From: Halobaculum roseum
GTDB taxonomy: Archaea; Halobacteriota; Halobacteria; Halobacteriales; Haloferacaceae
Length of the DNA: 64,000 nucleotides
Assembly: GCF_019880245.1 (NCBI RefSeq)
Contig: NZ_CP082288.1
Coordinates: 62,001 to 126,000, forward strand
Direction of reading: 5' to 3'
Part shown: one piece after another, positions 1 to 64,000 of the stretch
Layout of the letters: each line of letters opens with the position of its first letter
Numbering within the stretch: the first letter of the stretch is position 1
The notes under the pieces: model-generated
Told to the model about the DNA's origin: nothing
Databases searched by the model: none
Seen by the model: the letters and a program-made list of their open reading frames with translations, nothing else
Made by a program: the position numbers and the translations under genes

Positions 1-73
1 CCCGGCCGAGGGCGAGTCGATCGAGCGATCCATGTCGGCGGCGCACCGGCGCTTCCGCGAAAAGTACACGTAA
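1..73 (+). CDS. C-terminal fragment of an upstream operon gene
   Basis: An open frame enters from the left edge and stops at the TAA at 71-73. It gives only about 23 residues, ending in a basic, helix-like tail (HRRFREKYT). The next gene starts 22 bases later on the same strand, so the tubulin-like operon probably begins before this window. The family cannot be identified from so short a tail. Confidence 0.5.
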   Translation, partial: PAEGESIERSMSAAHRRFREKYT

Positions 74-95
74 CCGCATCCATAGAGACTACAAA

Positions 96-1733
96 ATGAC
101 CGAATCCTGCGAGATCTGTTTTACCGCACCGGCGGACTGGGAGGAGGATAGCATCGAGGAACACGTTCTGAACGCCCACGGCGACGCGCAGCCGTCGGTG
201 CGAGCCATCTACGGCGACCGGTTCGCTCACCTGTTCGAGGAGGGTACGGGCGAGGACGGCGACGGAGCCGGCGGAGCGGACGCCCCCGACGCCCCCGCCG
301 GCGGCGACGCCCCGACGGATCTGGGCGGCGCCGAGGACCTGGGGCCGGTGTCGATGGACGACGACGGCGAGATGTACGGCCGCAAGTGGTTCCTCATCGG
401 GATCGGCGGCGCCGGCAACAACATCGTCGACGCCGTGTTGATGCGTCGCGACACCCTCGCGCGCAACCACGAGGACCGCGCCCGCATCTGGCAGGGCGGG
501 CTCGCGGGCTACGGCCTGCTCAACACCAACATCGCGGAGTTGGAGCAGACCTACTACACGAAGGAGCTGAAGGAGTACTCCCGCAACGACCTGCTGTCGA
601 ACTCGATCATCGGGTTCGGCAAGCACGGCTACAGCGGGATGGGGTACCGCTGGAGCAACGGCGCGAAGGTGGCGGCGGCCGACTTCGCCGACGGGAGCAA
701 TCCCTTCCGCGACCGCTGGGACATGACGAGCCAGGACATCCGCGACGCGCAGGCGGTGATGCTCGTCCACAGCGTCACGAAGGGGACCGGCTGCGGGGCG
801 ACGCCGGTCATCGCCGAGAAGCTCCGCGAGGAGGTCCAGGAGTCGGGACTCGTAATCGACCAGGCGATCCTCAGCTCCGTCGTCATCCCCTCGGAGGGCG
901 GCCAGCAGTCGGCCGTCGGCGGCCGCGCGAAGACGAACGGCGTGATCGGCCTGTCGCGAATCTCGCGGTCGGCCGACGCGATCATCCCGTTCAACAACGA
1001 CCACCTGCGCCGTGCGAGCACCGACATCGAGCCGCGTATCGAGGGGATCGACCAGTACAACCCGCCGGAGTTCGCGGACCTCAACAAGCCGCTGGTGGCG
1101 TTCCTGGAGGCGTTCACGATGTCGTCGACGCCGCAACTCACCGACCGCGACGCGACGATGAGCATCCGCGGGAGCGTCTTCGACGTGGCCGACAGCTTCC
1201 GGCTGGTCGAGGACAAGTATCCGCACGACATGGCGCCCGAGGAGCGCCCGGCGGTCGTGCTCGCGCCGGCGCTGGGCCGGCTTCGATCGGACGACATCTC
1301 GCGGTCGAGCCTCGAACTGCTCGCGCGCAACACGCTGTTGCAGAACCGGCTCGCCGACTTCGACCCCTCGACGGCGTGGGGCGGCAACTTCATGATCTAC
1401 GGGCCGGAGGAGCAGATGTCGGACGTCTCCGAGTTCGTAACCGACGGGACGCTCCAGGAGATCCTCAACGGCGACGAGTTCCTCGACGCCGGCTCGCGTT
1501 CTGGCGTCGAGACCGTCGACGTGCAGCTGAACCAGCTCGTCATCCCGTACCTCGACGACGTGTTCATGTGGGGGACTCTGTGGAACCCACGGATGCCGTC
1601 GCTGGAGTCGATGTACGAGCACGCCAAGCGCCTGAAGGACGAGGGCCAGAGCGTGCAGGCGGAGGACATCCGCGACGTGTGGAACGAGGTGCAGCCGTTA
1701 TTCGACTGCCTCGGCCGGTCCAACATGCTGTGA
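96..1733 (+). CDS. Tubulin/FtsZ-superfamily GTPase with N-terminal C2H2-type zinc finger
   Basis: The protein has 545 residues. Residues 5-28 form a CxxC-x14-H-x4-H pattern, which looks like a C2H2 zinc finger. A Gly/Asp-rich linker (about 50-95) follows, then a tubulin/FtsZ core. In the core GIGGAGNN (102-109) matches the first glycine-rich nucleotide loop of FtsZ, LLNTN (141-145) matches the FtsZ LNTD segment, and KGTGCGATP (229-237) stands where the GGGTGTG signature is expected. A later segment, GLSRISRSADAIIPFNNDHL, resembles the FtsZ stretch that ends in an Asn/Asp base-contacting motif. The family normally binds GTP and polymerises. The signature loop has lost its first glycine, so hydrolysis may differ. 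It is the first complete gene of the plus-strand operon. The fold call is firm; the role (scaffold, motor or sensor) is unknown. Confidence 0.8.
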   Translation: MTESCEICFTAPADWEEDSIEEHVLNAHGDAQPSVRAIYGDRFAHLFEEGTGEDGDGAGGADAPDAPAGGDAPTDLGGAEDLGPVSMDDDGEMYGRKWFLIGIGGAGNNIVDAVLMRRDTLARNHEDRARIWQGGLAGYGLLNTNIAELEQTYYTKELKEYSRNDLLSNSIIGFGKHGYSGMGYRWSNGAKVAAADFADGSNPFRDRWDMTSQDIRDAQAVMLVHSVTKGTGCGATPVIAEKLREEVQESGLVIDQAILSSVVIPSEGGQQSAVGGRAKTNGVIGLSRISRSADAIIPFNNDHLRRASTDIEPRIEGIDQYNPPEFADLNKPLVAFLEAFTMSSTPQLTDRDATMSIRGSVFDVADSFRLVEDKYPHDMAPEERPAVVLAPALGRLRSDDISRSSLELLARNTLLQNRLADFDPSTAWGGNFMIYGPEEQMSDVSEFVTDGTLQEILNGDEFLDAGSRSGVETVDVQLNQLVIPYLDDVFMWGTLWNPRMPSLESMYEHAKRLKDEGQSVQAEDIRDVWNEVQPLFDCLGRSNML

Positions 1734-1736
1734 CCC

Positions 1737-3269
1737 ATGTCGGGACCACCAATCGCGGCCGTGTTCATGGGCCTGTTCGGCGGCTCGGAGGAACCCGACA
1801 TCGAGGCGATCGCGGATCGCCTCGGCTCGCGGCCGACCGAGGGCGACGTAAAGCGGACGCTCGGCGAACTCGAGGAGTCGCTTGACCGGCTCGCTGCGGC
1901 CGCCGACATCGCCGGCCCCGACGGCCGCGTCGAGAACGACGCTCCGCCCGCCGACAAGGCGCGCGAACTCGCGACGCTGGTCGAGCGTGGACGCCTCAGC
2001 ATCGATCGGCCCGTCTCGGGAGGGCAGGGCGGGGGCGGCTCAGAGGGCGACGGCGTCGTTGCGACCGTCGCCGACGACGTGTCCCGATCAAAGCGACCGA
2101 GCGGCCACCGCGCCGCGTCGCTGCTCGACGCGCTCGCGACCCCGTCGGCGACGGGGGAGGGAGCGGTCCGCGAGGCGCTCTCGGACGCGGTCGACCGGCT
2201 CGAGGCGGCCGACGACATCGATCGGGCGATCGAACTCGAGGACCCCGAGCGGACCGCGGGCCGACTGACTGGCGTCGACGACGACCTCGCGGCGGGCGTG
2301 GCCCGGATGGCCGAGGCCGCCAGCGACAGCGGCGGCGACGCGGCGGCGACGGAGGCCGAGGACGCGCGCGTCGTCGTCGATCGCGCGCTCGGGCGGATCG
2401 ACGGCCCACAGCCGCGGCGGGACGCGACGCTGGCCGAGCGGGTCGAACTCCTCGCCGAGGCCGCCGAGGACGCGGACTCGGGTTCCGCCGCCGATGGCGC
2501 GCCGGGTTCGGAAGCGGCGCGGCGGGTCCGCGCGAACAACCGCGCCGAGTGCGAGCCGGCACGGGACCTGCTCGACGGCGTCGCCAGCGACGACCCCGAG
2601 GAGGTTGCCGACGCGCTTCGCGAGGGCGTCGACGCGCTTAACGAGGCCGCGACCGTCCGGAACCTCACCGCCGACGTCGATGCCGACGACGTCGCCGCCC
2701 GGGTTCGGTCGCTCGGGGAGACGGTGTCCGGGATCGACGGCCCCGTCGCGGACGCCATCGGCGACCGCGTCGACCGCCTGGACGCGATGCTGGAGCGCGC
2801 CGACGCGAGCAACGCCGTCGTCCCGTACGCGGTCCGCGAGGAGGTCGCCTTCTACGAGCGCGACCTGCTCCCGTTGCTCGAATCGGGGACGGCCGGGGGC
2901 GCGGCCGACACGGACGTGACGGCCGCCGACGGTTCCGTGGCCGGAGGTGCGGTTGGTGGGGATGCGACGGGCGACGACGCCGGCACGGCCGTCGGCGATG
3001 CCGGCGCGGCGGTCGACGCGCTCGACGAGCGCAGACGGGAGATCCGGTCCCGCTACGTCGACTCGCGAACCGACCACAACCACAGCATCCCGATGTTCTT
3101 CCTGTCGTTGACGGAGACGATGGAGGAGCGCGCACGCGAGGCGCTCTCGGCCGGAGAGGAAGGGCGCGCTCAGGGGATCGCCTCGGCGGCCGACGACTTG
3201 CTCGACCGAGTCGAGGCACTGTACGAACGCAACGAGTACAGCGTGATGCTTAGACGGCTCCGCGGGTGA
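1737..3269 (+). CDS. Acidic, Ala/Asp-rich helical protein of the tubulin-like operon
   Basis: The protein has 510 residues and no family I recognise. It begins 3 bases after the zinc-finger tubulin gene, so it is probably co-transcribed and coupled. The sequence is dominated by Ala, Asp, Glu, Arg and Val in helix-like blocks, for example around DRLAAAADIAG and ADALREGVDALNEAA. A low-complexity Gly/Ala/Asp stretch lies at about 385-425, followed by a less acidic C-terminal part containing HNHSIPMFFLSLTETMEE. There is no signal peptide or membrane segment, so it should be cytoplasmic. An alternative ATG exists at 1767. It may be an adaptor for the upstream tubulin homologue, but that rests only on position. 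Confidence 0.6.
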   Translation: MSGPPIAAVFMGLFGGSEEPDIEAIADRLGSRPTEGDVKRTLGELEESLDRLAAAADIAGPDGRVENDAPPADKARELATLVERGRLSIDRPVSGGQGGGGSEGDGVVATVADDVSRSKRPSGHRAASLLDALATPSATGEGAVREALSDAVDRLEAADDIDRAIELEDPERTAGRLTGVDDDLAAGVARMAEAASDSGGDAAATEAEDARVVVDRALGRIDGPQPRRDATLAERVELLAEAAEDADSGSAADGAPGSEAARRVRANNRAECEPARDLLDGVASDDPEEVADALREGVDALNEAATVRNLTADVDADDVAARVRSLGETVSGIDGPVADAIGDRVDRLDAMLERADASNAVVPYAVREEVAFYERDLLPLLESGTAGGAADTDVTAADGSVAGGAVGGDATGDDAGTAVGDAGAAVDALDERRREIRSRYVDSRTDHNHSIPMFFLSLTETMEERAREALSAGEEGRAQGIASAADDLLDRVEALYERNEYSVMLRRLRG

Positions 3270-3350
3270 CCCCCGGTTCCAGTTATCGCAAAGCGTACAT
3301 GTGACGGTAGAGTTATGTTGGCCTTACCAAAAGTCCGGGTCAGGTAGACA

Positions 3351-4514
3351 ATGCCATATCTCTTTGTCGGCGCCGGTCAGGCGGGGTGTTCGCTGGTGGA
3401 TGCGGTGTTCGACCACCAGCGTGTCGCCCAGCTGGCCACGCCAGTCGCGTTCAACTCGACGATACGGGACCTCCAAAACCTCTCGAACATCGAACGTGAG
3501 GCGTGGTACGGGGTCTCCGAGGGGAGTGGGCTCGTACCCGGCACTACGGCGGGGTTCGAGGAAGAAGTGACCGGCGGGTTCGGCCGGGACCCGGAGAAGG
3601 CCGACGCCGCGCTCGCGGGACAGCAGCCACAGTTAGTCGACGCCTACGAGGAGCGGTTCGGCGACGGCACGCCGCCGTTCGCGTTCCTGTTCCTCGGGCT
3701 GGGCGGCGGCACCGGGTGCGGGATCGCGCCGCACCTCGCGGAGGCGATCCGCGAGTACGGCGGCTCGTCGACGGACATCATCGCCGTCGCGGTGCTGCCG
3801 AACACGGCGGGAACGGTGACCGGCGACGACGGTCCCAGTGCCACCCGCCAGGCGACGAACGCGATCTACGGGCTCGACCGCCTGGAGGAGCACGTCGACG
3901 GGGTGATCCTCGTCGACAACCAGCGGCTCGCGTACGAGGACGCCGCGGAGGGGCGGTTCAAAGAGTACAACGACTACGCCGCCTCGGCGATCGTCGACCT
4001 CATTTCCGGCCCGATCCTCGAACGGATCAACCCCGGGGAGTACGACGACCTCGACGCGCCCGTGATCGACCTGCAGGACGTTGTCACGTCGCTCACGCTC
4101 GACGACGGGGGCGTCGGCTACGCGACGCTCGGGCGGTCGGTCACGATGACGCGTTCGCTTCCCGGCTATCTGCTTCCGTTCGTCGGGCGCAAGTCGGTCG
4201 ACGGGGCGACGCTCTCGCGACTGGCCGTCTCGAAACGCAGCGTCGAGGACGTGAACCCGACGGACGCGGTCAAGGCGATCGGACAAGTTCGCGCGCCAGC
4301 GCCGTACCTCGTCGACGACGACTACCGGATCCAGGTGTCGGTGATCCGTGGGCTGCTCGACTCCTACTGCCCGGAGGTCAACATCGGGATGACGTTGACG
4401 AAGCGGAACCTCGCGTCGTTCACGACGCTGTTGACGTTCGCGCGCGAGGACATCTCACGGCTGGCCGAGATCGAGGACCTCGCGGCCGAGCACGCTGCGG
4501 GGGTGACGCCGTGA
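3351..4514 (+). CDS. Tubulin/FtsZ-superfamily GTPase (CetZ-like N-terminus)
   Basis: The protein has 387 residues, close to FtsZ/CetZ length. GAGQAGC (7-13) resembles the GxGQAG loop of CetZ and the GQxG loop of tubulin. GLGGGTGCG (116-124) is a canonical GGGTG-type signature, and AFNSTIRDL (33-41) replaces the FtsZ LNTD region. VLPNTAG followed by a helix and VDNQRLAYE matches the strand-helix-strand part of the GTPase fold that ends in the base-contacting Asn/Asp segment. The long acidic C-terminal tail of FtsZ is absent. It lies 81 bases after the acidic helical protein and overlaps the next gene by four bases. It is neither canonical FtsZ1/FtsZ2 nor an obvious CetZ. Confidence 0.82.
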   Translation: MPYLFVGAGQAGCSLVDAVFDHQRVAQLATPVAFNSTIRDLQNLSNIEREAWYGVSEGSGLVPGTTAGFEEEVTGGFGRDPEKADAALAGQQPQLVDAYEERFGDGTPPFAFLFLGLGGGTGCGIAPHLAEAIREYGGSSTDIIAVAVLPNTAGTVTGDDGPSATRQATNAIYGLDRLEEHVDGVILVDNQRLAYEDAAEGRFKEYNDYAASAIVDLISGPILERINPGEYDDLDAPVIDLQDVVTSLTLDDGGVGYATLGRSVTMTRSLPGYLLPFVGRKSVDGATLSRLAVSKRSVEDVNPTDAVKAIGQVRAPAPYLVDDDYRIQVSVIRGLLDSYCPEVNIGMTLTKRNLASFTTLLTFAREDISRLAEIEDLAAEHAAGVTP

Positions 4515-4798
4515 AGGGAGTCGACCGCACGCGCGGGGCGATGCTTCTGATCGCGGTCGGACTCGTCCTGCTGGGCGGCGTGCTCGCGACGACCGGGGTC
4601 GCACAGGAGTCCGCCGACGACAGCCAGCCGATTGGCGCGCTCACCGACGAGATCGCCGAGCAGTACGATGAGACGAACACGGCGGTCTCGATGGCGTCGT
4701 TCCCGCTCTCGCCGGCCCTGCTCGGCGGCGGCCTCGGCGTCGGGATCGGCGCGATCGGGGGTGCGGTGTTCGCCTATCAAAACCGGGGGATGCGCTGA
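4511..4798 (+). CDS. Small double-pass membrane protein of the tubulin-like operon
   Basis: The protein has 95 residues and starts with GTG at 4511, overlapping the stop of the preceding tubulin homologue (GTGA) with a GGGGTGA ribosome site just upstream. It has an N-terminal hydrophobic segment (about 10-31, LIAVGLVLLGGVLATTG), an acidic middle containing DEIAEQYDETNTAVS, and a second Gly-rich hydrophobic segment (about 70-90) ending in NRGMR. The coupling indicates equal expression with the tubulin-like protein. It could be a membrane anchor, but it has no recognisable family. Confidence 0.65.
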   Translation: MKGVDRTRGAMLLIAVGLVLLGGVLATTGVAQESADDSQPIGALTDEIAEQYDETNTAVSMASFPLSPALLGGGLGVGIGAIGGAVFAYQNRGMR

Positions 4799-4799
4799 G

Positions 4800-5843
4800 A
4801 TGCCGGGGACGCGATCCAGCGCCGCGCTCGTCGTAGCGGTCGTCACGATCGCGTTGGCGGTCGGTCCCGGCGTCGTCGCCGGCGCGGCGAACCCGGACGC
4901 CCCGTGTGCCGGCATCGGCGACAACCAGCTCGTCGCGTACTACGACACCGACGAGCGCGTCGGCGACGCGACCGTCTATCCGGGGACGACGCTGACGCTG
5001 TACGTCTGCTCGGGCGACGAACCGGAGCCGTACGACGCGGCGTGGGGATTCGACGCGGACGCGGCACAGGGGATCGAGTCGGTGACCGAGCGTGATTCCA
5101 GCGTCGTCGTCACGGTCGCCGCCGGCGTCGACGGTATCGACCCCGCGAGCGCGGTGACACAGAAGTCCGACCTCTCCGGCCCGACGATCGGCGTCCAGAA
5201 CGGGTACACGACCACGACGACTGTCGACGGCGAGTCGGTAACCCTCCAGTTCGAATCTCAGTCGGACCTTGATGCGTACCGGAACGCGAACGAGGCGTTC
5301 GAGACGAGGCGCTCCGAGGCGACGAACGCCTCCGAGACGCTCGCGGCGGCGGCCGAGAACGGGAGCGCGCTCGACACCGACCCGGCGGAGGAGTTGGGGA
5401 CCGTCGAGGAGGCCAACCTGACGACCGCCGGGCAGCAGCTCGAACGGGCGACGTTCGCCGCCGCCGAGGCGGGAGACGCCGAGGACGCGCGGACGGTGAT
5501 CGACGCCGTCGGGACGAAGCGTTCGGCCACCCAAGCGACGACGCGCGAGAACCTGAACGCGTATCTCGGCGCCCTCGAACGGCGCGGCGGGAACGCGGCG
5601 ATGACCGTTCGGCTCGTTCTCGGCGGCGCGCTGCTGGGCGGTCTCATCGTCGGTGGGGGGGTCGGCTACCTCCTCGCCCGTCGAACGCTGAAGAAGATCG
5701 AGATCGACCGCGGCGTCTCGACGGCGACGCAGTACAGCCCGAAGCAGATCGCAGTGCCGCTGGCCATCGGCGTCGTCGCGCTCGCCGTCGCGGCGGTCGG
5801 CGCTGTCCTCGGCGGCGGCGACCTCCTGGCGGTGATTCTATGA
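4800..5843 (+). CDS. Secreted-domain membrane protein with two C-terminal transmembrane segments
   Basis: The protein has 347 residues. An N-terminal signal sequence (about 1-26, ending VVAGAANP) leads into an exported region of about 240 residues with two cysteines (CAGIG, YVCSG), a beta-rich first part and a helical Ala/Glu-rich second part containing several NxS/T sites. Two hydrophobic segments follow (about 268-293 and 315-347). A short cytoplasmic loop between them contains LARRTLKKIEIDRG. The start at 4800 is one base after the previous stop. Its topology puts most of the chain outside the cell. No family recognised. Confidence 0.65.
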   Translation: MPGTRSSAALVVAVVTIALAVGPGVVAGAANPDAPCAGIGDNQLVAYYDTDERVGDATVYPGTTLTLYVCSGDEPEPYDAAWGFDADAAQGIESVTERDSSVVVTVAAGVDGIDPASAVTQKSDLSGPTIGVQNGYTTTTTVDGESVTLQFESQSDLDAYRNANEAFETRRSEATNASETLAAAAENGSALDTDPAEELGTVEEANLTTAGQQLERATFAAAEAGDAEDARTVIDAVGTKRSATQATTRENLNAYLGALERRGGNAAMTVRLVLGGALLGGLIVGGGVGYLLARRTLKKIEIDRGVSTATQYSPKQIAVPLAIGVVALAVAAVGAVLGGGDLLAVIL

Positions 5844-7924
5844 AGAGACAGTACAAGGCAGCACTCGGAATCGGTGGAATCGTTCTCGCGACCGCGCTCG
5901 TGGGCCTGCTCTCGTTCCTCTATTTCGGCTCACAGATCGGCGTGTACGTCATCGGCGTGGGCGCGCCCCTCGCCGTCGTGGCGTCGATCGGCCTGTACGT
6001 TCGCGGCGTACTCACGCGTGACAACACGAGTCAGGGCGACTTCGTGCAGGAAGCCGCCCGCTCGGCCGCGGAGGCGTTCCGCGACGAACTGACGACGTAC
6101 AACCGACTCAAGGCCGAACACGACCGGTGGGACCCCGGCGAACTCGAGACGCGGGCACGCCAGATCGCCGACGACTTCGGGGACGCCGGCGTCTCCGTCG
6201 ACGTCGCCGCGGCGACGATCTCGGTCGATTCGCCCGGCCGCGTGCAGGAGTTCGACAAGCTGCAGGCGGACGTGAGCGCGTTCGCCGACGACCGCGACGA
6301 GTCGTTCGCGGCGTTCGGGCGCTCACAGATCGAACACGCCCGGCAGGGCGCGCGCTCGGTCGACGAGTCCGTGCTCGACGGCGACGGCGTGCCGGTCTCG
6401 ACGGTGCCGGACGACGTTCCGGACGGCGCCGCCCCCGAGGAGACCGAGCGGGTCCTCTCGAAGGCGCGCGAGGAGGCCGCCGACGTGTTCGAGGACGCGG
6501 TCGACCGCATCGAATCGACCGTCGACGAGTACGACGGCGACGCCGCGCGGATCGAGTCCCATCTCGAAACTGCGCGCGCAGCCATCGACGACGCCGACTG
6601 GGACGCCGCCAGCGCCGCCATCGACGACGCCCAGGGCGACGCCGAGTCGGAGGTGAGCGCGGCGTTCACCGCCGACCGCGACAGCATCGACAAGCTCCTC
6701 TCGACGATCGACTCCGTCGACGTCGACCGCTACGCGGCCGACGACGACCTGCGGACGTTCGATGAGGCGCGCGAGACGCTCTCGGGCATCGACTCGGCGC
6801 TCGCGAGCGACGAGTTGGACGCCGTCGGCGAGGACGTCCGCCGGGCGGCGACGAGCGTCGTGGCGACCCTCGAGACGGAACTGGAGACGAACGTCGAGGT
6901 GATCAGGGACGCGGACGTGCCGGTCGGCTTCTACACGGCGCCGCCGGCGGTGGCGACCGACTACGAGGCGCGGCTCCGCGAGGCCGACGGCCTCGACGCG
7001 TTCCGCGAGGAGTGGCTCGCGGCGGCCGCCGACCTGACGGAGGCGGTCGACGCGGCCGAGTCGAAGGCCTCCGTGGCCGACTCCTACGGCATGGTCGAAG
7101 AGCGGATCGCCGACGGGGTTCGGACGGAGGGACGCGTAACCGGCGACGATCTGCCGGTCCGTGACGCGACGCCGTTCCTCGAGTTGTACGCCGAGGCGAA
7201 CGACGGCGTCGAGTTCGACTCGTCGGTGCCCGCGATCGCCGCCGAGGGCGGCGGCGAGTCGTACGACGTGACCGCCACCGCGCAGTTGGCGACCTCGACC
7301 GGGGAGGAGCACGATCTGACGATCGAACTCTCCGGCGACGGCGTCTCCGAGCGCGAGACGGCGAGCACGTTCGTCGCCACGGAGGCGACGTTCGACGAGG
7401 TCCCCTACGGCGAGTACACGGTGAGCGCGAGCACGCCGACAGAGAGCTTCGCCGACGCGGAAGCGACGCTGCAGGTCTCAGACAACGAGTCCGTCGAACT
7501 CGTGCTCGAGGAGATCGGACTCCGCGAGCGCGTCTGCGGCGACGACACCGATGACGTGCGGAGCCAGCTCCCGACGGTGGCGCCCAAGTTGGAGGAGGGA
7601 TTCGCCGCCGACGAGTACCTCACGCCCGACTCGGACATTCCCGTCGCGGCGGAGTACGTCCCCTGTCTCCTCGTTCTGTGGGCCGAGGAGGAAGGACACG
7701 AGGCGACGCTCGATGACGGGCGCGTTCTCGTGTACGACCACGACCAGTTCCGGTCGCGACTGGACACGATCACGACCCACAACCTGAGTGACGGCGAAAC
7801 GATGACATACGACGAAATGCGGCGGAAGTTCCTCTCGGTACCGGCCTCCGACGACCTCATTCGCACGACGCTGCGCGAGCTCGACGCCGACGTCGCCGCC
7901 GACGAGACGGGGGTGAGCGCCTGA
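5840..7924 (+). CDS. Membrane-anchored coiled-coil protein with a cytoplasmic beta-sandwich domain
   Basis: The protein has 694 residues. Two closely spaced hydrophobic segments (about 7-29 and 33-56) form a hairpin anchor. The rest appears cytoplasmic: long acidic helices from about 65 to 440 with Ala/Asp/Glu-rich repeats, then a Thr/Val-rich beta domain (about 470-560, including LTIELSGDGVSERETAS and YGEYTVSAS) resembling PEGA or carboxypeptidase-regulatory Ig-like folds. A last alpha/beta region contains CLLVLWAEEEGHEA. ATG at 5840 overlaps the previous stop (ATGA) and a GGCGGTGAT site precedes it. Its TGA overlaps the next tubulin gene. It is a good candidate to tether tubulin-like polymers to the membrane. 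Confidence 0.65.
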   Translation: MKRQYKAALGIGGIVLATALVGLLSFLYFGSQIGVYVIGVGAPLAVVASIGLYVRGVLTRDNTSQGDFVQEAARSAAEAFRDELTTYNRLKAEHDRWDPGELETRARQIADDFGDAGVSVDVAAATISVDSPGRVQEFDKLQADVSAFADDRDESFAAFGRSQIEHARQGARSVDESVLDGDGVPVSTVPDDVPDGAAPEETERVLSKAREEAADVFEDAVDRIESTVDEYDGDAARIESHLETARAAIDDADWDAASAAIDDAQGDAESEVSAAFTADRDSIDKLLSTIDSVDVDRYAADDDLRTFDEARETLSGIDSALASDELDAVGEDVRRAATSVVATLETELETNVEVIRDADVPVGFYTAPPAVATDYEARLREADGLDAFREEWLAAAADLTEAVDAAESKASVADSYGMVEERIADGVRTEGRVTGDDLPVRDATPFLELYAEANDGVEFDSSVPAIAAEGGGESYDVTATAQLATSTGEEHDLTIELSGDGVSERETASTFVATEATFDEVPYGEYTVSASTPTESFADAEATLQVSDNESVELVLEEIGLRERVCGDDTDDVRSQLPTVAPKLEEGFAADEYLTPDSDIPVAAEYVPCLLVLWAEEEGHEATLDDGRVLVYDHDQFRSRLDTITTHNLSDGETMTYDEMRRKFLSVPASDDLIRTTLRELDADVAADETGVSA

Positions 7925-9123
7925 TGTCCCGGGCGGACACGTTCACCCGCTGGGGCGTCGTCTCCTCGGGCGAGGGTGGCGGCCGGATCGCGGCCGAACT
8001 GCTCGCGCGCGAGGAGAACCCCGGCATCGACGACCGGATCGCGCTGTTGAACACGAACCGCGCGGACATCCTGAACACCATCGAGCGGGCGTCGCTCGAC
8101 GACACCTCCGAGTACACGACGGTGTTCGGCTCCAAGCGCGGCGTCGGGAACAACTTCATCGCGGGCGAGCAGTGTGCACGCGAGGACATCGACCTCATCG
8201 TCGGCGACATCCAGGAGCGGATGACCGGCGCCGACGCGTTCATGCACATGACGACGCTCGGCGGCGGGACCGGAAACGGGTCGATCCCGTACCTGATCGA
8301 ACAGCTGTCCGGCGGGTCGGACGCGTCGAACCTCCGGCCGTGGATGGACAGTGTCGTCCACGTCGCGTTGGCGGCGTGGCCCTACTACGACGAGCCAGCA
8401 CAGCGGCAGTTCAACGCCCTGATGGGGCTGTCACGCCTCCTGATGCGACGCGACGGCCAGCAGAACGCCGACATGGTCTTGTTGGCGAGCAACTCCCACC
8501 TCGACGGCGACGGGGGGCAGGGCAGCTACGACGCGGTGAACGACAAGATCGTCACCGCGATCGACCTCTTCATCAGCGCCGGCCGCGAGGCCCGCGGCGT
8601 CATCGACGTGGAGGACTACGTCGCCCAGCCGTCGAACATCGGCGCGTACCACTTCACGCCCGCGGTCGCGACCGGCCTCAACGGGCGGATGCTCGAGTAC
8701 GAACTGATGTTCGACCGCGCGGCCGAACAGACGTTCGTCCCGATGGACGTGACGACGGCGCGTGCGGCGTACGCGGTCGTTCGCGCGCCCGAACAACTCA
8801 TCGAGTCGGGGGACATCACCGAGACCGGCGTCCAGTCGGCCTTCGGGGAGTGGAAGCGCGACAACGACATCGGCGGCGCCGTCGGGATGACGACGCTGAC
8901 GCCGAAGCGGACCCGCGGCAACGACGTGGACGTGCTGGTGTTGCTCGGCGGCTTCGACCTGAACCCGCTGCTCGACCACTCCCGGGACGCCTTCGAGACG
9001 CACAAGCAGAACGTCGAGGCCGCACGTCAGCTAGGGAACGCACCCGAGGACTCCATCTCGGAGGCGCACGTCGCCGACCTCACGGAGAACCTCGAACGCT
9101 ACGTGTCCATCAACGCGAGGTGA
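7924..9123 (+). CDS. Tubulin/FtsZ-superfamily GTPase with divergent first nucleotide loop
   Basis: The protein has 399 residues. GEGGGR (16-21) replaces the usual GxGGxGxN loop. ALLNTNRADI (40-49) keeps the FtsZ LNTD-like segment, and TLGGGTGNG (111-119) is a near-canonical tubulin/FtsZ signature. Further on, DMVLLASNSHLDGD occupies the base-contacting region. ATG at 7924 overlaps the stop of the anchor protein, with GGGGGTGA upstream, so the pair is translationally coupled. It is the third tubulin homologue of the operon. All three differ in their loops and are not recent copies, which suggests distinct subunits. Confidence 0.82.
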   Translation: MSRADTFTRWGVVSSGEGGGRIAAELLAREENPGIDDRIALLNTNRADILNTIERASLDDTSEYTTVFGSKRGVGNNFIAGEQCAREDIDLIVGDIQERMTGADAFMHMTTLGGGTGNGSIPYLIEQLSGGSDASNLRPWMDSVVHVALAAWPYYDEPAQRQFNALMGLSRLLMRRDGQQNADMVLLASNSHLDGDGGQGSYDAVNDKIVTAIDLFISAGREARGVIDVEDYVAQPSNIGAYHFTPAVATGLNGRMLEYELMFDRAAEQTFVPMDVTTARAAYAVVRAPEQLIESGDITETGVQSAFGEWKRDNDIGGAVGMTTLTPKRTRGNDVDVLVLLGGFDLNPLLDHSRDAFETHKQNVEAARQLGNAPEDSISEAHVADLTENLERYVSINAR

Positions 9124-9128
9124 CCGAG

Positions 9129-12002
9129 ATGGGAACCAGCACACTCCAGTCGGTGCTCGTCGCGCTCCTCGCGCTCGTGCTCGTCGCCGGACCGGCGACG
9201 GCGGCCGTGACGGCCGTCGCTCCCGCCTCCGACACGGCCGAAGGGCTAACGACCTCGGGGACGGTGATGGCGCCCGGTGACCTGAATCAGACTGGCTCCG
9301 GAACGCTTGAGTTCGAACTCGACGCAAACGAATTTAACGACAGCAAATCGGCGGTGAAGATCAAGATCGAATCGGACGGTGGAGATGATACGTTGACCAC
9401 AACCGCAGAAAATCCGGAAGCGGACGACGTGTACCGCTACCGCGTCGCTTCAGGTGAACTCCCCGACTTCTCGCTAACGAACACCACGATTAGGGTGTCG
9501 ATTGTTGATGGCGAAGAACTTCTCAACGAGACAGGTGTCGACCTCCGGCACCTCGACATTGCAGACGAGAGCGCGTCTTTCAACGACAGGGGACGACTCA
9601 CCCTAAATACGACGGACGACACCGCCGGGATCGACGGGTCGTTCCACCTCAATGCGACTGCCGACGGCGACGATCGAACCGCGACGCTCTCGGCGACGCT
9701 CGAGAACGGCACCGTCACGATCGACCGAAACGACGCGTTCAAACGGCTGCTGGCTCCGCCGGCAACCCTGACGTTCGCGGCGACTGACGGGGGTCCGTCG
9801 ATCACGGGCGACACCGGCGTGACGCTCGCTGACGTCGCCCCCGACGCGACCGTCCTCGTGTCGCCGGGACGCGTGACGGTGCAGTCGCCGCTGTTGGTCG
9901 CCGACACTGAATACGGTGTGTACCTCAACACGACCGACCCGGACGGCGAGTACGCGGAGACGACGACCGCGGAGGGGACTGACGGCGTCACGTCGGTGAC
10001 CGTCGAGAACGAGTACGTCGCCGGCACCGACAGCGTCGCCGTCGAGGTCTCGACGGACGGCTCGTCGGTTCTGTCGCAAACCCACGACCCCAGCGGCGCC
10101 GTTTCCGCGGCCGTCGCCCAGGGGAACCGTAGCGTGACGCTCGAGGACGAATCGTTCGAAGGCGACGAACTCTCGTTCGTCCTCCTGTCCACGTCGAGCG
10201 AGGTCAGCGTACTGAGCAATGCATCGGTCGACGGCGCGACGCTCTCGCTGGCCGGACTCCCGGACGAATCGGAACTGAACCCGGAAGGATCATACCGGAT
10301 GGTCGTCGCGTTCGCTGATGCGCCGTCGACGACCGTCAGCGTCGGCGAGGGCAGTGAGCTGTCGGCGCTTCAACCGGCGACCGAGTCACAGAACGACATG
10401 AACGGGAGTGCGAACGGATCGTCCGGGAACGAGTCTTCTCTGGTTCCCTCCACTGTTGGAGGGATTCCATCCAGACAAATAGGGATCGGACTAGGTGTCG
10501 GAGTCCTTGTGCTAGGCATGTTGGGGCTCGGCTACGCCGTCGGTCAGATAGGCGGCGGCTCGGGCTCCGGCTCGTCGACGGCGACACAGCGGACGCGGGA
10601 CGTCCGCGTTCGGATCACCGACGGGTTCGCGAACGAGCGGCTCTCGGATGAGGTGTACCTGACGGCGCGCCCGACCGGGCAGTCATCGGCGTCGACGAGC
10701 GGCGTGAACCACGACGGCGGCGGTCGAGAAGAGGCCGTCGACGGCGGGGTCGTTACATGGACGCTCAACGCCGAGCCGTACGAGTTCACCGCCTCCTACA
10801 ACGGCACCACCGTCACCGAGACGGCGGAGTTGCTCGACGAGAAACTGACGCTCAGCTTCCAACCCGTGAGCAAACACGTCAGCGTCATCGACGAGACGGG
10901 GGAGCCGGTGGAGGGTGCGACCGTGACCGCCGAGTTCGACGGCGAGCGGATCTCCGAGACGACCGACGCCAACGGGCGGGCGTCGCTGACGCTCCCGGTG
11001 ACCGCCTCCTCCGTGGAGGTGACCGCGACACACGACCGATACGAGCCCGACTCCCGCAGGGTGAACGACCCGAACGACCTCCCGTCGGAGCTGCGGGTCG
11101 TCGGTAAGACCGGCACACTCAGGCTCGAAACCGCCATCGGCGGGGAGCCGACTGACGCGGTAAATGTCAGCCTCGACACCGACGACGAGTGGCTACGCGA
11201 ACGGCTCCAGGAATCGAGCCCGACCGACGAGGGCGACGACGCGGTCGGCCTTCCGGCGGGCGAGTACACGCTCGTCGGCTCGGTCGACGGCGCCCCGTTC
11301 GAGGACGTTCGATCGCGGGTCACCGTCCCCGAGGACGACACCACGTCCGTCACGCTGGACGTGCCCTTCGAATACGAGTTATCGGCGACACAGCGGGAAT
11401 CGCTGGAGGCGTTGCGCCGCGAGGCGGACGACCTCCTGCCGGGCGGGCGGCTCGACTCCGCCATCCACGGCTACTACGCCAGCGTCGCGCAGTCGCTGGC
11501 CGACGCCGTCGAACGGGTTCCCGAGTCGGGAACCCGCTTCGCGGAGACCGGCGTCGAACCCGACCCGGTCGTCGACGCGACGTTGTCCGCGGGTCGCGGC
11601 TGCGTCGAGGGCGTCGACAACGCGATGAACACGAAACACAACGTCGACCTCTTCAGCGCGTGCGCCGACATGCGCGAGGCCTCCGAGGAGTGGCGGGCCG
11701 ACTACGACCTCGACGACCTCTTCGAGCTGGCAGCGGCCGACCGCGTGAGCCAGCGAGCCGAACTAAAATCGAAGCTCTCGGAGGCGGAATCGACCGTCGA
11801 GGACAACCGCGGCGAGGTCAACGTCATCTCGCCCGCGGGCGACGTCCTCGAGGAACTACAGGCGTACGAAAGCGAGACGAGGGAGTCGGACGAGGTGCGC
11901 AACGCTGCGTTCGTCTTCGCCGTCGCCGGGTTCGCAGAGGCGGTCTCGGAACTGTTCGAACACCCGCGGCTGCTCGACCGACTCAACAGGACGATGTACT
12001 GA
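9129..12002 (+). CDS. Single-pass membrane protein: large ectodomain, cytoplasmic Ig-like domains and helical tail
   Basis: The protein has 957 residues. A signal peptide (about 1-26) leads into an ectodomain (about 27-445) rich in Thr, Asp and Val with many NxS/T sites, like haloarchaeal surface glycoproteins. One hydrophobic segment (about 449-470, GVGVLVLGMLGLGYAVG) crosses the membrane. Inside are three beta-sandwich units. The middle one (about 577-645) is a clear carboxypeptidase-regulatory/Ig-like domain with VIDETGEPVEGATV and TDANGRASLTLPV. A helical C-terminal part (about 760-957) follows. A GAGGTGA site lies 5 bases before the ATG at 9129. The N-terminal ectodomain DNA near 9290-9600 is less GC-rich than its surroundings. 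Probable link between the cell surface and the cytoplasmic tubulin homologues. Confidence 0.7.
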   Translation: MGTSTLQSVLVALLALVLVAGPATAAVTAVAPASDTAEGLTTSGTVMAPGDLNQTGSGTLEFELDANEFNDSKSAVKIKIESDGGDDTLTTTAENPEADDVYRYRVASGELPDFSLTNTTIRVSIVDGEELLNETGVDLRHLDIADESASFNDRGRLTLNTTDDTAGIDGSFHLNATADGDDRTATLSATLENGTVTIDRNDAFKRLLAPPATLTFAATDGGPSITGDTGVTLADVAPDATVLVSPGRVTVQSPLLVADTEYGVYLNTTDPDGEYAETTTAEGTDGVTSVTVENEYVAGTDSVAVEVSTDGSSVLSQTHDPSGAVSAAVAQGNRSVTLEDESFEGDELSFVLLSTSSEVSVLSNASVDGATLSLAGLPDESELNPEGSYRMVVAFADAPSTTVSVGEGSELSALQPATESQNDMNGSANGSSGNESSLVPSTVGGIPSRQIGIGLGVGVLVLGMLGLGYAVGQIGGGSGSGSSTATQRTRDVRVRITDGFANERLSDEVYLTARPTGQSSASTSGVNHDGGGREEAVDGGVVTWTLNAEPYEFTASYNGTTVTETAELLDEKLTLSFQPVSKHVSVIDETGEPVEGATVTAEFDGERISETTDANGRASLTLPVTASSVEVTATHDRYEPDSRRVNDPNDLPSELRVVGKTGTLRLETAIGGEPTDAVNVSLDTDDEWLRERLQESSPTDEGDDAVGLPAGEYTLVGSVDGAPFEDVRSRVTVPEDDTTSVTLDVPFEYELSATQRESLEALRREADDLLPGGRLDSAIHGYYASVAQSLADAVERVPESGTRFAETGVEPDPVVDATLSAGRGCVEGVDNAMNTKHNVDLFSACADMREASEEWRADYDLDDLFELAAADRVSQRAELKSKLSEAESTVEDNRGEVNVISPAGDVLEELQAYESETRESDEVRNAAFVFAVAGFAEAVSELFEHPRLLDRLNRTMY

Positions 12003-12004
12003 CG

Positions 12005-13006
12005 ATGCTATCCAATCACTCTACCCCACCGATCGCAACGATCGCCGTGTGTCTCCTGCTCGTCGTCGGCACGGTGCCCGTCGGGGCGGCCCAGACGGAC
12101 GCCGAGACGGCCGACGAGTTCCTCGCGGAACTGCGGCAGTACGAGGACTCGCCGGCGCTGTCGACGTACAGTGAGTTCGAGGTGATGCGCGGACAGGCGG
12201 TCACGGACGTACAGACCGGCGAGTTCACCGAGGCCGACCGCGAACGTATGGCCGCGGTCGTGGCCGTCCTCGACGAGTTCACCGCGGCCTACGGCGCCGC
12301 ACAGAACGACAGCAGCGCCGAGAGCCTCGACCAAGCCGACGCCACCGCGGAGGCCATCGATCGGCTCGAGGCGGCCGGCGGCGACAACTACGCGACGTTA
12401 GCGCGCCTCGGTCTCGAACGCTTCTACCGCCAGCGCGGCGAGGCGCTGTACGAGCGATCGCGCGAGGCGACAGACACGTCCGAGGAACTCGCCGCCCTTG
12501 AGAGCGCCGCGGCTGCGTTCGAGGCTGCCGGCGCGAGCGACCGGTACTCGACGGTCAGCGCCGAGGCGAGTCGCGTTCGGGCGATTTACGAGTCCGACCG
12601 CGCGCGGATGGAGTCGTCGATGAGCGCCGCCGGGACGTTCGTCGACGACTGCGGCGACGCGTGTGGTTCCCCCGTCGCGGCGATAACCGCGCTTGGTCCG
12701 GGCGTGTTCGGCACGTACACCGACGCGCGCTCGGCGAACAGTGACGCGGCCGTCGCCGCACAGTTGGCCGAGAAACACGGGCTCTCCGCCGAGAGCGAAC
12801 GCGCGAACACGCTCGCGACCGCGACCAACGACGCGTTGTTCTCGCTGTCGGTCGCGGCGACCGTTCTCGCGCTCGTGTACGCGCTCCTCGTCGGCCTCGT
12901 CGCCGCCGCCTTCGGCTGGCGGATCGCGACGTGGGCCGAGGACGTGGACGGCTCGAAGGTGGGACGGATCGTCCCGCGCGACCCTGTGGAGGTGTCGGGC
13001 CAATGA
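12005..13006 (+). CDS. Exported helical protein with C-terminal membrane anchor
   Basis: The protein has 333 residues. A signal sequence (about 10-30, ending VPVGAAQ) is followed by an acidic helical exported domain with TPR-like helix pairs (EALYERSREATDTSEELAALE), two cysteines in DDCGDACG, and one C-terminal hydrophobic segment (about 281-303) with a short charged cytoplasmic tail. The octapeptide FEAAGASD recurs in the next gene just before that protein's anchor, suggesting a shared helical-anchor module. It overlaps the next gene by four bases (ATGA). No known family. Confidence 0.65.
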   Translation: MLSNHSTPPIATIAVCLLLVVGTVPVGAAQTDAETADEFLAELRQYEDSPALSTYSEFEVMRGQAVTDVQTGEFTEADRERMAAVVAVLDEFTAAYGAAQNDSSAESLDQADATAEAIDRLEAAGGDNYATLARLGLERFYRQRGEALYERSREATDTSEELAALESAAAAFEAAGASDRYSTVSAEASRVRAIYESDRARMESSMSAAGTFVDDCGDACGSPVAAITALGPGVFGTYTDARSANSDAAVAAQLAEKHGLSAESERANTLATATNDALFSLSVAATVLALVYALLVGLVAAAFGWRIATWAEDVDGSKVGRIVPRDPVEVSGQ

Positions 13007-15738
13007 GCCGGACGACGACCGCCGTGCGGCTGTTCGCGGTCGCGTTCGCCGTCGTCGTCGCGCTCGGCGCGGCGACGCCGGCTATCGCTGCCAACGTGAC
13101 TGTCGAGAAGGACGCGGCGCTCACGGACCAGACGGTGAGCGACGAGCTGTCGTTCACGTTCACGGCCGACGCTAACGATACCGTGGATGCGACCGACGAG
13201 ATCACTCGCGCGAACGGGAACGTCGTCTTCGAGTTCGACTCGTGGGAGCAAGTAGGCGGAACTGACTCAGGAAGCTCCAGTTCCTGGGAAGTCACCGCTG
13301 GTGAGGAGTACGAGGTCACCTACGAAGTAGTCGTCACCGGGGATGTCGCGGACGACACCTACTCGGGAACGGCCGAAGTAGAAGGAAACAGTGTCTACGC
13401 ATCCGAGCCGCTGGAAGTGGATGTCAGGTTACTGTACCCCGAGTTCGGAACCCCGGACACCGGTGATCCGACGCTGGTATTCGACGATCCCAACAGCCAG
13501 TCGCAATCGACGACCTTCGACGTGAGTGTCCCGAACGACGGCGAGGGTGCGATGGTGATCTCCGAGGCGACGTTCTCGAACGTCCCGGACGGATTCTCCG
13601 TCGAAACCGAGTCGCTCCCCGACACGATCGACGGGTTCGGAGATGGGGACGTGGAGATACAAGTAACCGCGGACGACGACGTTACTGCGGGATCGTACAG
13701 CTTCACTATGACACTGGAGGACAACCTCCAGAGTACCCAAAACCGGGATGTAACCGTCTCCGTCGACGTGGCGAAGCCGCCGATCGCCTCGGTACCCGAC
13801 GACGAGGTGAACGTCGGCGACGTGCTCGTCGGCTCCTCAAGCACGGTCGACTTCCAGATCGAGGAGATCGCAGGCAACGACGGCATCGACGGGCTCGATG
13901 TCGAGATCATCGGCGCGGAGACGGACGGCAGCGTCTCCTTCGACGGGCTCCAGTACGCCACCACGAGCCCGGGCGGCAGCGATACCGTCTCGGTGACGAT
14001 GAACGCGCGAGACACCGCGGACCAACACGATGAACTGGAGTGGGACGTCCGGGTGACGCCGGAGGCGCAGGACGCGCCAAGCTACACGTTCACCGTCACC
14101 GGGCGGGTGATCTACCCCGCGAACCTCGAGGAGGTCGAAGCGTCCGACACGGACATCCCGTTCGACGAACCCAAGTCCTCGACGTCGACGTTCCAAGCGA
14201 GCGAGGAGGTCGGCATCGTCAACTCGGGCGACCTGGAGATGAACGTCGTGAGCGCCGAGGCGGAGATGGTGCAGGGCGGCGAGTACATCACCGCCGACGT
14301 CTCGAGCGTCCCGAACACCGTCGAGGGACTCTCGACCGGCTCGGCGACGCTCTCTCTGGCGGCCGACGACGACACGCCTGAGGGGGAATACGACGTAGAG
14401 ATAACCGTGCAGACGGAGGACGCCGGCACACAGACGATCACGCGGACGGTGACGATCGCGCAGGAACCCGAGCTGTCGGTGTCCGAGTCTGTCACGTACG
14501 GCGACGTGACGATCACCGAGAACCGCACACAGACGATCGACGTGGCCGAGCGACTCGGCTTCGAGTCGATCGAGAACCTGCAGGTCGAGAAGGTCGACGG
14601 CCCGGACCGCTGGCTCACGGTGGTCAGCCAGCCCAGCGGCACCGTCGAGGCGGGCGAGGTGCGGCCGATGGTCGTCGCCCTGCAGTTCGATACGCAGGCG
14701 GAGCTGTACCAGCAGTACCGCTGGCGGTTCCGTATCTCCGGCGACGGCGTCGAGACGCAGACGATCACCGTGACCGCGGCGGCGAAGCCGTACAGCTTCG
14801 ACCGTATCACCGAGCCCCTCGGCGAGTACGACTCCGAGGAACAGTGGAAACGCGACACGGCAACGCCGATGAACGACATGCTCCTGTCGATGGAGGAGCG
14901 CCTCCGCGGCGACGACGAGGTCCCCGGCTCCGACCTGTCGCGGGGGCTGGCTGCGGGACGGGCGACGCTGTTGTTCGTCGACTCGCTGGACGCCGCCCGG
15001 GCTGCACAGGAGAACGGGAGCTACGCGCAGGCACAGCGCTCGCTCGCCAGGGCGGCCGTCGCCCGTGACCTGATGCGGCAGTACGCCGACTCGCTCGAAC
15101 AGCCCGAACTTCGGTCGACCGCACAGGGCGGGGTCGCGGCGGCCGATTCGGCGTTCGAGGCCACCGTCTCCACCCAGCGTGAGCACTACAGCGAGGTCGC
15201 CGAGGCGAACGAGACCGCGATCGAATCCGCGGAGGCGCACCGATCGCTGATGCAGCTTGCCGACTACACGGACGACGAGGAAGCCGAGCAGCGACACCAG
15301 TCCGGCTACGAGGACGCGTCGGCGCGCTACCGGTCGCTCGTCGACGATGCCGCGAGCGACCGCGCGACGGCCGACTCCGCGTACGCAGCGTACCGATCGA
15401 ACGCCACGCTCGTGCTCGCCGGCTACCCGCTCGTCTTCAACCCGGCGCGCGCGGACACCGTACTCGAACGCATCGACCGGATCAACGGTCGCTATGACGA
15501 CTCCGTCGAGGGCTTCGAGGCGGCCGGCGCCAGCGACGAGGCGAGCACTACGGCTGACCGGGCGTCGACAGTGGAGGGGCGGCTGACGATCAGTCGCTAC
15601 GGGCTCTTCGGGGCGATCGGGACCTACGCGCTCGTCGTCGTGCTCGTGCTGGTCCGCGTCGCCTTCCGCACGTACGCGTACGTGCAGGACGCCGAGGCGG
15701 CCACGACCGGCGAGTTCCTCCCGCGGACGTCCACGTGA
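13003..15738 (+). CDS. Exported multi-Ig-like protein with helical stalk and C-terminal anchor
   Basis: The protein has 911 residues. A signal peptide ends near ATPAIAAN. About 600 residues follow of repeated beta-sandwich domains with the pattern of ASPM/SPD-2/Hydin-type Ig folds (SNVPDGFSV, ADDDVTAGSYSF, ADDDTPEGEYDV, each ending a repeat). A helical stalk (about 640-860) and a C-terminal hydrophobic segment (about 867-888) complete it. Start ATG 13003 has GGAGGTG seven bases upstream and overlaps the previous stop. The stretch near 13170-13760 has lower GC than its neighbours. It is the last gene of the plus operon, probably a surface component anchored by its C-terminus. Confidence 0.7.
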   Translation: MSRTTTAVRLFAVAFAVVVALGAATPAIAANVTVEKDAALTDQTVSDELSFTFTADANDTVDATDEITRANGNVVFEFDSWEQVGGTDSGSSSSWEVTAGEEYEVTYEVVVTGDVADDTYSGTAEVEGNSVYASEPLEVDVRLLYPEFGTPDTGDPTLVFDDPNSQSQSTTFDVSVPNDGEGAMVISEATFSNVPDGFSVETESLPDTIDGFGDGDVEIQVTADDDVTAGSYSFTMTLEDNLQSTQNRDVTVSVDVAKPPIASVPDDEVNVGDVLVGSSSTVDFQIEEIAGNDGIDGLDVEIIGAETDGSVSFDGLQYATTSPGGSDTVSVTMNARDTADQHDELEWDVRVTPEAQDAPSYTFTVTGRVIYPANLEEVEASDTDIPFDEPKSSTSTFQASEEVGIVNSGDLEMNVVSAEAEMVQGGEYITADVSSVPNTVEGLSTGSATLSLAADDDTPEGEYDVEITVQTEDAGTQTITRTVTIAQEPELSVSESVTYGDVTITENRTQTIDVAERLGFESIENLQVEKVDGPDRWLTVVSQPSGTVEAGEVRPMVVALQFDTQAELYQQYRWRFRISGDGVETQTITVTAAAKPYSFDRITEPLGEYDSEEQWKRDTATPMNDMLLSMEERLRGDDEVPGSDLSRGLAAGRATLLFVDSLDAARAAQENGSYAQAQRSLARAAVARDLMRQYADSLEQPELRSTAQGGVAAADSAFEATVSTQREHYSEVAEANETAIESAEAHRSLMQLADYTDDEEAEQRHQSGYEDASARYRSLVDDAASDRATADSAYAAYRSNATLVLAGYPLVFNPARADTVLERIDRINGRYDDSVEGFEAAGASDEASTTADRASTVEGRLTISRYGLFGAIGTYALVVVLVLVRVAFRTYAYVQDAEAATTGEFLPRTST

Positions 15739-15976
15739 GGAACTCCCGGCTGTCCCGTCTCAGCCGACACAAGAGCCCGAATGCCGACGGGGCCGTCACT
15801 GTTCTGTCGGTGAATTTCGTTTCGCTGGGTCCGGTCCGTACGCACTCTTAGAGTCGACCAACGGTATCTGGTACAGGAGACGACCACAGATGCCACACAC
15901 AGGAGTCGGATGAAAACTGGCCCGAGCGCGTTGACCGCGGTCGGTTTCGGCTGCTACTCGGTTGCGCCCCCGTGGA

Positions 15977-18900
15977 TCACTCGTACTGCGTCGAGAGTCG
16001 GGACGGCAATCGGGAGTCGTCCGTCTCGACGTCGAGGGTCCAGTCGTCGGACGCGACGGCCGCCTCCTCGTCGGCGACCGCCGAGACGGTCGCGCGAGTG
16101 GCGGCCTCGCCGGCGGAGATCTCGGCGTCGACGACGACCTCGTCGCCCGATTCGACGCCCTCGAGATCGACTAGGTAGCGGATCGACGACTCCGGATCGA
16201 TCGTCTCGCCGTCGTCGCCGTCGGCGTACATCGCCTTCTCGACGTGCGGCCCGTCCGCGTCGATCGAGACGCCGCCGACCGGCCGCGATCCGTCGTTCGT
16301 GACCGAGAGGAACACCGACCCGAAGCCGCGCTCGACGCGCGAGTCGGGCTCGACCTCGACGGTCAGGTCGTCCACGCGGTCGCCGTCCCCGGCCACGACC
16401 GAATCGTGAACGACGAGGGTGTTGACCTGCTGGACCTCGCCGTTCGTCGATCGGCCGTCGGTCCGGCGGGCACGAACGAACGCCTTCGCAACGTCGTCGC
16501 GGAGCGTGTACGGCGTGGCGACCGTGGCATGTGCCGGCGAATCGGGAGTCACCTCCGCGTCGATCTGCTCCGACGGCTCGCCGCCGACGACGGCCTCCTC
16601 GACCTCCCACGTTCCCTCGTCGCTCTCGACGGTCACCGAGAGCTCGCCGCCGTCGCCGCCGGCGGACTGCCCCCATGCGATCACCGCGACCAGCCCGCCG
16701 TCATCGACCGCGAGTTCGGTCGCGGGAACCGACGTGGTTCGTCCCTCGTGTTCGAGTTCGACTCGCGGGAGCGACAGCGTGGACTCCAGCGGCACGTGGT
16801 ATCGGGTGCCGACCGCCCGCCCGTTCGCGCGGACCTTCAGTCGCTGGGCGTAGGCACCGTCGTCCGTTCGAAGCTCGAACTCGACGGGTTCGGCCGACTC
16901 GTTCGACACCACCAACCGCTCCTCGAACACGACGCCCCGCCTGGGGTCCGCCGACGGGAACTGCCGGTCCATGGAGACGGGGACGGATCCGCCGCCGCGA
17001 TCCGACCGCGGACCGGCGGCCGTCCCGGTCGACGATCCGGACACGCCCCGATCGGTGCTGCCGCCGCCAGCTCGGTTCGCGACGCCTCCGCCGGTGTCGT
17101 CCTGAAGCAGCGAACACCGGTTCAGCGAGAGCCGTTCGGAGACGCGCCCGCCGCTCGTTTCGACCGTCACGGAGCGCTCGCCGGAGGAGGCGACCGGGAG
17201 CGCGAGCCGATAGGCGCCGTTCGCTGGGATCGACACCGGCATCGAGAACGAGCCGTTCCCGTCGGGAACGCCGTCGATCGTGACCTCGTCGTCGACGGCG
17301 ACGGGCGTGTCGTTGTGCAGCGTCACCGAGAGGAAGCCGTCGGACTCGGCTTCGATCTCGATCCCCGTCGGCGTCGCGGGAACGCTCGTCTCGGCCTCCA
17401 GGGGGTCGACGCCGTCCGCCCGAACACGAACCGCGCCGCTGGGGAGGTCCTGCTCGAACGGAACTCGCTCGGACTCCCCCGGATCGAGCGTCCCGACCGG
17501 CGTTTCGCCGACGGTCACGCCCGTCACGCTCGTTTCCCCGTCGTTCTCCACGTCGATCGCCGCCGACAGCACGCCGTCCTCGACGCCGTGGAGGACCGAT
17601 TCGACGTGGAGCGCGGTGGTCTCCTCCTGGACCTCGAGGGTCTTCTCGGTCGACGCCTCGCCGACGGCGGCGGCGACCGTCACCTCGTCGGCCGACAGCG
17701 CCTGCAGCGAGACGCGCCGACGCTGGGTCGCGCCGGCGTCGATCGTGGCGGACACGGTCGAGGAGGCGACGTCGGCGCCCTCGGCCTCGACGGTCGCGTC
17801 GACCTCGACGGCGCGGTCGCCCTCGTTCGTGAACGCGAGCACGACGGTCGGGTCGGCTGGCCGAAGCGACTCCGACTCGACGCGGACGCCGACCGACTCG
17901 TCGGCCCGTCCGACCGCCGCGTACACCGTCGCAGTCCCGCTTCCGACCGTACACACGAGGTCCAGCGACGGGGTCGCCGCGATCGGCGTGCCGCTGACCC
18001 CGTCCATCGGGTGACGGTTGCCGTCGGCGTCGACCGCGAAGTCGCTGCCGGCGACGCGGGCCGCCAGCCCGGCGACGCCGGCGTCCGCCAGCCAGGAGAC
18101 GTCGCCGTCGATCCCCCACAGTTGCTCGTCACCCTCGTAGCCGACGAGTTGGCCGTCCTTCAGGGAGACGACCGCACGCCCGGGAAGCAGCCCGACGTCC
18201 GTGACTGCGCCCGACAGCGTCTGCTCGTCGAGCTGATCGCCCGAGGAATCGAGCACCGTCAGGAACGACCACGAGGCGACCGCGAGCCTGCCGTCCGCGG
18301 CCGCGACCGCCGGCGACTCGGCGACCTCGGCATGTGGTTGGTCGAACCGGCCCGCCTCGATGCCGGTCCGGCCTTCGATGACGACGAACTCGCCGTCGCC
18401 GGTTCTGACGTATACCCGATCGGCATCGGGGTCGGCGTCGACCGACCGGCCGTCCGCGATGTCGACGCCCCACACTCGGCTCCCCGCGTGCGAGAACGCC
18501 TCGAGTTCCGTGTCGCCGAGTGCGTACACCCTGTCCGCGACGGCGACGTCGACCACGTCGTCCCTGCGGGCGACCCGGCGACGGTCGCCCGACGTGATGA
18601 GCGAGATCCGGCCGTCGGCGGTCGCGACCGCGATGGCGCCGGAGCCGGCGTCGGCGGCCGCGACCTCCGGCATGTCGAAGGCGTCCACCTGCACGTACCG
18701 TTCGGGGACCTCAGCCTCGTCGGCATCCGGGCCGAACTCGTCGTCGGCGTCGTCCGACGCATCATCGGAGTCAGGCGGTGTCGTCGTTTCCGTCGCTTCC
18801 GCCGGGTCGGCCGGTTCCGCCGTCGTCGCTTCGCTCGCTGTTTCCGCCGTTGCCGCCGCTTCCGACTCGTCGACGGCTGCCTCGTTCGTCGGCTCGTCCC

Positions 18901-18991
18901 GGCCGTCGTCCGGTCGGTCGCCCCACTCGTCGGAGTCAGGGTCCGCCGAGGCGTCGTCCCACTCCTCCGGGTTCGAGCCGGCGTCGTCCAC
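15977..18991 (-). CDS. Cytoplasmic beta-propeller and Ig-like repeat protein
   Basis: The protein has 1004 residues. The start is GTG at 18991, two bases after the AAA ATPase stop. The first ~100 residues are an acidic Ala/Glu/Asp/Thr linker. Residues about 105-370 contain short repeats of beta-propeller type (VYALGDTELEAFSHAGSRVW, VYVRTGDGEFVVIEG, AVVSLKDGQLVGYEG) like PQQ/WD-type propellers. After that come several CARDB-like beta-sandwich units (VVLAFTNEGDRAVEVD, DVENDGETSVTGVTVG, LSVTNDGSRPVGGVS). No signal peptide or membrane segment is visible, so Ig-like repeats that are usually extracellular appear to be inside the cell. It is likely a scaffold or adaptor, last in the minus operon. 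Confidence 0.65.
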   Translation of the reverse strand: MDDAGSNPEEWDDASADPDSDEWGDRPDDGRDEPTNEAAVDESEAAATAETASEATTAEPADPAEATETTTPPDSDDASDDADDEFGPDADEAEVPERYVQVDAFDMPEVAAADAGSGAIAVATADGRISLITSGDRRRVARRDDVVDVAVADRVYALGDTELEAFSHAGSRVWGVDIADGRSVDADPDADRVYVRTGDGEFVVIEGRTGIEAGRFDQPHAEVAESPAVAAADGRLAVASWSFLTVLDSSGDQLDEQTLSGAVTDVGLLPGRAVVSLKDGQLVGYEGDEQLWGIDGDVSWLADAGVAGLAARVAGSDFAVDADGNRHPMDGVSGTPIAATPSLDLVCTVGSGTATVYAAVGRADESVGVRVESESLRPADPTVVLAFTNEGDRAVEVDATVEAEGADVASSTVSATIDAGATQRRRVSLQALSADEVTVAAAVGEASTEKTLEVQEETTALHVESVLHGVEDGVLSAAIDVENDGETSVTGVTVGETPVGTLDPGESERVPFEQDLPSGAVRVRADGVDPLEAETSVPATPTGIEIEAESDGFLSVTLHNDTPVAVDDEVTIDGVPDGNGSFSMPVSIPANGAYRLALPVASSGERSVTVETSGGRVSERLSLNRCSLLQDDTGGGVANRAGGGSTDRGVSGSSTGTAAGPRSDRGGGSVPVSMDRQFPSADPRRGVVFEERLVVSNESAEPVEFELRTDDGAYAQRLKVRANGRAVGTRYHVPLESTLSLPRVELEHEGRTTSVPATELAVDDGGLVAVIAWGQSAGGDGGELSVTVESDEGTWEVEEAVVGGEPSEQIDAEVTPDSPAHATVATPYTLRDDVAKAFVRARRTDGRSTNGEVQQVNTLVVHDSVVAGDGDRVDDLTVEVEPDSRVERGFGSVFLSVTNDGSRPVGGVSIDADGPHVEKAMYADGDDGETIDPESSIRYLVDLEGVESGDEVVVDAEISAGEAATRATVSAVADEEAAVASDDWTLDVETDDSRLPSRLSTQYE

Positions 18992-18993
18992 GG

Positions 18994-20640
18994 CTACTCG
19001 GCCCCCGTGTCCTCACCCGGCTCGTCCGGGCCGTCGTCCGCGGGGGCTCCGCCGTCGGGCGTCGCGGCCGCGTTCGCGTCCGCGCTCGCGGCGTTCTCCT
19101 CACGGATCTGCTTGGCCTGCTCCTCGAGGTAGCGCTTCATTTCCGGGTACCCCTCAAGTTCCGAGGCCTGCTTCATCGTCGATGAGACGTACTGGCGAAC
19201 CGTCTTGGGCTCCGACTCCTCCAGCTTCTCCAGGAGGTACTGCTTGTCGGGTGTGATCGCGTCGCCGTCGATGACGCTCTCGATGAGTTCGCGCTGCAGC
19301 TCCGAGCCGAGCACGCGGTCGGCGATTTCGGCGGGAGTGTACCCGACCGACGCCTCCCCCAGCTCCTCGAGCGCCTCCTCGTCGAGGTCCTCGCCGATGC
19401 GTCCCAGCGACGTGCGCCACACCTCCGACATCACGTCGGCGTCGGGTTGCGGGATGAACTGCTGGATCGGGAACCGTCGGGTCGCCGCCGGGTCGATGCT
19501 GAAGGGCATGTTCGTCGCGCCGATCACCAGCAGGTTGTCCTCCACGTCGTTCATCTCCTGGAGGAACGCGTTCGTCAGCGCGCGCTCGTGGCGCTGGAGG
19601 TTGTCGTCCGACCGGTCGGGGATGAGCGTCTCCACCTCGTCGAAGAAGAGGACGGCGAACCCGTCGCCGGCGGCTTCGTGGGCCTGCTCGAAGGCCGCGC
19701 GGACGTTCTTCTCGGACTCGCCGGAGTACTTCGAGACCACGTCGCTGCCGCGAACCTCGAGGAAGACGACCTCGCCGTAGCTGTCCTCGATGTCGGTGTT
19801 GTGCTTCGCCTCGTAGGCGATCGCCTCCGAGACGAGCGTCTTCCCGCAGCCGGGCGGCCCGTACAGCATCATGCCGCCGCCGCGGTCGGCGAACTCCTCG
19901 CCGTAACGCTCGACGACCTCGTCGCGCACGTCCGGCTCGAACAGCGACAGCATCATCTCCGCCGTCTGCTTCACCTCCTCCAGTCCCGCGACGTCCTCCT
20001 CGAAGCTCGTCGTCGGGTTCTTCGGGGTGATGTCGATGTTGGCCTCCTCCTCGTCGGCCTGCCCGCCGGCACCGCCTCTACCGCCGCCGGCCGACCCGTC
20101 GCCCCCTCCGCCCGCGCCGGCGTCGGCCCCGGCCGGCGGGCCCGTGCTCGCGGGCGGTTCGTCGAGGAACTCGAATTCGGTGTCGTCGTCGACCCGGAGG
20201 GTCGTCCCCCGCGGCTCCAGTTCGTCGACGACGAACTCGACACGCTCGCCGCCGATGTCGGCCACCTCGTGGATGGGATGCAATAGGAACTGACGCTCGG
20301 CGAGCGCCGAGGCCAGCGCCTCCTCGTTGACCCCTTCGGCGTAGATGCTCGCGCGCTTGCAGGTCCGGACCGACCCGAGCGACACGTCGGTGTCGACGTA
20401 GAAGTCGTTCGTTCGGTTGATGCCGCCGAACAGCGTCGCGACGTTGCTGTTCAGGTAGACCTTGTTCTTGATCGTGCTCGCGAAGCCGTCGTCCTCGGTG
20501 TCGACGCGAAAGAACGCCTCCCGGCCCGCGTGCCGGACGCGGGCGATCTCGGCGCTCGGCCCCACCTTGCTCTCTCCCACGGTGACGTGGGACGTCGGCT
20601 GCTCCTCCTTCGTGATCGGCGTGAGATTGACACTCGTCAT
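18994..20640 (-). CDS. Cdc48/VAT-type AAA ATPase with one AAA module
   Basis: The protein has 548 residues. Residues about 1-160 resemble a Cdc48 N-domain (beta-rich, with KVYLNSNVATLFGG and a clam-like second half). A Gly/Asp-rich linker (about 165-200) leads to one AAA module: Walker A GPPGCGKT (261-268), Walker B LFFDEVE (331-337), sensor-1 Asn in GATNMP (377) and arginines in ATRRF (388-389). Cdc48/VAT have two modules; this has one, as in Vps4, katanin and many archaeal single-ring unfoldases. The start is placed at ATG 20640 because it overlaps the preceding gene (ATGA); the frame also runs open upstream. Such ATPases remodel protein complexes; here the substrate may be a tubulin-like polymer or coiled-coil partner. 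Confidence 0.8.
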   Translation of the reverse strand: MTSVNLTPITKEEQPTSHVTVGESKVGPSAEIARVRHAGREAFFRVDTEDDGFASTIKNKVYLNSNVATLFGGINRTNDFYVDTDVSLGSVRTCKRASIYAEGVNEEALASALAERQFLLHPIHEVADIGGERVEFVVDELEPRGTTLRVDDDTEFEFLDEPPASTGPPAGADAGAGGGGDGSAGGGRGGAGGQADEEEANIDITPKNPTTSFEEDVAGLEEVKQTAEMMLSLFEPDVRDEVVERYGEEFADRGGGMMLYGPPGCGKTLVSEAIAYEAKHNTDIEDSYGEVVFLEVRGSDVVSKYSGESEKNVRAAFEQAHEAAGDGFAVLFFDEVETLIPDRSDDNLQRHERALTNAFLQEMNDVEDNLLVIGATNMPFSIDPAATRRFPIQQFIPQPDADVMSEVWRTSLGRIGEDLDEEALEELGEASVGYTPAEIADRVLGSELQRELIESVIDGDAITPDKQYLLEKLEESEPKTVRQYVSSTMKQASELEGYPEMKRYLEEQAKQIREENAASADANAAATPDGGAPADDGPDEPGEDTGAE

Positions 20641-21281
20641 GTGACTGGGTTGTAGGCGTTCATCGTTCGGGTCACGTATTCGCGAACCCGCCTGTCCTCG
20701 GCGTCGACCAACCCGTCCGGCGGGTTGACCCACAGTGTCCGCGTGGCAACGTTTCGAACCGTCGTCCCGGTGTCACGAAGCGCGCCAGCGACGTCGTATA
20801 GCGCGGCCGCGGAGTCGTCGCGGTCGTACAGTTCCATCCGGCCGGCGCCGCGCTCGACCATGCCGGCGGCGCGGTCGAGTCGGTCGGCAACGACCGGAAC
20901 CAGCACGAACCAGTTCGCGACCGGCGCGCCGGCAGTCGCGAGCGGGACCGTCGGCGACCCGGACTCGACGACCGTGATCCGATCCGCGTCGCGGGCCGTC
21001 TCGACGGCGTCCGTCGGCGGTTCCTCGCCGTCGATGGCCGCCGTGATCACTCGCTCGACCGCCTCCGCGATCCGCCCGTCGTCAGTCGTCGCCGGGACCG
21101 GGAGGGGGTATGCATCGGCCAGCACCGTCCCGATCCCGCGCAGCGACGCGTCGAACGACGCGATCGCCGCCCAGACCCGCCGTGGTTCGGGCGGCTCCGT
21201 CCACGAGAGGATCCGGTCGCACGTGTGCTCGACGGCGGCGACGCGGTCGACCCACGGGTCGACGGTGGACGGGCGGGACAC
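20637..21281 (-). CDS. Unknown 214-residue protein coupled to the AAA ATPase
   Basis: The start is GTG at 21281 with a GGAGGT site five to six bases upstream. The stop overlaps the AAA ATPase start (ATGA), so the two are translated together. The protein is soluble, mixed alpha/beta, with no recognised motif. Features include a Pro-rich helical start (ILSWTEPPEPRRVWAAI), a central segment with VANWFVLVPVVADRLDRAAGM, and RTLWVNPPDGLV near the end. It is plausibly an adaptor of the ATPase. Confidence 0.55.
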   Translation of the reverse strand: MSRPSTVDPWVDRVAAVEHTCDRILSWTEPPEPRRVWAAIASFDASLRGIGTVLADAYPLPVPATTDDGRIAEAVERVITAAIDGEEPPTDAVETARDADRITVVESGSPTVPLATAGAPVANWFVLVPVVADRLDRAAGMVERGAGRMELYDRDDSAAALYDVAGALRDTGTTVRNVATRTLWVNPPDGLVDAEDRRVREYVTRTMNAYNPVT

Positions 21282-21371
21282 GCGGTTACCTCCGACCCCC
21301 CGAAATCTCTCCGGACGGCGGTCGCGACTCGACGCCGTCGTCGACGCTCGAACTGGTCCCGGTCCACATCC

Positions 21372-22406
21372 TCACGATTCCGTGATCGGTCCCGTCTCGG
21401 TTTCTTCTTGGGCGATCGCCTGGGAGGACTCGTTCAACTCGGCCATCTCCTCGGAGTTGCCGCGGAGGCCGTCGAGGACGCTCTGTGCGTCCTCCTCCTC
21501 CATCCGCTGTTGCTTGGGGACGACGTTGCCCATCGCCGACAGCACGTTCGTGAACTGCTCGGAGGCGGCGACCGCCTCCGTCGGCCACAGCTGTTGGGTC
21601 CGGATGCGGTCGCGCAGGCGCTCCTGCTCGATCGAGAACTGGTCCTTGGTCGATTCGAGCTGGTTGATGATCTCCCCGAGGTCCATCTGATCGGGGTTCG
21701 GGTTCGGGATCGTCTCTCCTTGCTTCTCCTCCTGCTCGACGAGGTTGTCGTAGTGGTAGTACTGCTCGCGGGCGTGGTCGAACTTTCGCCGTTCCTCCTC
21801 GTCGAGGTCGTCGATATCGCGGTCGCCGGCGATCGAGAGCATCTCCTGTTTGTACTCCTCGCGCTTCTCGCGGAGGTTCTGGAGGTGCTCGGTCACGTCG
21901 GTCGTCTCCTCGGCCCGGGAGGTGAGCCGCTCTTGGGCCTCCTCGACCCGGCTGACCGCCGTCTCGATCCGCTCGGTGAGCGTGTCGAACGCCGCCGCCC
22001 AGTTGCTGTACATCTTCACCGCGCGGTCCATTTCGTCCTCGTCGTAGGTGTGAGGCGGCCGCAGCACGGTCACCGTCGACTGCTCGATCGTGACGATGTC
22101 GTTGTGGCCGAGGTAGTCGATGATAGCGCGCGCGGAGTCCTCGCTGCGGGCGTGTTCGCTCTCCGCGAGCGTTTGTGCGGCGTCCTCGACGTCGATTACT
22201 GCGTTGCCGTCCTGGTCGATGGAGAGCTCCTCGCCGCCGAGGACCTCCTCCATGAGGTGTGCGAGCAGCTCCTCCCAGTTCCCGCTGTCCTCGTCGGACC
22301 ACTCGGCGAAGCCGTGCTCGAACCGCACCGCCGAATCGGTCTGGCTCTTCGGTCGTGCGACGACCGTCCCGGACTCCTCGTCTTCCTCGAAGCTAGTGTA
22401 TCGCAT
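21372..22406 (-). CDS. Coiled-coil protein with possible winged-helix N-terminus
   Basis: The protein has 344 residues. Residues about 35-120 look like a helix-rich, winged-helix-like domain ending in a short strand pair (DIVTIEQSTVTVLRPP). Residues about 130-270 form heptad-patterned charged helices (AAFDTLTERIETAVSRVEEA, HLQNLREKREEYKQEM). The tail is Glu/Ser/Gln-rich. No transmembrane segment. It lies 24 bases after the winged-helix gene in the minus operon. Its basic outline (helical, charged, coiled coil) is shared by ESCRT-III-like and myosin-tail-like proteins, but I see no diagnostic motif for either. Confidence 0.6.
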   Translation of the reverse strand: MRYTSFEEDEESGTVVARPKSQTDSAVRFEHGFAEWSDEDSGNWEELLAHLMEEVLGGEELSIDQDGNAVIDVEDAAQTLAESEHARSEDSARAIIDYLGHNDIVTIEQSTVTVLRPPHTYDEDEMDRAVKMYSNWAAAFDTLTERIETAVSRVEEAQERLTSRAEETTDVTEHLQNLREKREEYKQEMLSIAGDRDIDDLDEEERRKFDHAREQYYHYDNLVEQEEKQGETIPNPNPDQMDLGEIINQLESTKDQFSIEQERLRDRIRTQQLWPTEAVAASEQFTNVLSAMGNVVPKQQRMEEEDAQSVLDGLRGNSEEMAELNESSQAIAQEETETGPITES

Positions 22407-22430
22407 TGTAATTGGTAGGGGTGTGGGGGT

Positions 22431-23576
22431 TCAGAATCGCTCGTCGATCAGCTCCTCGCCGCGTTCGCGGACCTTCGTCCGTGCGTACGCGTTACCGGCG
22501 TCGCTCGTCGTGAGGTGGAGCTCCTCGATCTCCTCGCGGAGTTCCTGCTTGAGGTTGTCGGCCGTCGTCGCCGTCAGGTCCTGCAGCAGCGGTCGAGTGA
22601 GGTCCTCGGCCCGCCCCTCGACCATGCGGTCGAACGGCTCGACCGCCACGGCGAGGCTGCGCGCCTCGAGCACCTCGACGTGAGGGTCCCCGTCCTCGTC
22701 GTCGTACTGCTCCCGGACGGCCTCGATGACGTCCCGCTTGCCGATGTCGGCGCCGCTGGACCTGACGTGCGCGAGCACGTTCGACCGCACCTCGATCTCC
22801 GATTCGATCAGCGAGTCGTACTCGCCGGTCGGCATCACGTTGCCGGCGTCCTCGAACGCCCGGCTCACGTCGTCGCCGAGGTCGTCGGCGAGCTTCTCGG
22901 CGAACTCATCCAGCGCGCTTCGGACGAGGTACTCGCCGTCCATGTCGATGATGAGCCCTTCACCCTGGAGGTAGCCGATCACGTCCGAGGTTGCGGCCAC
23001 CGAGATGGCCTCCTCCAATTGGCCGTGTGAGAGCTTGCCGTGGGTCGCGCGCCGCTTGAGCTTCCCTTTGAGGTCGTCCTCGCCGGTCTCCTCCTTCAGG
23101 CGCGAACCGACGGAGTAGTAGTCCCGGCTCCCCGCGGCGATACGCATCACGAGGTTCTGTCGCCGCAGTTGCTTGGCGAAGAAGTCCGCGTCCTCGTGGG
23201 CCAGATCGAACGCCTTCCGGAGGTCCTCCGTCGTGACGACCATTTGATCCCGGAAGACGCCCTTGAGACGCTCGGTGATCCCCGTTCGCGTGCCGCTGCC
23301 GAACGGGTCCCAGTAGAACACCCCCGACCGGATCCGTTCGAGGCTGTAGTTCTCGTCCTCCGCCAGATCGCGAAGGGACTCCTTCACGTCGGATGTCGAC
23401 AGCTTCGGCGCCTTCAATCGGCCTTTCTCCCGACTCTGGTACTGGTCCTTCAGGTCGTCGCGGACGCGGTCGACGTACAGGAACCCGTAATTGGACTGTG
23501 AGATGTCCTGTGAGATATCTTCCAGAACGTCGCGATCGACGGGACGAAGCGGCATTGACAGATATACCAGACTCAT
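22431..23576 (-). CDS. Tandem winged-helix protein, first gene of the minus operon
   Basis: The protein has 381 residues and appears built from several winged-helix-sized helical units: about 12-75 (DRVRDDLKDQY), 90-160 (VVTTEDLRKAFDLAHEDADFFAKQL), 175-225 (LSHGQLEEAISVAATSDVIGYL) and 255-300. A helical tail follows, about 320-381. Each unit ends with a short strand such as NLVMRIA or GLIIDMDGEYLV. It could bind DNA and regulate the operon, or act as a tandem winged-helix protein adaptor, as in ESCRT-II or UFL1. No family recognised. A second ATG at 23555 is a possible start because a TATA-like CTTAGTA lies about 27 bases upstream of it (23579-23585). Confidence 0.6.
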   Translation of the reverse strand: MSLVYLSMPLRPVDRDVLEDISQDISQSNYGFLYVDRVRDDLKDQYQSREKGRLKAPKLSTSDVKESLRDLAEDENYSLERIRSGVFYWDPFGSGTRTGITERLKGVFRDQMVVTTEDLRKAFDLAHEDADFFAKQLRRQNLVMRIAAGSRDYYSVGSRLKEETGEDDLKGKLKRRATHGKLSHGQLEEAISVAATSDVIGYLQGEGLIIDMDGEYLVRSALDEFAEKLADDLGDDVSRAFEDAGNVMPTGEYDSLIESEIEVRSNVLAHVRSSGADIGKRDVIEAVREQYDDEDGDPHVEVLEARSLAVAVEPFDRMVEGRAEDLTRPLLQDLTATTADNLKQELREEIEELHLTTSDAGNAYARTKVRERGEELIDERF

Positions 23577-23928
23577 GGGTACTAAGTGTTATCCTGCTAG
23601 TATCATGCGGCGGAACGGGCCCTCCCGAACTGGACGAATCCACCGGACGTGACGGGGTACGGTCAGACTACCCCGAGTGTACCGCAAACGGAACCGGCGA
23701 CGTGCGATCCTCTCGTCGGGACGAGTCCCACGCGGGGACCGCGGCGACCGATCCGGACCGGATGTCGGCGTGCGTCACTTGCTAGCCGGATCGGAACAAA
23801 CACGCTGATAAATTAGGTGACTGTCCACTTGCTGTCGACTTCGTGTTCTAGTACACTAGCTGATATCGTGGAATATTATTCTACTGTCCGAAAATATTTT
23901 TACGATCGATATCGGTGTTCTCACTACG
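23577..23928 (+). other. Divergent intergenic promoter region
   Basis: No credible protein gene is seen in these 352 bases between the minus operon and the small plus-strand genes. The right half is AT-rich. It contains a CTAGT-AC-ACTAG inverted repeat at 23848-23859 and a TATA-like tract at 23891-23901. The left end holds TATA-like sequence for the minus operon. It probably carries promoters in both directions. Confidence 0.5.
23891..23901 (+). promoter_or_regulatory. TATA-like box for the small-gene/NAD synthase operon
   Basis: AAAATATTTTT sits about 31 bases before the ATG at 23929, which fits an archaeal TATA box with a transcript starting at or a few bases before the start codon. Confidence 0.45.
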
Positions 23929-24099
23929 ATGAGTGGACGCACCTCCAGACTAACTCCCAAAACCTGTAACAACCAATTAGCCGTATCGGAAAATCCCTGT
24001 GGAGTGTTCAGAACTAGTGTGACAGCGCCGCAGAACGGTTCCGACGGCTACGTTCGTCCGGTCCGTACGGTGACGGCGACCGTGGGAGGATCGTCGTGA
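23929..24099 (+). CDS. Possible 56-residue leaderless small protein
   Basis: ATG at 23929 opens a 56-residue frame that ends inside the GTG start of the next gene (GTGA overlap at 24096-24099). A TATA-like tract lies about 31 bases upstream, matching leaderless transcription. The peptide has two cysteines (TCNNQ, NPCGV) and is not as acidic as typical haloarchaeal proteins. Base composition is lower in GC than in the next genes. Existence rests on the promoter spacing and the coupling, not on any recognised family. Confidence 0.4.
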   Translation: MSGRTSRLTPKTCNNQLAVSENPCGVFRTSVTAPQNGSDGYVRPVRTVTATVGGSS

Positions 24100-24341
24100 C
24101 CACGGACCCGCCCGCCGAGGGCGATGCGCCGACGGATCCGTCCGTGACACACAGGTACGGCCGGATCTCGCTCGTCGACGGCGGCGTGATCGTGTACGAT
24201 CGCGACCGGGTGAACGCGTGGATCCAGTCGAGCGTCGCGTACGACCTCCCGGCGCCCGCGTCGGCGACGGACGCGACAGCCCTCGACCTCGGGGGCGGAG
24301 ACGGAACGGTCGGGGGCGAAGACGGGCCGGGAGGTGACTGA
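24096..24341 (+). CDS. Small conserved-type haloarchaeal protein upstream of NAD synthase
   Basis: The protein has 81 residues and a GTG start at 24096. A central beta-like motif (RYGRISLVDGGVIVYDRDRV followed by NAWIQS) resembles small haloarchaeal proteins of the DUF7331 type, in which an AWIQS-like segment recurs. That assignment is from memory and tentative. The tail is Gly/Asp-rich. Its end lies two bases before the next gene, so it is co-translated with the NAD synthase homologue. Role unknown. Confidence 0.5.
   Translation: MTTDPPAEGDAPTDPSVTHRYGRISLVDGGVIVYDRDRVNAWIQSSVAYDLPAPASATDATALDLGGGDGTVGGEDGPGGD
24330..24337 (+). promoter_or_regulatory. Perfect ribosome binding site fixing the GTG start at 24344
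   Basis: GGAGGTGA is fully complementary to the 3' end of archaeal 16S rRNA and ends six bases before GTG 24344, which decides that start. Confidence 0.7.
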
Positions 24342-24343
24342 CG

Positions 24344-26101
24344 GTGGCAGCCGGATGCCCCGAGACGGCCTCGTCGACCGACGGAAGCCCAGGCACCGGC
24401 GACCCCGAGCTGCTTCGCTCCCGGTCGACGAAGCTGATCCGGGAGACAGCAGAGGCGGTCGACGCGTCGCACGGCGTCGTCTGTCTCTCCGGGGGCGTCG
24501 ACTCGACCACCACGGCCGCGCTCGCGGTCGATGCGCTCGGCGCCGACGCCGTGACGGCGCTGATCATGCCGACGGACACGACCGACGAGGAGCACGTCCG
24601 CGACGCCAGGTCGTACGCCGACTCGCTCGGAGTGGATCACGCGACCGTGCCGCTCGAGCCCGCCCTCGACGTGTTCAAACGGTACGTCGCCCCCCGCATC
24701 GCGGCCGACGGCGACGCCGTCGCCGCCGGAAACCTCGCGGCCCGCCTCCGGATGGCGTGTGCACACCTCGTCGCCGACGCGTCCGACGGTATCGTCGTCG
24801 GGACGAGCAACCGGACCGAGCGGCTGCTCGGCTACTTCACCAAGTACGGCGACGGCGCCGCCGACCTGCACCCGCTCGGCGAATACGACAAGACGGCCGT
24901 CCGGGCGCTCGCGACACACCTCGACGTGCCGCCGGAGATCGTCTCCAGGCCGCCGACGGCGGGCTTCTGGCGGGGCCAAACCGACGAGTCCGAGCTCGGC
25001 GCCTCCTACGCGACGCTCGACACCGTTCTGGGGTCGCTCGTCGACACGTCGCCGCGCGGCCCGGCGACGGCCATCGACGAGGCGACGGGCGTCGACCGCG
25101 AAACCGTCACCCGGATCGTCGATCGGGTCGAACGCAACGCTCACAAGCGGTCACGGCCGCCGGCGCCGTCCCGGACCGTCGGGGACGCGACCGTCGAATC
25201 GGACGCGGGCGGGGACGACGATCGGGCCGTCATCGGCGGTTCCCGCCGGGCGGCCACGACCGTCGAGCGTGCCCAGGACCTCGTTCGGTCCCGCGTCGAC
25301 GCCGCCGACGCCGGGGGCGTCGTCGTCGATCTCGGCGCCGGCCGGGAATCGAGCGTCGCAGCCGCGATCGCCGTCGAGGCGCTCGGGGCCGATCGGGTTC
25401 GCGGACTCCACCTCCCGTGTCACAAAGCGGCCGGACTCGATGACCCGGCTCCCGAATCGATCGCCGAGGACCTCGGGATCGCCGACGACAGGGTGACGAT
25501 CAGGCCGCTCGTCACGGAACTCGAGGCGGCGCTTCCCTCGCGTGTCACCGAGCGCGCGGGCGCGACCGACCTGGGCGAGTTCGTCTCGCGGGTCCGGACG
25601 GCCTGTCGATACTACGTCGCCAACGTGGACGACCGGCTCGTCGTGGGCACGACGAACCGGACCGACACCCTCCTCGGGCGGACGACGCGGTACGGCGACG
25701 CGGCCGCGGACCTCCGGCCGCTGGGCGCAACGTACGCGAGCGAGCTGGACGCGGTCGGGCGCCGGCTCGGGTGTTCGTTCGCGTACGCGGATCGGTGCGA
25801 CCGCCGTCGGTCGGGCGCGGTCGGGTCCGACAGCACGCGGGGGTTACCGGATGGAGCGTCCCCCGAACTGACCGACGCGATCCTCGTACGCCTCGTCGAT
25901 CACGACCTCGGCATCGAGCGGACCGCCGACGCCGTCGACGCGGACCGGGAACTCGTCCGCCGGTGTGCCGCCCGGCACGTCGCGTCCGATCGGACACGTT
26001 CGCGCCCGCCGACGACCGGCGGTCGAACCGACGGCCGCGACGCTCCGCGCTACTTCCACGAACTCGAGTTGGCGTTCGACTCGTCGTCGTCGGACCCATA
26101 G
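24344..26101 (+). CDS. nadE: NAD+ synthase with a second, degenerate synthase-like domain
   Basis: The protein has 585 residues, about twice the length of archaeal ammonia-dependent NadE. NadE makes NAD+ from deamido-NAD+, ATP and ammonia. Domain 1 (about 20-275) has the ATP-pyrophosphatase loop SGGVDS (49-54), an NLAARLRMACAH helix and GTSNRTERLLGY-x5-GDGAADLHPLGE, all typical of NadE. Domain 2 (about 300-500) repeats the layout (RTACRYYVAN, VGTTNRTDTLLG, YGDAAADLRPLG), but the loop is LGAGRES (330-336), so its ATP-binding residues are lost. A helical domain with YADRCDRRRSG follows. The GTG start is set by the site at 24330. Domain 1 is probably active; domain 2 looks structural or regulatory. 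A wider ATP-pyrophosphatase role cannot be excluded. Confidence 0.75.
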   Translation: MAAGCPETASSTDGSPGTGDPELLRSRSTKLIRETAEAVDASHGVVCLSGGVDSTTTAALAVDALGADAVTALIMPTDTTDEEHVRDARSYADSLGVDHATVPLEPALDVFKRYVAPRIAADGDAVAAGNLAARLRMACAHLVADASDGIVVGTSNRTERLLGYFTKYGDGAADLHPLGEYDKTAVRALATHLDVPPEIVSRPPTAGFWRGQTDESELGASYATLDTVLGSLVDTSPRGPATAIDEATGVDRETVTRIVDRVERNAHKRSRPPAPSRTVGDATVESDAGGDDDRAVIGGSRRAATTVERAQDLVRSRVDAADAGGVVVDLGAGRESSVAAAIAVEALGADRVRGLHLPCHKAAGLDDPAPESIAEDLGIADDRVTIRPLVTELEAALPSRVTERAGATDLGEFVSRVRTACRYYVANVDDRLVVGTTNRTDTLLGRTTRYGDAAADLRPLGATYASELDAVGRRLGCSFAYADRCDRRRSGAVGSDSTRGLPDGASPELTDAILVRLVDHDLGIERTADAVDADRELVRRCAARHVASDRTRSRPPTTGGRTDGRDAPRYFHELELAFDSSSSDP

Positions 26102-26151
26102 AAACAGGGAGTCGAACTCACGGCGTGGACGCGTCGGGCGCTGGCCGTCCC

Positions 26152-26670
26152 CTACCGCTCCAGCGGCGCCTCCATCCGCGCTACGTCGAGATGGAGGACG
26201 TTACGTCCCTCGTCGGTCGCCTCGACCTGTCCCGTGATCACGAGCCCCGAGTTCGGCGTCGGCCCGACAATCACCGGGTCGCCGACGCTGAACCGCGTGA
26301 CGGACTCCCGGAACGTCACGGTCGCTCGGCACTTCTCCGGGTGGTGGACGTTTGTGAAGTCGATCGACTCGACGGCCACGTCGACCCGGTCGTAGTCGTG
26401 GGCGAGGCCCAGGGTCTCGCCGTCGCCGCCGTCGGCCGGATCGCGGTCCAGCGCCTCGAAGGCGGCGTCGGTCGGCACGTACCCGCCCTCCGATCCCGGG
26501 ACGCCCTCGACCAACCCGAGCGACTTCATCATCTGCATCAGGTTCCGGATCGTCCCCACGTGCCGGTCGCAGACCTCGGCGATCTCGGTGGCCGGCATCG
26601 GGGACTCCGTCTCCTCGTACCCGTTGACGAGGGTGTTCAGGATCTCCCGCTGGCTGCTGGTCAGGTCCAT
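26152..26670 (-). CDS. Winged-helix transcription regulator (Rrf2/TrmB-like haloarchaeal type)
   Basis: The protein has 172 residues. An N-terminal winged helix (about 3-72; SSQREILNTLVNGYEETES, TIRNLMQMMKSLGLVEGVPG) is followed by a C-terminal beta domain with VESIDFTNVHHPEKCRATV and VGDPVIVGPTPNSGLVITGQ. I recognise this two-domain layout in a family of haloarchaeal regulators. The conserved VHHPEKCRA segment has His/Cys residues that could bind a metal or sense redox. It stands alone between the NAD synthase and MaeB genes. Its target is unknown. A TATA-like CGTATTTGA lies about 32-40 bases upstream on the minus strand (26702-26710). Confidence 0.7.
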   Translation of the reverse strand: MDLTSSQREILNTLVNGYEETESPMPATEIAEVCDRHVGTIRNLMQMMKSLGLVEGVPGSEGGYVPTDAAFEALDRDPADGGDGETLGLAHDYDRVDVAVESIDFTNVHHPEKCRATVTFRESVTRFSVGDPVIVGPTPNSGLVITGQVEATDEGRNVLHLDVARMEAPLER

Positions 26671-26912
26671 CTGCGTCTATCTCACACTCACCGCCGTCGT
26701 TCAAATACGTTTGGTTCGTCCCGTTTGCGACGACGACCTCGGGCGTTCATCCGAACACGGACTCGATTCCGGAAAGAACGTCCCCATATCCGGATCGGGA
26801 GTGAATGAACGTCGATATCGACCCCCGGCCGTCCGGCGTCTCCGGCCGGAGCGGCCCCGACCGAACCGATTCCGGGCGTCAGTCGCCGCGGAACCTCGGT
26901 CATCGCGAGCCG

Positions 26913-29174
<2,262 letters not shown>

Positions 29175-29321
29175 GGGTCACGACTCGATGGGTCACCCGA
29201 GTCTCTTTCGCTCCGACACTCCGACGCCGCGGCGACGGACCGAGCGATCGGCGAACCGGGCGATCGCCGAACCGGCCGCTACCCGAGGGCTTTAGCCGGC
29301 CGACCGAGCACCGTCTGGCGA

Positions 29322-30515
29322 ATGGGACTCTATCGGATCGTCTCGCTGGTTCTCTCCTGGCAGGTCGCCGCGAGCGTCTGTTACTACGCGATCTTCGCCG
29401 CGACGCCCTTCTTCCGCGCGGAGTTCGACCTCTCGGGCGCCGCGGTCGGGCTCGTGGTCACGTCGCTGACGCTCGGGTACGCGGTGTTCCTGCTCCCGCT
29501 CGGGGCGCTCACCGACCGGTTCGGCGAACGACGCATGCTCACCGTCGGCCTGATCGGCGTCTCGACGGGCGCGTTCCTCGTGACGCAGGCGTGGTCGTTC
29601 CCGGCGTTGCTCGCGAGCGCGTTCCTGCTCGGATCGCTGTACGGAACCGCGATGCCGGGGACGAACAAGGCCGTCTTTGACAACACGCCGCCCGGACGAC
29701 AGAACGTCGTCATGGGCGTGAAACAGGTCGGCGTCACCGCCGGCAGCGGCGCGAGCGCGCTGCTCGTGACCGGCATCGCTGGCGTCCTATACTGGGAGGC
29801 GGGCTTCTACGTCGCCGCCGGGACGGGTGCGGTCGTCGCGGTCCTGTTCTGGCTCGTCTACCGCGGCACCGAGCCCGGCGGCGAGGCGAGCTACCCCGAC
29901 TTCCGAAAGCTCGGTGCGAACCCTCCCTACCGGGCGTTGACCGCCGCCGGGTTCTGTCTCGGCGCGGCGCTGTTCACGACGACCGGGTACACCGTGATCC
30001 ACGTCACCGACTCCGTGGGGGCGTCCGTCGCGTTCGGGGGCGTCGTGCTAGCGGCGGTTCAGGTCTCGGGCAGCGTCGGTCGCGTCCTCACCGGATGGCT
30101 CAGCGACGCGCTGCCCGGCGACCCGACGCGTCGGATCGGCGGGATCCTCCTCGCGCAGGCGATAGCGAGCGCGGTCTCGCTCGTCGCGGTTGCGGTCGTC
30201 GCCGGCCGGACACCCACGACGGTCGCGTTCGTCGCGCTCGGGTTCTTCCTGCTTGGGTTCACCGGCGTGTACTACTCCTGTATGGCGACGGTCGTCTCCG
30301 CCGAGGAGATGGGCGGCGCCACCGGAGGCGGCCAGCTCGCGCTCACAAGCGGCGCCCTGTTCGCCCCGCCGGCGTTCGGCTACCTCGCGGACACGTACGG
30401 TTACCGGGCGGGGTGGCTCATGCTCGCGGCCGTCGTCGCGGTGGGCGCTTTGTTCGTCGTCAGGGTGATCGTCGCGGAGCCGCCGGCCGACACCGTCGTC
30501 GCTGCGGCCGACTGA
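29322..30515 (+). CDS. MFS-type transporter
   Basis: The protein has 397 residues and about 12 hydrophobic segments. The MFS loop 2-3 signature is present (GALTDRFGERRMLTVG, compare GxLaDrxGrr). A central charged loop (RGTEPGGEASYPDFRKLG) divides two six-helix halves. The second-half copy GWLSDALPGDPTRRIGG is also present. The start at 29322 is chosen because a CTTTAG TATA-like element lies about 27-32 bases upstream; the frame also reads open to 29085 with no transporter character. Substrate unknown. Confidence 0.8.
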   Translation: MGLYRIVSLVLSWQVAASVCYYAIFAATPFFRAEFDLSGAAVGLVVTSLTLGYAVFLLPLGALTDRFGERRMLTVGLIGVSTGAFLVTQAWSFPALLASAFLLGSLYGTAMPGTNKAVFDNTPPGRQNVVMGVKQVGVTAGSGASALLVTGIAGVLYWEAGFYVAAGTGAVVAVLFWLVYRGTEPGGEASYPDFRKLGANPPYRALTAAGFCLGAALFTTTGYTVIHVTDSVGASVAFGGVVLAAVQVSGSVGRVLTGWLSDALPGDPTRRIGGILLAQAIASAVSLVAVAVVAGRTPTTVAFVALGFFLLGFTGVYYSCMATVVSAEEMGGATGGGQLALTSGALFAPPAFGYLADTYGYRAGWLMLAAVVAVGALFVVRVIVAEPPADTVVAAAD

Positions 30516-30595
30516 CGCTGACTACGACTCGAAGCAACGACCGGTCGTGTGGCGTCGGGACGCCGTCGCCGACGAAACACCGACGCCGGCGACGA

Positions 30596-30606
30596 AATTA
30601 TATACC
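30596..30606 (+). promoter_or_regulatory. TATA box of the UspA gene
   Basis: AATTATATACC is centred about 30 bases before the ATG at 30631, the standard spacing for a leaderless haloarchaeal transcript. Confidence 0.6.
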
Positions 30607-30630
30607 GGACGCCGCTCAACTGCCGCTCGC

Positions 30631-31071
30631 ATGTACCACGTTCTGCTCGCGGTCGACGACGACGAGGACCGAACGGCCGACCAGATCGAGACGCTCCGGT
30701 CGCTTCCGGGACGCGATGACCTCCGAGTGACGGTCGTTCACGTCCACGAGACCGTCGACGCGCCGGCCGACGAGGCCGGTCGATCGGTGATCGAGTCGAT
30801 CAACGACGAGATCGGCGAGCTGCAGGGGCTTCCCGAGACCGTCACGACGGTACGGGACGCGGTCGACGACCTCGGCGTTCCCGTCGAGGTGACCGAGCGG
30901 ACCGGCGATGCCGCCGAGGAGGTCCTCGCGGAGGCCGAGGAACGGGACGCCGACGCGATCCTCCTTGCCGCTCGCAAGCGGAGTCCTGCGGGGAAGGCAC
31001 TGTTCGGGAGCGTCACACAGCGTATCATTATCGACGGCGAGCGTCCGGTGATCGTCGCGGGCGGCCGCTAA
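30631..31071 (+). CDS. Universal stress protein, UspA family
   Basis: The protein has 146 residues and one Usp domain. HVLLAVDDDEDR opens the first strand, VTVVHVHE the second, DAILLAARKRSPAGKALFGSV is the nucleotide-binding-type GxxG-(x)-GS region, and RPVIVAGGR is the final strand. The start at 30631 is preferred over earlier in-frame codons because of the TATA box. UspA proteins act as stress-induced nucleotide-binding dimers; the specific role is unknown. Confidence 0.85.
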   Translation: MYHVLLAVDDDEDRTADQIETLRSLPGRDDLRVTVVHVHETVDAPADEAGRSVIESINDEIGELQGLPETVTTVRDAVDDLGVPVEVTERTGDAAEEVLAEAEERDADAILLAARKRSPAGKALFGSVTQRIIIDGERPVIVAGGR

Positions 31072-31160
31072 CGGAACTCGGTTCGCTTCCCCAGATCCCC
31101 CTCACTGTATTTACCGAACTCTGCAAGACTGCAGGAGTGAGCGGTCGCTAACTGAAAAAG

Positions 31161-31195
31161 ACATGATCGATTAGTATGTACTGTTCCGATCATGT
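31161..31195. promoter_or_regulatory. Inverted repeat upstream of the TAXI-TRAP genes
   Basis: ACATGATCG (31161-31169) and CGATCATGT (31187-31195) are perfect reverse complements separated by 17 bases. The half-site CGATCAT recurs twice before the permease gene (32471-32486), suggesting binding by one regulator. Confidence 0.45.
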
Positions 31196-31284
31196 GTTTC
31201 AGAATCTATCATCATCGTATGCCTATATTTGACAACCCTGCCCTAACCACCATGGTTAACAATGCTGTACGTTAAGAGATAGCC

Positions 31285-32430
31285 ATGTCTGGTGACGACA
31301 TAAACAGGCGTGACGTGCTGGCAGGCGCAGGAACGATGGGCGTAATCACGCTCGCCGGCTGTACCGGCGGCGGAAACGGCGGCGATGGTGGCGATGGTGG
31401 CGATGGCGGTGACGGCGGCGGCGACGGTGGCGACGGCGGCGGTGACGGTGGGTCCGGCGGCGACGGCGGCGGGTCCGAGAGCTACCAGCTGACGATCGCG
31501 GGGACGTCCTCCGGGAGTTCGACCCAGCAGGCCGGGCAGGCACTGGCACGCGCGGCGAGCCAGCACAGCGACATTCTGGATATCTCCGTTCAGGTGACCG
31601 ACGGCTGGACGGCGAACCTCTACGAGTACGACAGCGACAACATCAACGCGATGGGTGTCGACAACAACTCCCTCTCGAAGGCGCTGAACGAGGAGGGGCC
31701 GTTCGCGGAGGAGCCCGTCGACAGCCTTCCCCACCAGGGCTTCGTGTTCACGAACCTCGAGATCTATTGGGTCGCGACTGAGGAATCTGGCATCACCTCG
31801 ACGGCCGACCTCGCCGAGGGTGGCTACACGATCTACCCGATCCAGCCCGGCTTCGGGACGCGGCTGCTGACCGAGGAGGTCATCCGCGAGGCCGGTCTGT
31901 GGGAGCCGAACGACATCCTCAACGTCGGTACCAGCGACATCGCGGGCGCCGTCGAGGAGGGTCGTGTCGACGCGCTGTGTATCTACGGCGCCAACGGCGT
32001 CGCCCTCTCCAGCTGGGTCCAGGAGGTCGACGTGCGCTCCGGCGGCGGGCTGAACGTCATCGAGGTCGACGACAACTTCTCGTCGGCGATCGACAACGTC
32101 GGCGGCGCGATCAAGAAGGAGGGCCTCGAGCCGTACGGCTGGGAGCAGGACGTGTCCGGCATCACCGACACCACCACGGCGTGGGTCCTCGCCGGCCAGT
32201 GGGCGTTCGGTCCTGACGTTCCCGCGGGCGCGACCGAGGAGGTCGCCCGCCTCGCTAACGAGCACTGGGAGGCCATCCGCGAGGCCGACCCGACCACGCT
32301 CGACCACTCCGACCCCGAGACGATGACGACCGCCGTCCTCGAGGACCTGCCGGTTCACGCCGGCGTCGCGGACTTCTTCCAGGCGAACGACGTCTGGGAC
32401 GACAGCTGGACCGACGGCGAGAACGAGTAG
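31285..32430 (+). CDS. TAXI-family TRAP transporter solute-binding lipoprotein
   Basis: The protein has 381 residues. The N-terminus has a Tat twin arginine (INRRDVLAGAG) and a lipobox (TLAGC), so it is exported folded and lipid-anchored. A Gly/Asp-repeat linker (about 35-75) leads to the TAXI binding domain: LTIAGTSSGSSTQQAGQALA, a domain near YTIYPIQPGFGTRLLTEEVI, and IAGAVEEGRVDALCIYGANG. The latter two match the expected two-lobe fold. The fused permease gene follows 125 bases downstream. Substrates of TAXI systems are often dicarboxylates, glutamate or similar acids; the substrate here is not evident. Confidence 0.88.
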   Translation: MSGDDINRRDVLAGAGTMGVITLAGCTGGGNGGDGGDGGDGGDGGGDGGDGGGDGGSGGDGGGSESYQLTIAGTSSGSSTQQAGQALARAASQHSDILDISVQVTDGWTANLYEYDSDNINAMGVDNNSLSKALNEEGPFAEEPVDSLPHQGFVFTNLEIYWVATEESGITSTADLAEGGYTIYPIQPGFGTRLLTEEVIREAGLWEPNDILNVGTSDIAGAVEEGRVDALCIYGANGVALSSWVQEVDVRSGGGLNVIEVDDNFSSAIDNVGGAIKKEGLEPYGWEQDVSGITDTTTAWVLAGQWAFGPDVPAGATEEVARLANEHWEAIREADPTTLDHSDPETMTTAVLEDLPVHAGVADFFQANDVWDDSWTDGENE

Positions 32431-32460
32431 AAACGACCATCGCCCCTGACCGGGCGACAA

Positions 32461-32486
32461 TTTATAGGTACGATCATCACGATCAT
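32461..32486 (+). promoter_or_regulatory. TATA box and two CGATCAT direct repeats
   Basis: TTTATA (32461-32466) lies about 31 bases before an ATG at 32495. CGATCAT occurs at 32471-32477 and 32480-32486, a nine-base period, between TATA and the expected transcript start. That position suits a repressor. Confidence 0.45.
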
Positions 32487-32494
32487 ACGATTCA

Positions 32495-32563
32495 ATGTGT
32501 GCAACTATCCAACAGCGGGTGGCAGAGGGACTCCGGGTATCGGGCGTGATAACTCATGAGTGA
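32495..32563 (+). CDS. Possible 22-residue leader peptide before the TRAP permease
   Basis: ATG at 32495 opens a 22-codon frame (begins MCATIQQRVAEG) that ends at TGA 32561-32563, overlapping the permease start at 32556 by eight bases. The TATA spacing fits a leaderless start here, while the permease has no clear ribosome site of its own. It may couple or attenuate permease translation. Existence is an inference. Confidence 0.3.
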   Translation: MCATIQQRVAEGLRVSGVITHE

Positions 32564-34676
32564 CGCGGAAGCGGGCGCGAGGGCGGGAACAGGCGACGTG
32601 AGCTTCGACCGCGCGCAGCCGTGGGACGCCGAGCTGGTGTCGCTGCGGAACGTGCTCATCGCCCTGTCCGTGGTGTTCTGGGCGGGGGTGATGCTGTACA
32701 CCAAGTTCTACCCGATGCCGCGCGCGCAGTTCGGCGTCGCCTTCCTCGGCGGCATCCTGATCCTGTACATCGTCACCGAGCTGATGGCGATGTCCGACGG
32801 GGACGGGAACGGACACCTCCTCGCCGACCTCAAGAGCGCCTACGGGCCGGGCAACCGCGTCGACGCGGCGTTGCTGTCGCTGTCGGCGATCGACGTGCTC
32901 GCGACCACGGTCTACATGTCCGTGAACTTCCAGGCGCTGTACGTCGAACGCGCGGGACGCGCGCTGCCGCACGAGTACGTGATGGCGGCCGTCTTCTCGG
33001 TCGTGATGGTGTACCTGACGTGGCGGTCCTTCGGCGGCACGTTCGTCGCCGTCGTGTTGCTCGGGTTCGGCTACGGCTACTTCGGGATGTACGCTCCCGG
33101 CCCGCTCCAGCACGGCGGGCTCGGCGTCGAGCGCATCCTCCGGACGGTCGTCGTCAGCGTCGACGGCTTCTTCGGCTTCCTGACGCAGCTGGTCGCGGCG
33201 TGGATCGCGCTGTTCCTGCTGTATGCGGGCTTCCTGAAGGCGTATGGCGCGTTCGACCTGATCATGCGGCTGGCGTTCCGCTCGGCGAAGTACATCGACT
33301 CGGGCATCGCCCAGACGGCGGTGCTCTCCAGTGCGGTCATCGGCTCCGTCAACGGGAGCCAGACCGCGAACGCCGGCATGACCGGCTCGTTCACGATCCC
33401 GCTGATGAAGCGCAACGGCGTCAAGCCGGAGACCGCGGGTGCCATCGAGGCGGTCGCCTCGACGGCGGGTCAGGTGCTCCCGCCGGTCATGGGCGCGGGC
33501 GCGTTCATCATGGCGTCGCTCATCACGGGCGTCACCTACGTGGACGTGATCATCGCGGGGATCATCCCCGCAGTGATCCTCTCGCTCACCATCTTCGTGG
33601 CGGTGCACTACGTCGCCGCCCCGCAGCTCGACGACACCGACGCATCGAAGCTGTTGGGTGACAAGATGCCGCGCTCGGAGTTCGCCTCCGAGAGCCTGAA
33701 GTACGGCATCCCGCTGGCGGTGCTCATCTACAAGCTCGGCGTCGAGCAGGTGACCGTCGGCACCGCGGCGCTGTGGACGACCGGCGCGATGCTGCTCACC
33801 GGCATGCTGTTCCCGGTGATCCACTCGGCCGTCGGTGACGCAGACGAGACGGTTGTCGAGTCGCTCAAGCGGACGACCTGGGAGACGCTCGACGGCGCCC
33901 GCGAGGGCGTGGTCGTGCTCGCCCCGGTGACGATCATCCTGGCGGCCATCAACGGCGTCGTCGACATCCTCACCGCGACGGGGGTGCCGACCGCCATCTC
34001 GCTGACGCTGCTCGACCTGTCGGGCGGCGTCCTGCTGATCGCGGCCATCCTCTCGATGATCATCTGTATCATCCTCGGGCTGGGGATGCCGACGACGGCG
34101 TCGTACACCATCGTCGCGCTGCTGGTGGCGCCGACGCTCATCAGCCAGTTCTTCCTGCCCGAGTTCGCGGGACACTTCTTCGTGTTCTACGCGGCCATCC
34201 TCGCGGGGCTGACGCCGCCCATCGCGACGTGTGTGGCGGTCGCCTGCGGGATCGCGGGCGCGAACTTCTGGCGGAGCTGCTGGGAGGCGATCAAGCTCTC
34301 GGCGCCGCTGTTCATCCTTCCGTTCACGTTCGTCTACCATCCCGAGGTCGTCTCGGCGGAGTTCAATCAGCTGTCGCTGACCTCCGGCGGGTTCGCGCTG
34401 TTCGGCGCGATCGCGATGATCCACGGGATCAACTACCGGTTCGTCTTCGGCGACGTGGTGACGATCACATCGCGCATCTCGTTCTTCGTCGCCGGCGTGC
34501 TCGCGATGGTGTACCCCTCGCGGGTCGTCCAGACCGCCGCGGTGCTGTTGGTGATCGCGATGTACGTGCTGCAGTCGTTCGCCGGTCGTCCCGACCCGGT
34601 CGGCGTCCTCACGCGGACCCTCGGCCTATCGAGCGGCGGCGGCGTTCCGGGGACCGAGCAGCCCGACCGCGAGTAG
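32556..34676 (+). CDS. TRAP transporter fused 4TM/12TM permease
   Basis: The protein has 706 residues and many hydrophobic segments, the length expected for fused DctQ/DctM-type subunits of TAXI-TRAP systems. The first ~200 residues contain the DctQ-like helices. From about 205 onward the DctM-like part has conserved loops GSVNGSQTANAGMTGSFTIP, GQVLPPVMGAGAFIMAS and LGMPTTASYTIVALL, plus GLTPPIATCVAVACGIAGAN. It pairs with the lipoprotein encoded upstream and uses an ion gradient for uptake. Extra C-terminal helices follow. Confidence 0.9.
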   Translation: MSDAEAGARAGTGDVSFDRAQPWDAELVSLRNVLIALSVVFWAGVMLYTKFYPMPRAQFGVAFLGGILILYIVTELMAMSDGDGNGHLLADLKSAYGPGNRVDAALLSLSAIDVLATTVYMSVNFQALYVERAGRALPHEYVMAAVFSVVMVYLTWRSFGGTFVAVVLLGFGYGYFGMYAPGPLQHGGLGVERILRTVVVSVDGFFGFLTQLVAAWIALFLLYAGFLKAYGAFDLIMRLAFRSAKYIDSGIAQTAVLSSAVIGSVNGSQTANAGMTGSFTIPLMKRNGVKPETAGAIEAVASTAGQVLPPVMGAGAFIMASLITGVTYVDVIIAGIIPAVILSLTIFVAVHYVAAPQLDDTDASKLLGDKMPRSEFASESLKYGIPLAVLIYKLGVEQVTVGTAALWTTGAMLLTGMLFPVIHSAVGDADETVVESLKRTTWETLDGAREGVVVLAPVTIILAAINGVVDILTATGVPTAISLTLLDLSGGVLLIAAILSMIICIILGLGMPTTASYTIVALLVAPTLISQFFLPEFAGHFFVFYAAILAGLTPPIATCVAVACGIAGANFWRSCWEAIKLSAPLFILPFTFVYHPEVVSAEFNQLSLTSGGFALFGAIAMIHGINYRFVFGDVVTITSRISFFVAGVLAMVYPSRVVQTAAVLLVIAMYVLQSFAGRPDPVGVLTRTLGLSSGGGVPGTEQPDRE

Positions 34677-34695
34677 GGTCGCTCGCCAGCCGTCG

Positions 34696-34700
34696 TTTTT
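34696..34700 (+). terminator. T-tract after the TRAP operon
   Basis: TTTTT begins 20 bases after the permease stop. Archaeal transcription often ends at such tracts. There is no hairpin, so the call is modest. Confidence 0.35.
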
Positions 34701-34882
34701 CGGTCTAACTCTCCTTTCGCAGTTGACGAAACCAGTACACTCCGACACGAGCGACAACATCCACAGCGCACTCGCCCCGATATACGACTGAACCCGCCCG
34801 AACGATCGCCGTGCCGTCTCCCGAACGATTCCTCGCCGGTGACTATTTGTCGTCTGAATACGTTGACACGTTCTGATATCTC

Positions 34883-35638
34883 ATGAACGGAATCGAGGGC
34901 GGCGTCGCGATCGTCACCGGCGGAGCGGCGGGTATCGGACGGGCAGCCGCGGAGCGGTTCGCCGCGGAGGGTGCAAGGGTGGTCGTCGCGGACATCGACG
35001 CGGACGACCTCGCGGAGACGGTCGACCTGATCGAGGCGGACGGCGGCGAGGCGACCGCGGTCGAGACGGACGTGAGCGACGCCGACGACGTGGCGTCGCT
35101 CGTCGAGGAGACGGTCGACACCTACGGCGTCCCGGACTTCGCACTCAACAACGCGGGGATCGAGGGCAGCAGCGCGCCGCTTGCCGACCAGTCGCTCGAG
35201 GACTGGAAGCGGGTGATCGACGTGAACCAGACCGGCGTGTGGAACTGTCTGACCGAGGAGCTCGCCGTGATGGCCGACAACGGCGGCGGCGCGATCGTCA
35301 ACACCTCGTCGATCGCCGGGCTCAGCGCCGCCGGCGGCGGTCCCTACGTCGCGAGCAAGCACGGGGTCATCGGGCTCACCCGTGCCGCGGCGGCCCAGTA
35401 CGGTCCCGCCGGCGTCCGCGTGAACGCGGTCTGTCCTGGCGTCATCGACACGGAGATGATCGACCGCGCGAGCGACGAGATGGGCGAGGAGACTATCGAC
35501 CAGATCGTGCAGGCGAAGCCCCTTCGCCGGATGGGCGAACCCGAGGAGGTCGCCAGCGCGGTCGTCTGGCTCTGTTCGGACGAGTCGTCGTTCGTCACCG
35601 GCCACCCGCTCGTCATCGACGGAGGGTATATGGCCTGA
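34883..35638 (+). CDS. Short-chain dehydrogenase/reductase
   Basis: The protein has 251 residues, a classical SDR. TGGAAGIG (12-19) binds the NAD(P) cofactor, NNAG is at 89-92, catalytic serine is in NTSSIAG (142-143), and Tyr155-Lys159 form YVASK. ADIDADD after the second strand has Asp at the position that usually selects NAD+ over NADP+. The tail (LRRMGEPEEVASAVVWL and FVTGHPLVIDGGY) is typical of glucose 1-dehydrogenase/3-oxoacyl reductase-like members. It follows the TRAP operon and may act on the imported compound, which is inference. Confidence 0.88.
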   Translation: MNGIEGGVAIVTGGAAGIGRAAAERFAAEGARVVVADIDADDLAETVDLIEADGGEATAVETDVSDADDVASLVEETVDTYGVPDFALNNAGIEGSSAPLADQSLEDWKRVIDVNQTGVWNCLTEELAVMADNGGGAIVNTSSIAGLSAAGGGPYVASKHGVIGLTRAAAAQYGPAGVRVNAVCPGVIDTEMIDRASDEMGEETIDQIVQAKPLRRMGEPEEVASAVVWLCSDESSFVTGHPLVIDGGYMA

Positions 35639-35707
35639 CGACGGTTCACAGTGGAGTTCAGCGGAACCGAGCGACACAACTGAGTACCCCCGCCGTGACG
35701 CCCGACC

Positions 35708-36139
35708 ATGCTCGTTCGGGACCTCATGACGCGGGAGGTCGTCACCTGCGACGCCGGCGTGACCGTTCAGGACGCCGCCGAGGTGATGCTCGAGGCCGAT
35801 ATCGGGAGCGTGCTGATCACCAAGGGCGGAACGCCGATGGCGATCCTCACGGAGACTGATATCGTCCATGCCGGCGCGGTCACCGGGCGTGGGTTCGACG
35901 ACATCCCCGTCGACAAAGCCGCGAGCCACCCGTTGCGAACGGTCGCCCCCGACGCGACTGTCAGGGCGGCGGTCAAGCGAATGAATGACCGCGGGGTCAA
36001 GAAGCTCCCCGTGGTCGAGGACGCCGAACTCGTGGGAATCGTGACCCACGGTGACATCGTCGCCCACTACAGCGACTTCGTGCGGGAGGCCCACCGGCTC
36101 GACGCGAGCGCGAGCGAGTGGGAGTCGGATCGAGGCTGA
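35708..36139 (+). CDS. Two-CBS-domain protein
   Basis: The protein has 143 residues made of a CBS pair: LMTREVVTCDAGVTVQDAAEVM through ILTETDIV, then ASHPLRTVAPDATVRAAVKRM through GIVTHGDIVAHY. Such modules bind adenosine nucleotides and regulate partners. It stands alone, 69 bases after the dehydrogenase. An acidic tail ends it just before the decayed region. The partner is unknown. Confidence 0.85.
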   Translation: MLVRDLMTREVVTCDAGVTVQDAAEVMLEADIGSVLITKGGTPMAILTETDIVHAGAVTGRGFDDIPVDKAASHPLRTVAPDATVRAAVKRMNDRGVKKLPVVEDAELVGIVTHGDIVAHYSDFVREAHRLDASASEWESDRG

Positions 36140-36149
36140 AAGTGGCCTT

Positions 36150-36439
36150 CAGTGGCGCCCGGATCTGTCCCACAGGCGGCTACGGGAGATCGGGACTGGC
36201 TCCGTCGGGAACGTGCTGGTACGATCGGATTATCTGGAGCGGGACGGGTTCCTCGAAGAGGCGTTGGTCGACGCCGGACTCAAGACGCGCTCGTCGTCGA
36301 AGGCGGACGCCGCTTCTTCGTACCTCGTGCGTTGGAGAACGTCGACTCGCCGGCCGTCCACTTTCCCGACGAGGCGGAACATATCGAGGACAAACCGCTC
36401 GGTGAGTGGCTCGCAGGCATGACCGCGGAGGCTGCTTGA
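36150..36439 (+). pseudogene. Frameshifted AbrB-like small DNA-binding protein remnant
   Basis: Two protein-like segments lie in different frames. Frame one reads HRRLREIGTGSVGNVLVRSD and ERDGFLEEALVDAG, close to the LREIGxGSVGxxLPKxxL pattern of haloarchaeal AbrB/SpoVT-like proteins. Near 36285-36300 the sense shifts to another frame: QDALVVEGGRRFFVPRALEN, AVHFPDEAEH and KPLGEWLAGM, stopping at 36437-36439. No single frame covers both. It is probably a decayed antitoxin- or regulator-type gene at the edge of the AT-rich insert. Confidence 0.4.
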
Positions 36440-36440
36440 G

Positions 36441-36860
36441 ATGGGCGATTTAAACGCGGTTCGCTACGGGTGTACATGCGTCTATTGCGGCACCGCTACG
36501 ACGCGGCGGCCCGACGAACTCCGGCTGTGTGTGGGCTGTACGACGCGATCAGCGCCACGGATAGACCGGGGTATGTATTGTCGCGGTGCGCAGCGACGAC
36601 AAGCCGATCGACTTGCCACTACCTACGCGTTGAATCAGTCGGTCGTCGCCGTCGACGTGCTAGCTCCTGGTGTTGGCCCTCGCGACGGCTGGGTCGTTGA
36701 GGCGACCTTTGGACCGGGAGTCGGTTCCGACCGAGGTGCTGCGGACGTTGGCAGATTGAGGCGCGATCGTGGTAGATGCGAGTATGTAAGGACCGACGAA
36801 TATGATCGGGACCGTGACGGTCTAACCTTAGCCCGGTGTTCGGGTGAGGATACGATTTAG
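36441..36860 (+). CDS. Zinc-ribbon hypothetical protein, possibly decayed
   Basis: The protein has 139 residues, starting just after the pseudogene stop. CVYCG ... LRLCVGC is a zinc-ribbon pattern (CxxC, 14 residues, CxxC). ALNQSVVAVDVLAPGVGPRD and VVEATFGPGVGSD look like conserved folded segments. The rest is Arg-rich and less convincing, and the gene ends at the border of the AT-rich region. It may be intact, or its 3' part may be degraded. Function unknown. Confidence 0.4.
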   Translation: MGDLNAVRYGCTCVYCGTATTRRPDELRLCVGCTTRSAPRIDRGMYCRGAQRRQADRLATTYALNQSVVAVDVLAPGVGPRDGWVVEATFGPGVGSDRGAADVGRLRRDRGRCEYVRTDEYDRDRDGLTLARCSGEDTI

Positions 36861-36913
36861 TATATATGCTTAGGTGACAAAAGAACTATCTGTGTCAACG
36901 GAATTTATCTTCT

Positions 36914-38794
36914 ATGGACAGGAATCCGTATAGGTATCGTGGGGAAATTGAGGATCCGGAATTCTTCGTGGGCCGTGATGATCTGCTAAGTGACATTATG
37001 TACCTTCTTGAGCTCACTGATTCAGATCGCCCTCGCTTTCATAATATTGCAATTACAGGCCCTCCGGAAATAGGGAAGTCCAGCTTGATAAATGTAATGT
37101 CGCAAAGATCGACTTCGATAAACCTCGAAACTATAGAAGTGAATCTGAACGCTGGCCACCATAACGATCCTTCCAAAATATATGAAGAAATATGTGGATC
37201 TTTATCTAAATATCTAGACCAAAATCTAAGAAAGTCATTTCGCGAGTACCTTCGAGGAATAACTGATAGCTTTGAAATTGATCTCAGAGTCTTACGTTAT
37301 GCAGCATCGCCGAGGAATAATGATGAAGACGGAGATCCCCATCAAACAAGTGGGATTAATTCGGTAGATGTCCAACATGACTTAACGAACCTTTACAATA
37401 AGGCTACGGAGGGTACTGAAATAACAGGATTTCTTGTCGTATTTGACAATATTGAGCAGTTTGCTGATCAGACTAGCGAGCTAAGCGTGATTATTGATGC
37501 CTTCATAAAGACTTACGGGTTCAACGTCGTCATTTCTGGAACAAAGGGTGTCTTTGAGAATTCAGATGTAATGATAGATTCCACTGAATTTGATAAATTT
37601 GAGCTCGAACCTTTCAATGAGATGTCAAAAACGAGAGAATGCTTAGAAATCCCGTTAACTGGTGAAGATACTCCAACACTCCCTGATAAGACTGTCCGAG
37701 ATATTCATTCCCTATCTCAAGGTAATCCTTACGAAATTAATATGCTCGCTTTTTACATGTATAAAGTATATCCTGAAAACAGTTCAGAAGTTCTTCATCT
37801 CACTCCTGAAGCCATCTCTGAAGCGGCTGAGCAAATAAGATCGAGTGGGTCAAAAGCTGAATCAGAAGTAATTTCCAAAATTCAAACCTTATCCGATGAT
37901 GAGCTTAAACTTCTAATTCCTCTCATAGAAAACCCCAAGCTGCCAAAGGATTGGTTGATCAGTTATGCGCTTCTGATTTCTTTCGATACTCTTGATCTAG
38001 AGGAAATAATTAGTCGTAAACGGAATATCTATGATGGACTTCTGAACCGGATGGTTAATCAAGGGATTATTGAGAGGTCTGAGGATGGGGAATATTTATT
38101 TAATTCAGATGTATACTCAACTGCCTTCGTCAAATACCATGCAATTTCAAATGATATTGTAAGCAATTTCAATAGTAAAAACTTAGATGAGAGTTCCTCT
38201 GAGAATATGAGAGAACGTATATTCTTATCAAGCTTGCACTATCGACTTGTTGATTCAACTATACTCAACGGAATAAACGGAGCACATAGCCATTATTCGT
38301 TCGATGATCCTCCAGGCCCATTCATAAAGTACAGTGAGGTCCTACTAGAGTCGGAGAACTTCGAAATAGATCCACATTCTGACACGAGACTTATTCCTGA
38401 TCGGATTACGCAAGGGTTCTCAAACTTCGAAATCTTTGAAAATCTCACCGTCGATCCATTCAGAGAATCAGATCCGGAACTATCTGATGGGAACAAAAAT
38501 GAAGATGCGTACACAGATGAACAGACTCTTCGATTTAGATGCGAAATTGATTGGACTAACAGCGGATACATGGTCGTCATTCACTCAGATACCGAAGAGA
38601 TCTCCGAGACTGTAGAAACAAGGATTCAATCTCTGTCTCCTGATCTGGATATGCTTGGCTTAGATATTTCATTCGAGACAAGTATGCGATATGTCTCCGA
38701 TGCATGCGAACAATTTGACGATTCAAAAAAGTGCCTTAGGCTTCTCAATCGTGCAAAGTCGATTAATAATAATAATTTATTAATATATATATAA
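36914..38794 (+). CDS. P-loop (STAND/AAA-type) NTPase, N-terminal part of a frame-split NTPase-TPR gene
   Basis: The 626-residue frame has a VGRDDLL entry motif (19-25) typical of STAND/Orc-like ATPases, Walker A GPPEIGKSS (49-57), Walker B FLVVFDN (173-179), and a GLxGNP-like sensor region (LSQGNPYEINML). A winged-helix-like domain follows (KDWLISYALLISF, LLNRMVNQGIIERSEDGEYLF). It then enters repeats resembling TPRs (CLRLLNRAKSIN) and stops abruptly in an AT tract. Codon use is AT-rich, unlike the neighbours. STAND-TPR proteins often act as sensors in defence or signalling. No effector domain is seen at the N-terminus. The stop is probably a frameshift artefact or mutation. Confidence 0.7.
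   Translation: MDRNPYRYRGEIEDPEFFVGRDDLLSDIMYLLELTDSDRPRFHNIAITGPPEIGKSSLINVMSQRSTSINLETIEVNLNAGHHNDPSKIYEEICGSLSKYLDQNLRKSFREYLRGITDSFEIDLRVLRYAASPRNNDEDGDPHQTSGINSVDVQHDLTNLYNKATEGTEITGFLVVFDNIEQFADQTSELSVIIDAFIKTYGFNVVISGTKGVFENSDVMIDSTEFDKFELEPFNEMSKTRECLEIPLTGEDTPTLPDKTVRDIHSLSQGNPYEINMLAFYMYKVYPENSSEVLHLTPEAISEAAEQIRSSGSKAESEVISKIQTLSDDELKLLIPLIENPKLPKDWLISYALLISFDTLDLEEIISRKRNIYDGLLNRMVNQGIIERSEDGEYLFNSDVYSTAFVKYHAISNDIVSNFNSKNLDESSSENMRERIFLSSLHYRLVDSTILNGINGAHSHYSFDDPPGPFIKYSEVLLESENFEIDPHSDTRLIPDRITQGFSNFEIFENLTVDPFRESDPELSDGNKNEDAYTDEQTLRFRCEIDWTNSGYMVVIHSDTEEISETVETRIQSLSPDLDMLGLDISFETSMRYVSDACEQFDDSKKCLRLLNRAKSINNNNLLIYI
38783..38793 (+). repeat. TA dinucleotide tract causing the frame break
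   Basis: ATATATATATA encodes LLIYI before the stop at 38792-38794 in the upstream frame. Two bases further on the same IYI is read in the other frame and continues NESLLHYRN into the TPR region. Loss of one TA unit would join both frames. Confidence 0.7.
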
Positions 38795-39645
38795 ATGAAT
38801 CACTTCTACACTACAGAAACAAAAAGTTGGAGTCTGCCCTTTCAAGTATTAACTATGCCGTTGATAAGTTCCCTAATTGGGCTGACGCCCAGTATCTAAA
38901 GGCACTCATACATGCTGAGAAAGATGAATATGAAAAGGCAGGTGATGCATTCCAAAGAGCTATGGAAATATCTCCAAAAAGCGAAAGATTGCTAGAAAAT
39001 ATTCTATGTACTATGGATAGAGGAAATCCACAAGTTGCCATCGAAGCAGGTGAGCGGCTTAGAAAAATGGACGTTGCGGACGATCATCTCTTATTCCATT
39101 TAGCAAGTGCATATGAAGCAAATGGTGACTATGATAACGCTATTGAAACTGCTGATGACGTTCTGGAGATCTCTAGAGAGGGGTTTTCCGCTAATGCCTC
39201 TAAGATGGTGCAAGCTCGGAGCTTATTTGAACTAGAAGAAAGAGCCGCTTCTACTGAAATTTGCAAAGAACTAATCGATAATCATCCCAATACCACACAC
39301 GAAATCTTCGCTCATTTTATCGCTGGAAGGAACCTTTATCGCTCTCACCCAGAAAAAGCAATTGACCACTTGGATGAATATCTCAATAACCAACCAGAAC
39401 TTGATGATAGTAATAGATCGTTAAGGAGTCTGCGTTTGAAGAACCAATCTAATTCATCAAGTGAAAAACCTGCATTCGCTAGGCTATATAAAGGAATAGC
39501 GAAACTAGAGTTGGGGAATACAAGTGAAGGATTGGACGATCTGAGACATGCAGGAGAACAAAACACAGATATAGCAGAGTACCTACAGAAGGAGGACTTT
39601 TCGGAATATGTCGACTCAGACCAAGTGATTTTCAATCATAAATAA
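38795..39645 (+). pseudogene. TPR part of the split NTPase gene, out of frame
   Basis: The reading frame from about 38776 to 39645 encodes TPR repeats: SALSSINYAVDKFPNWADAQ, EKAGDAFQRAMEISPKSE, DNAIETADDVLEIS, FAHFIAGRNLYRSHPEKAID, KGIAKLELGNTSEGLDDLRH. It has no good start codon (first candidates TTG at 38827 or ATG at 38957) and no ribosome site. Joined to the upstream frame by a 2-base shift it would give one protein of about 909 residues. It may be expressed after slippage or re-initiation, or be dead. Confidence 0.6.
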
Positions 39646-39862
39646 GAGCTAAGAATTGTGTTTCTGATTTCATATCTATCACGGTAACAGCTTCCTTCGC
39701 CAAAATTCTCACATGCTCCAAGCGAGAATAATTGATCAATGTCAGATTATTTTGACTATTTTTGATCCATCTTGTAGACAAAGTAATCAGACAACAAGTT
39801 TCAGAAGAACCCTTGTCCGGTCGAAATTCGCGAACGTGAAAAGTCTCCGGAACCGCCCCCGG

Positions 39863-40954
39863 CTACTCCGCGAGTCGAACGACTTCCCCCGTCTCGGCCG
39901 ACTCGTAGACCGCCTCCAGCGCCCGGGAGTCCACCAGGGCATGTCGACCGTCGGGATAAATCGGCGTCTCCGTCAGCAGGTGGTGGCCGAAGTAGGCGAA
40001 CTCCTCCTCGACCTGGTGGACCGGGTCGACCTCCACGTCCATCCTGACGCCGCCGCGTTCGACCGCCAGTTCGCGCTCCTCGCGCTCGTAGAACGCCGGG
40101 TCGAGGATCAGCCGCCCCTCGGTCCCGGTGATCTCCAGCCGGCTCGCGTGGGCGGCGTTCTGGCTGACGGTGCACATCGCCGCGACGCCGTCGGGGAACT
40201 CCAGCCGGAAGTCCGCGTGTTCGTCGACGCCGGCGAACGCCTCGTGCTCCGTGCGGGTGGTACCCGAGACGGCGACCGGATCGCTGTCGAGGACGAACCG
40301 GGTTGTGTTGAGCGGGTAGATCCCGATGTCCATGAGCGCGCAGCCGCCCGAGAGGTCGGGGTCCAGACGCCACTGGTCGGGATCGCCGGTGAGCTCGCCG
40401 AGCATCGTCTGCGACATCGTCGCGTGGACGTGGACGGGGTCGCCGACGAAGCCCGCGTCGAGGAGGTCCCGCAGTCGTCTGACAACGGGGTCGGTTTGCA
40501 TCCGGTAGCCGACCATCAGGGGGACGCCGGCGTCCGCACAGGTCTCGACGAGTCGCTCGGCGCGCTCGGCCGACACCTCCATCGGTTTCTCACACAGTAC
40601 CGCCTTCCCCTGCTCGGCCGCGGCCTCCACGTACTCGAGGTGCGTCGCGTTCGGCGTCGCGACGTACACCGCGTCGTACTCGCCGGCGACCTCGCCCGTG
40701 CGGAACGCCTCGGGCGTGACGCCGGTCAGGTCGGTCCCGGACGCGACCTCGTCGACGGCGTCGGCGTCGATGTCGGTGACGACGGTCGCTTCGGTGAACG
40801 CCGAGCGCTCGATGCCCGGGAGCGCCCACTCGCGCGAGAACCAGCCGAGCCCGACCAGCGCAATGCGGACCGGCTCGTCGACGGCGTCCGGGTCGAGCGT
40901 CTGCCAGTCGCGGCGGGTGAACTCGTCGACGTACTCGCCGAGTCGCGTGTCCAT
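39863..40954 (-). CDS. Gfo/Idh/MocA dehydrogenase, D-xylose 1-dehydrogenase-like
   Basis: The protein has 363 residues. Near the N-terminus FTRRDWQTL followed by IALVGLGWFSREWALPGI resembles the NADP-dependent D-xylose dehydrogenase of haloarchaea. The family motifs are present: the cofactor loop GLGWFSRE, VATPNATH, and CEKPMEVSAERAE with the catalytic-type Lys in EKP. The second half (VHVHATMSQTML, CALMDIGIYPLNTTRF) is the substrate domain with the DxGxYxxN pattern. It is the first gene after the AT-rich insert. Sugar specificity cannot be decided from sequence alone. Confidence 0.82.
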   Translation of the reverse strand: MDTRLGEYVDEFTRRDWQTLDPDAVDEPVRIALVGLGWFSREWALPGIERSAFTEATVVTDIDADAVDEVASGTDLTGVTPEAFRTGEVAGEYDAVYVATPNATHLEYVEAAAEQGKAVLCEKPMEVSAERAERLVETCADAGVPLMVGYRMQTDPVVRRLRDLLDAGFVGDPVHVHATMSQTMLGELTGDPDQWRLDPDLSGGCALMDIGIYPLNTTRFVLDSDPVAVSGTTRTEHEAFAGVDEHADFRLEFPDGVAAMCTVSQNAAHASRLEITGTEGRLILDPAFYEREERELAVERGGVRMDVEVDPVHQVEEEFAYFGHHLLTETPIYPDGRHALVDSRALEAVYESAETGEVVRLAE

Positions 40955-41018
40955 GGTGTCGGGTGATTTCCGCGGGAGCCGATAAGTCCGCCGGAGGCGG
41001 CGACCGGACCGGGAGCGG

Positions 41019-41954
41019 TCAGTCCGCGGTCCTCGCGTCGGTGCCGGTCCATGCCGTGATCTCGGCGCGGATCGCGCGTCGCTTCAGCAGGACGAACCCC
41101 GAGAAGATGAGGAGGAACCCGCCCGCCGTCGCGACCGATGGCACCTCCTGGAGGAACGCCCATCCCGCCAGGGCCGCGAATATCGGCGCGACGTAGCTGA
41201 CGAGGTTGATCTCGATGGGGCCGAGGCGATCGAGTAGCTCGAAATAGATGAGGAAGCCGATCGCGCTGGCGGCCAGCGAGAGGTACGCGAGCGCGGCGAT
41301 CGACTCCCCGTTGAGGACGATACGTCCGGCCGACTCCCCGAGCGCGAGCGAGACGACGTGCATGATCACCGCGCCGGCGATCATCGACCACGCCTCCATC
41401 GTCGCGATCGGGAGATCGGAGTCGACGCGCCGCGTGAGGACGCTGCCGAGCGCGAACGCGGCGGCGGCGCCGAGGATGAGTAGCTTCGGAACCGTGCCGC
41501 CCGCGAGCAGGTTCGAGGGGTCGAGTTCCGAGAGCACCGCGACGCCGACGAGTCCGAGGACCATGCCGACGACACCGACGGCAGTCAGCCGCTCGTTGGG
41601 AAGCAGTCCACGGGCGAAGCCGGTCGTGAGCACCGGGCTGAGGCTCACGACGACCGCTGCGGCCGCGCTGGTCACGGTCGGGTCGGTCTGCCCGATGAAC
41701 AACAGCGCGTGATACGCCGCGATGAGCAACACCGCACCGATCGCGACCTCGGTCCACTCCGCACGGTCCCGGGGCAACGGCACGTCCGTCGCGTACAGGG
41801 CGTACGCCAGCATCACGACGCCGGCGATGTCGTAGCGGATCGCCGCGAACAGCACCGGCGGGAAGTACGCCAATCCAGCCTTGATCGCCATGAACGCCGA
41901 GCCCCAGACGGCCGCCAACACGAGGAACAGCCCGAGGCTTCGATACCGTGTCAC
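41019..41954 (-). CDS. EamA/DMT-family transporter
   Basis: The protein has 311 residues, about ten hydrophobic segments and two EamA repeats. The first begins FLVLAAVWGSAFMAIKAG and contains PVLFAAIRYDIAG; the second begins LLILGAAAAFALGSVLTRR and ends VAPIFAALAGWAFLQEVPS. These are standard drug/metabolite exporter signatures. It precedes the sugar dehydrogenase gene on the same strand with a 64-base gap. Substrate unknown. Confidence 0.85.
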   Translation of the reverse strand: MTRYRSLGLFLVLAAVWGSAFMAIKAGLAYFPPVLFAAIRYDIAGVVMLAYALYATDVPLPRDRAEWTEVAIGAVLLIAAYHALLFIGQTDPTVTSAAAAVVVSLSPVLTTGFARGLLPNERLTAVGVVGMVLGLVGVAVLSELDPSNLLAGGTVPKLLILGAAAAFALGSVLTRRVDSDLPIATMEAWSMIAGAVIMHVVSLALGESAGRIVLNGESIAALAYLSLAASAIGFLIYFELLDRLGPIEINLVSYVAPIFAALAGWAFLQEVPSVATAGGFLLIFSGFVLLKRRAIRAEITAWTGTDARTAD

Positions 41955-42090
41955 GGTCGGTGTCGGTCGCCGGTGGGTCTGAACGTTACGACTCGCGGGT
42001 CCCGCCGCCCGCGGGTTGAAGGTGCCACCGCCATCCGGCCGTCGTCCGCCTCCGGGATGACTTATGCCGCTCGGCGCGGCACTGTCACCC

Positions 42091-43116
42091 GTGCCTCAGC
42101 GCCGCTTCGCCGTCCCCGACGCGCCCGACCCGGAGTACGAACTGTCCGCCGACGAGGCCGTCCACTACGAATGGGACGCGGCGATCGATCCTGCCCTCAC
42201 CGTCGATCCGGGAAGCGTGATCCGCTTCGACTGTCGCGACGCCTACGACGGCCAGGTCGACCCGCCGGCGACCGTCGAGAAACTGCTCGCCGTCGACGCC
42301 GACGGTCACCCGCTCACCGGCCCGGTCGCGGTCGAGGGTGCCGAGCCGGGCGACACGCTCGCGGTCGACCTGCTCGCGTTCGAACACCGAGGTCGAGGTG
42401 TCACAGCCGTCCCGCCCGGCGAGCGTGAGGGCGGGCTACTCCCCGAGGAGTTCCGAGACCCGCACGTCCGGGAGTGGGATCTCGACGCCTCCCGCGAGGG
42501 AACGCCCGTCGCGACGTTCGTCGACTCCGACGCGCCCGACGTGGCGGTGCCGCTGGCGCCGTTCCCGGGGAACCTCGGCGTCGCCCCCGGCGACGAGGGG
42601 CCGCACTCGACGATGCCGCCGCGTCGCGTCGGCGGAAACGTGGACGTGAAGCACCTGACCACGGGCTCCCGCCTGTACCTCCCGGTCGAGGCGGCGGGGG
42701 CGCTGTTCTCTATCGGCGACTGTCACGCCGCACAGGGCGACGGCGAGGTGTGTCTCACCGGTATCGAGGCGCCGATGGCCGTCACCCTCCGCCTCGATCT
42801 CGTCGACGATCACCCCGTCGACGGCCCGCAGTTCGAGACCGACGGCCCGTTCACCTCCGCCGGTCACGACGAACGAACGTATGCGACGACCGGCATCGAG
42901 CCCGACCTGATGGACGCGGCGAAGGCGGCGATCAGCGACATGATCGCGCACCTCCACGACCGGCGGGGGTTCTCCCGCCCGGACGCCTACGTGCTGTGTT
43001 CGGCGGCGGTCGACCTGAAGATCAATCAGGTCGTCGACGCACCCAACTGGACCGTGTCGGCGTACCTCCCCGAGTCTGTGCTCGCGGGACCCGACGGGGA
43101 TGGGTTCGGGCCGTAA
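42091..43116 (+). CDS. Acetamidase/formamidase family amidohydrolase
   Basis: The protein has 341 residues from GTG 42091 (350 from ATG 42064). I prefer 42091 because CTTATG (42061-42066) fits a TATA box about 27 bases upstream and the extra residues are not acidic. Family motifs include VEGAEPGDTLAVDLLA, GPHSTMPPRRVGGNVDVKHL (metal/substrate region) and LFSIGDCHAAQGDGEVCLTG. FmdA/AmdA enzymes release ammonia from short amides. The isomerase gene follows 33 bases later, so they may be co-transcribed. Confidence 0.88.
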   Translation: MPQRRFAVPDAPDPEYELSADEAVHYEWDAAIDPALTVDPGSVIRFDCRDAYDGQVDPPATVEKLLAVDADGHPLTGPVAVEGAEPGDTLAVDLLAFEHRGRGVTAVPPGEREGGLLPEEFRDPHVREWDLDASREGTPVATFVDSDAPDVAVPLAPFPGNLGVAPGDEGPHSTMPPRRVGGNVDVKHLTTGSRLYLPVEAAGALFSIGDCHAAQGDGEVCLTGIEAPMAVTLRLDLVDDHPVDGPQFETDGPFTSAGHDERTYATTGIEPDLMDAAKAAISDMIAHLHDRRGFSRPDAYVLCSAAVDLKINQVVDAPNWTVSAYLPESVLAGPDGDGFGP

Positions 43117-43148
43117 CCGACTACCGGCAGGGACGCGGACGGGAACGC

Positions 43149-43925
43149 ATGACGGACGTTCGACGTGAGAAGGACCCCCGATTCGGGTTCCAACTGTACA
43201 GCCTCCGGGACATCGACGATCCACTCGACACCGTCATCCGGCACGTCGGCGACGCCGGCGTCGAGGGCGTGGAGTTCGCGGGCGTCGACGCCGCCGGCGT
43301 CGCCGGCGAGGACCCCGACGACATCCGGGGGGCGCTGGACGCGGCGAGCGTGTCGGCGGCCGGCGCTCACGTGGACCTGGCGGCGATCGAGTCGGAGCCT
43401 GCGGCTGTCGCCGCGAGGTGTACTACCCTCGGCTGCGACCGCGTCGTCGTTCCGTGGCTCGATCCCGAACACTTCCGGTCGGCGGCGTCGGTTCGGCGGG
43501 CCGCCGAACGGCTCTCAGCGGCCGCCGACGAGCTGTCGGACCGCGGGCTGGACCTCCACTACCACAACCACGATCAGGAGTTCGTCCGGGTCGACGGCGA
43601 GTACGCGTTACATCGCCTGCTGGCGCTCGCCGACGGCGTCGGTCTGGAACCGGATCTCGGATGGGCCGGCGCCGCCGGCGCCGAGCCGCTGACGCTGCTC
43701 TCGCGGTACGCCGACCGGATCGACCTCCTTCACCTCAAGGACTACGACGCCGAGACGGGAACGACGGTTCCGGTCGGCGACGGCGACATCGACCTGTCGG
43801 CCGTCGCCGACGCGGCCAGCGGCCATGGCATCGACTGGGTGATCTACGAGGCTGAGGGCGGAGCGGACACCTACGACACCCTCGATGCGGCGGCTCAGGT
43901 CGGTGCCGACCACTTTTCGGATTGA
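43149..43925 (+). CDS. Sugar phosphate isomerase/epimerase (xylose-isomerase-like TIM barrel)
   Basis: The protein has 258 residues. GFQLYSLRD opens the barrel, and VEGVEFAGV, LHYHNHDQEF (metal-ligand region), LEPDLGWAGAAGA, IDLLHLKDYD and WVIYEAEGG are the expected strands with metal ligands. It belongs to the AP-endonuclease-2 superfamily (IolE/Hyi-like). ATG 43149 follows the amidase. Substrate unknown; linkage with an amidase and sugar dehydrogenase suggests catabolism of a sugar or sugar derivative, but this is only a guess. Confidence 0.85.
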   Translation: MTDVRREKDPRFGFQLYSLRDIDDPLDTVIRHVGDAGVEGVEFAGVDAAGVAGEDPDDIRGALDAASVSAAGAHVDLAAIESEPAAVAARCTTLGCDRVVVPWLDPEHFRSAASVRRAAERLSAAADELSDRGLDLHYHNHDQEFVRVDGEYALHRLLALADGVGLEPDLGWAGAAGAEPLTLLSRYADRIDLLHLKDYDAETGTTVPVGDGDIDLSAVADAASGHGIDWVIYEAEGGADTYDTLDAAAQVGADHFSD

Positions 43926-43946
43926 GCCCGCGGGCGATCGGGGCGC

Positions 43947-44528
43947 TCACGCCGGCAACACGAGGTTGATCGCCGCGACGACGATCCCGGCCAGGCCCAT
44001 CCGTGCGGCGGCGACGTACCACCGCTGGTCGGAGATAGAGCCCATGTACGCCCCGAAGGCGCCCAGCACACACACCGCGATCGCGACGGAGACCGCACCG
44101 GCGGTCGCCATCGTGAACGTGCTCCCCTCGAACACGAACGGCGTGAGCGGGAGGAGGATCCCGATCAGGGGGCCCAGCCCGCTCGCGGCGGCGTGGACCA
44201 GCCGCGTGGTCGTCTGTTCGCGCTGGATCCGCGTGTCGTCGAGGTCGACGAGCATCGCCGCCTCCAGCCGGAGGATCTCCGCGCGCGTCTCGGCGCGTTC
44301 GATCTCCCAGACGCTCCACACCGCCGAGGTCCCGAGTCCGACGGCGGCACTCAGGCCGATCCTGACGACGACCGTTCCGCTCGGGATCCCGGACAGGACG
44401 GCGCCGACGACGATGCCGATCCCGGTCAGGGTTCCGTCGAACCCGTTGGAGACGAAGTACCGCCGGGCGATCGCTCGAACGTCCTCACGCGCGATCGTTC
44501 GCGCGAACCGCGATCGAAGCGACGACAC
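43947..44528 (-). CDS. VIT1/CCC1-type membrane protein
   Basis: The protein has 193 residues. FVSNGFDGTLTGIGIVVGA matches the opening signature of CCC1/VIT1 iron/manganese transporters (SDGLLTVLGI-like), followed by a charged loop (EIERAETRAEILRLE) and later paired hydrophobic segments. The usual multi-Glu metal loop is short, so transport activity is uncertain. It lies six bases from the DUF211 gene's stop, downstream of it on the same strand. Confidence 0.65.
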   Translation of the reverse strand: MSSLRSRFARTIAREDVRAIARRYFVSNGFDGTLTGIGIVVGAVLSGIPSGTVVVRIGLSAAVGLGTSAVWSVWEIERAETRAEILRLEAAMLVDLDDTRIQREQTTTRLVHAAASGLGPLIGILLPLTPFVFEGSTFTMATAGAVSVAIAVCVLGAFGAYMGSISDQRWYVAAARMGLAGIVVAAINLVLPA

Positions 44529-44534
44529 GGTCGA

Positions 44535-44828
44535 TCAGTCGTCCGACCCCGGCGCGAGCGTGTCGGTCGAGGGGCTGTCGCCGCAGGCCACCTCGTCGAC
44601 CGAGTGGACCGTCGCGCCGACCCCCTCGACGGTCTCTACGACGGCGTCGTAGTCGACGTCCTCCCCCTCGACGGTCACCTCGATGTTCTGCACGTCGCGA
44701 TCCAGTTCGATGAGCCGCGAACTCGCGGAGTCGACGCCCGCCGTCTCGCTTACCCGCTCGGTGAACTCGACTAACGGCGGGGCGTGCGGCTTCAACACGT
44801 CGACGACGACCCTGCGAACTGGTGCCAT
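44535..44828 (-). CDS. DUF211-family protein
   Basis: The protein has 97 residues. VVVDVLKPHAPPLVEFTERV and NIEVTVEGEDVDYDAVVETV match the ferredoxin-like fold of DUF211, widespread in archaea with no settled function. The start is taken at ATG 44828, not further upstream, because a TATA-like TTACTTATAC lies at the right distance. The Cys-containing acidic tail (EVACGDSPSTD) is specific to this copy. Probably co-transcribed with the VIT1-like gene. Confidence 0.75.
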   Translation of the reverse strand: MAPVRRVVVDVLKPHAPPLVEFTERVSETAGVDSASSRLIELDRDVQNIEVTVEGEDVDYDAVVETVEGVGATVHSVDEVACGDSPSTDTLAPGSDD

Positions 44829-44850
44829 ATCGCGAAATACGTCGGATCGC

Positions 44851-44860
44851 GTATAAGTAA
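44851..44860 (-). promoter_or_regulatory. TATA box of the DUF211 gene
   Basis: On the minus strand TTACTTATAC is centred 27 bases before the ATG at 44828. Confidence 0.55.
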
Positions 44861-44970
44861 TCGGTCGAGGTTCCGAGGGCGCGGCAACGCGAACGGGACG
44901 ACCGGGGTTCGATCGGGATCGCTGGGATCCGTCGACCCGTTTTTTCACTCTCGGTGATGTATCTCCGGAT

Positions 44971-45426
44971 ATGAGCGCCCCCGACGCGGTAACGATGGAC
45001 GACGACGAACGCGACGAGTTCCTCGGAACCGGCGGCGTCGGTGTCCTCTCGTTGGCCCCCGACGACGGGGCCGACGAGCCGCCCCACAGCGTGCCCGTCT
45101 CGTACGGCTACGACGGCCGCAAGGAGACGTTCTATTTCCGTCTGGCCGTCGGAAGCGACAGCGAGAAACCCCCGCTCGCCGACCGCGCGGTCACGTTCGT
45201 CACCTACGACACCGTCGACGACCGGTGGCACAGCGTCGTCGCGTCGGGCCGACTCGAAGGCACCACCGACGACGAGATCTCGACGGAGTCGCTGGCAGGA
45301 CTCGATCGGGTGGGTATCCCGCTGGTCGACGCGTTCGGCCGGCCGACGGCGGACGTGCAGTTCGAGTTCCACCGGCTCGTCCCCGACAGCCTCACCGGGC
45401 GCAAGGAGTCGAGCCCCGAGGTGTGA
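44971..45426 (+). CDS. Pyridoxamine 5'-phosphate oxidase-like flavin-binding protein
   Basis: The protein has 151 residues with the split-barrel outline of the PNPOx-like family: FLGTGGVGVLSLAPDD, HSVPVSYGYDG, TFYFRLAVGS, VTFVTYDTVDDRWHSVVASG, then DVQFEFHRLVPDSLTGRK. Such haloarchaeal proteins bind FMN or F420-type cofactors; the reaction is unknown. Its stop overlaps the GTG start of the permease gene. Confidence 0.8.
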   Translation: MSAPDAVTMDDDERDEFLGTGGVGVLSLAPDDGADEPPHSVPVSYGYDGRKETFYFRLAVGSDSEKPPLADRAVTFVTYDTVDDRWHSVVASGRLEGTTDDEISTESLAGLDRVGIPLVDAFGRPTADVQFEFHRLVPDSLTGRKESSPEV

Positions 45427-46733
45427 CCGTCCCCGACGACCCGGGCGCGAACGGCGGCGACGCGCAGGGGGCCGCAAACGGGAGCGTCGACGACACTCCG
45501 GGAGCTACCGGCGCGGCTGCGCCGTCGCTCCGTCGGGAGCTCGGGCTGTTCGAGGTCGTCGTCTACGGCGTGGGATTGATCCTCGGCGCGGGGATCTACG
45601 CGATCCTGGGTGCGGCCGCGGGCGTCGCCGGCGAGTCCGTGCCGCTGGCGTTCCTGCTGGCGGCGGTCGTTGCCTCCTTTACCGGCCTCAGCTACGCCGA
45701 ACTCTCGTCGCGGTTCCCGCGCGGCGAGGGCGATTACGTGTACGTCCGCGAGGCGTTCGACAGCAAGCGGCTCGCGGAGGTCGTCGCCGTCCTGCGCGTG
45801 TTCGTCGGCGTCGTCTCGACGGCGGCCGTCGCTATCGCCTTCGCGGGGTACCTGTCCGGGTTCGCGAGCGTGTCGACCGCGGCCGCCGCGCTCGTGCTCG
45901 TGCTCATCGCCTCCGCGGTGAACTACTGGGGGATCGACCTCTCGGCGAAACTGAACATCGTGTTCACGGCCGCCGAGATCGCCGGCCTGGCGGTCGTGAT
46001 CTGGGTCGGCACGGGGACGTGGGACGGGGTCGACGTGTTCGCGCTCCCCTCCGGCGGGCTCGGGATCGTCGAGGCGACGTTCCTCGTCTTCTTCGCGTAC
46101 CTGGGGTTCGGCTCGATCGTGACCGTCGCCGAGGAGACGGAGGACCCGACGCGGACAGTCCCCCGGGCGGTCGTGCTCGCCATCGTCGTCACGACCGTCC
46201 TGTACGTCATGGTCGCGTTCTCGGCCGTCGGACTGGTCGACCCGACGGTCCTCGGCGCGTCGGGATCGCCGCTGGCGCTCGTCGCCGAGGCGGGCGGCGG
46301 CGCCGCCGTGGGCAGCCTCGTCGGCGCCATCGCGCTCACCTCGACGGCCAACACCGTGCTCATCCTGTTGGTGTCGACCTCGCGGCTGACCTACGGCGTC
46401 TCGAAATCGGAGTACCGATCGTTCCCGACGGTCTTCTCGCGGATCCACCCGAAGCGGCGGACGCCCCATCTCGCGATCGCGCTCGTCGCCGCGCTCGCCG
46501 TTCCGTTCGTACTCCTGGACGATCTCGTCGTCGTCGCCGGCCTCGCGAACGCCTCGCTGTTGCTCGTGTTCGTCGCCGTCAACGGGGCGCTCGTGCGCCT
46601 GCGCTTCGAGGCTCCCGAGGACCGCGACGGCTTCACCGCGCCGCTGACCGTCGGGCGCGTCTCGCTGACGGCCGTGTTGGGCGTGCTCACATCGGTGGGA
46701 CTGCTCGTGTTCTATCTCGCGTCCCTCGCGTAA
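45423..46733 (+). CDS. APC-superfamily amino acid/polyamine permease
   Basis: The protein has 436 residues from GTG 45423, which overlaps the previous stop by four bases. About 12 hydrophobic segments. The APC signature is clear: VVVYGVGLILGAGIYAILGA, then SYAELSSRFPRGEGDYVYVR and GFGSIVTVAEETEDPTRTVP. Short for the group because it lacks a C-terminal regulatory domain. Substrate unknown. The 3' end overlaps the convergent gene by 22 bases. Confidence 0.85.
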   Translation: MTVPDDPGANGGDAQGAANGSVDDTPGATGAAAPSLRRELGLFEVVVYGVGLILGAGIYAILGAAAGVAGESVPLAFLLAAVVASFTGLSYAELSSRFPRGEGDYVYVREAFDSKRLAEVVAVLRVFVGVVSTAAVAIAFAGYLSGFASVSTAAAALVLVLIASAVNYWGIDLSAKLNIVFTAAEIAGLAVVIWVGTGTWDGVDVFALPSGGLGIVEATFLVFFAYLGFGSIVTVAEETEDPTRTVPRAVVLAIVVTTVLYVMVAFSAVGLVDPTVLGASGSPLALVAEAGGGAAVGSLVGAIALTSTANTVLILLVSTSRLTYGVSKSEYRSFPTVFSRIHPKRRTPHLAIALVAALAVPFVLLDDLVVVAGLANASLLLVFVAVNGALVRLRFEAPEDRDGFTAPLTVGRVSLTAVLGVLTSVGLLVFYLASLA

Positions 46734-47419
46734 CGCGTGAGGAGCATTCCCGCCACGAACAGTACCGATCCCGCGCCGACGACCTGTCCGGTCCACACCA
46801 GCGCTGTTCGGGTCGCCGTCGGCGAGACGGCAGCGACTTCGACGAACAGTCGGAGATCCACGGCGACGACGAGCAGCGCGCCGACGACGTCGAACACCAG
46901 ATCGAGCGCCGTATCGCGCCACCCGTAGTGAACTAACACCGGTTCGATGTCGAGCCAGTCGGCGACGTCCCGCGCGAGGAGCTCGCCGATCTCCCAGAAC
47001 ACGCCGATCGCGAACACGAAGCCGACCGTCGCGCCGGCGAGGCCGCCGGGCCAGAGGACGGGACCGGACGAGCGTGAGACCGCGACCAGACTGCCGTACA
47101 CCAACGAGGCGAGCAACCCGGCCGAGAGCGTGTGCGTGAGGTGGTCCCACCACCTGACGGTGTCGTACCAGCCGAGCATCCCGACGACGTGGAGGAACCC
47201 CGCCAGCGCGAGCCACAGCGACAGTTCGGGAGTGGCGGACATCGCCTCCGCGACCGCCGCCGGTGCGGCCGCGGAGACCCCCACCGGCACGAGCGCGACG
47301 GTGAGCGCGAACGCGGCGTTGACCGCGGCGGCCACGTCCGCACGCCGGACCGCGACGACCCCCATCGCGACGATCCCGACCTGCAGAAGCGTCGCAGCGA
47401 CGTGAGCCGCGTCGTGCAC
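46712..47419 (-). CDS. Multi-pass membrane protein, YjdF/DUF2238-like
   Basis: The protein has 235 residues and about seven hydrophobic segments. WWDHLTHTLSAGLLASL, FAIGVFWEIGELLARD and WRDTALDLVFDVVGALL hold the His/Glu/Asp pattern that recalls DUF2238 (YjdF) membrane proteins. The start is GTG at 47419, two bases after the upstream gene's stop, so the two form an operon. Function unknown. Confidence 0.6.
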   Translation of the reverse strand: MHDAAHVAATLLQVGIVAMGVVAVRRADVAAAVNAAFALTVALVPVGVSAAAPAAVAEAMSATPELSLWLALAGFLHVVGMLGWYDTVRWWDHLTHTLSAGLLASLVYGSLVAVSRSSGPVLWPGGLAGATVGFVFAIGVFWEIGELLARDVADWLDIEPVLVHYGWRDTALDLVFDVVGALLVVAVDLRLFVEVAAVSPTATRTALVWTGQVVGAGSVLFVAGMLLTRYARDAR

Positions 47420-47421
47420 GG

Positions 47422-48114
47422 TTACCGCCCGTCCCGCGTTGCACGGGCGGACTGGCTCGCGTCGCGCTCGCGGCGAACCACATCCGCGCCGGTCGCCGAA
47501 CCGGTCGGTGCCGGCTCACGATAGCGCGCGGGGAGCGAGGAGACGACCCCTGCCGGGAGCGCGGGGACGACCACCTCGACGACGTTCGGGAGAACGCGTC
47601 TCACGACCGTGTACACGGCCGCCACCGCGAGCGTTCCGGCGACGACGAGCCGCATATCGGCGGCGACGAAGCTCCACAGTCCGGCCGCGAGCGTCGCCGA
47701 CAACAGGAGGTCCTCGGGGGCGCCGTCGTATCGGACCCAGCGACGCGGCGCGATCCAGCGACCGTTGAAGTGGTCGTACACCGCCCGGTCGGCGGTCGCT
47801 TGCCACGGCCGGAGTTCGAGCCCGCCCCCGAACACGTCGGCGACGCTGTGGGCGGCCGCACCAACGATCGCGGACGCCAGCGCGACGCTCGCGACTGTGC
47901 CGAGTATGAACGCCGACGGCACCGCGATGACGGCGGCAAGCGAGTAGTACACGGGGAAATGGAGGGTCCGGCGGTGACCGACGTACAGGTCGAGATCCGG
48001 CACGATCCCGCCCAGGAGCCCCGCAGCGAGCACGACGGGAGCCGCCTCGGGCGCCAGCGCCGCCAGGGGAACCGCGATGGCGGCGCCGGCGAGCGCGTGG
48101 GTGGGGAGCATCAT
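47422..48114 (-). CDS. YdjM/DUF457-type membrane-bound metal-dependent hydrolase
   Basis: The protein has 230 residues. MMLPTHALAGAAIAVPL, GLLGGIVPDLDLYVGHRRTLHFPV and IVGAAAHSVADVFGG contain the conserved His/Asp residues of the YdjM/LexA-inducible membrane hydrolase family. These proteins have about four to five hydrophobic segments and are predicted metal-dependent hydrolases. The first gene of a two-gene minus operon. A GATACGC TATA-like element lies about 35 bases upstream. Confidence 0.8.
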   Translation of the reverse strand: MMLPTHALAGAAIAVPLAALAPEAAPVVLAAGLLGGIVPDLDLYVGHRRTLHFPVYYSLAAVIAVPSAFILGTVASVALASAIVGAAAHSVADVFGGGLELRPWQATADRAVYDHFNGRWIAPRRWVRYDGAPEDLLLSATLAAGLWSFVAADMRLVVAGTLAVAAVYTVVRRVLPNVVEVVVPALPAGVVSSLPARYREPAPTGSATGADVVRRERDASQSARATRDGR

Positions 48115-48159
48115 GTGGCCGAGCGCACGGTCCCCACGGGTTTGAGCGTATCGTGCGAA

Positions 48160-48503
48160 TCACCGACAGCCGGTGCGGACGTCCAAACACGAGTCCACGA
48201 AGAGATCCCCGACGCGGAGCTGTTCGAGTCGCTGTGGATCTGGTCGGACACGCCGGCGGGGTGGCTCTCGATGGTCGACGGCCCGCGGACGCTCGGGAGC
48301 GTGCTCGTCAACGGCGCGAATGCGGCCCCGACGGATCCCCGTTCCCAGACGGCGATCTGGGGTCCAGCGAGACGAACAGTCTCGTCGTCGTGCTGAAAGC
48401 TATCTTCATGCGGAGGCTAGAGGACGCCGACTATGTCGAGTACGTAGATGGTCACCACAATCAACGCCGATTCGCTACCGAGGTCCGGAGGAATCGTATA
48501 TGA
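48160..48503 (+). pseudogene. Broken gene fragment upstream of the HalOD1 gene
   Basis: Protein-like sequence is split over two frames. The first part reads HEEIPDAELFESLWIWSDTP, GWLSMVDGPRTLGSVLVNG and ANAAPTDP until about 48335. The second, in another frame, reads ETNSLVVVLKAIFMRRLEDA and YVEYVDGHHNQRRF to a TGA at 48501-48503. That stop overlaps the HalOD1 start (ATGA), as expected if an intact version of this gene was once co-translated with it. No start codon fits the first part, so it is also cut at the 5' end. Family not recognised. Confidence 0.35.
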
Positions 48504-48802
48504 CTGATGGGTCCGACAAGGGCGGATCCGGCGGGGATGACGAGACCGTTCGTGCCCAGTACAACTGGTCGTCGACTGCTCCGTCGATGGCGGTCATCGA
48601 AATGCTCAGGGTGGCACTCGGTCGCGAGGAGGCGACCCTCGAACCATTGTTCGACTCCATCGCGCCCGACGCGTTCTTCCGGTCGAAAGCCGCCACCGAG
48701 AGCGCGACCGATGTGGTCGTGTCGTTCACCGTTGCCGGTCGGCGGGTAACCATCCGCGGCGGTGGTGGTGTCGTCATCCGGCTTCGACCGTACGACGAGT
48801 AG
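48500..48802 (+). CDS. HalOD1 output-domain protein
   Basis: The protein has 100 residues. A disordered acidic start is followed by the HalOD1 pattern: MAVIEMLRVALGREEATLEP, LFDSIAPDAF, VVVSFTVAGRRVTIRGGGGVV. Single HalOD1 proteins are abundant in haloarchaea and linked to signalling, without a proven activity. ATG 48500 overlaps the stop of the broken frame upstream. Confidence 0.8.
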   Translation: MTDGSDKGGSGGDDETVRAQYNWSSTAPSMAVIEMLRVALGREEATLEPLFDSIAPDAFFRSKAATESATDVVVSFTVAGRRVTIRGGGGVVIRLRPYDE

Positions 48803-48960
48803 CTCACCTCGCGTTGAGCGCCCCGCCTCGTCCCGGACACTGGTGTCCGCTGTTTCGAGATCTCCGATATCCGTTCATCGACGGGGCTGTTCGGCAGTGT
48901 TCCGTCGAGCCTCGAAACGAGAACGGCGGCGTATCGGATCCCGGTTGCGACTACCCTGAG

Positions 48961-48972
48961 TTATAAAATATT
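48961..48972 (+). promoter_or_regulatory. TATA box of the MetE-like gene
   Basis: TTATAAAATATT lies 28-39 bases before ATG 49000 in an AT-rich stretch. Confidence 0.55.
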
Positions 48973-48999
48973 GTAGGTATATTACTACCATACGTTCTC

Positions 49000-50154
49000 A
49001 TGACGGACAACGACGACCGGATCCGGACGACGCACATCGGAAGCCTCCCGAGACCGCCGGAGTTGCTCGATCTCCTTACCGACCGACAGGACGGCGCGGA
49101 GGTCGACGCCGACGAGTGGGACTCGACCGTCGCCGACGCCACTCGTGACGTGGTCGAACGGCAGGCGGATGCCGGCATCGACATCGCCAACAACGGCGAG
49201 CAGTCCCGCGTCTCGTTCAACTGGTACGTCGCCGACCGGCTCAGCGGGATCGAGGGCAAGCGCGAACAGGAGCTGTGGGCGGACCTCCAGGAGTTCCCCG
49301 ACTACGCCGAGGAGACGTTCAAAACCGACGTGATCGACCTCTCGATGCATCCGGTCGTGACCGGGCCGGTCGAGTACACCGGCCGCGCGGAGGCCGAGGC
49401 CGAGATCGCGCAGTTTCAGGAGACGGTCGAGGCCGCCGACGCGGACTTCGAGGACACGTTCATGACCGCCGCGTCGCCGAGCGTCGTCACTGCCACGCAC
49501 GTCAACGAGCACTACGACTCATACGACGAGTACCTCTTCGCCGTCGCGGACGCGATGGCCGAGGAGTACGAGCTCGTCGCCGACGCCGGCTTGACCCTCC
49601 AGATCGACGCCCCCGAACTCCTCACGATCGGGCACACCGCCGCATTCGCCGACGCCCCGCTGGCGGAGATCAAAGAGGCGACCGGCCTACATGTACAGGC
49701 GCTCAACGAGGCGCTGTCGAACGTCCCCGCCGAGCAGGTCCGCCTGCACACCTGCTGGGGGAGCTACGAGGGGCCCCACCACCTCGACACGGATCTGGTC
49801 GACATGCTCCCGGAGATATACGAGGCCGACATCACCGGACTCAGCGTCGAACAGGCGAACCCCCGCCACCAGCACGAGTACCGCGCGTTCGCCGAGCAGC
49901 CGGTGCCCGACGGCTGGACTCTGATCCCCGGCGTCGTCGACGTGAAGACGAACGTCATCGACCATCCGGAGACGATCGCCGACCGGATCGAGCGCGTCGC
50001 TCACGCGGTCGACGAGTGGACGCCGCTGGTCGCCGCGCCCGACTGCGGGTTCGGCACGCAGGCCGGGCTCGGGATGGTCGACCCCGAGATCGCGTGGGCG
50101 AAACTCGAGGCGCTCGACGAGGGTGCCGGGATCGCGAGCGAGCGGCTCTCCTGA
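49000..50154 (+). CDS. Cobalamin-independent methionine synthase II-like protein
   Basis: The protein has 384 residues, corresponding to the C-terminal catalytic barrel of MetE. Opening TTHIGSLPRPPELLDLL is the family signature. The zinc ligands expected from MetE are visible: His and Cys in LHTCWGSYEGPHH and a later Cys in APDCGFG. SVEQANPRHQHEYRAF is an active-site strand. It lacks the N-terminal folate-binding half, so the methyl donor and acceptor may differ from those of classical MetE. Haloarchaea carry several such paralogues. Leaderless start supported by the TATA box. Confidence 0.82.
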   Translation: MTDNDDRIRTTHIGSLPRPPELLDLLTDRQDGAEVDADEWDSTVADATRDVVERQADAGIDIANNGEQSRVSFNWYVADRLSGIEGKREQELWADLQEFPDYAEETFKTDVIDLSMHPVVTGPVEYTGRAEAEAEIAQFQETVEAADADFEDTFMTAASPSVVTATHVNEHYDSYDEYLFAVADAMAEEYELVADAGLTLQIDAPELLTIGHTAAFADAPLAEIKEATGLHVQALNEALSNVPAEQVRLHTCWGSYEGPHHLDTDLVDMLPEIYEADITGLSVEQANPRHQHEYRAFAEQPVPDGWTLIPGVVDVKTNVIDHPETIADRIERVAHAVDEWTPLVAAPDCGFGTQAGLGMVDPEIAWAKLEALDEGAGIASERLS

Positions 50155-50260
50155 CGTCGGCGGCCGGGCGAGTCGCTCGCCAACCCGGGCGGATCGACGG
50201 ATGTGCGCCCGTTCGAACCGTCGGCGATAGCTGTAAGTCGGCCCCGAGCGGAGTTCGCGT

Positions 50261-51694
50261 GTGACAGATCCGGTCGTCATCGTCGGCGGCGACGCGGCGG
50301 GGTTGAGCGCGGCGAGCAAGCTCTCCCGCGAGGACCCCGACCGCGAGGTGATCGTGTTCGAGCGCGGCCGGTGGGTGTCGTACGCCCACTGCGGCGAGCC
50401 GTACTTCGTCAAGGGCGAGGTCGACGAACTCGACGACCTGCTGTCGTTGTCGCCCGCGGAGATCGACGACCGGGGGATAGAGATCCGGCGCGAACACGAG
50501 GTCGTCGCTGTCGACACCGACGCCCGAACCGTCTCGGTCGAGGGACCCGAGGACTCCTTCGAGCAGCCGTACGGCGACCTCGTCGTCGCGACGGGCGCGA
50601 CAGCCAGGACCGAACCGATCGCCGGTAGCGAGCTGACCGGCGCGTTCACGATCCACGGGCTCGACTCGGCGGCGGCCGTGCGCGCGATGCTCACGCCGCC
50701 CGACGAGTTCGACGTCGACAACCTCGGGGGCGGTCACTCCCTCGATCGCGAACTGGTCGCCCGCTACGGCGCGATGGAGCCGCCCGAGACCGCCGCGATC
50801 GTCGGCGGCGGGTACGTCGGCGTCGAGATGGCCGAGGCGCTCGACGCGTGGGACGTGGACGTACACCTGTTCCAGCGCTCGGAGCGACCGATCCCGACGT
50901 TCGGCGAGGCGGTGGGGGAGGCGGTCGCCGACCACCTCCTCGAACGCGGCGTCGACCTCCACCTCGGCGCCGAGGTCAACCGCTTGCTCGGCGAGGACGG
51001 CCGCGTTGCGGGCGTTCGGTGCGAGGACGGTTCGACGCTGGATGCGGAACTGGCGATCGTCGGCGTCGGCGTCGCGCCGAACGTCGAGATCGTCGAAAAC
51101 ACGCCCGTCGAGTTGGGCGAGGGGGGCGCGATCGCGGTCGACGAGTACGGCGAGACCGCCGTGGAGGACGTGTACGCCGCCGGCGATTGCGCCGAAGATC
51201 ACCACGTCGTCACCGGCGAGCCGGCATGGGTCCCGCTGGGGCTGACGGCGAATCGCGCCGGACGGGCGATCGGACAAACCCTGGCCGGAACGCCGACCGA
51301 AACCGGCGGGATCGCGGGCACCGCCGTCGTGAAGGCGTTCGAGCTGGAGTGCGGCCGAACCGGGATCCTCGACGCCGACGAGGCCCGCGCCGCCGGCTTC
51401 GACCCGGTCTCGCGGACGATCACCGCGGGGTCGCGCTCCGGCTACTACCCGGGCAACGAGGAGACGACGGTGACGCTCGTGGCCGACCGCGACAGCGGCC
51501 GGCTCATCGGCGGCTCCATCGTCGGCAAAGATCGGGCGGCGGTCCGCATCGACACGGTGGCGACCGCCCTGGAGGGCGGGCTCACCGTCGACGAAGTGGA
51601 GCGGTTGGATCTCGCGTACGCCCCGCCGTTCAGTCCCGTCTGGGACCCGGTGTTAGTCGCGGCGAAGGTGTTGAACGGCGCGCTCGAGAAGTGA
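50261..51694 (+). CDS. FAD-dependent pyridine nucleotide-disulfide oxidoreductase, CoA-disulfide reductase/NADH oxidase-like
   Basis: The protein has 477 residues. VVIVGGDAAGLSAASKLSRE binds FAD, and SYAHCGEPYFVKGEV has the single redox cysteine of CoA-disulfide reductases and NADH oxidases. AAIVGGGYVGVEMAEAL binds NAD(P)H, and DVYAAGDCAEDHH is the second FAD motif. The C-terminal dimerisation domain (RTGILDADEARAAGFD, LIGGSIVGKDRAAVRID) is complete. An insertion (about 145-165) lies before the NAD(P)H-binding domain. GTG start. Haloarchaea use gamma-glutamylcysteine as their main thiol, so the disulfide substrate is open. Confidence 0.82.
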   Translation: MTDPVVIVGGDAAGLSAASKLSREDPDREVIVFERGRWVSYAHCGEPYFVKGEVDELDDLLSLSPAEIDDRGIEIRREHEVVAVDTDARTVSVEGPEDSFEQPYGDLVVATGATARTEPIAGSELTGAFTIHGLDSAAAVRAMLTPPDEFDVDNLGGGHSLDRELVARYGAMEPPETAAIVGGGYVGVEMAEALDAWDVDVHLFQRSERPIPTFGEAVGEAVADHLLERGVDLHLGAEVNRLLGEDGRVAGVRCEDGSTLDAELAIVGVGVAPNVEIVENTPVELGEGGAIAVDEYGETAVEDVYAAGDCAEDHHVVTGEPAWVPLGLTANRAGRAIGQTLAGTPTETGGIAGTAVVKAFELECGRTGILDADEARAAGFDPVSRTITAGSRSGYYPGNEETTVTLVADRDSGRLIGGSIVGKDRAAVRIDTVATALEGGLTVDEVERLDLAYAPPFSPVWDPVLVAAKVLNGALEK

Positions 51695-51730
51695 CCCGAC
51701 CGACGGACGGCAGTCTGGGTCCGTCCCCGC

Positions 51731-53149
51731 TTACGCTCCGACGACGATCACCCGGAAGTCGTTGACGTTCGTCCCCGTCGCGCCCGTCGTGACGACCGCG
51801 TTCCGCTCGCGCAACGCGGGGAGCGCGTCGTTTTCGTCGAGTGCGGCGCGTGCGTCCGCCGCGTCGGCCGCGTCCGCGATCGTCTGCGGGGTCACCACCG
51901 CCCCGGCAGCGTCGGAACTGCCGTCGTGGCCGTCCGTGTCGGCCGCGAGGAACGCGACTGACCGCCCGGCGACCGGCGAGTCGGGGCTCGCGAACTCGAT
52001 GGCGGCTGCGAGGGTACATTCGAGGTTCGGCCCGCCCGTTCCGTCGCCCGCGACGGTCACCGTCGTCTCGCCGCCCGAGAGGACGACCGCCGGCCCGTCG
52101 ACCGGGTTGCCCGAGTCGACCATCTCCTCGGCGATCGCGGCGTGTGTCACGCCCGCCTCGCGAGCCTCCCCGCGGATGCGACTCGACAGGATCAGCGGGT
52201 CGTATCCGCGGTCCGCGGCGGCCGACGCGGCCGCATCCAGCGCGGTCGCCGCGGAGGCGACCACGTGCGTGTCGACCCGGTCGAAGGCGGTTGCGTCGGC
52301 GGTCGGCGTCTCGGGTTCGGCGCCCCGGGCGCCGCGCTCCAGGTGGTCGCGGACGGCCGTCGGCGCGTCGATCCCGTATCGGTCGAGCACGTCGAGGGCC
52401 TCGGCGTACGTCGAGCCGTCCGGGGCGGTAGGCCCGCTCCCGATCACGCCGAGGTCGTCGCCGACCACGTCGCTGAGGACGACCCCGACGACCGTCGCCG
52501 GTGCGGCCGCGGCCGCGAGCCGGCCCCCCTTCACCCGCGAGAGGTGCTTGCGGACGGCGTTGATCTCGTCGATGTCGGCGCCGGCGCTCAACAGCGCGTC
52601 CGTCGTCTCTCGCAACGCGGACAGGCCGACCGAGTCGACCGGCGCCGCGAACAGCGCGCTCGCGCCGCCGGCGATCACCGCGAGCACGAGCGTGTCCTCG
52701 CCGGCCGACCGGGCCAACTCGACCGCCCGTTCGGTCCCCTCGACGCCGTCGCTCGTGGGCACGGGATGCCCGCCGACCGCTCGTTCGACCCGTTCGTTTC
52801 GCGACCCATCCGGATCGCCTTCGGGGACAGAGCCCCCCGCGTCGTCGACGACGATCGTGCCCGCGTCGATCCGGTCGCCCAGGATCGACTCCAGTGCCGC
52901 CGCCGCGCCGTCGGCCGCCTTTCCTCCGCCGACCACGACGACCCGGTCGTACGCCCCGAGGTCGTAAGTCGCGTCGCCGACGGTGAGTGCGTCGCCGTCG
53001 AGCGAGATGGCGTCGGCGACGACCGTTTCGGGAAGGGCGGCCTCGATGCCGGCGCGGAGACACGCGATCGCGACCCCCTCGGCACCATCTCGGGTCACGC
53101 CCGCGGAGTCGCTGTCGACCGGGTCCGTCGGTCGCTCGTCGTTCGCCAT
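51731..53149 (-). CDS. Glycerate 2-kinase (DUF4147/MOFRL family)
   Basis: The protein has 472 residues. The N-terminal DUF4147 domain has VVVVGGGKAADGAAAALESI, AVGGHPVPTSDG and VIAGGASALFAAPVDSVG; the C-terminal MOFRL domain has AVVLSGGETTVTVAGDG, GGPNLECTLAAAI and AFLAADTDGHDG. Such kinases phosphorylate glycerate at C2 and feed glycolysis; in haloarchaea this serves fructose/glycerate and sugar-acid breakdown. Stop and neighbour spacing suggest a single-gene unit converging with the flavoprotein gene. Confidence 0.88.
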   Translation of the reverse strand: MANDERPTDPVDSDSAGVTRDGAEGVAIACLRAGIEAALPETVVADAISLDGDALTVGDATYDLGAYDRVVVVGGGKAADGAAAALESILGDRIDAGTIVVDDAGGSVPEGDPDGSRNERVERAVGGHPVPTSDGVEGTERAVELARSAGEDTLVLAVIAGGASALFAAPVDSVGLSALRETTDALLSAGADIDEINAVRKHLSRVKGGRLAAAAAPATVVGVVLSDVVGDDLGVIGSGPTAPDGSTYAEALDVLDRYGIDAPTAVRDHLERGARGAEPETPTADATAFDRVDTHVVASAATALDAAASAAADRGYDPLILSSRIRGEAREAGVTHAAIAEEMVDSGNPVDGPAVVLSGGETTVTVAGDGTGGPNLECTLAAAIEFASPDSPVAGRSVAFLAADTDGHDGSSDAAGAVVTPQTIADAADAADARAALDENDALPALRERNAVVTTGATGTNVNDFRVIVVGA

Positions 53150-53269
53150 ACCCGACCTGCCCGCGATCGGAATATAATTGCACCGGCGTCTCGTGGTGGC
53201 TCGGGACCGACCGTGGGCTCGAACTCGGGAGTATCGACGGCGCGCATCCCGACTACCGTCACTGGATCG

Positions 53270-53578
53270 CTACCGTTCTAGCCGGGTCCGTCTGGATCGC
53301 CATTCCCACGCAGCCTCGGCCGCCGTCCAGATCCCTGCCCACACCCAAAAGAGGACGAAGACTAACGCGGTCGTCGTCAACAGCTCCGGCTGGAGTCCTC
53401 CGATCACGGTCACCAACTCCGAGTAGAAGACGACGGCGAACGCGATCGTCGCGACGAACCCGACGGCTGCGCAGAGGGCGTGTCCGACGGCCGCTCGGGG
53501 ATTTGAAGGGGAACTGCCGGGGGACCGCTTTCGGGGCGCCCGATCCGTCCCGCCTGCAGGTGGTGTGTTCACAACCAT
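53270..53578 (-). CDS. Small double-pass membrane protein
   Basis: The protein has 102 residues from ATG 53578 (113 from 53611). The later ATG is favoured since the TATATAATT tract at 53610-53618 on the minus strand would place the transcript start a few bases before it. Two hydrophobic segments (AAVGFVATIAFAVVFYSEL and TTTALVFVLFWVWAGIWTA) and a basic end (EWRSRRTRLER). No family recognised. Confidence 0.55.
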   Translation of the reverse strand: MVVNTPPAGGTDRAPRKRSPGSSPSNPRAAVGHALCAAVGFVATIAFAVVFYSELVTVIGGLQPELLTTTALVFVLFWVWAGIWTAAEAAWEWRSRRTRLER

Positions 53579-53711
53579 CACGCTCCGTGGTAGATATATC
53601 ACGAACGACAATTATATATCTGCCGGCGAGGCCCGTGATCGCGACGGACGACCCCGAGCGAGCGGGGACAAACCATTACGGACTGCGGAGAGTACGGTTC
53701 GCCGATCAACC

Positions 53712-54581
53712 ATGTACAATGACATCCTCGTCCCGTTCGACGGAAGCGACGGCGCGACGGCCGTCCTCGACCACGTCGCCGATATCGCCGACGCAGCGGA
53801 CGCCACGGTGCACGTCCTCTTCGTCGCCGATACCACGCGCGATTCGGTGACCGTCGTCGGGGGCGAAACCGTGGACGCGCTCGTCGAACAGGGGGAAACC
53901 GTCGTCGAGGAGGCCGAGCGCGTGCTCGTGTCGAAGGGAGTCAGCTACGAGACGGACGTGATACAGGGGAACCCGCCCTCCGAGATACCCGAGTACGCCG
54001 AGCGCTACGGACACGACCTGATCGTCATGTCCACGCACGGTCGACGGGGCATCTCCCGGTTCCTTCTCGGCAGCGTGACTGAGAAAGTCGTCCGGCTCTC
54101 GTCGGTACCAGTGTTGACTGCGCGGATGAAACCGGACGAGCGGCTCGCGTTCCCCTACGAGAACGTCCTCCTTCCGACCGACGGGAGCCCCGGGGCGACC
54201 GCCGCCGTCGAGCACGGGCTGGCGCTCGCGTCGGCGCTGGGCGCGACCGTCCACGCGCTGTCGGTCGTCGACGACCGGTCGCTCGGCTTCGACGTGCGGT
54301 CGGCCGAGGCGGCCGAGTACGGGACGGAAGCGGCCGACGAGGCCCTCGACGACGTCGTCTCCAGGGCCGACGCGTACGACATCGACGAGGTGATCCGTCA
54401 CCGAGAACGGGGGAGCCCGGTGGAGGGCATCCTCGACACCATCGACGAGGAGGACATCGACGCCGTCGTCATGGGGACGGTCGGCCGCCGCGGAACGGAC
54501 CGGATCACGTTGGGCAGCGTCGCCGAGAAGACCGTCCGGTCGGCGCCCGTCCCGGTGATAACGGTCAGGAAAGACGAGTAG
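53712..54581 (+). CDS. Tandem universal stress protein (two UspA domains)
   Basis: The protein has 289 residues with two Usp domains. Domain 1: ILVPFDGSDGATAVLDHV, then STHGRRGISRFLLGSVTEKV, an ATP-binding-type GxxG-x9-GS motif. Domain 2: VLLPTDGSPGATAAVEHGL, then GTVGRRGTDRITLGSVAEKT with the same motif. Both keep the nucleotide-binding residues, so it should act as an ATP-binding intramolecular dimer. The start at 53712 begins exactly with the first strand; the longer frame upstream has no Usp character. Confidence 0.88.
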   Translation: MYNDILVPFDGSDGATAVLDHVADIADAADATVHVLFVADTTRDSVTVVGGETVDALVEQGETVVEEAERVLVSKGVSYETDVIQGNPPSEIPEYAERYGHDLIVMSTHGRRGISRFLLGSVTEKVVRLSSVPVLTARMKPDERLAFPYENVLLPTDGSPGATAAVEHGLALASALGATVHALSVVDDRSLGFDVRSAEAAEYGTEAADEALDDVVSRADAYDIDEVIRHRERGSPVEGILDTIDEEDIDAVVMGTVGRRGTDRITLGSVAEKTVRSAPVPVITVRKDE

Positions 54582-54664
54582 GGCGACCCCGGCTCGCCGC
54601 GGCGCGGGACCCGACTCGCTTCCCGACGGTAACGTTGATACGACCGGGACCGAGAGCGTGGTGC

Positions 54665-56464
54665 ATGTCAACTGGCCCCATCGACTACGGCGACCTCACA
54701 TCGGGTCGCGAGTGCAACTACTGGCGGATGGACCCGACGCTGCGGGCCGCCGTCGAGCGGGCGTACCCGAGCGATGAGTTCTCGTGGGCGAGCCCGATCC
54801 TGGAACGGTTCGGACACGCGTGCGGCCACGGTATCGCCGACCGCTCCGACCGGATAGACCGTCATCCGCCGGAACTGCACACATACGACGCCGACGGCGA
54901 GATCGTAAACGAGGTCGAGTACCACCCCGACCAGCGGGAGAACGAGCGGGTCGTCTACGGGGAGTTCCGGCTCACGCACGATCCGTTTCACGCGCCGCCG
55001 GGACGCGGCGAACCGGCCAGTTATACGCACGCGCTCGCGATGCAGGCGCTGTTGTCGTACTGCGACATCGGGTTCACCTGTCCGGCGTCGATGACGACCG
55101 GTGCGGCGATCGTGCTCGACGCGGCCGACCACGACTGTGAGGAGTACTTCGACCGTCTGACCAACGACGATATCGACGAACACATCGAGGGGGCGATGTT
55201 CCTCACCGAGAAGCAGGGCGGCAGCGACGTGGGCGCCAACGAGGTCCGCGCCGAGCCGGCCGACGACGGCACCTACCGCCTGTACGGGGAGAAGTGGTTC
55301 TGTTCGAACATCGACGCGCAGGGGGCGCTCGCGCTGGCACGGACGCCCGACGCGCCGGACGGGACCGAGGGCCTGTCGCTGTTTCTCGTCCCCCGCGAGG
55401 TCGACGGCGAGGTGAACGACTCGCTGTTTCGCCGCCTGAAGGACAAGCTGGGGACGCTGTCGGTGCCGACGGGGGAGATCGAGTTCCGTGGCGCCACGGG
55501 GTATCTGATCGGCGAGGAGGGCGACGGCTTCCGGCTGATGGCGGAGATGATGAACTACGAGCGGCTCACCAACGCGACCGGCGCCGTCGGGGTGATGGGC
55601 CGCGCGCTGTTGGAGGCGAAGGTGCACGCGGCCGACCGGGAGACGTTCGGCAAGCGGCTCGACGAACACGCGCTCATGCGGCGCGACCTCGCGGAGCTGA
55701 CCGTCGAGTACGAGGGGGCGGCGACGTTCTCGTTCGAGGCGGCGCGGTGGTACAACGAGTACAAACGGGGGGTGGAGTCGGATGACGACACGGGGTCGGA
55801 CGCGGATCGCGCGTTCAAGCTCATGCGCCTCCTGGTTCCGGTGGCGAAGTACCGGACCGCCCGTGACTCCGTCGGAATCGCCTCCTACTGCATGGAGATC
55901 CTCGGCGGGAACGGGTACGTCCGCGAGCACACGACGCCGCGCCTGCTCCGGGACACGCAGGTGCTCCCGATCTGGGAGGGCGCCTCGAACGTGATCTCGC
56001 TGGACGTGCTTCGCGTGCTCGAACGCGAGCGCGCCCACGAGGCGTTGATCCCGTTCGTCTCGGAACTGCTCGCCGTCGACGACGACCGGCTCTCGGCGCT
56101 CTCGGAGGAGATCCGGGAGTCGTTCGAGGCGCTTCAGGCGTCGCTCGGAACGCTCGCGACCGAGGACGCCGAGTACGCCCAGTACCACGCCAAGGAGCTG
56201 GCGAACCTGATATACGACGTTGTGACGGCCGCGTTGCTGCTCGCTCGCGCCGACGACGCGCTCGCCGTCGACGACGGGAGCGGCCCCGACGGACGGCTCG
56301 CGCTCGTCGCGGAGGCGTTCGTCGACGAACACCTTCGCGACGACACGTCTCGAGGGATCACGTCGGGGTCGACGGTCTGCGACGACCACTTCGACGCGCT
56401 GGCGCGGTACGCGAGCGTCGCTCCCGGGACGCTGACCGGGTCGACCCTCGCCGCACGCGATTGA
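54665..56464 (+). CDS. AidB-like acyl-CoA dehydrogenase
   Basis: The protein has 599 residues. FAD and substrate-binding segments match AidB more than ordinary acyl-CoA dehydrogenases: FLTEKQGGSDVGANEVRAEP, YRLYGEKWFCSNIDAQGALA, RRLKDKLGTLSVPTGEIEFR, MEILGGNGYVREHTTPRLLRD and LPIWEGASNVISLDVLRVLE. AidB in bacteria is part of the response to alkylating agents; archaeal homologues are uncharacterised and may be true dehydrogenases. A TTGATACG element lies about 27 bases before the ATG, supporting the start. It has about 60 residues more than E. coli AidB at the C-terminus. Confidence 0.82.
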   Translation: MSTGPIDYGDLTSGRECNYWRMDPTLRAAVERAYPSDEFSWASPILERFGHACGHGIADRSDRIDRHPPELHTYDADGEIVNEVEYHPDQRENERVVYGEFRLTHDPFHAPPGRGEPASYTHALAMQALLSYCDIGFTCPASMTTGAAIVLDAADHDCEEYFDRLTNDDIDEHIEGAMFLTEKQGGSDVGANEVRAEPADDGTYRLYGEKWFCSNIDAQGALALARTPDAPDGTEGLSLFLVPREVDGEVNDSLFRRLKDKLGTLSVPTGEIEFRGATGYLIGEEGDGFRLMAEMMNYERLTNATGAVGVMGRALLEAKVHAADRETFGKRLDEHALMRRDLAELTVEYEGAATFSFEAARWYNEYKRGVESDDDTGSDADRAFKLMRLLVPVAKYRTARDSVGIASYCMEILGGNGYVREHTTPRLLRDTQVLPIWEGASNVISLDVLRVLERERAHEALIPFVSELLAVDDDRLSALSEEIRESFEALQASLGTLATEDAEYAQYHAKELANLIYDVVTAALLLARADDALAVDDGSGPDGRLALVAEAFVDEHLRDDTSRGITSGSTVCDDHFDALARYASVAPGTLTGSTLAARD

Positions 56465-56489
56465 ACGTCGGTCGCGACGGCGACGCCGC

Positions 56490-57236
56490 TCAGGCCGGGT
56501 CGATCGCCTCGATCGCCAGATCGAAGCCCCACTCCGCGCTCGGCGATTCCTCGTCACCCGCGATCCCGCCGGTGTGGTCCGTGTAGGTCGTCTCGAACCG
56601 CGCTGTTCCGGTCGGGAAACAGCCATCGACGCCCGAGGCATCGTGTGTGACGTACAACCCGACGAACGCCGTGAGCGTTCCGCCGCCGGGGATCTCGACG
56701 GTCCCGTACTCCATCGTCTGTGCGATCCCGGAGGCGAGCCGCCAGCACCCCTCGTCCGCGAGATCCAGATCCGGAAGCGCGCGGTCCGGCTCGCCGTCCG
56801 TCGATCGCTTCGAGTGTGGATACCAGACCAACGCCCCGTCGGCGCTTCGCACGTACTGGAAGACGACGGGCCGGTACTCGCCGATCACGACCGGCTCGTC
56901 GGTGTCGTTCTCGACATCGACGCGGAGGACTACCGGGGAGCCGTCCGTCACGTACGGGTTCGCGAGCGAGACGCGCGGGCTGATCGGAAGCTCCGGCGCG
57001 GCGTCCTGCGAGGCGATCGCCGCCTCGTGTGTCGCGCCCGGCGGGTACTCGCGGTCGGAGGGACGGGTTCCGTCCCCGTTGCCGCCGTCATCGGGTCCGC
57101 CGTCGGCGTCGTCGGTCCCGCTTCCGCCGTCGGGGAGCGGTCGTTCGGTCGTCCCGTTCGCGAGGCCGGTACAGCCGGCGAGTCCCGCGAGGCCGACGAC
57201 GCCGGCCGCACGGAGGAGGGCTCGTCTGTGGTGCAC
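56490..57236 (-). CDS. Tat-exported lipoprotein of unknown function
   Basis: The protein has 248 residues from GTG 57236. HHRRALLRAAG is a twin-arginine signal, and LAGLAGC is a lipobox, so it should be lipid-anchored outside the membrane. A Gly/Asp linker (about 30-65) precedes a beta-rich domain of Ig-like appearance (VVLRVDVENDTDEPVVIGEY, GGTLTAFVGLYVTHD). Single domain, no known family; binding role likely. Confidence 0.7.
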   Translation of the reverse strand: MHHRRALLRAAGVVGLAGLAGCTGLANGTTERPLPDGGSGTDDADGGPDDGGNGDGTRPSDREYPPGATHEAAIASQDAAPELPISPRVSLANPYVTDGSPVVLRVDVENDTDEPVVIGEYRPVVFQYVRSADGALVWYPHSKRSTDGEPDRALPDLDLADEGCWRLASGIAQTMEYGTVEIPGGGTLTAFVGLYVTHDASGVDGCFPTGTARFETTYTDHTGGIAGDEESPSAEWGFDLAIEAIDPA

Positions 57237-57371
57237 GATCGGGAGTTACCGAGGGCGACGATAAGCCCGCCGTACGGTCAAACCCCCCTTTGACTCTTCG
57301 CCCGCGTCGACTCGTCTCGGAACTCCGCCGAGGACCGACAGGGGGATGCGACAGCGCCCGAACACACGACC

Positions 57372-57659
57372 GTGACCGAGACGATCACGATCGAGGTGGT
57401 ACACGCCGTCGCGCCCGAGGAACTCGACGAGGCCCAGCTGCAGCCCGCGCTTCGAGAACTCGCCGGCGCTCGACACGTCCTCGTCGGTCGCAAGGGCGGC
57501 CGACAGTCGTGGTTCGATCGGATCCGGGCGTTCCTCGCGCGCGAACCGGTGGAGGCGGTGACGGTCGTGACCGACGAGCCCGCGAGCGAGGGATCGGAGG
57601 TGACCCTCCGCGTCGAGGAGACAGACATCGCGGGCGTGTACGTCGCGGCGGCCACGTAG
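57372..57659 (+). CDS. Small haloarchaeal hypothetical protein
   Basis: The protein has 95 residues and a GTG start. It alternates beta and helical segments (ITIEVVHAVAPEELDEAQLQ, GARHVLVGRKGGRQSW, EAVTVVTDEPASEGSEVTL). No motif recognised. Codon use is normal for the genome. It is flanked by a lipoprotein gene in divergent orientation and by katG convergently. Confidence 0.55.
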   Translation: MTETITIEVVHAVAPEELDEAQLQPALRELAGARHVLVGRKGGRQSWFDRIRAFLAREPVEAVTVVTDEPASEGSEVTLRVEETDIAGVYVAAAT

Positions 57660-57782
57660 CCAGTTGGACGGGCGCGACCGGGGTTTATCGACGGATGGGC
57701 GGTACTGAATCCGCAGTGCTACCTAGTCGCTCAGGAAGCGAACGGAAAGAAAACGGAGTCGGCGTGTCGGTCGCGTCCGTCG

Positions 57783-60125
<2,343 letters not shown>

Positions 60126-61571
60126 TCAGTGTGAGTGACCGTCGCCGCCTCGTGTGAACTGGCCGGAGAACCCCCGCTGGACGACCTCCGAGAGCGCGGG
60201 GTGAACGTGCACCGACTCACGGATGTCCCGGACGGTCCCCGTTCCCGACTTCATCGCGACGACGACCTCCTCGATGAGATTAGACGCCTCCGGGCCGACG
60301 ATGTGACACCCGAGGATCTCGCCCTCGAGCGTTATGATCGCCTTCAGGAACCCGTCCGCCTTCATCGCGCTTCCCCGTGCGGTCTGGTCGTACGCGTACG
60401 TTCGAGTCGCGTACTCACGGCCGTCCGCCCGGAGTTCGTCCTCGGTCGCGCCGACGCCCGCGACTTCGGGCGACGCGAACACGGCGAACGGCATCGCGGA
60501 GTAGTCGACCGCTTCGAGCTCGTCGCCGAAGAGGTTCCGTACCACCGCCTGTGCCTCGTGGTTGGCGCTGTGTTTCAGCAGATATTCCCCGACGATGTCG
60601 CCGAGGGCCCACACGCCGTCGACGGTCGTCCGGAGGTACTCGTCGGTCTCGACGAACCCCCGTTCGTCGGTCTCGATGCCGGTCTCCCCGAGGTTCAACG
60701 TGTCCGTGTTCGGCGTCCGACCGGCGGCGACGAGGAGTTCGTCCCCCGTCACCGACACCGGATCGTCGTCCACGATCCCGCCATCGTCTCCGTCATTACC
60801 CTCATCTCCGTACTCGTACGGCTTCGCCTCGACGGAGACCCTCCCGTCGGACTGCGAGACCGCCGTCGCGGCGTGGCCCGTGTGGACGGTCATCCGCTCC
60901 GCGTAGCGGTCGGTGAACGCCTCGGCGACCTCCGGGTCCGCCTCCGGGAGGAGGTTCGGCCGGCGACCGACGATCGTCACTTCGCTCCCGAACGTCTCGA
61001 AGAAGTGGCCGAGCTCGGCGGCGATGTAGCCGCCGCCGACGATGACGAGGTGGTCGGGCGGCGTCTCCAGTTGCAGGGCCTCGGTGCTGGTCAGGTAGTC
61101 CACGTCCTCGATCCCGTCGATCGGCGGGATCGCCGGCCGCGTCCCCGCCGCGACGAGGATCGTGTCGGCGGCGATCCGCGTTCCGTCGTCGTCGCCGCCG
61201 ACGATCTCGACGGTGTGGTCGTCGACGAACCGGCCCTCCCCCTCGTACAGGTCGTGTCTCGGGGACGACCGAAGCCCCTCCCGGATCGACGCCGAGTCCC
61301 CCTCGACTTCCTCGTTTACCTCCCGGACGATCGCCGAGAAGTCAACGTCCTCGACGGTCGCGTCGATGTGGAACTCGTCGGCCCGCTCGATCGTTTCGAG
61401 CATCTCCGCGTGGTACAACAGCATCTTCGACGGGATGCAGCCGCGGTTGAGACAGGTACCGCCGAGCGGACCCTTCTCCACGATAGCGACCGACTGTCCC
61501 CGGTTCGCGGCCGCGTTCGCGACGTCGAGGCCGGACCCGGACCCGATGACGAGAAAATCGAATTCGTCCAT
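60126..61571 (-). CDS. Pyridine nucleotide-disulfide oxidoreductase, dihydrolipoamide dehydrogenase/mycothione reductase-like
   Basis: The protein has 481 residues. FDFLVIGSGSGLDVANAAA binds FAD and GGTCLNRGCIPSKMLLYHAE has the redox-active cysteine pair. LVIVGGGYIAAELGHFFE binds NAD(P)H, VWALGDIVGEYLLKH is the second FAD site, and HPALSEVV near the end has the His-Glu pair of the active site. The layout, FVYA-like helix after the cysteines and ETFGSEVTIVGRRPNLLPEAD, resembles mycothione reductase. Haloarchaea use gamma-glutamylcysteine, so bis-gamma-glutamylcystine reductase is an equal possibility. The start at 61571 is set by TATA spacing. Confidence 0.78.
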   Translation of the reverse strand: MDEFDFLVIGSGSGLDVANAAANRGQSVAIVEKGPLGGTCLNRGCIPSKMLLYHAEMLETIERADEFHIDATVEDVDFSAIVREVNEEVEGDSASIREGLRSSPRHDLYEGEGRFVDDHTVEIVGGDDDGTRIAADTILVAAGTRPAIPPIDGIEDVDYLTSTEALQLETPPDHLVIVGGGYIAAELGHFFETFGSEVTIVGRRPNLLPEADPEVAEAFTDRYAERMTVHTGHAATAVSQSDGRVSVEAKPYEYGDEGNDGDDGGIVDDDPVSVTGDELLVAAGRTPNTDTLNLGETGIETDERGFVETDEYLRTTVDGVWALGDIVGEYLLKHSANHEAQAVVRNLFGDELEAVDYSAMPFAVFASPEVAGVGATEDELRADGREYATRTYAYDQTARGSAMKADGFLKAIITLEGEILGCHIVGPEASNLIEEVVVAMKSGTGTVRDIRESVHVHPALSEVVQRGFSGQFTRGGDGHSH

Positions 61572-61592
61572 GAACCTCCAGTCGGCGACCGG

Positions 61593-61601
61593 ATACAATA
61601 A
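61593..61601 (-). promoter_or_regulatory. TATA-like box of the disulfide reductase gene
   Basis: On the minus strand TATTGTAT is centred about 27 bases before ATG 61571. Confidence 0.5.
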
Positions 61602-61705
61602 TCAACGGGCGGTGTGTCCGATCGATGCCAATCCGCTCATGCTCGGAACACACGGGAGAACCCCATTTTGGACTCCGGACGAGTACTCTCGCCACAGTAG
61701 TGTGC

Positions 61706-61723
61706 TTTAGTGGGAATACTAAA
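61706..61723. promoter_or_regulatory. 18-bp palindrome, possible operator
   Basis: TTTAGT, six bases, ACTAAA form a perfect inverted repeat between the regulator's stop and the disulfide reductase start. Such half-site arrays suit a dimeric winged-helix regulator. It lies about 135 bases before the reductase start, so it could belong to the reductase gene or terminate the regulator transcript. Confidence 0.35.
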
Positions 61724-61795
61724 CAGAACTAACGGGAGAGGCGATTCGATCAGCCCGACGAGGCTGACTTGGGTGCTAAACCGACGTGCGAGCCG

Positions 61796-62227
61796 TCAGT
61801 TCTCGGCGGGTACCTGCTCGGGCTGTTCGTATTTGGCCTCGAACTCGCCGATGAGTTGGCCCATCTTCGCGTACCAGTCGTTGAGCATACGCTGCATGTC
61901 GTCGGCGATCTGCGACGGGTCCGTCGGACTGTAGACGTGGTAGTATCCGCCTTGATCGTAGTTGATCTGATCCTTCTGGATGAAGCCGGCGTCCAGAAGT
62001 CGCTGGACAGCGCGGTAGGCGGTCGAGCGCTCCCGGTCGACGCGCTCGGCGATCTCGTCGATAGTCAGCGGGGAGTCGGCCGACACCAACGTCTGGAAGC
62101 AGTCCTTGTCGAGTTGTTTCAGGCCGTGAAAGCACTCGAGCAGCCCCTCGCACTCCATGTCCCGTCGGAGTTGTTCGGACATCGAATCGGGCATTTGTAC
62201 GGTAATACCAACGATCTCCGTCGACAT
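61796..62227 (-). CDS. Cysteine-bearing winged-helix regulator, OxsR/TrmB-like
   Basis: The protein has 143 residues from ATG 62227 (ATG 62194 and 62251 are alternatives). A winged helix (FQTLVSADSPLTIDEIAERV, RERSTAYRAVQRLLDAGFIQ) is followed by a coiled-coil dimerisation helix near RMLNDWYAKMGQLIGEFEAK. Cys26, Cys32 and Cys43 cluster just before the winged helix in MECEGLLECFHG. This resembles the haloarchaeal thiol-based redox regulator OxsR, which uses one such cysteine; assignment is from general resemblance, not a match. It lies next to a disulfide reductase and katG, which supports a redox role. Confidence 0.7.
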   Translation of the reverse strand: MSTEIVGITVQMPDSMSEQLRRDMECEGLLECFHGLKQLDKDCFQTLVSADSPLTIDEIAERVDRERSTAYRAVQRLLDAGFIQKDQINYDQGGYYHVYSPTDPSQIADDMQRMLNDWYAKMGQLIGEFEAKYEQPEQVPAEN

Positions 62228-62545
62228 AAGGGTTGTGTGTGCAATATACAATCTCGTCTCTCCGGTTGTCGGCGGGAACGACGCCCGAAACCGAGCAACC
62301 GACCGGTTCGCCTGTCGGGTACCCTCTCGCCGAAAAACGTTCGATGCACCCGAAGGAAGTCACGGATGGACGGTGCCGTGGGGTCCATCGAGGCCGGACA
62401 CAACCAATAAACCGCTCGGGATAGTATTGGGCATTATGATACATACTGCTGCCGGACTTGTCGCCGTCGGATCGGGTGGGTTCCCAGGGCGAATTGGCTC
62501 GGTGGCGACGACGGCTCCGACTGAGTCCGCGCGGATCGACCGACG

Positions 62546-63382
62546 ATGACGGCCGACCCTGACAGCGATCCCGAGACCGCCGACACCGCCGCCGCCGACG
62601 AGACCGGGGCCGCTCCGGCCGACGACAGCGGCGGGAACACCGTCGACTCCGAACGTAGTCCGACCGGAGCCGGGACGCCGACGGAGGGATCACGGCCGGG
62701 AGCGACCCCGGGTGACGATGTATCCCCCCACATCGGTGGGGGACTGCTCGACGAGAACATGGGACCGAGCTCGGCGATGGCGCACCTGTACCGGGGTGAG
62801 CTCCACCGGATGAAGCTGTGGCGTGAGCGCCTCGACCGGACCACGAACTGGGGCGTCGTCGTCATCGCCGCGTTGCTCACGTGGGCGTTCACGAGCCCGG
62901 ACAACCCCCACTACATCATCCTCGTCGGCGTCGCGACGCTGTCGGTGTTCCTGGTGATCGAGTCGCGTCGCTACCGCGGCTACGACATCTGGCGTACGCG
63001 CGTCCGCACCATCCAGGAGAACGTCTGGGCCTACGGGCTCGACCCCGAGGGCGGCCTCGCCGACCGAGACTGGCGCGAACGCCTCGGCGACGACTACCGG
63101 ACGCCGACGCTGAAGATCACGGCCGAGGAGGCGATCGCCCACCGGCTTCGCCGGGTGTACCTCCCGCTGTTCGCCGTCCTCCTGGCTGCCTGGCTGATCC
63201 GAACTACGGCCTTCTCGTCCGAGCCGTGGCCGGACGCCGCGGCGATCGGGATGGTCCCGGGAACTGTCGTTCTCCTCACCGTCGGCGCCTTCTACGCCGC
63301 CGCGATCGGGATCGCATGTCGACCCCGAACCTGGCACGCGAAGGGCGAACTTCGGTCGGAGGACCTCCGGAAACGGCGCTAA
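62546..63382 (+). CDS. DUF2270-family membrane protein
   Basis: The protein has 278 residues. A long acidic disordered N-terminus (about 1-70) precedes HLYRGELHRMKLWRERLDRT, a hallmark of DUF2270, two hydrophobic segments (WGVVVIAALLTWAF, IILVGVATLSVFLVI), an ESRRYRGYDIWRTRVR loop and a second hydrophobic pair near the end. DUF2270 proteins are integral membrane proteins of unknown function, common in haloarchaea. ATG 62546 is the only plausible start. Confidence 0.85.
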   Translation: MTADPDSDPETADTAAADETGAAPADDSGGNTVDSERSPTGAGTPTEGSRPGATPGDDVSPHIGGGLLDENMGPSSAMAHLYRGELHRMKLWRERLDRTTNWGVVVIAALLTWAFTSPDNPHYIILVGVATLSVFLVIESRRYRGYDIWRTRVRTIQENVWAYGLDPEGGLADRDWRERLGDDYRTPTLKITAEEAIAHRLRRVYLPLFAVLLAAWLIRTTAFSSEPWPDAAAIGMVPGTVVLLTVGAFYAAAIGIACRPRTWHAKGELRSEDLRKRR

Positions 63383-63742
63383 CAGCGTCGATCGACTCCG
63401 CGGCGACGACGATCATGCGACTGGGACACAGTTCGCACAGTGGAGGAACTGGTCTTTGGTCTGATGGAGGTCGTCGCACCGCCCGTCAGGTACGTCGAGT
63501 TTGACTTTGACAGTGCGAATCACGTCCCCCATCCGTATTTCACAAGTTGACTATTTCTTTATATCTACGGCTGATGTTGGGGAGTCGGACTGCTATCGCT
63601 CGTGGATTGATTCGAGGATTGTCGGATTCCTCCCACGGCTCAAGCCGTGGGCTTCCTCCTTGCATTTCTGTGAACCCGCCACCGCTTACGGGAGTAGGGC
63701 GGGTCAGTAGCTACACTCAGGTCCTCAAACCGGAGGAGGATG
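63383..63742. other. Gene-poor stretch with a hairpin typical of IS605/IS1341 ends
   Basis: No intact gene is seen. An AT-rich portion (63535-63560) holds a TTTATATC TATA-like element at 63559-63566. A 20-base hairpin at 63632-63651 resembles sequences at the ends of TnpB-type elements. No transposase or TnpB coding sequence is present on either side, so this is probably a remnant. Confidence 0.4.
63632..63651. repeat. Perfect hairpin CCCACGGCT-CA-AGCCGTGGG
   Basis: A nine-base stem with a two-base loop, flanked by TTCCTC (left) and CTTCCTCC (right). This type of CCCACGGCTnnAGCCGTGGG repeat is known to me at the ends of haloarchaeal IS605/IS1341 (TnpB) elements, where it borders the guide-RNA region. 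Confidence 0.5.
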
Positions 63743-64000
63743 TCAATCCGTGCTGTTCCGGTAGTATACGTGTCCGTCAAAGAGCAGTCGTGCAGTGCGA
63801 CCGACGCGGACCCGGTCGATCGTCGTTCCCCCGTCACGCGTCGCTCCCTCGACACCGATCGTGATCCTCCCCTTGGGATGGCCGATGACCACGTTGGGGC
63901 CCCCGGCGTCCCGAGCAAGCTCCGCCGGGATCGTCCCATCGATCTGGGTCGCCGCGGCGAGACACATGGCGCCGGTCGTCGCGTACGAGTGGTGGGGTGT
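63743..64000 (-). CDS. C-terminal part of a PrpF-family isomerase
   Basis: The frame is open from the right edge. TPHHSYATTGAMCLAAATQI resembles the PHxAxxxTGAxC segment of PrpF-type proteins (2-methylaconitate isomerase/4-oxalomesaconate tautomerase family), followed by VVIGHPKGRITIGVE and RVGRTARLLFDGHVYY, the usual C-terminal RTARRLMDGxVYV. The first part of the gene lies beyond the window. Enzyme specificity cannot be assigned. Confidence 0.75.
   Translation of the reverse strand, partial: TPHHSYATTGAMCLAAATQIDGTIPAELARDAGGPNVVIGHPKGRITIGVEGATRDGGTTIDRVRVGRTARLLFDGHVYYRNSTD

Follow-up and report, generated by a model that had tools for sequence, protein, structure and literature searches.

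ESCRT proteins and tubulins both bear on the origin of eukaryotic cells, and in archaea they have mostly been handled separately. A 'Halo_adaptin' ESCRT system has been predicted in Halobacteriales (Makarova et al. 2024, PMC10936438) with the gene order winged-helix protein, winged-helix plus coiled-coil protein, ESCRT-III-like protein, Vps4-like AAA ATPase and propeller-Ig 'adaptin-like' protein. In the passages of that paper the ATPase is described as having a VAT/Cdc48-like N-domain and no MIT domain; one CetZ-like protein, Ig proteins and one membrane protein are placed nearby, and two propeller proteins are named.

Among tubulin-based systems, the relevant passages on FtsZl1 (Makarova and Koonin 2010, PMC2875224) give an example protein of 1051 aa with a coiled coil and a helical tail, and vWA, kinase and GTPase partners. 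CetZ neighbourhoods, in the passages of PMC9856176, contain type IV pili, cofactor (F420) and sugar-epimerase genes. Knockouts of CetZ in H. volcanii left vesicle output unchanged, according to passages of PMC10927574; thus, a tubulin present in vesicles need not make vesicles. The corresponding passages of two dark-matter surveys from the same group as PMC10936438 (PMC4158269, PMC6393860) do not mention FtsZ or tubulin.

Gene content and the three tubulin families

We analysed a stretch of 64,000 nucleotides of Halobaculum roseum DNA (the window), in which we characterized a locus of 16 genes: eleven on the plus strand and a facing minus-strand operon of five. The plus-strand genes encode three tubulin-superfamily GTPases (a, c, g), seven membrane proteins (z, d, e, f, h, i, j) and one helical protein (b), as follows.

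Gene z, L003:16157-18073 (window -1843 to 73; window part 1..73, final codons), plus strand: 638 aa, five N-terminal hydrophobic stretches, then mostly helical
Gene a (tub1), 96..1733, plus strand: zinc-finger-like N-terminus (C5, C8, H23, H28), linker and tubulin-superfamily GTPase
Gene b, 1767..3269, plus strand: helical protein of low complexity; C-terminal region conserved; coiled coil by eye
Gene c (tub2), 3351..4514, plus strand: tubulin-superfamily GTPase with GGGTGCG signature and DxxD at T7
Gene d, 4511..4798, plus strand: small protein with two hydrophobic helices
Gene e, 4800..5843, plus strand: signal peptide, ectodomain, C-terminal pair of hydrophobic helices
Gene f, 5840..7924, plus strand: N-terminal membrane hairpin, long helices, CnaB/transthyretin-like beta domain, C-terminal winged-helix region
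Gene g (tub3), 7924..9123, plus strand: tubulin-superfamily GTPase with SGEGGGR at T1, GGGTGNG at T4 and DxxD at T7
Gene h, 9129..12002, plus strand: signal peptide, ectodomain, TM 453-471, CarboxypepD_reg-type beta domain, helical C-terminus
Gene i, 12005..13006, plus strand: signal peptide, helical ectodomain, single C-terminal TM
Gene j, 13003..15738, plus strand: signal peptide, ectodomain with weak Ig-like (ASH/HYDIN-type) matches, single C-terminal TM
Gene k ('adaptin-like'), 15977..18991, minus strand: PQQ/BamB-type beta-propeller and Ig-like domains
Gene l, 18994..20640, minus strand: AAA ATPase with a single AAA domain; N-terminal region weakly similar to Cdc48 domain-2
Gene m, 20637..21281, minus strand: 214 aa, fast evolving, in the ESCRT-III/PspA-like position of PMC10936438
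Gene n, 21372..22406, minus strand: 344 aa, coiled coil
Gene o, 22431..23576, minus strand: tandem winged-helix units and helical C-terminus; first in the minus operon

The gene coordinates of the initial annotation were confirmed and the genes it listed were correct; it overlooked the eleventh plus-strand gene, z, because the window begins inside it. Its membrane topology agreed with hydropathy (d, two helices; e, signal and two helices; f, N-terminal hairpin; h, i and j, signal and one helix in the window copy), and its description of the facing operon, with a Cdc48-type AAA protein, tandem winged helices, a coiled coil and a propeller, was borne out by profiles and models. Packing of the plus operon is tight, with most junctions being overlaps or gaps of 1-5 bases; larger gaps lie 5′ of c (81 bases) and, if b starts at ATG 1767, which was favoured over 1737, 5′ of b (33 bases). 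The stop of z is separated from the start of tub1 by 22 bases.

All three GTPases, which the initial annotation had called tubulin/FtsZ homologues, matched the Pfam Tubulin family PF00091 above the cut-off (E-values 1.7e-13 for a, 4.8e-14 for c and 2.1e-9 for g). Profile-profile alignments to CetZ spanned the GTPase domain as well as the C-terminal one (residues 97-514 of a, 1-386 of c and 10-350 of g), CetZ being the best of three profiles compared in each case; such profiles support a tubulin fold for a, c and g, as had been proposed. The closest solved structures were 3zid for tub2 (3.7e-11) and 4b46 and 4b45 for tub3 (3.5e-13 and 3.9e-10), all of which we take to be CetZ; TubZ and RepX were also among the relatives found when the tubulins were used in structure-database searches.

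All three proteins have the GTPase features of the superfamily: glycine loops at T1 and T4 and, at T7, an acidic residue. The T4 and T7 signatures are conserved across the tubulin families (T1 almost so). Tub1 has a modified T4, VTKGTGCG, in 40 of 42 orthologues; C5, C8, H23 and H28 are each found in 41 of the 42, and E338 near T7 in every one. The T4 motif GLGGGTGCGI and D240/D243 of tub2 are conserved in 41/41 orthologues, as are D228/D231 of tub3 (41/41).

The likeness of the three proteins to CetZ concerns fold, length and GTPase signatures; however, in a tree the 16 CetZ rows occupy one side of a branch (97/97), while a, c and g form separate clades outside it, and outside FtsZ1 and FtsZ2 as well. 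Two joins in this tree, between a and g and between c and an FtsZl1 row, were flagged as long-branch meetings and discarded.

The initial annotation had doubted membership in FtsZl1, and the doubt was justified. Both systems combine a divergent tubulin-superfamily protein with membrane partners and a role thought to lie outside cell division, but the tubulins of the locus are 387-545 aa long and have no long tail. PF13809 (Tubulin_2) scored below the cut-off for a and c and gave no match for g, and Pfam searches with the 16 proteins returned no vWA, protein-kinase or small-GTPase family. Size, architecture and partners rule out FtsZl1 as defined in the 2010 passages.

Among the other plus-strand proteins, z was present in 42 of 43 loci, with one to five hydrophobic stretches among orthologues (five in the window copy); one of its segments is similar to f by profile comparison. 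The fast-evolving d was found by profile in 20 loci, and several further loci have a small two-helix frame at its position; e was found in 41 loci, and matches to f over a long stretch occurred in 40 of 391 genomes. Profile comparison also indicated that the C-terminal regions of b and h are alike (probability 67.5) and that i and j have related C-terminal parts.

The AlphaFold2 model of f (mean pLDDT 85.6, pTM 0.51, hairpin of low confidence) places a CnaB/transthyretin-like beta domain at about 473-560 and a winged-helix region at about 569-694. Structure matches of f were mostly driven by the beta domain; a match of its C-terminus to ESCRT-II (2zme_B, Z 7.0) was set aside as too weak. Searches of PDB with the profiles of f and n were uninformative. 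In Pfam searches with single sequences, h, j and the window copy of k had no propeller match.

The facing operon and the Halo_adaptin system

The minus operon agrees with the Halo_adaptin system in gene order, o-n-m-l-k, and largely in domains, as far as the system is described in the passages of PMC10936438. The agreement extends to the ATPase: l has a single ATPase domain (PF00004, 6.1e-31 in the window copy and present in 19/19 orthologues), no MIT family among 25 of the 29 Pfam families listed for the 19 orthologues, and a weak Cdc48-like N-terminus (CDC48_2 in six of 19 orthologues, best 7.3e-5; 0.0038 in the window copy, below the cut-off). The Walker A motif GPPGCGKT of l was found in 36 of 36 sequences, and the AAA motifs are conserved.

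In the place of the first Halo_adaptin gene we found o, with tandem winged helices; winged-helix folds are predicted by AlphaFold2 in o as well as in part of f. The model of o (mean pLDDT 85.6, pTM 0.73) can be read as four winged-helix units, and its best structure matches include UFL1 (E 3.4e-6, low TM-score), SelB and ESCRT-II (2zme_B, Z 9.8, 139 residues, rmsd 6.2). Winged-helix matches are common, and this Z-score barely exceeds that of MarR-type folds (9.8 vs 9.1). The assignment of o to its Halo_adaptin counterpart was made by order, since the text of PMC10936438 puts duplicated domains under another arCOG number. A match of o to glucose-6-phosphate dehydrogenase in a PDB sequence search (5e-4) was considered spurious, because the model of o has winged helices.

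The position of the winged-helix plus coiled-coil gene is held by n, whose family matches were mostly weak and of coiled-coil type. Directly upstream of the AAA gene, where the system has its ESCRT-III-like gene, sits m; yet none of 18 orthologues of m matched PspA or Snf7 (Pfam, E≤1), and its ESCRT-III identity is putative. Weak similarity was seen between the m and n profiles (probability 71). The last gene, k, has PQQ_2 in 12 of 20 orthologues (none in the window copy searched alone) and CARDB in seven of 20; its profile matches BamB and designed-propeller structures in PDB, and the window copy has no hydrophobic helix. Two propellers are named in the published text, while k is the one recognised here.

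Further differences are on the plus strand: that text names a single CetZ-like protein and a single membrane protein, and the 16-gene unit has seven membrane proteins and three tubulin families, all of them outside the CetZ clade. The initial annotation had proposed an undescribed machine, which is half right. The minus operon had already been predicted as Halo_adaptin and linked to a CetZ-like protein; the majority of the eleven genes on the plus strand are unnamed in the text of PMC10936438, which mentions one tubulin of the CetZ-like kind. The same annotation had noticed an AAA 'disassembler' and a propeller 'scaffold' but missed the ESCRT logic. The locus takes the Halo_adaptin description, as worded in those passages, from one tubulin to three and gives it a defined parts list.

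Distribution, co-inheritance and selection

Genes z-c and e-o were found in one stretch and in the same order in 34 of 43 haloarchaeal loci. Among 391 haloarchaeal genomes tub1 occurs in 40, which indicates an accessory function, and o in 38; the two occur together in 38 genomes, tub1 alone in two and o alone in none (Fisher p = 8e-51, a statistic that ignores kinship between genomes). In three of the 38 genomes the two operons are unlinked, with an intact o-n-m-l-k about 266 kb away (G020), on another contig (G102) or 72 kb away (G131). The link between the operons is, therefore, independent of adjacency, though the three genomes belong to one genus and their co-retention is perhaps a single event. 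The expected co-occurrence of plus and minus operons was thus confirmed.

Reduced variants without l-o were of two types. G031 and G040 have z-a-b-k, to which G040 adds an h-like frame; G012 and G091 have c-k. Both types keep k. In G031 the variant adjoins a gene for a PF13809 protein (1.6e-11, 1144 aa). In G040 it is followed by HEAT and MoxR-type AAA genes and a 636-aa gene with a C-terminus that is vWA-like by eye (no Pfam match).

The locus is often located on megaplasmids, e.g. on plasmid PHS2 in the laboratory organism Halobacterium salinarum R1, and is also found on chromosome-size contigs of about 3-4.5 Mb. When 394 proteins of flanking genes were clustered, none of the top 14 clusters occurred in more than seven of 43 loci, and most stayed within a genus or family; three crossed families (methyltransferase, five loci; prenyltransferase-like, four; histidine-kinase-like, four), and these seem to be common families.

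A contig search for relatives gave 35 loci, with 16 (L020-L035) being haloarchaeal and near full length, and the remaining 19 being partial matches of 23-29% identity, located on contigs of Mycoplasma type or of Lokiarchaea. Of 294 genomes drawn from the whole phylum, six were positive, and all six belong to the window's own family or order. A viral origin was considered and rejected, as tub1, used to scan viral contigs, produced 55 pattern matches and no relative.

Values of dN/dS were below 1 for all genes tested (0.08-0.66 across four species pairs, one pair left out for d). They were lowest for the tubulins, l, n and o (0.08-0.26) and looser for e, h and j (0.26-0.66); cytosolic k, m and b were also loose (0.19-0.48), which blurs a contrast in rate between inside and outside.

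Readings of the locus

We consider it moderately probable that the genes make up a single transferable machine, whose tubulin GTPases and ESCRT-like kit would act on the same membrane patch, remodelling or budding the envelope. The initial annotation had proposed that both operons form one machine, made of GTPases with a tubulin fold, anchors in the membrane and an AAA protein of Cdc48 type, and co-occurrence and profiles support it. On the cytoplasmic side of the membrane, a, c and g would probably assemble into GTP-driven filaments, with z, b, d and f anchoring them and h, i, j and e linking them to ectodomains outside the membrane. In the ESCRT-like kit o would be the ESCRT-II-like tandem winged-helix part and n its coiled-coil partner, with m in the ESCRT-III position; l would pull the assembly apart as a Cdc48/Vps4-like AAA protein, and k, a propeller-Ig protein, may pick cargo. 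The membrane might be bent in this way, and the likely outcome would be local envelope remodelling, most plausibly vesicle budding or surface-protein sorting and not ordinary division.

We put forward a more specific version only tentatively: a single horizontally movable machine, in which the three tubulin families would co-assemble as a heteromeric filament tied via membrane proteins to surface receptors, to be disassembled by the Cdc48/Vps4-like ATPase with ESCRT-II-like adaptors, the envelope being budded. If true, the two main principles by which eukaryotes shape membranes, polymers of tubulin and remodelling by ESCRT, would be joined in one archaeal machine. As gene sets, evolution has packaged the two into a unit that was retained in one genus despite the distance between the operons.

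An unlikely, though still serious, explanation is that the locus makes an envelope-spanning, tubulin-driven machine for force or shape, its filaments pulling or arranging proteins of the surface (adhesion, cell shape, appendage or cell contact), with the winged-helix/AAA operon only regulating filament turnover and no vesicles being made. Seven membrane proteins, with mostly faster-evolving ectodomain carriers e, h, i and j among them, would suit such a machine, as would the best match of all three tubulins to the profile of CetZ, known for shape control, and the reduced variants that hold one or two tubulins and k and drop l-o. This explanation accounts less well for the order o-n-m-l-k, that of an ESCRT system predicted in the passages of PMC10936438, and for the observation that o is never found without tub1 in the 391 genomes, unlinked cases included.

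It is improbable that two separate systems, one a membrane operon with tubulins and the other a Halo_adaptin ESCRT operon, merely travel together side by side. Each half is a tidy operon and the z-a-b-k and c-k variants exist; still, k is retained in both kinds of variant, three genomes of one genus retain the unlinked halves, and o without tub1 was seen in 0/391.

A defence or conflict system, i.e. a sensor-effector assembly using NTP-driven multimers, is quite improbable. Patchy spread, plasmid carriage and the gene arrangement in G040 would fit it, and passages of Kaur et al. (2020, PMC7159879) describe conflict systems in which tubulins occur with FNIII repeats and vWA proteins, the likeness being in tubulins that accompany FNIII-type proteins in mobile gene blocks. 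The TRAFAC GTPase, vWA and HSP70 families of those passages are, however, unmatched in the 16 proteins here, in which Pfam also detected no effector family, be it nuclease, protease, NADase or another. PADLOC, run with ten of the 16 proteins, was strong for the AAA domain only (IetA, TRIP13), which we take as generic AAA similarity, and gave weak coiled-coil matches to n (JetC 0.00063, DruC 0.074). The viral-contig scan also speaks against defence.

A role in plasmid partition like that of TubZRC, where tubulins act as motors and winged-helix proteins as DNA-binding adaptors, is very improbable: frequent megaplasmid location, the winged-helix protein o and the relatedness to TubZ and RepX speak for it, but the locus is also carried by chromosome-size contigs, four intergenic stretches of this genome have two-copy direct repeats only and no iteron array, and a TubZRC system leaves no room for seven membrane proteins. 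Defence, plasmid partition and FtsZl1 membership all fit worse than a tubulin-plus-ESCRT-like machine. In a separate comparison of ten of the 16 proteins with PHROGs we observed AAA families and weak matches to f and n.

Gene content of the 16-gene locus

In the window, which sits on a 337-kb contig, ten plus-strand genes face a five-gene minus-strand operon; an eleventh plus-strand gene, z, lies upstream of the window and ends 22 bases ahead of tub1. The unit therefore comprises 16 genes.

Genes of the locus within the window (window positions; membrane features from hydropathy)
a (tub1), 96-1733, plus: tubulin, PF00091
b, 1767-3269, plus: treated as cytosolic
c (tub2), 3351-4514, plus: tubulin, PF00091
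d, 4511-4798, plus: two hydrophobic stretches
e, 4800-5843, plus: signal + 2
f, 5840-7924, plus: hairpin; modelled
g (tub3), 7924-9123, plus: tubulin, PF00091
h, 9129-12002, plus: signal + 1
i, 12005-13006, plus: signal + 1
j, 13003-15738, plus: signal + 1
k, 18991-15977, minus: PQQ/BamB-type propeller + Ig
l, 20640-18994, minus: Cdc48/Vps4-type AAA
m, 21281-20637, minus: no convincing family match
n, 22406-21372, minus: mostly coiled-coil-type matches
o, 23576-22431, minus: tandem winged helices (model)

An inverted repeat (15712-15745, 17-nt arms, no spacer) spans the end of j between the converging operons.

The initial annotation of three tubulin/FtsZ homologues was borne out: all three exceed the PF00091 cut-off and align with the CetZ profile over both domains, CetZ outscoring FtsZ1 and FtsZ2 for each. 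In the Protein Data Bank tub2 matched 3zid (3.7e-11) and tub3 matched 4b46 (3.5e-13), with tub1 more distant (BtubA 3e-6, FtsZ 3.8e-6); 3zid, 4b45 and 4b46, labelled FtsZ or tubulin/FtsZ in the search table, are presumably CetZ proteins. In a 71-row tree with CetZ (16 rows), FtsZ1 (7) and FtsZ2 (7) for comparison, each of the three tubulins (14 rows for a, 13 apiece for c and g) formed a clade of its own, separate from CetZ; the deeper branching involves long branches and is uncertain. In 41/41 orthologues each, tub2 and tub3 retain the glycine T4 loop and Asp-x-x-Asp at the T7 position; tub1 has an altered T4 (VTKGTGCG in 40/42 orthologues), a single glutamate in the T7 region (42/42) and an N-terminal CxxC...H....H (41/42).

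Hydropathy indicates seven membrane proteins (z, d, e, f, h, i and j), in keeping with the at least five annotated initially; z has five hydrophobic stretches in the window genome's copy, such counts differing between orthologues partly from mechanically picked starts. In the model of f (mean pLDDT 85.6, pTM 0.51; hairpin of low confidence), long helices accompany a CnaB/transthyretin-like beta domain, and the C-terminal region is of winged-helix type. Profile comparison inside the locus (probabilities 67-88 over all pairs) paired the C-termini of b and h and those of i and j, as well as z with f, f with the h beta domain, and m with n. Proteins partly similar to f were seen in three genomes with no long f match (L176:8312-11164, L186:7626-9893 and L187:7861-8898).

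The minus operon and Halo_adaptin

The Cdc48-type ATPase, propeller scaffold, and tandem winged-helix and coiled-coil proteins initially read in the facing operon were all recovered. The AAA protein l has Walker A intact in 36/36 sequences and a Cdc48 domain-2 match in 6/19; k combines the propeller with Ig. The model of o has tandem winged helices, four as read from it, with UFL1, SelB and RPC62 as top Foldseek matches. A second aligner placed ESCRT-II best (Z 9.8, 139 residues, 6.2 A), a family call that is soft because a MarR-type winged helix scores 9.1. For m we found no convincing family match and saw no ESCRT-III similarity.

The text of a 2024 survey describes Halo_adaptin, a predicted ESCRT system with loci in haloarchaea and a proposed role in vesicle formation (PMC10936438). 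The proximal gene of these loci encodes a winged-helix protein, another combines winged helix and coiled coil, and one resembling ESCRT-III/PspA lies upstream of the ATPase, which is Vps4-like, lacks MIT and carries a VAT-like N-domain. A pair of adaptin-like proteins of propeller-Ig type, two other Ig proteins, one membrane protein and one CetZ-like protein complete the description (PMC10936438). The minus operon agrees with this in order and largely in content (PMC10936438), and for this half the initial suggestion of an undescribed system is not supported. The fit is less clear on two points: the text has two propeller proteins against one recognised here (k), and an ESCRT-III/PspA-like gene where m has no visible ESCRT-III similarity. 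Because the text gives one tubulin and one membrane protein against three and seven here, we file the locus as a Halo_adaptin variant.

The low-GC genomes G014 and G329, which we take from GC content and chromosome size to be Haloquadratum or kin, have z-c and e-o together and one strong l orthologue each. Since they do, and Haloquadratum is the genus named for Halo_adaptin in the survey text (PMC10936438), the published example is very probably the locus studied here. If the survey's tables already list the plus-strand genes, the locus is a further Halo_adaptin member.

We lean slightly towards a tubulin-plus-ESCRT-like membrane-remodelling machine; the main rival, a machine for envelope force or shape, seems unlikely. 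As far as the literature searched shows, the new elements are the presence of three distinct tubulin families where print has one CetZ-like protein, the extent of 16 genes, a co-inheritance that is strict and extends to unlinked cases, reduced variants of modular make-up retaining k, and a conservation gradient.

Distribution, constraint and reduced variants

The plus and minus operons, initially joined in one machine, do co-occur: among 391 Halobacteria genomes tub1 was found in 40 (18/86 genera) and o in 38, all 38 also having tub1; f had a long match in 40, with short weak matches in five more. Scanning viral contigs with tub1 gave no relatives, and among 294 phylum members drawn none was seen outside the family and order to which the window belongs.

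In 34 of 43 loci (41 genomes plus plasmid records of Halobacterium salinarum R1 and Natrinema SYSU A 869) z-c and e-o were found together, in constant gene order bar neighbours with overlapping stop-to-stop frames. The nine exceptions are two loci cut by contig ends (G185, G268), the Natrinema plasmid with m unrecognised, reduced loci (G012, G031, G040) and three genomes of one genus whose minus operon is intact yet elsewhere: ∼266 kb off (G020), on another contig (G102) or 72 kb off (G131). Near these unlinked operons, on the opposite strand, are two CetZ-type genes (L177:3160-5481, L178:4271-6592, L179:4360-6747; CetZ profile E 6e-94 to 1e-140).

Carriers known by name include Halobaculum, Halorussus, Halopenitus, Halorubrum, Halobiforma, Natrinema, Natronomonas and H. 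salinarum R1, on plasmids (195-881 kb) and chromosome-sized contigs. Among the clusters listed, flanking families reached at most 7/43 loci, mostly within one genus or family, and three small clusters span families. The remaining rows of family f1 lie near the window in all three tubulin trees, but G083, also of f1, groups with G187 (family f7) and the Natrinema plasmid, a placement suggestive of horizontal transfer.

In four species pairs dN/dS was <1 for all genes tested: 0.08-0.26 for the tubulins, l, n and o, and 0.26-0.66 for e, h and j. Because cytosolic b, k and m fall in between (0.19-0.48), the contrast is one of core versus periphery more than inside versus outside.

The two genomes with tub1 and without o, G031 and G040, carry the reduced set z-a-b-k, in G040 with an h-like frame alongside; G012 and G091 (the latter examined apart, outside the 43 loci) have c-k only. 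In G031 the set adjoins a 1144-aa FtsZl1-type tubulin (L182:5896-9330; PF13809 1.6e-11) and a multi-TM protein (9351-10826), a possible bridge between the 16-gene system and the tubulin-like FtsZl1 system of 2010. After it in G040 (L184:1-6204) come genes for a MoxR-type AAA, a 636-aa protein (C-terminus vWA/CobT-like by eye, without a match in Pfam) and a protein with HEAT repeats, neighbours that recall MoxR-vWA-propeller ternary systems.

One Halobaculum replicon (G003, contig C2) has the locus twice, near 14-35 kb and 408-437 kb, and in the first copy the annotation breaks up several genes, owing to either frameshifts or misassembly. Elsewhere in the window, GC falls to 0.50 and 0.41 at 36001-40000 against a background near 0.69, which suggests an inserted foreign element.

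Follow-up and report, generated by a model that had tools for sequence, protein, structure and literature searches.

Single-domain NAD synthases (NadE; PF02540, NF010587), such as P. horikoshii 2e18 and B. subtilis 1nsy, are homodimers with two live sites in the known members. Glutamine-dependent enzymes of the nitrilase–NadE type (type F), which are PII-linked in bacteria, have a two-domain chain whose extra domain is a nitrilase-type glutaminase. Pairs of enzyme and pseudoenzyme fused in one chain, in which only one of two copies of a dimeric enzyme is live and the other is catalytically dead, are known. A literature search yielded no report of a tandem NadE or a pseudo-NadE. Ammonia-dependent NadE enzymes have been described as dimers (PMC7196632), and in a published structure the dimer interface houses the NaAD site (PMC6946656).

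The window analysed here, a stretch of 64,000 nt from Halobaculum roseum on a 337-kb contig (C3), encoded a protein with two NadE domains per chain and one dead ATP site (Table 1). An earlier note on this DNA had proposed a NadE duplicated in one chain with a dead second ATP loop. This was confirmed by profile matches to both halves and by LGAGRES in the place of SGGVDS, and these two landmarks, as well as GTTNRTDTLLG and YGDAAADLRPLG, were located where the note had put them. The PF02540 NAD_synthase profile (gathering score 21) matched at residues ~27–272, with 237 bits (E 2e-70) for the N half alone, and the C half alone also exceeded the gathering score (103 bits, E 2e-29). The N half reached the NF010587 equivalog cut-off of NCBIfam (266 bits against 255); the C half stayed below it (131 bits, E 6e-38). 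The two halves shared 34% identity over 250 aligned columns (E 9e-30). The nearest solved relative of the N half was the archaeal NadE 2e18 (E 9.9e-45), which the C half alone also matched by sequence (E 4e-22). Chance similarity was excluded, since these E-values were accompanied by an architecture conserved in at least four genera, and an artefact of frame or chance was rejected for the tandem open reading frame, with a third-position GC of 0.91 and 0.86 in the two halves and conservation in relatives. The chain is similar in length to that of nitrilase–NadE and likewise two-domain, but its extra domain is a second NadE instead of a glutaminase; no Pfam match to CN_hydrolase, the N-terminal glutaminase domain, was found in the protein.

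Table 1. Features of the tandem nadE locus. Positions refer to the window, residues to the tandem protein.
Feature	Position	Strand	Remarks
AAA ATPase and hypothetical genes	18994–23576	-	Upstream of tandem nadE
DUF7331 (PF24018) small protein, 81 aa	24096–24341	+	GTG start; Pfam 28 bits, cut-off 27; 2-nt gap to nadE
Shine-Dalgarno-like GGAGGTGA	24330–24337	+	6 nt before GTG start of tandem nadE; from sequence
Tandem NAD synthase (nadE-nadE fusion), 585 aa	24344–26101	+	GTG start at 24344, stop at 26101
N half, residues 23–277, catalytically complete NadE domain	24410–25174	+	PF02540 237 bits; catalytic positions invariant in 17 tandem proteins
Intact ATP pyrophosphatase loop SGGVDS, N half, residues 49–54	24488–24505	+	From sequence
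Intact HKR motif, N half, residues 267–269	25142–25150	+	From sequence
Linker between halves, residues 278–304	25175–25255	+	Low pLDDT; nearly unconstrained, H. magnesiiphilum against window
C half, residues 305–560, NadE fold, ATP-dead	25256–26023	+	PF02540 103 bits; Z 26.8 to 2e18
Degenerate ATP loop LGAGRES, C half, residues 330–336	25331–25351	+	From sequence
HLPCHKAAG, residues 356–364	25409–25435	+	Most conserved block of the dead half
Retained RVR, C half, residues 416–418 (B. subtilis R138/R140)	25589–25597	+	Start of YYVAN helix; both arginines invariant in 17/17 C halves
GTTNRTDTLLG...YGDAAADLRPLG block, C half	25646–25726	+	D441 for Mg glutamate, R446 at Y168, R449 at K171; D456 retained
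GTTNRTDTLLG, C half	25646–25678	+	Landmark located in sequence
YGDAAADLRPLG, C half	25691–25726	+	Landmark located in sequence
Lost P2-loop region, C half, residues 480–509	25781–25870	+	Zero identical positions in six-species dead clade
RTR replacing HKR, C half, residues 550–552	25991–25999	+	From sequence
FHELEL tail, residues 571–576, predicted helix	26054–26071	+	In 17/17 tandem proteins
Winged-helix regulator (PF03444 HrcA_DNA-bdg; annotated TrmB family)	26152–26670	-	Convergent, downstream of tandem nadE

The whole-chain AlphaFold2 model had a mean pLDDT of 80 and a pTM of 0.83, with low confidence at the N terminus, in the linker and at residues 480–499; the pTM suggests that the relative placement of the halves is defined. 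With its N half aligned, the model gave a VIA-align Z of 31 to 1xng and 2e18. Glutamine-type chains such as 6ofb aligned to residues 19..559 of the model (ranges being end points), which comprised the N core and an element of the C half, a mere hint that helices of the C half may lie against the N core. Folded alone, the C half (pLDDT 82, pTM 0.80) aligned with NadEs at Z 20–27 (26.8 to 2e18), whereas GMP synthase and LarE reached only 13–15. The earlier note had staked its proposal on NadE similarity in residues 300–500, and it was present by profile, sequence and predicted fold. The C half belongs to the NadE family through descent and fold but lacks the catalytic equipment of a member.

The same architecture, which the note had suggested seeking in other haloarchaea, was found in 17 distinct tandem proteins from at least four genera: Halobaculum, Halocatena, Haladaptatus and that of one further Haladaptataceae genome (G289). 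It was present in 9 of the 11 Halobaculum genomes searched and additionally in H. lipolyticum, in 6/7 Halocatena genomes (two sharing an identical protein) and in one of nine genomes of the genus of Haladaptatus pallidirubidus. The protein of H. magnesiiphilum (NZ_CP081960) was 90% identical to that of the window. No further tandem forms were found in a search of 392 genomes of the order or among the contig-scan matches listed. Long NadE-matching frames in other Haladaptatus genomes were rejected as tandem forms; they look like nitrilase–NadE of the glutamine type (L176–L180, four similar genes and a more distant one). Most tandem genes were located on replicons of 250–570 kb, and that of G016 and several Halocatena copies on large contigs. 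In the PLSDB records examined, the proteins were annotated simply as NAD+ synthase. A second, normal nadE, for which the note had also proposed to look, was detected on the main contig (C1:1499125–1499871; 45% to the N half). The tandem gene was thus rejected as the sole nadE of the genome, and its product is an accessory NadE, since a normal single-domain gene is present as well.

In a phylogenetic tree, all C halves grouped in a single clade (100/99) among the accessory NadE2 sequences and were separate from the housekeeping nadE. The haloarchaeal single-domain NadE2 paralogues (L013–L032, L128–L143) fell in the same part of the tree; they share the LPC(H/N)K motif, which is their usual form of the HLPCHKAAG block of the C half, but have a single domain with all catalytic residues, and the inspected tails of single NadE2 proteins did not end in FHELEL. 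A fusion of housekeeping with accessory nadE was rejected, both halves being placed outside the NadE1 clade. Halocatena was split from Haladaptataceae plus Halobaculum among the C halves and likewise among the N halves, so that the simplest history, and a likely one, is that the fusion occurred once, before the lineages diverged. The N-half clades joined weakly; a single N clade was absent from the best tree, yet it was not rejected (AU p 0.34).

The C half was fully live in Halobaculum sp. CBA1158, Haladaptatus, G289, Halocatena marina and Halocatena G461. The live–live proteins, among them those of CBA1158, Haladaptatus pallidirubidus and Halocatena marina, have the same fusion, order and tail as the window protein, but both ATP loops and both HKR motifs are intact. 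In Halocatena salina a single P-loop glycine of the C half was changed (SGSVDS), and in H. lipolyticum the loop was intact and E163 was replaced by D. The C-half loop read SGDVGS in H. marinum, DGSVES in H. limi, GAGVDA in genome G010, and GAGRES in the five-species clade that includes the window (GTGRES in one). The C halves of Halocatena G358 and G467 contained DGRKRS together with E163A, T158D, D174N and K187E. Decay was separate in Halobaculum and Halocatena, with two independent losses as the minimum; inside Halobaculum it may have occurred once or twice, since the position of CBA1158 in the N-half tree is unsure. The relatives thus span two live halves, loss of the Mg glutamate with an intact ATP loop, and an ATP site that is dead altogether. 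A single enzyme thus offers the steps by which a homodimer becomes an enzyme–pseudoenzyme, and each residue change along the way can be assayed.

Residues are numbered as in B. subtilis, counting Met as 1, after a reference sequence whose length equals the 271-residue PDB chain plus Met. The N half carried SGGVDS, T158, E163 (the Mg glutamate, E159 of the window protein), Y168, K171, D174, D178, K187, the P2-loop TDE and HKR, and its catalytic positions were invariant in all 17 tandem proteins. The C half of the window protein had neither an SGGxDS loop (LGAGRES) nor the Mg glutamate (D441); the changes were S47G, G48A, D51E, E163D, Y168R, K171R, K187A, D221R and HKR to RTR, while R138, R140, Y145, A148, N149, G157, T158, R161, T170, G173, D174 and D178 were kept. 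Among 46 positions conserved to at least 95% in 103 live NadE domains, Halobaculum and Halocatena, the two dead lineages, shared 21 retentions and 12 losses (Fisher p=0.006). The shared losses were mostly of the ATP, Mg and P2-loop set (including P-loop S47 and D51, E163, Y168, K187 and P2-loop positions), and the shared retentions included R138, R140, Y145 and D178. Following HAMAP MF_00193, we take the equivalents of R138, K171 and HK to bind the deamido-NAD of the other subunit, and that of D178 to bind it within its own subunit; by count, the H of the HK motif presumably corresponds to human His648. This histidine contacts the adenine ribose of NaAD (PMC6946656). The ATP/Mg/P2-loop side was thus shed in both dead lineages, with retained positions on what would be the NaAD and dimer side, own and partner roles being assigned from HAMAP/UniProt annotation and one paper. 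K171 and HKR were kept in the C halves of H. lipolyticum, H. marinum and the dead Halocatena pair, while the ATP side was lost; in the window clade, K171 was replaced by R or P, and HKR by RTR or similar.

The order DUF7331, tandem nadE and convergent winged-helix regulator was constant in Halobaculum, and the outer genes varied. DUF7331 preceded the tandem gene in 10/10 loci, and the two are probably co-translated. The regulator adjoined it in all loci, with a universal stress gene in between in H. limi. A homologue of the regulator adjoins the single nadE2 in Halorubrum-type genomes, and it is paired with an accessory nadE across Haloferacaceae (L013, L015–L021, L024–L027, L029–L032); it is a candidate NAD- or nitrogen-responsive regulator. 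The AAA ATPase block upstream was also found in plasmids of H. magnesiiphilum and H. halobium and did not accompany the tandem gene in H. marinum, H. lipolyticum, H. limi and CBA1158. In Haladaptatus pallidirubidus and G289, the gene order was DUF7331, amt, glnK, degenerate nadE and tandem nadE, with nasA nearby in the former. The occurrence of DUF7331 small proteins ahead of both the tandem nadE of the window and the Haladaptatus amt–glnK (L162:6906–7166 (+)) was noted, suggesting a shared role in nitrogen-linked operons. In haloarchaea, amt–glnK genes are upregulated under nitrogen limitation (PMC6801745), and PII lifts the NAD+ inhibition of bacterial NadE2-Gln, with PII–nadE islands occurring in Archaea as well (PMC7196632). 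It can therefore fairly be argued that the tandem NadE would tune NAD synthesis to the ammonium supply. The argument is weaker for Halobaculum because PII is unlinked there, on the main contig; nadE–glnK linkage was present in H. pallidirubidus and G289. Whether archaeal NAD synthesis is tied to ammonium uptake and PII thereby becomes testable.

Within the GAGRES clade plus G010, dN/dS (Nei–Gojobori) was 0.10–0.38 for the N halves and 0.21–0.46 for the C halves, or 0.21–0.37 for the C halves of the five GAGRES species alone. In the linker, the window and H. magnesiiphilum differed by a dN of 0.29 and a dS of 0.34, which is near neutral. Identical positions across six species made up 59% of the N half and 44% of the C half, with conserved C-half blocks RVRGxHLPCHKAAG, DRVTIRPLV, EFVSRxRxACRYYVAN and a GTT...YGD...AAD block. 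These ratios and conserved positions indicate that the dead half is retained under purifying selection with relaxed constraint and is not debris. It could instead be a relic under relaxed selection heading for loss, with a function limited to folding, as C-half dN exceeded N-half dN in every pair compared and both linker and P2 region were unconstrained. However, this reading is already disfavoured by the low C-half ratios and the share of identical C-half positions, by a frame that is open in all relatives, and by 80% identity across six species in the block around HLPCHKAAG, and we consider it very unlikely. The protein is a new form within the known NadE family: a NAD synthase in tandem, one half live and the other ATP-dead, that selection has preserved. 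Four findings go beyond the earlier note: live–live relatives exist, decay was repeated, the dead half evolves under purifying selection, and the gene lies in a neighbourhood tied to nitrogen regulation.

We hypothesize, at about even chances, that the protein is an accessory ammonia-dependent NAD synthase that has turned into a single-chain pseudo-dimer with one catalytic and one ATP-dead site. Two copies of the accessory haloarchaeal nadE (termed NadE2 here) would have been fused head to tail, and the fused chain would derive from the ordinary homodimer with its NaAD site at the interface. The N half would provide the sole complete ATP/adenylation site, and the C half, having lost ATP and Mg binding, would be kept as its fold and NaAD-side residues complete the interface. 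The dead site may still hold NaAD or NAD+ without turnover and would then be a candidate regulatory site. We infer that the protein has NadE activity, that its N half pairs with its own C half, that the dead site binds a dinucleotide and that the gene is expressed together with nitrogen genes. The protein would then exemplify the natural conversion of an enzyme dimer to a single chain that retains one working site, and in it the NadE parts needed across the dimer interface, and function with one live site, become testable.

A C half that acts on its partner's site would be consistent with K171 and HKR having been retained in the C halves of H. lipolyticum, H. marinum and the dead Halocatena pair. 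Pairing of N halves only with C halves is opposed by the window clade, where the C half changed K171 and HKR and the N half kept all residues (17/17); the opposite would be expected. Since residues whose only expected role is at the dead site are still present in the N half, that site may continue to bind a dinucleotide, or else N halves may pair between chains. In the latter case, the N halves of two chains would form a normal two-site NadE dimer, with the dead C halves as an appended module for docking, a dimer of dimers or sensing. Such pairing would account better for the K171/HKR asymmetry than N:C pairing alone, but the C halves of H. lipolyticum, H. marinum and the dead Halocatena pair keep exactly these residues while their ATP side is lost, and the whole-chain pTM puts the halves together, although a monomer prediction is silent on pairing between chains; on balance we regard it as unlikely. 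A dead half that acts as a dinucleotide sensor, its ATP-less site binding NAD+ or NaAD and setting N-half activity by feedback, possibly with PII, would overlap with the pseudo-dimer and is possible, if somewhat improbable. The presumed NaAD ligands of the dead site (D178 of the C half and R, K and HK of the N half) are all retained, and amt–glnK lies beside the tandem gene in the Haladaptatus operon. In bacterial NadE2-Gln, NAD+ acts as an allosteric inhibitor and PII relieves the inhibition (PMC7196632), but this published case is a glutamine-type NadE, and PII of Halobaculum is elsewhere in the genome. It is quite doubtful that two genera independently converted the second active site to an ATP-less dinucleotide sensor relaying NAD+ status, and via the amt–glnK operon nitrogen status, to the single catalytic site. 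The earlier note had seen the dead half as a stand-in subunit or a nucleotide regulator. Both would fit an NaAD/dimer side kept and an ATP/Mg side lost; K171R and the change of HKR to RTR count against a simple second subunit. It is very unlikely that the enzyme amidates a substrate other than NaAD, such as the NaMN used by the Francisella NMN synthetase. In favour of this reading, 3fiu, titled NMN synthetase, ranked second among the solved relatives of the N half (E 2.6e-39; structural alignment 34%), and a normal NadE is already encoded in the genome; against it, the archaeal NadE 2e18 was closer.

Additional NadE-like genes were observed next to some tandem genes. Copies or remnants were located just upstream of or near the Halocatena tandem gene (L118:3227–4159 (-), L163:9694–9933 (+) and L181:3453–4812 (-)), with a complete copy in G461 and a C-terminal piece alone in H. 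salina, as if this locus formerly had three NadE domains. The strongly degenerate third gene directly before the tandem gene in H. pallidirubidus and G289 (L162:9003–9926 (+) and L152:9643–11040 (-)) contained an SGDVDST or TGDVDSA loop. The H. pallidirubidus copy is annotated in PLSDB as 7-cyano-7-deazaguanine synthase, yet it scored 98 bits with NAD_synthase against 21 with QueC.
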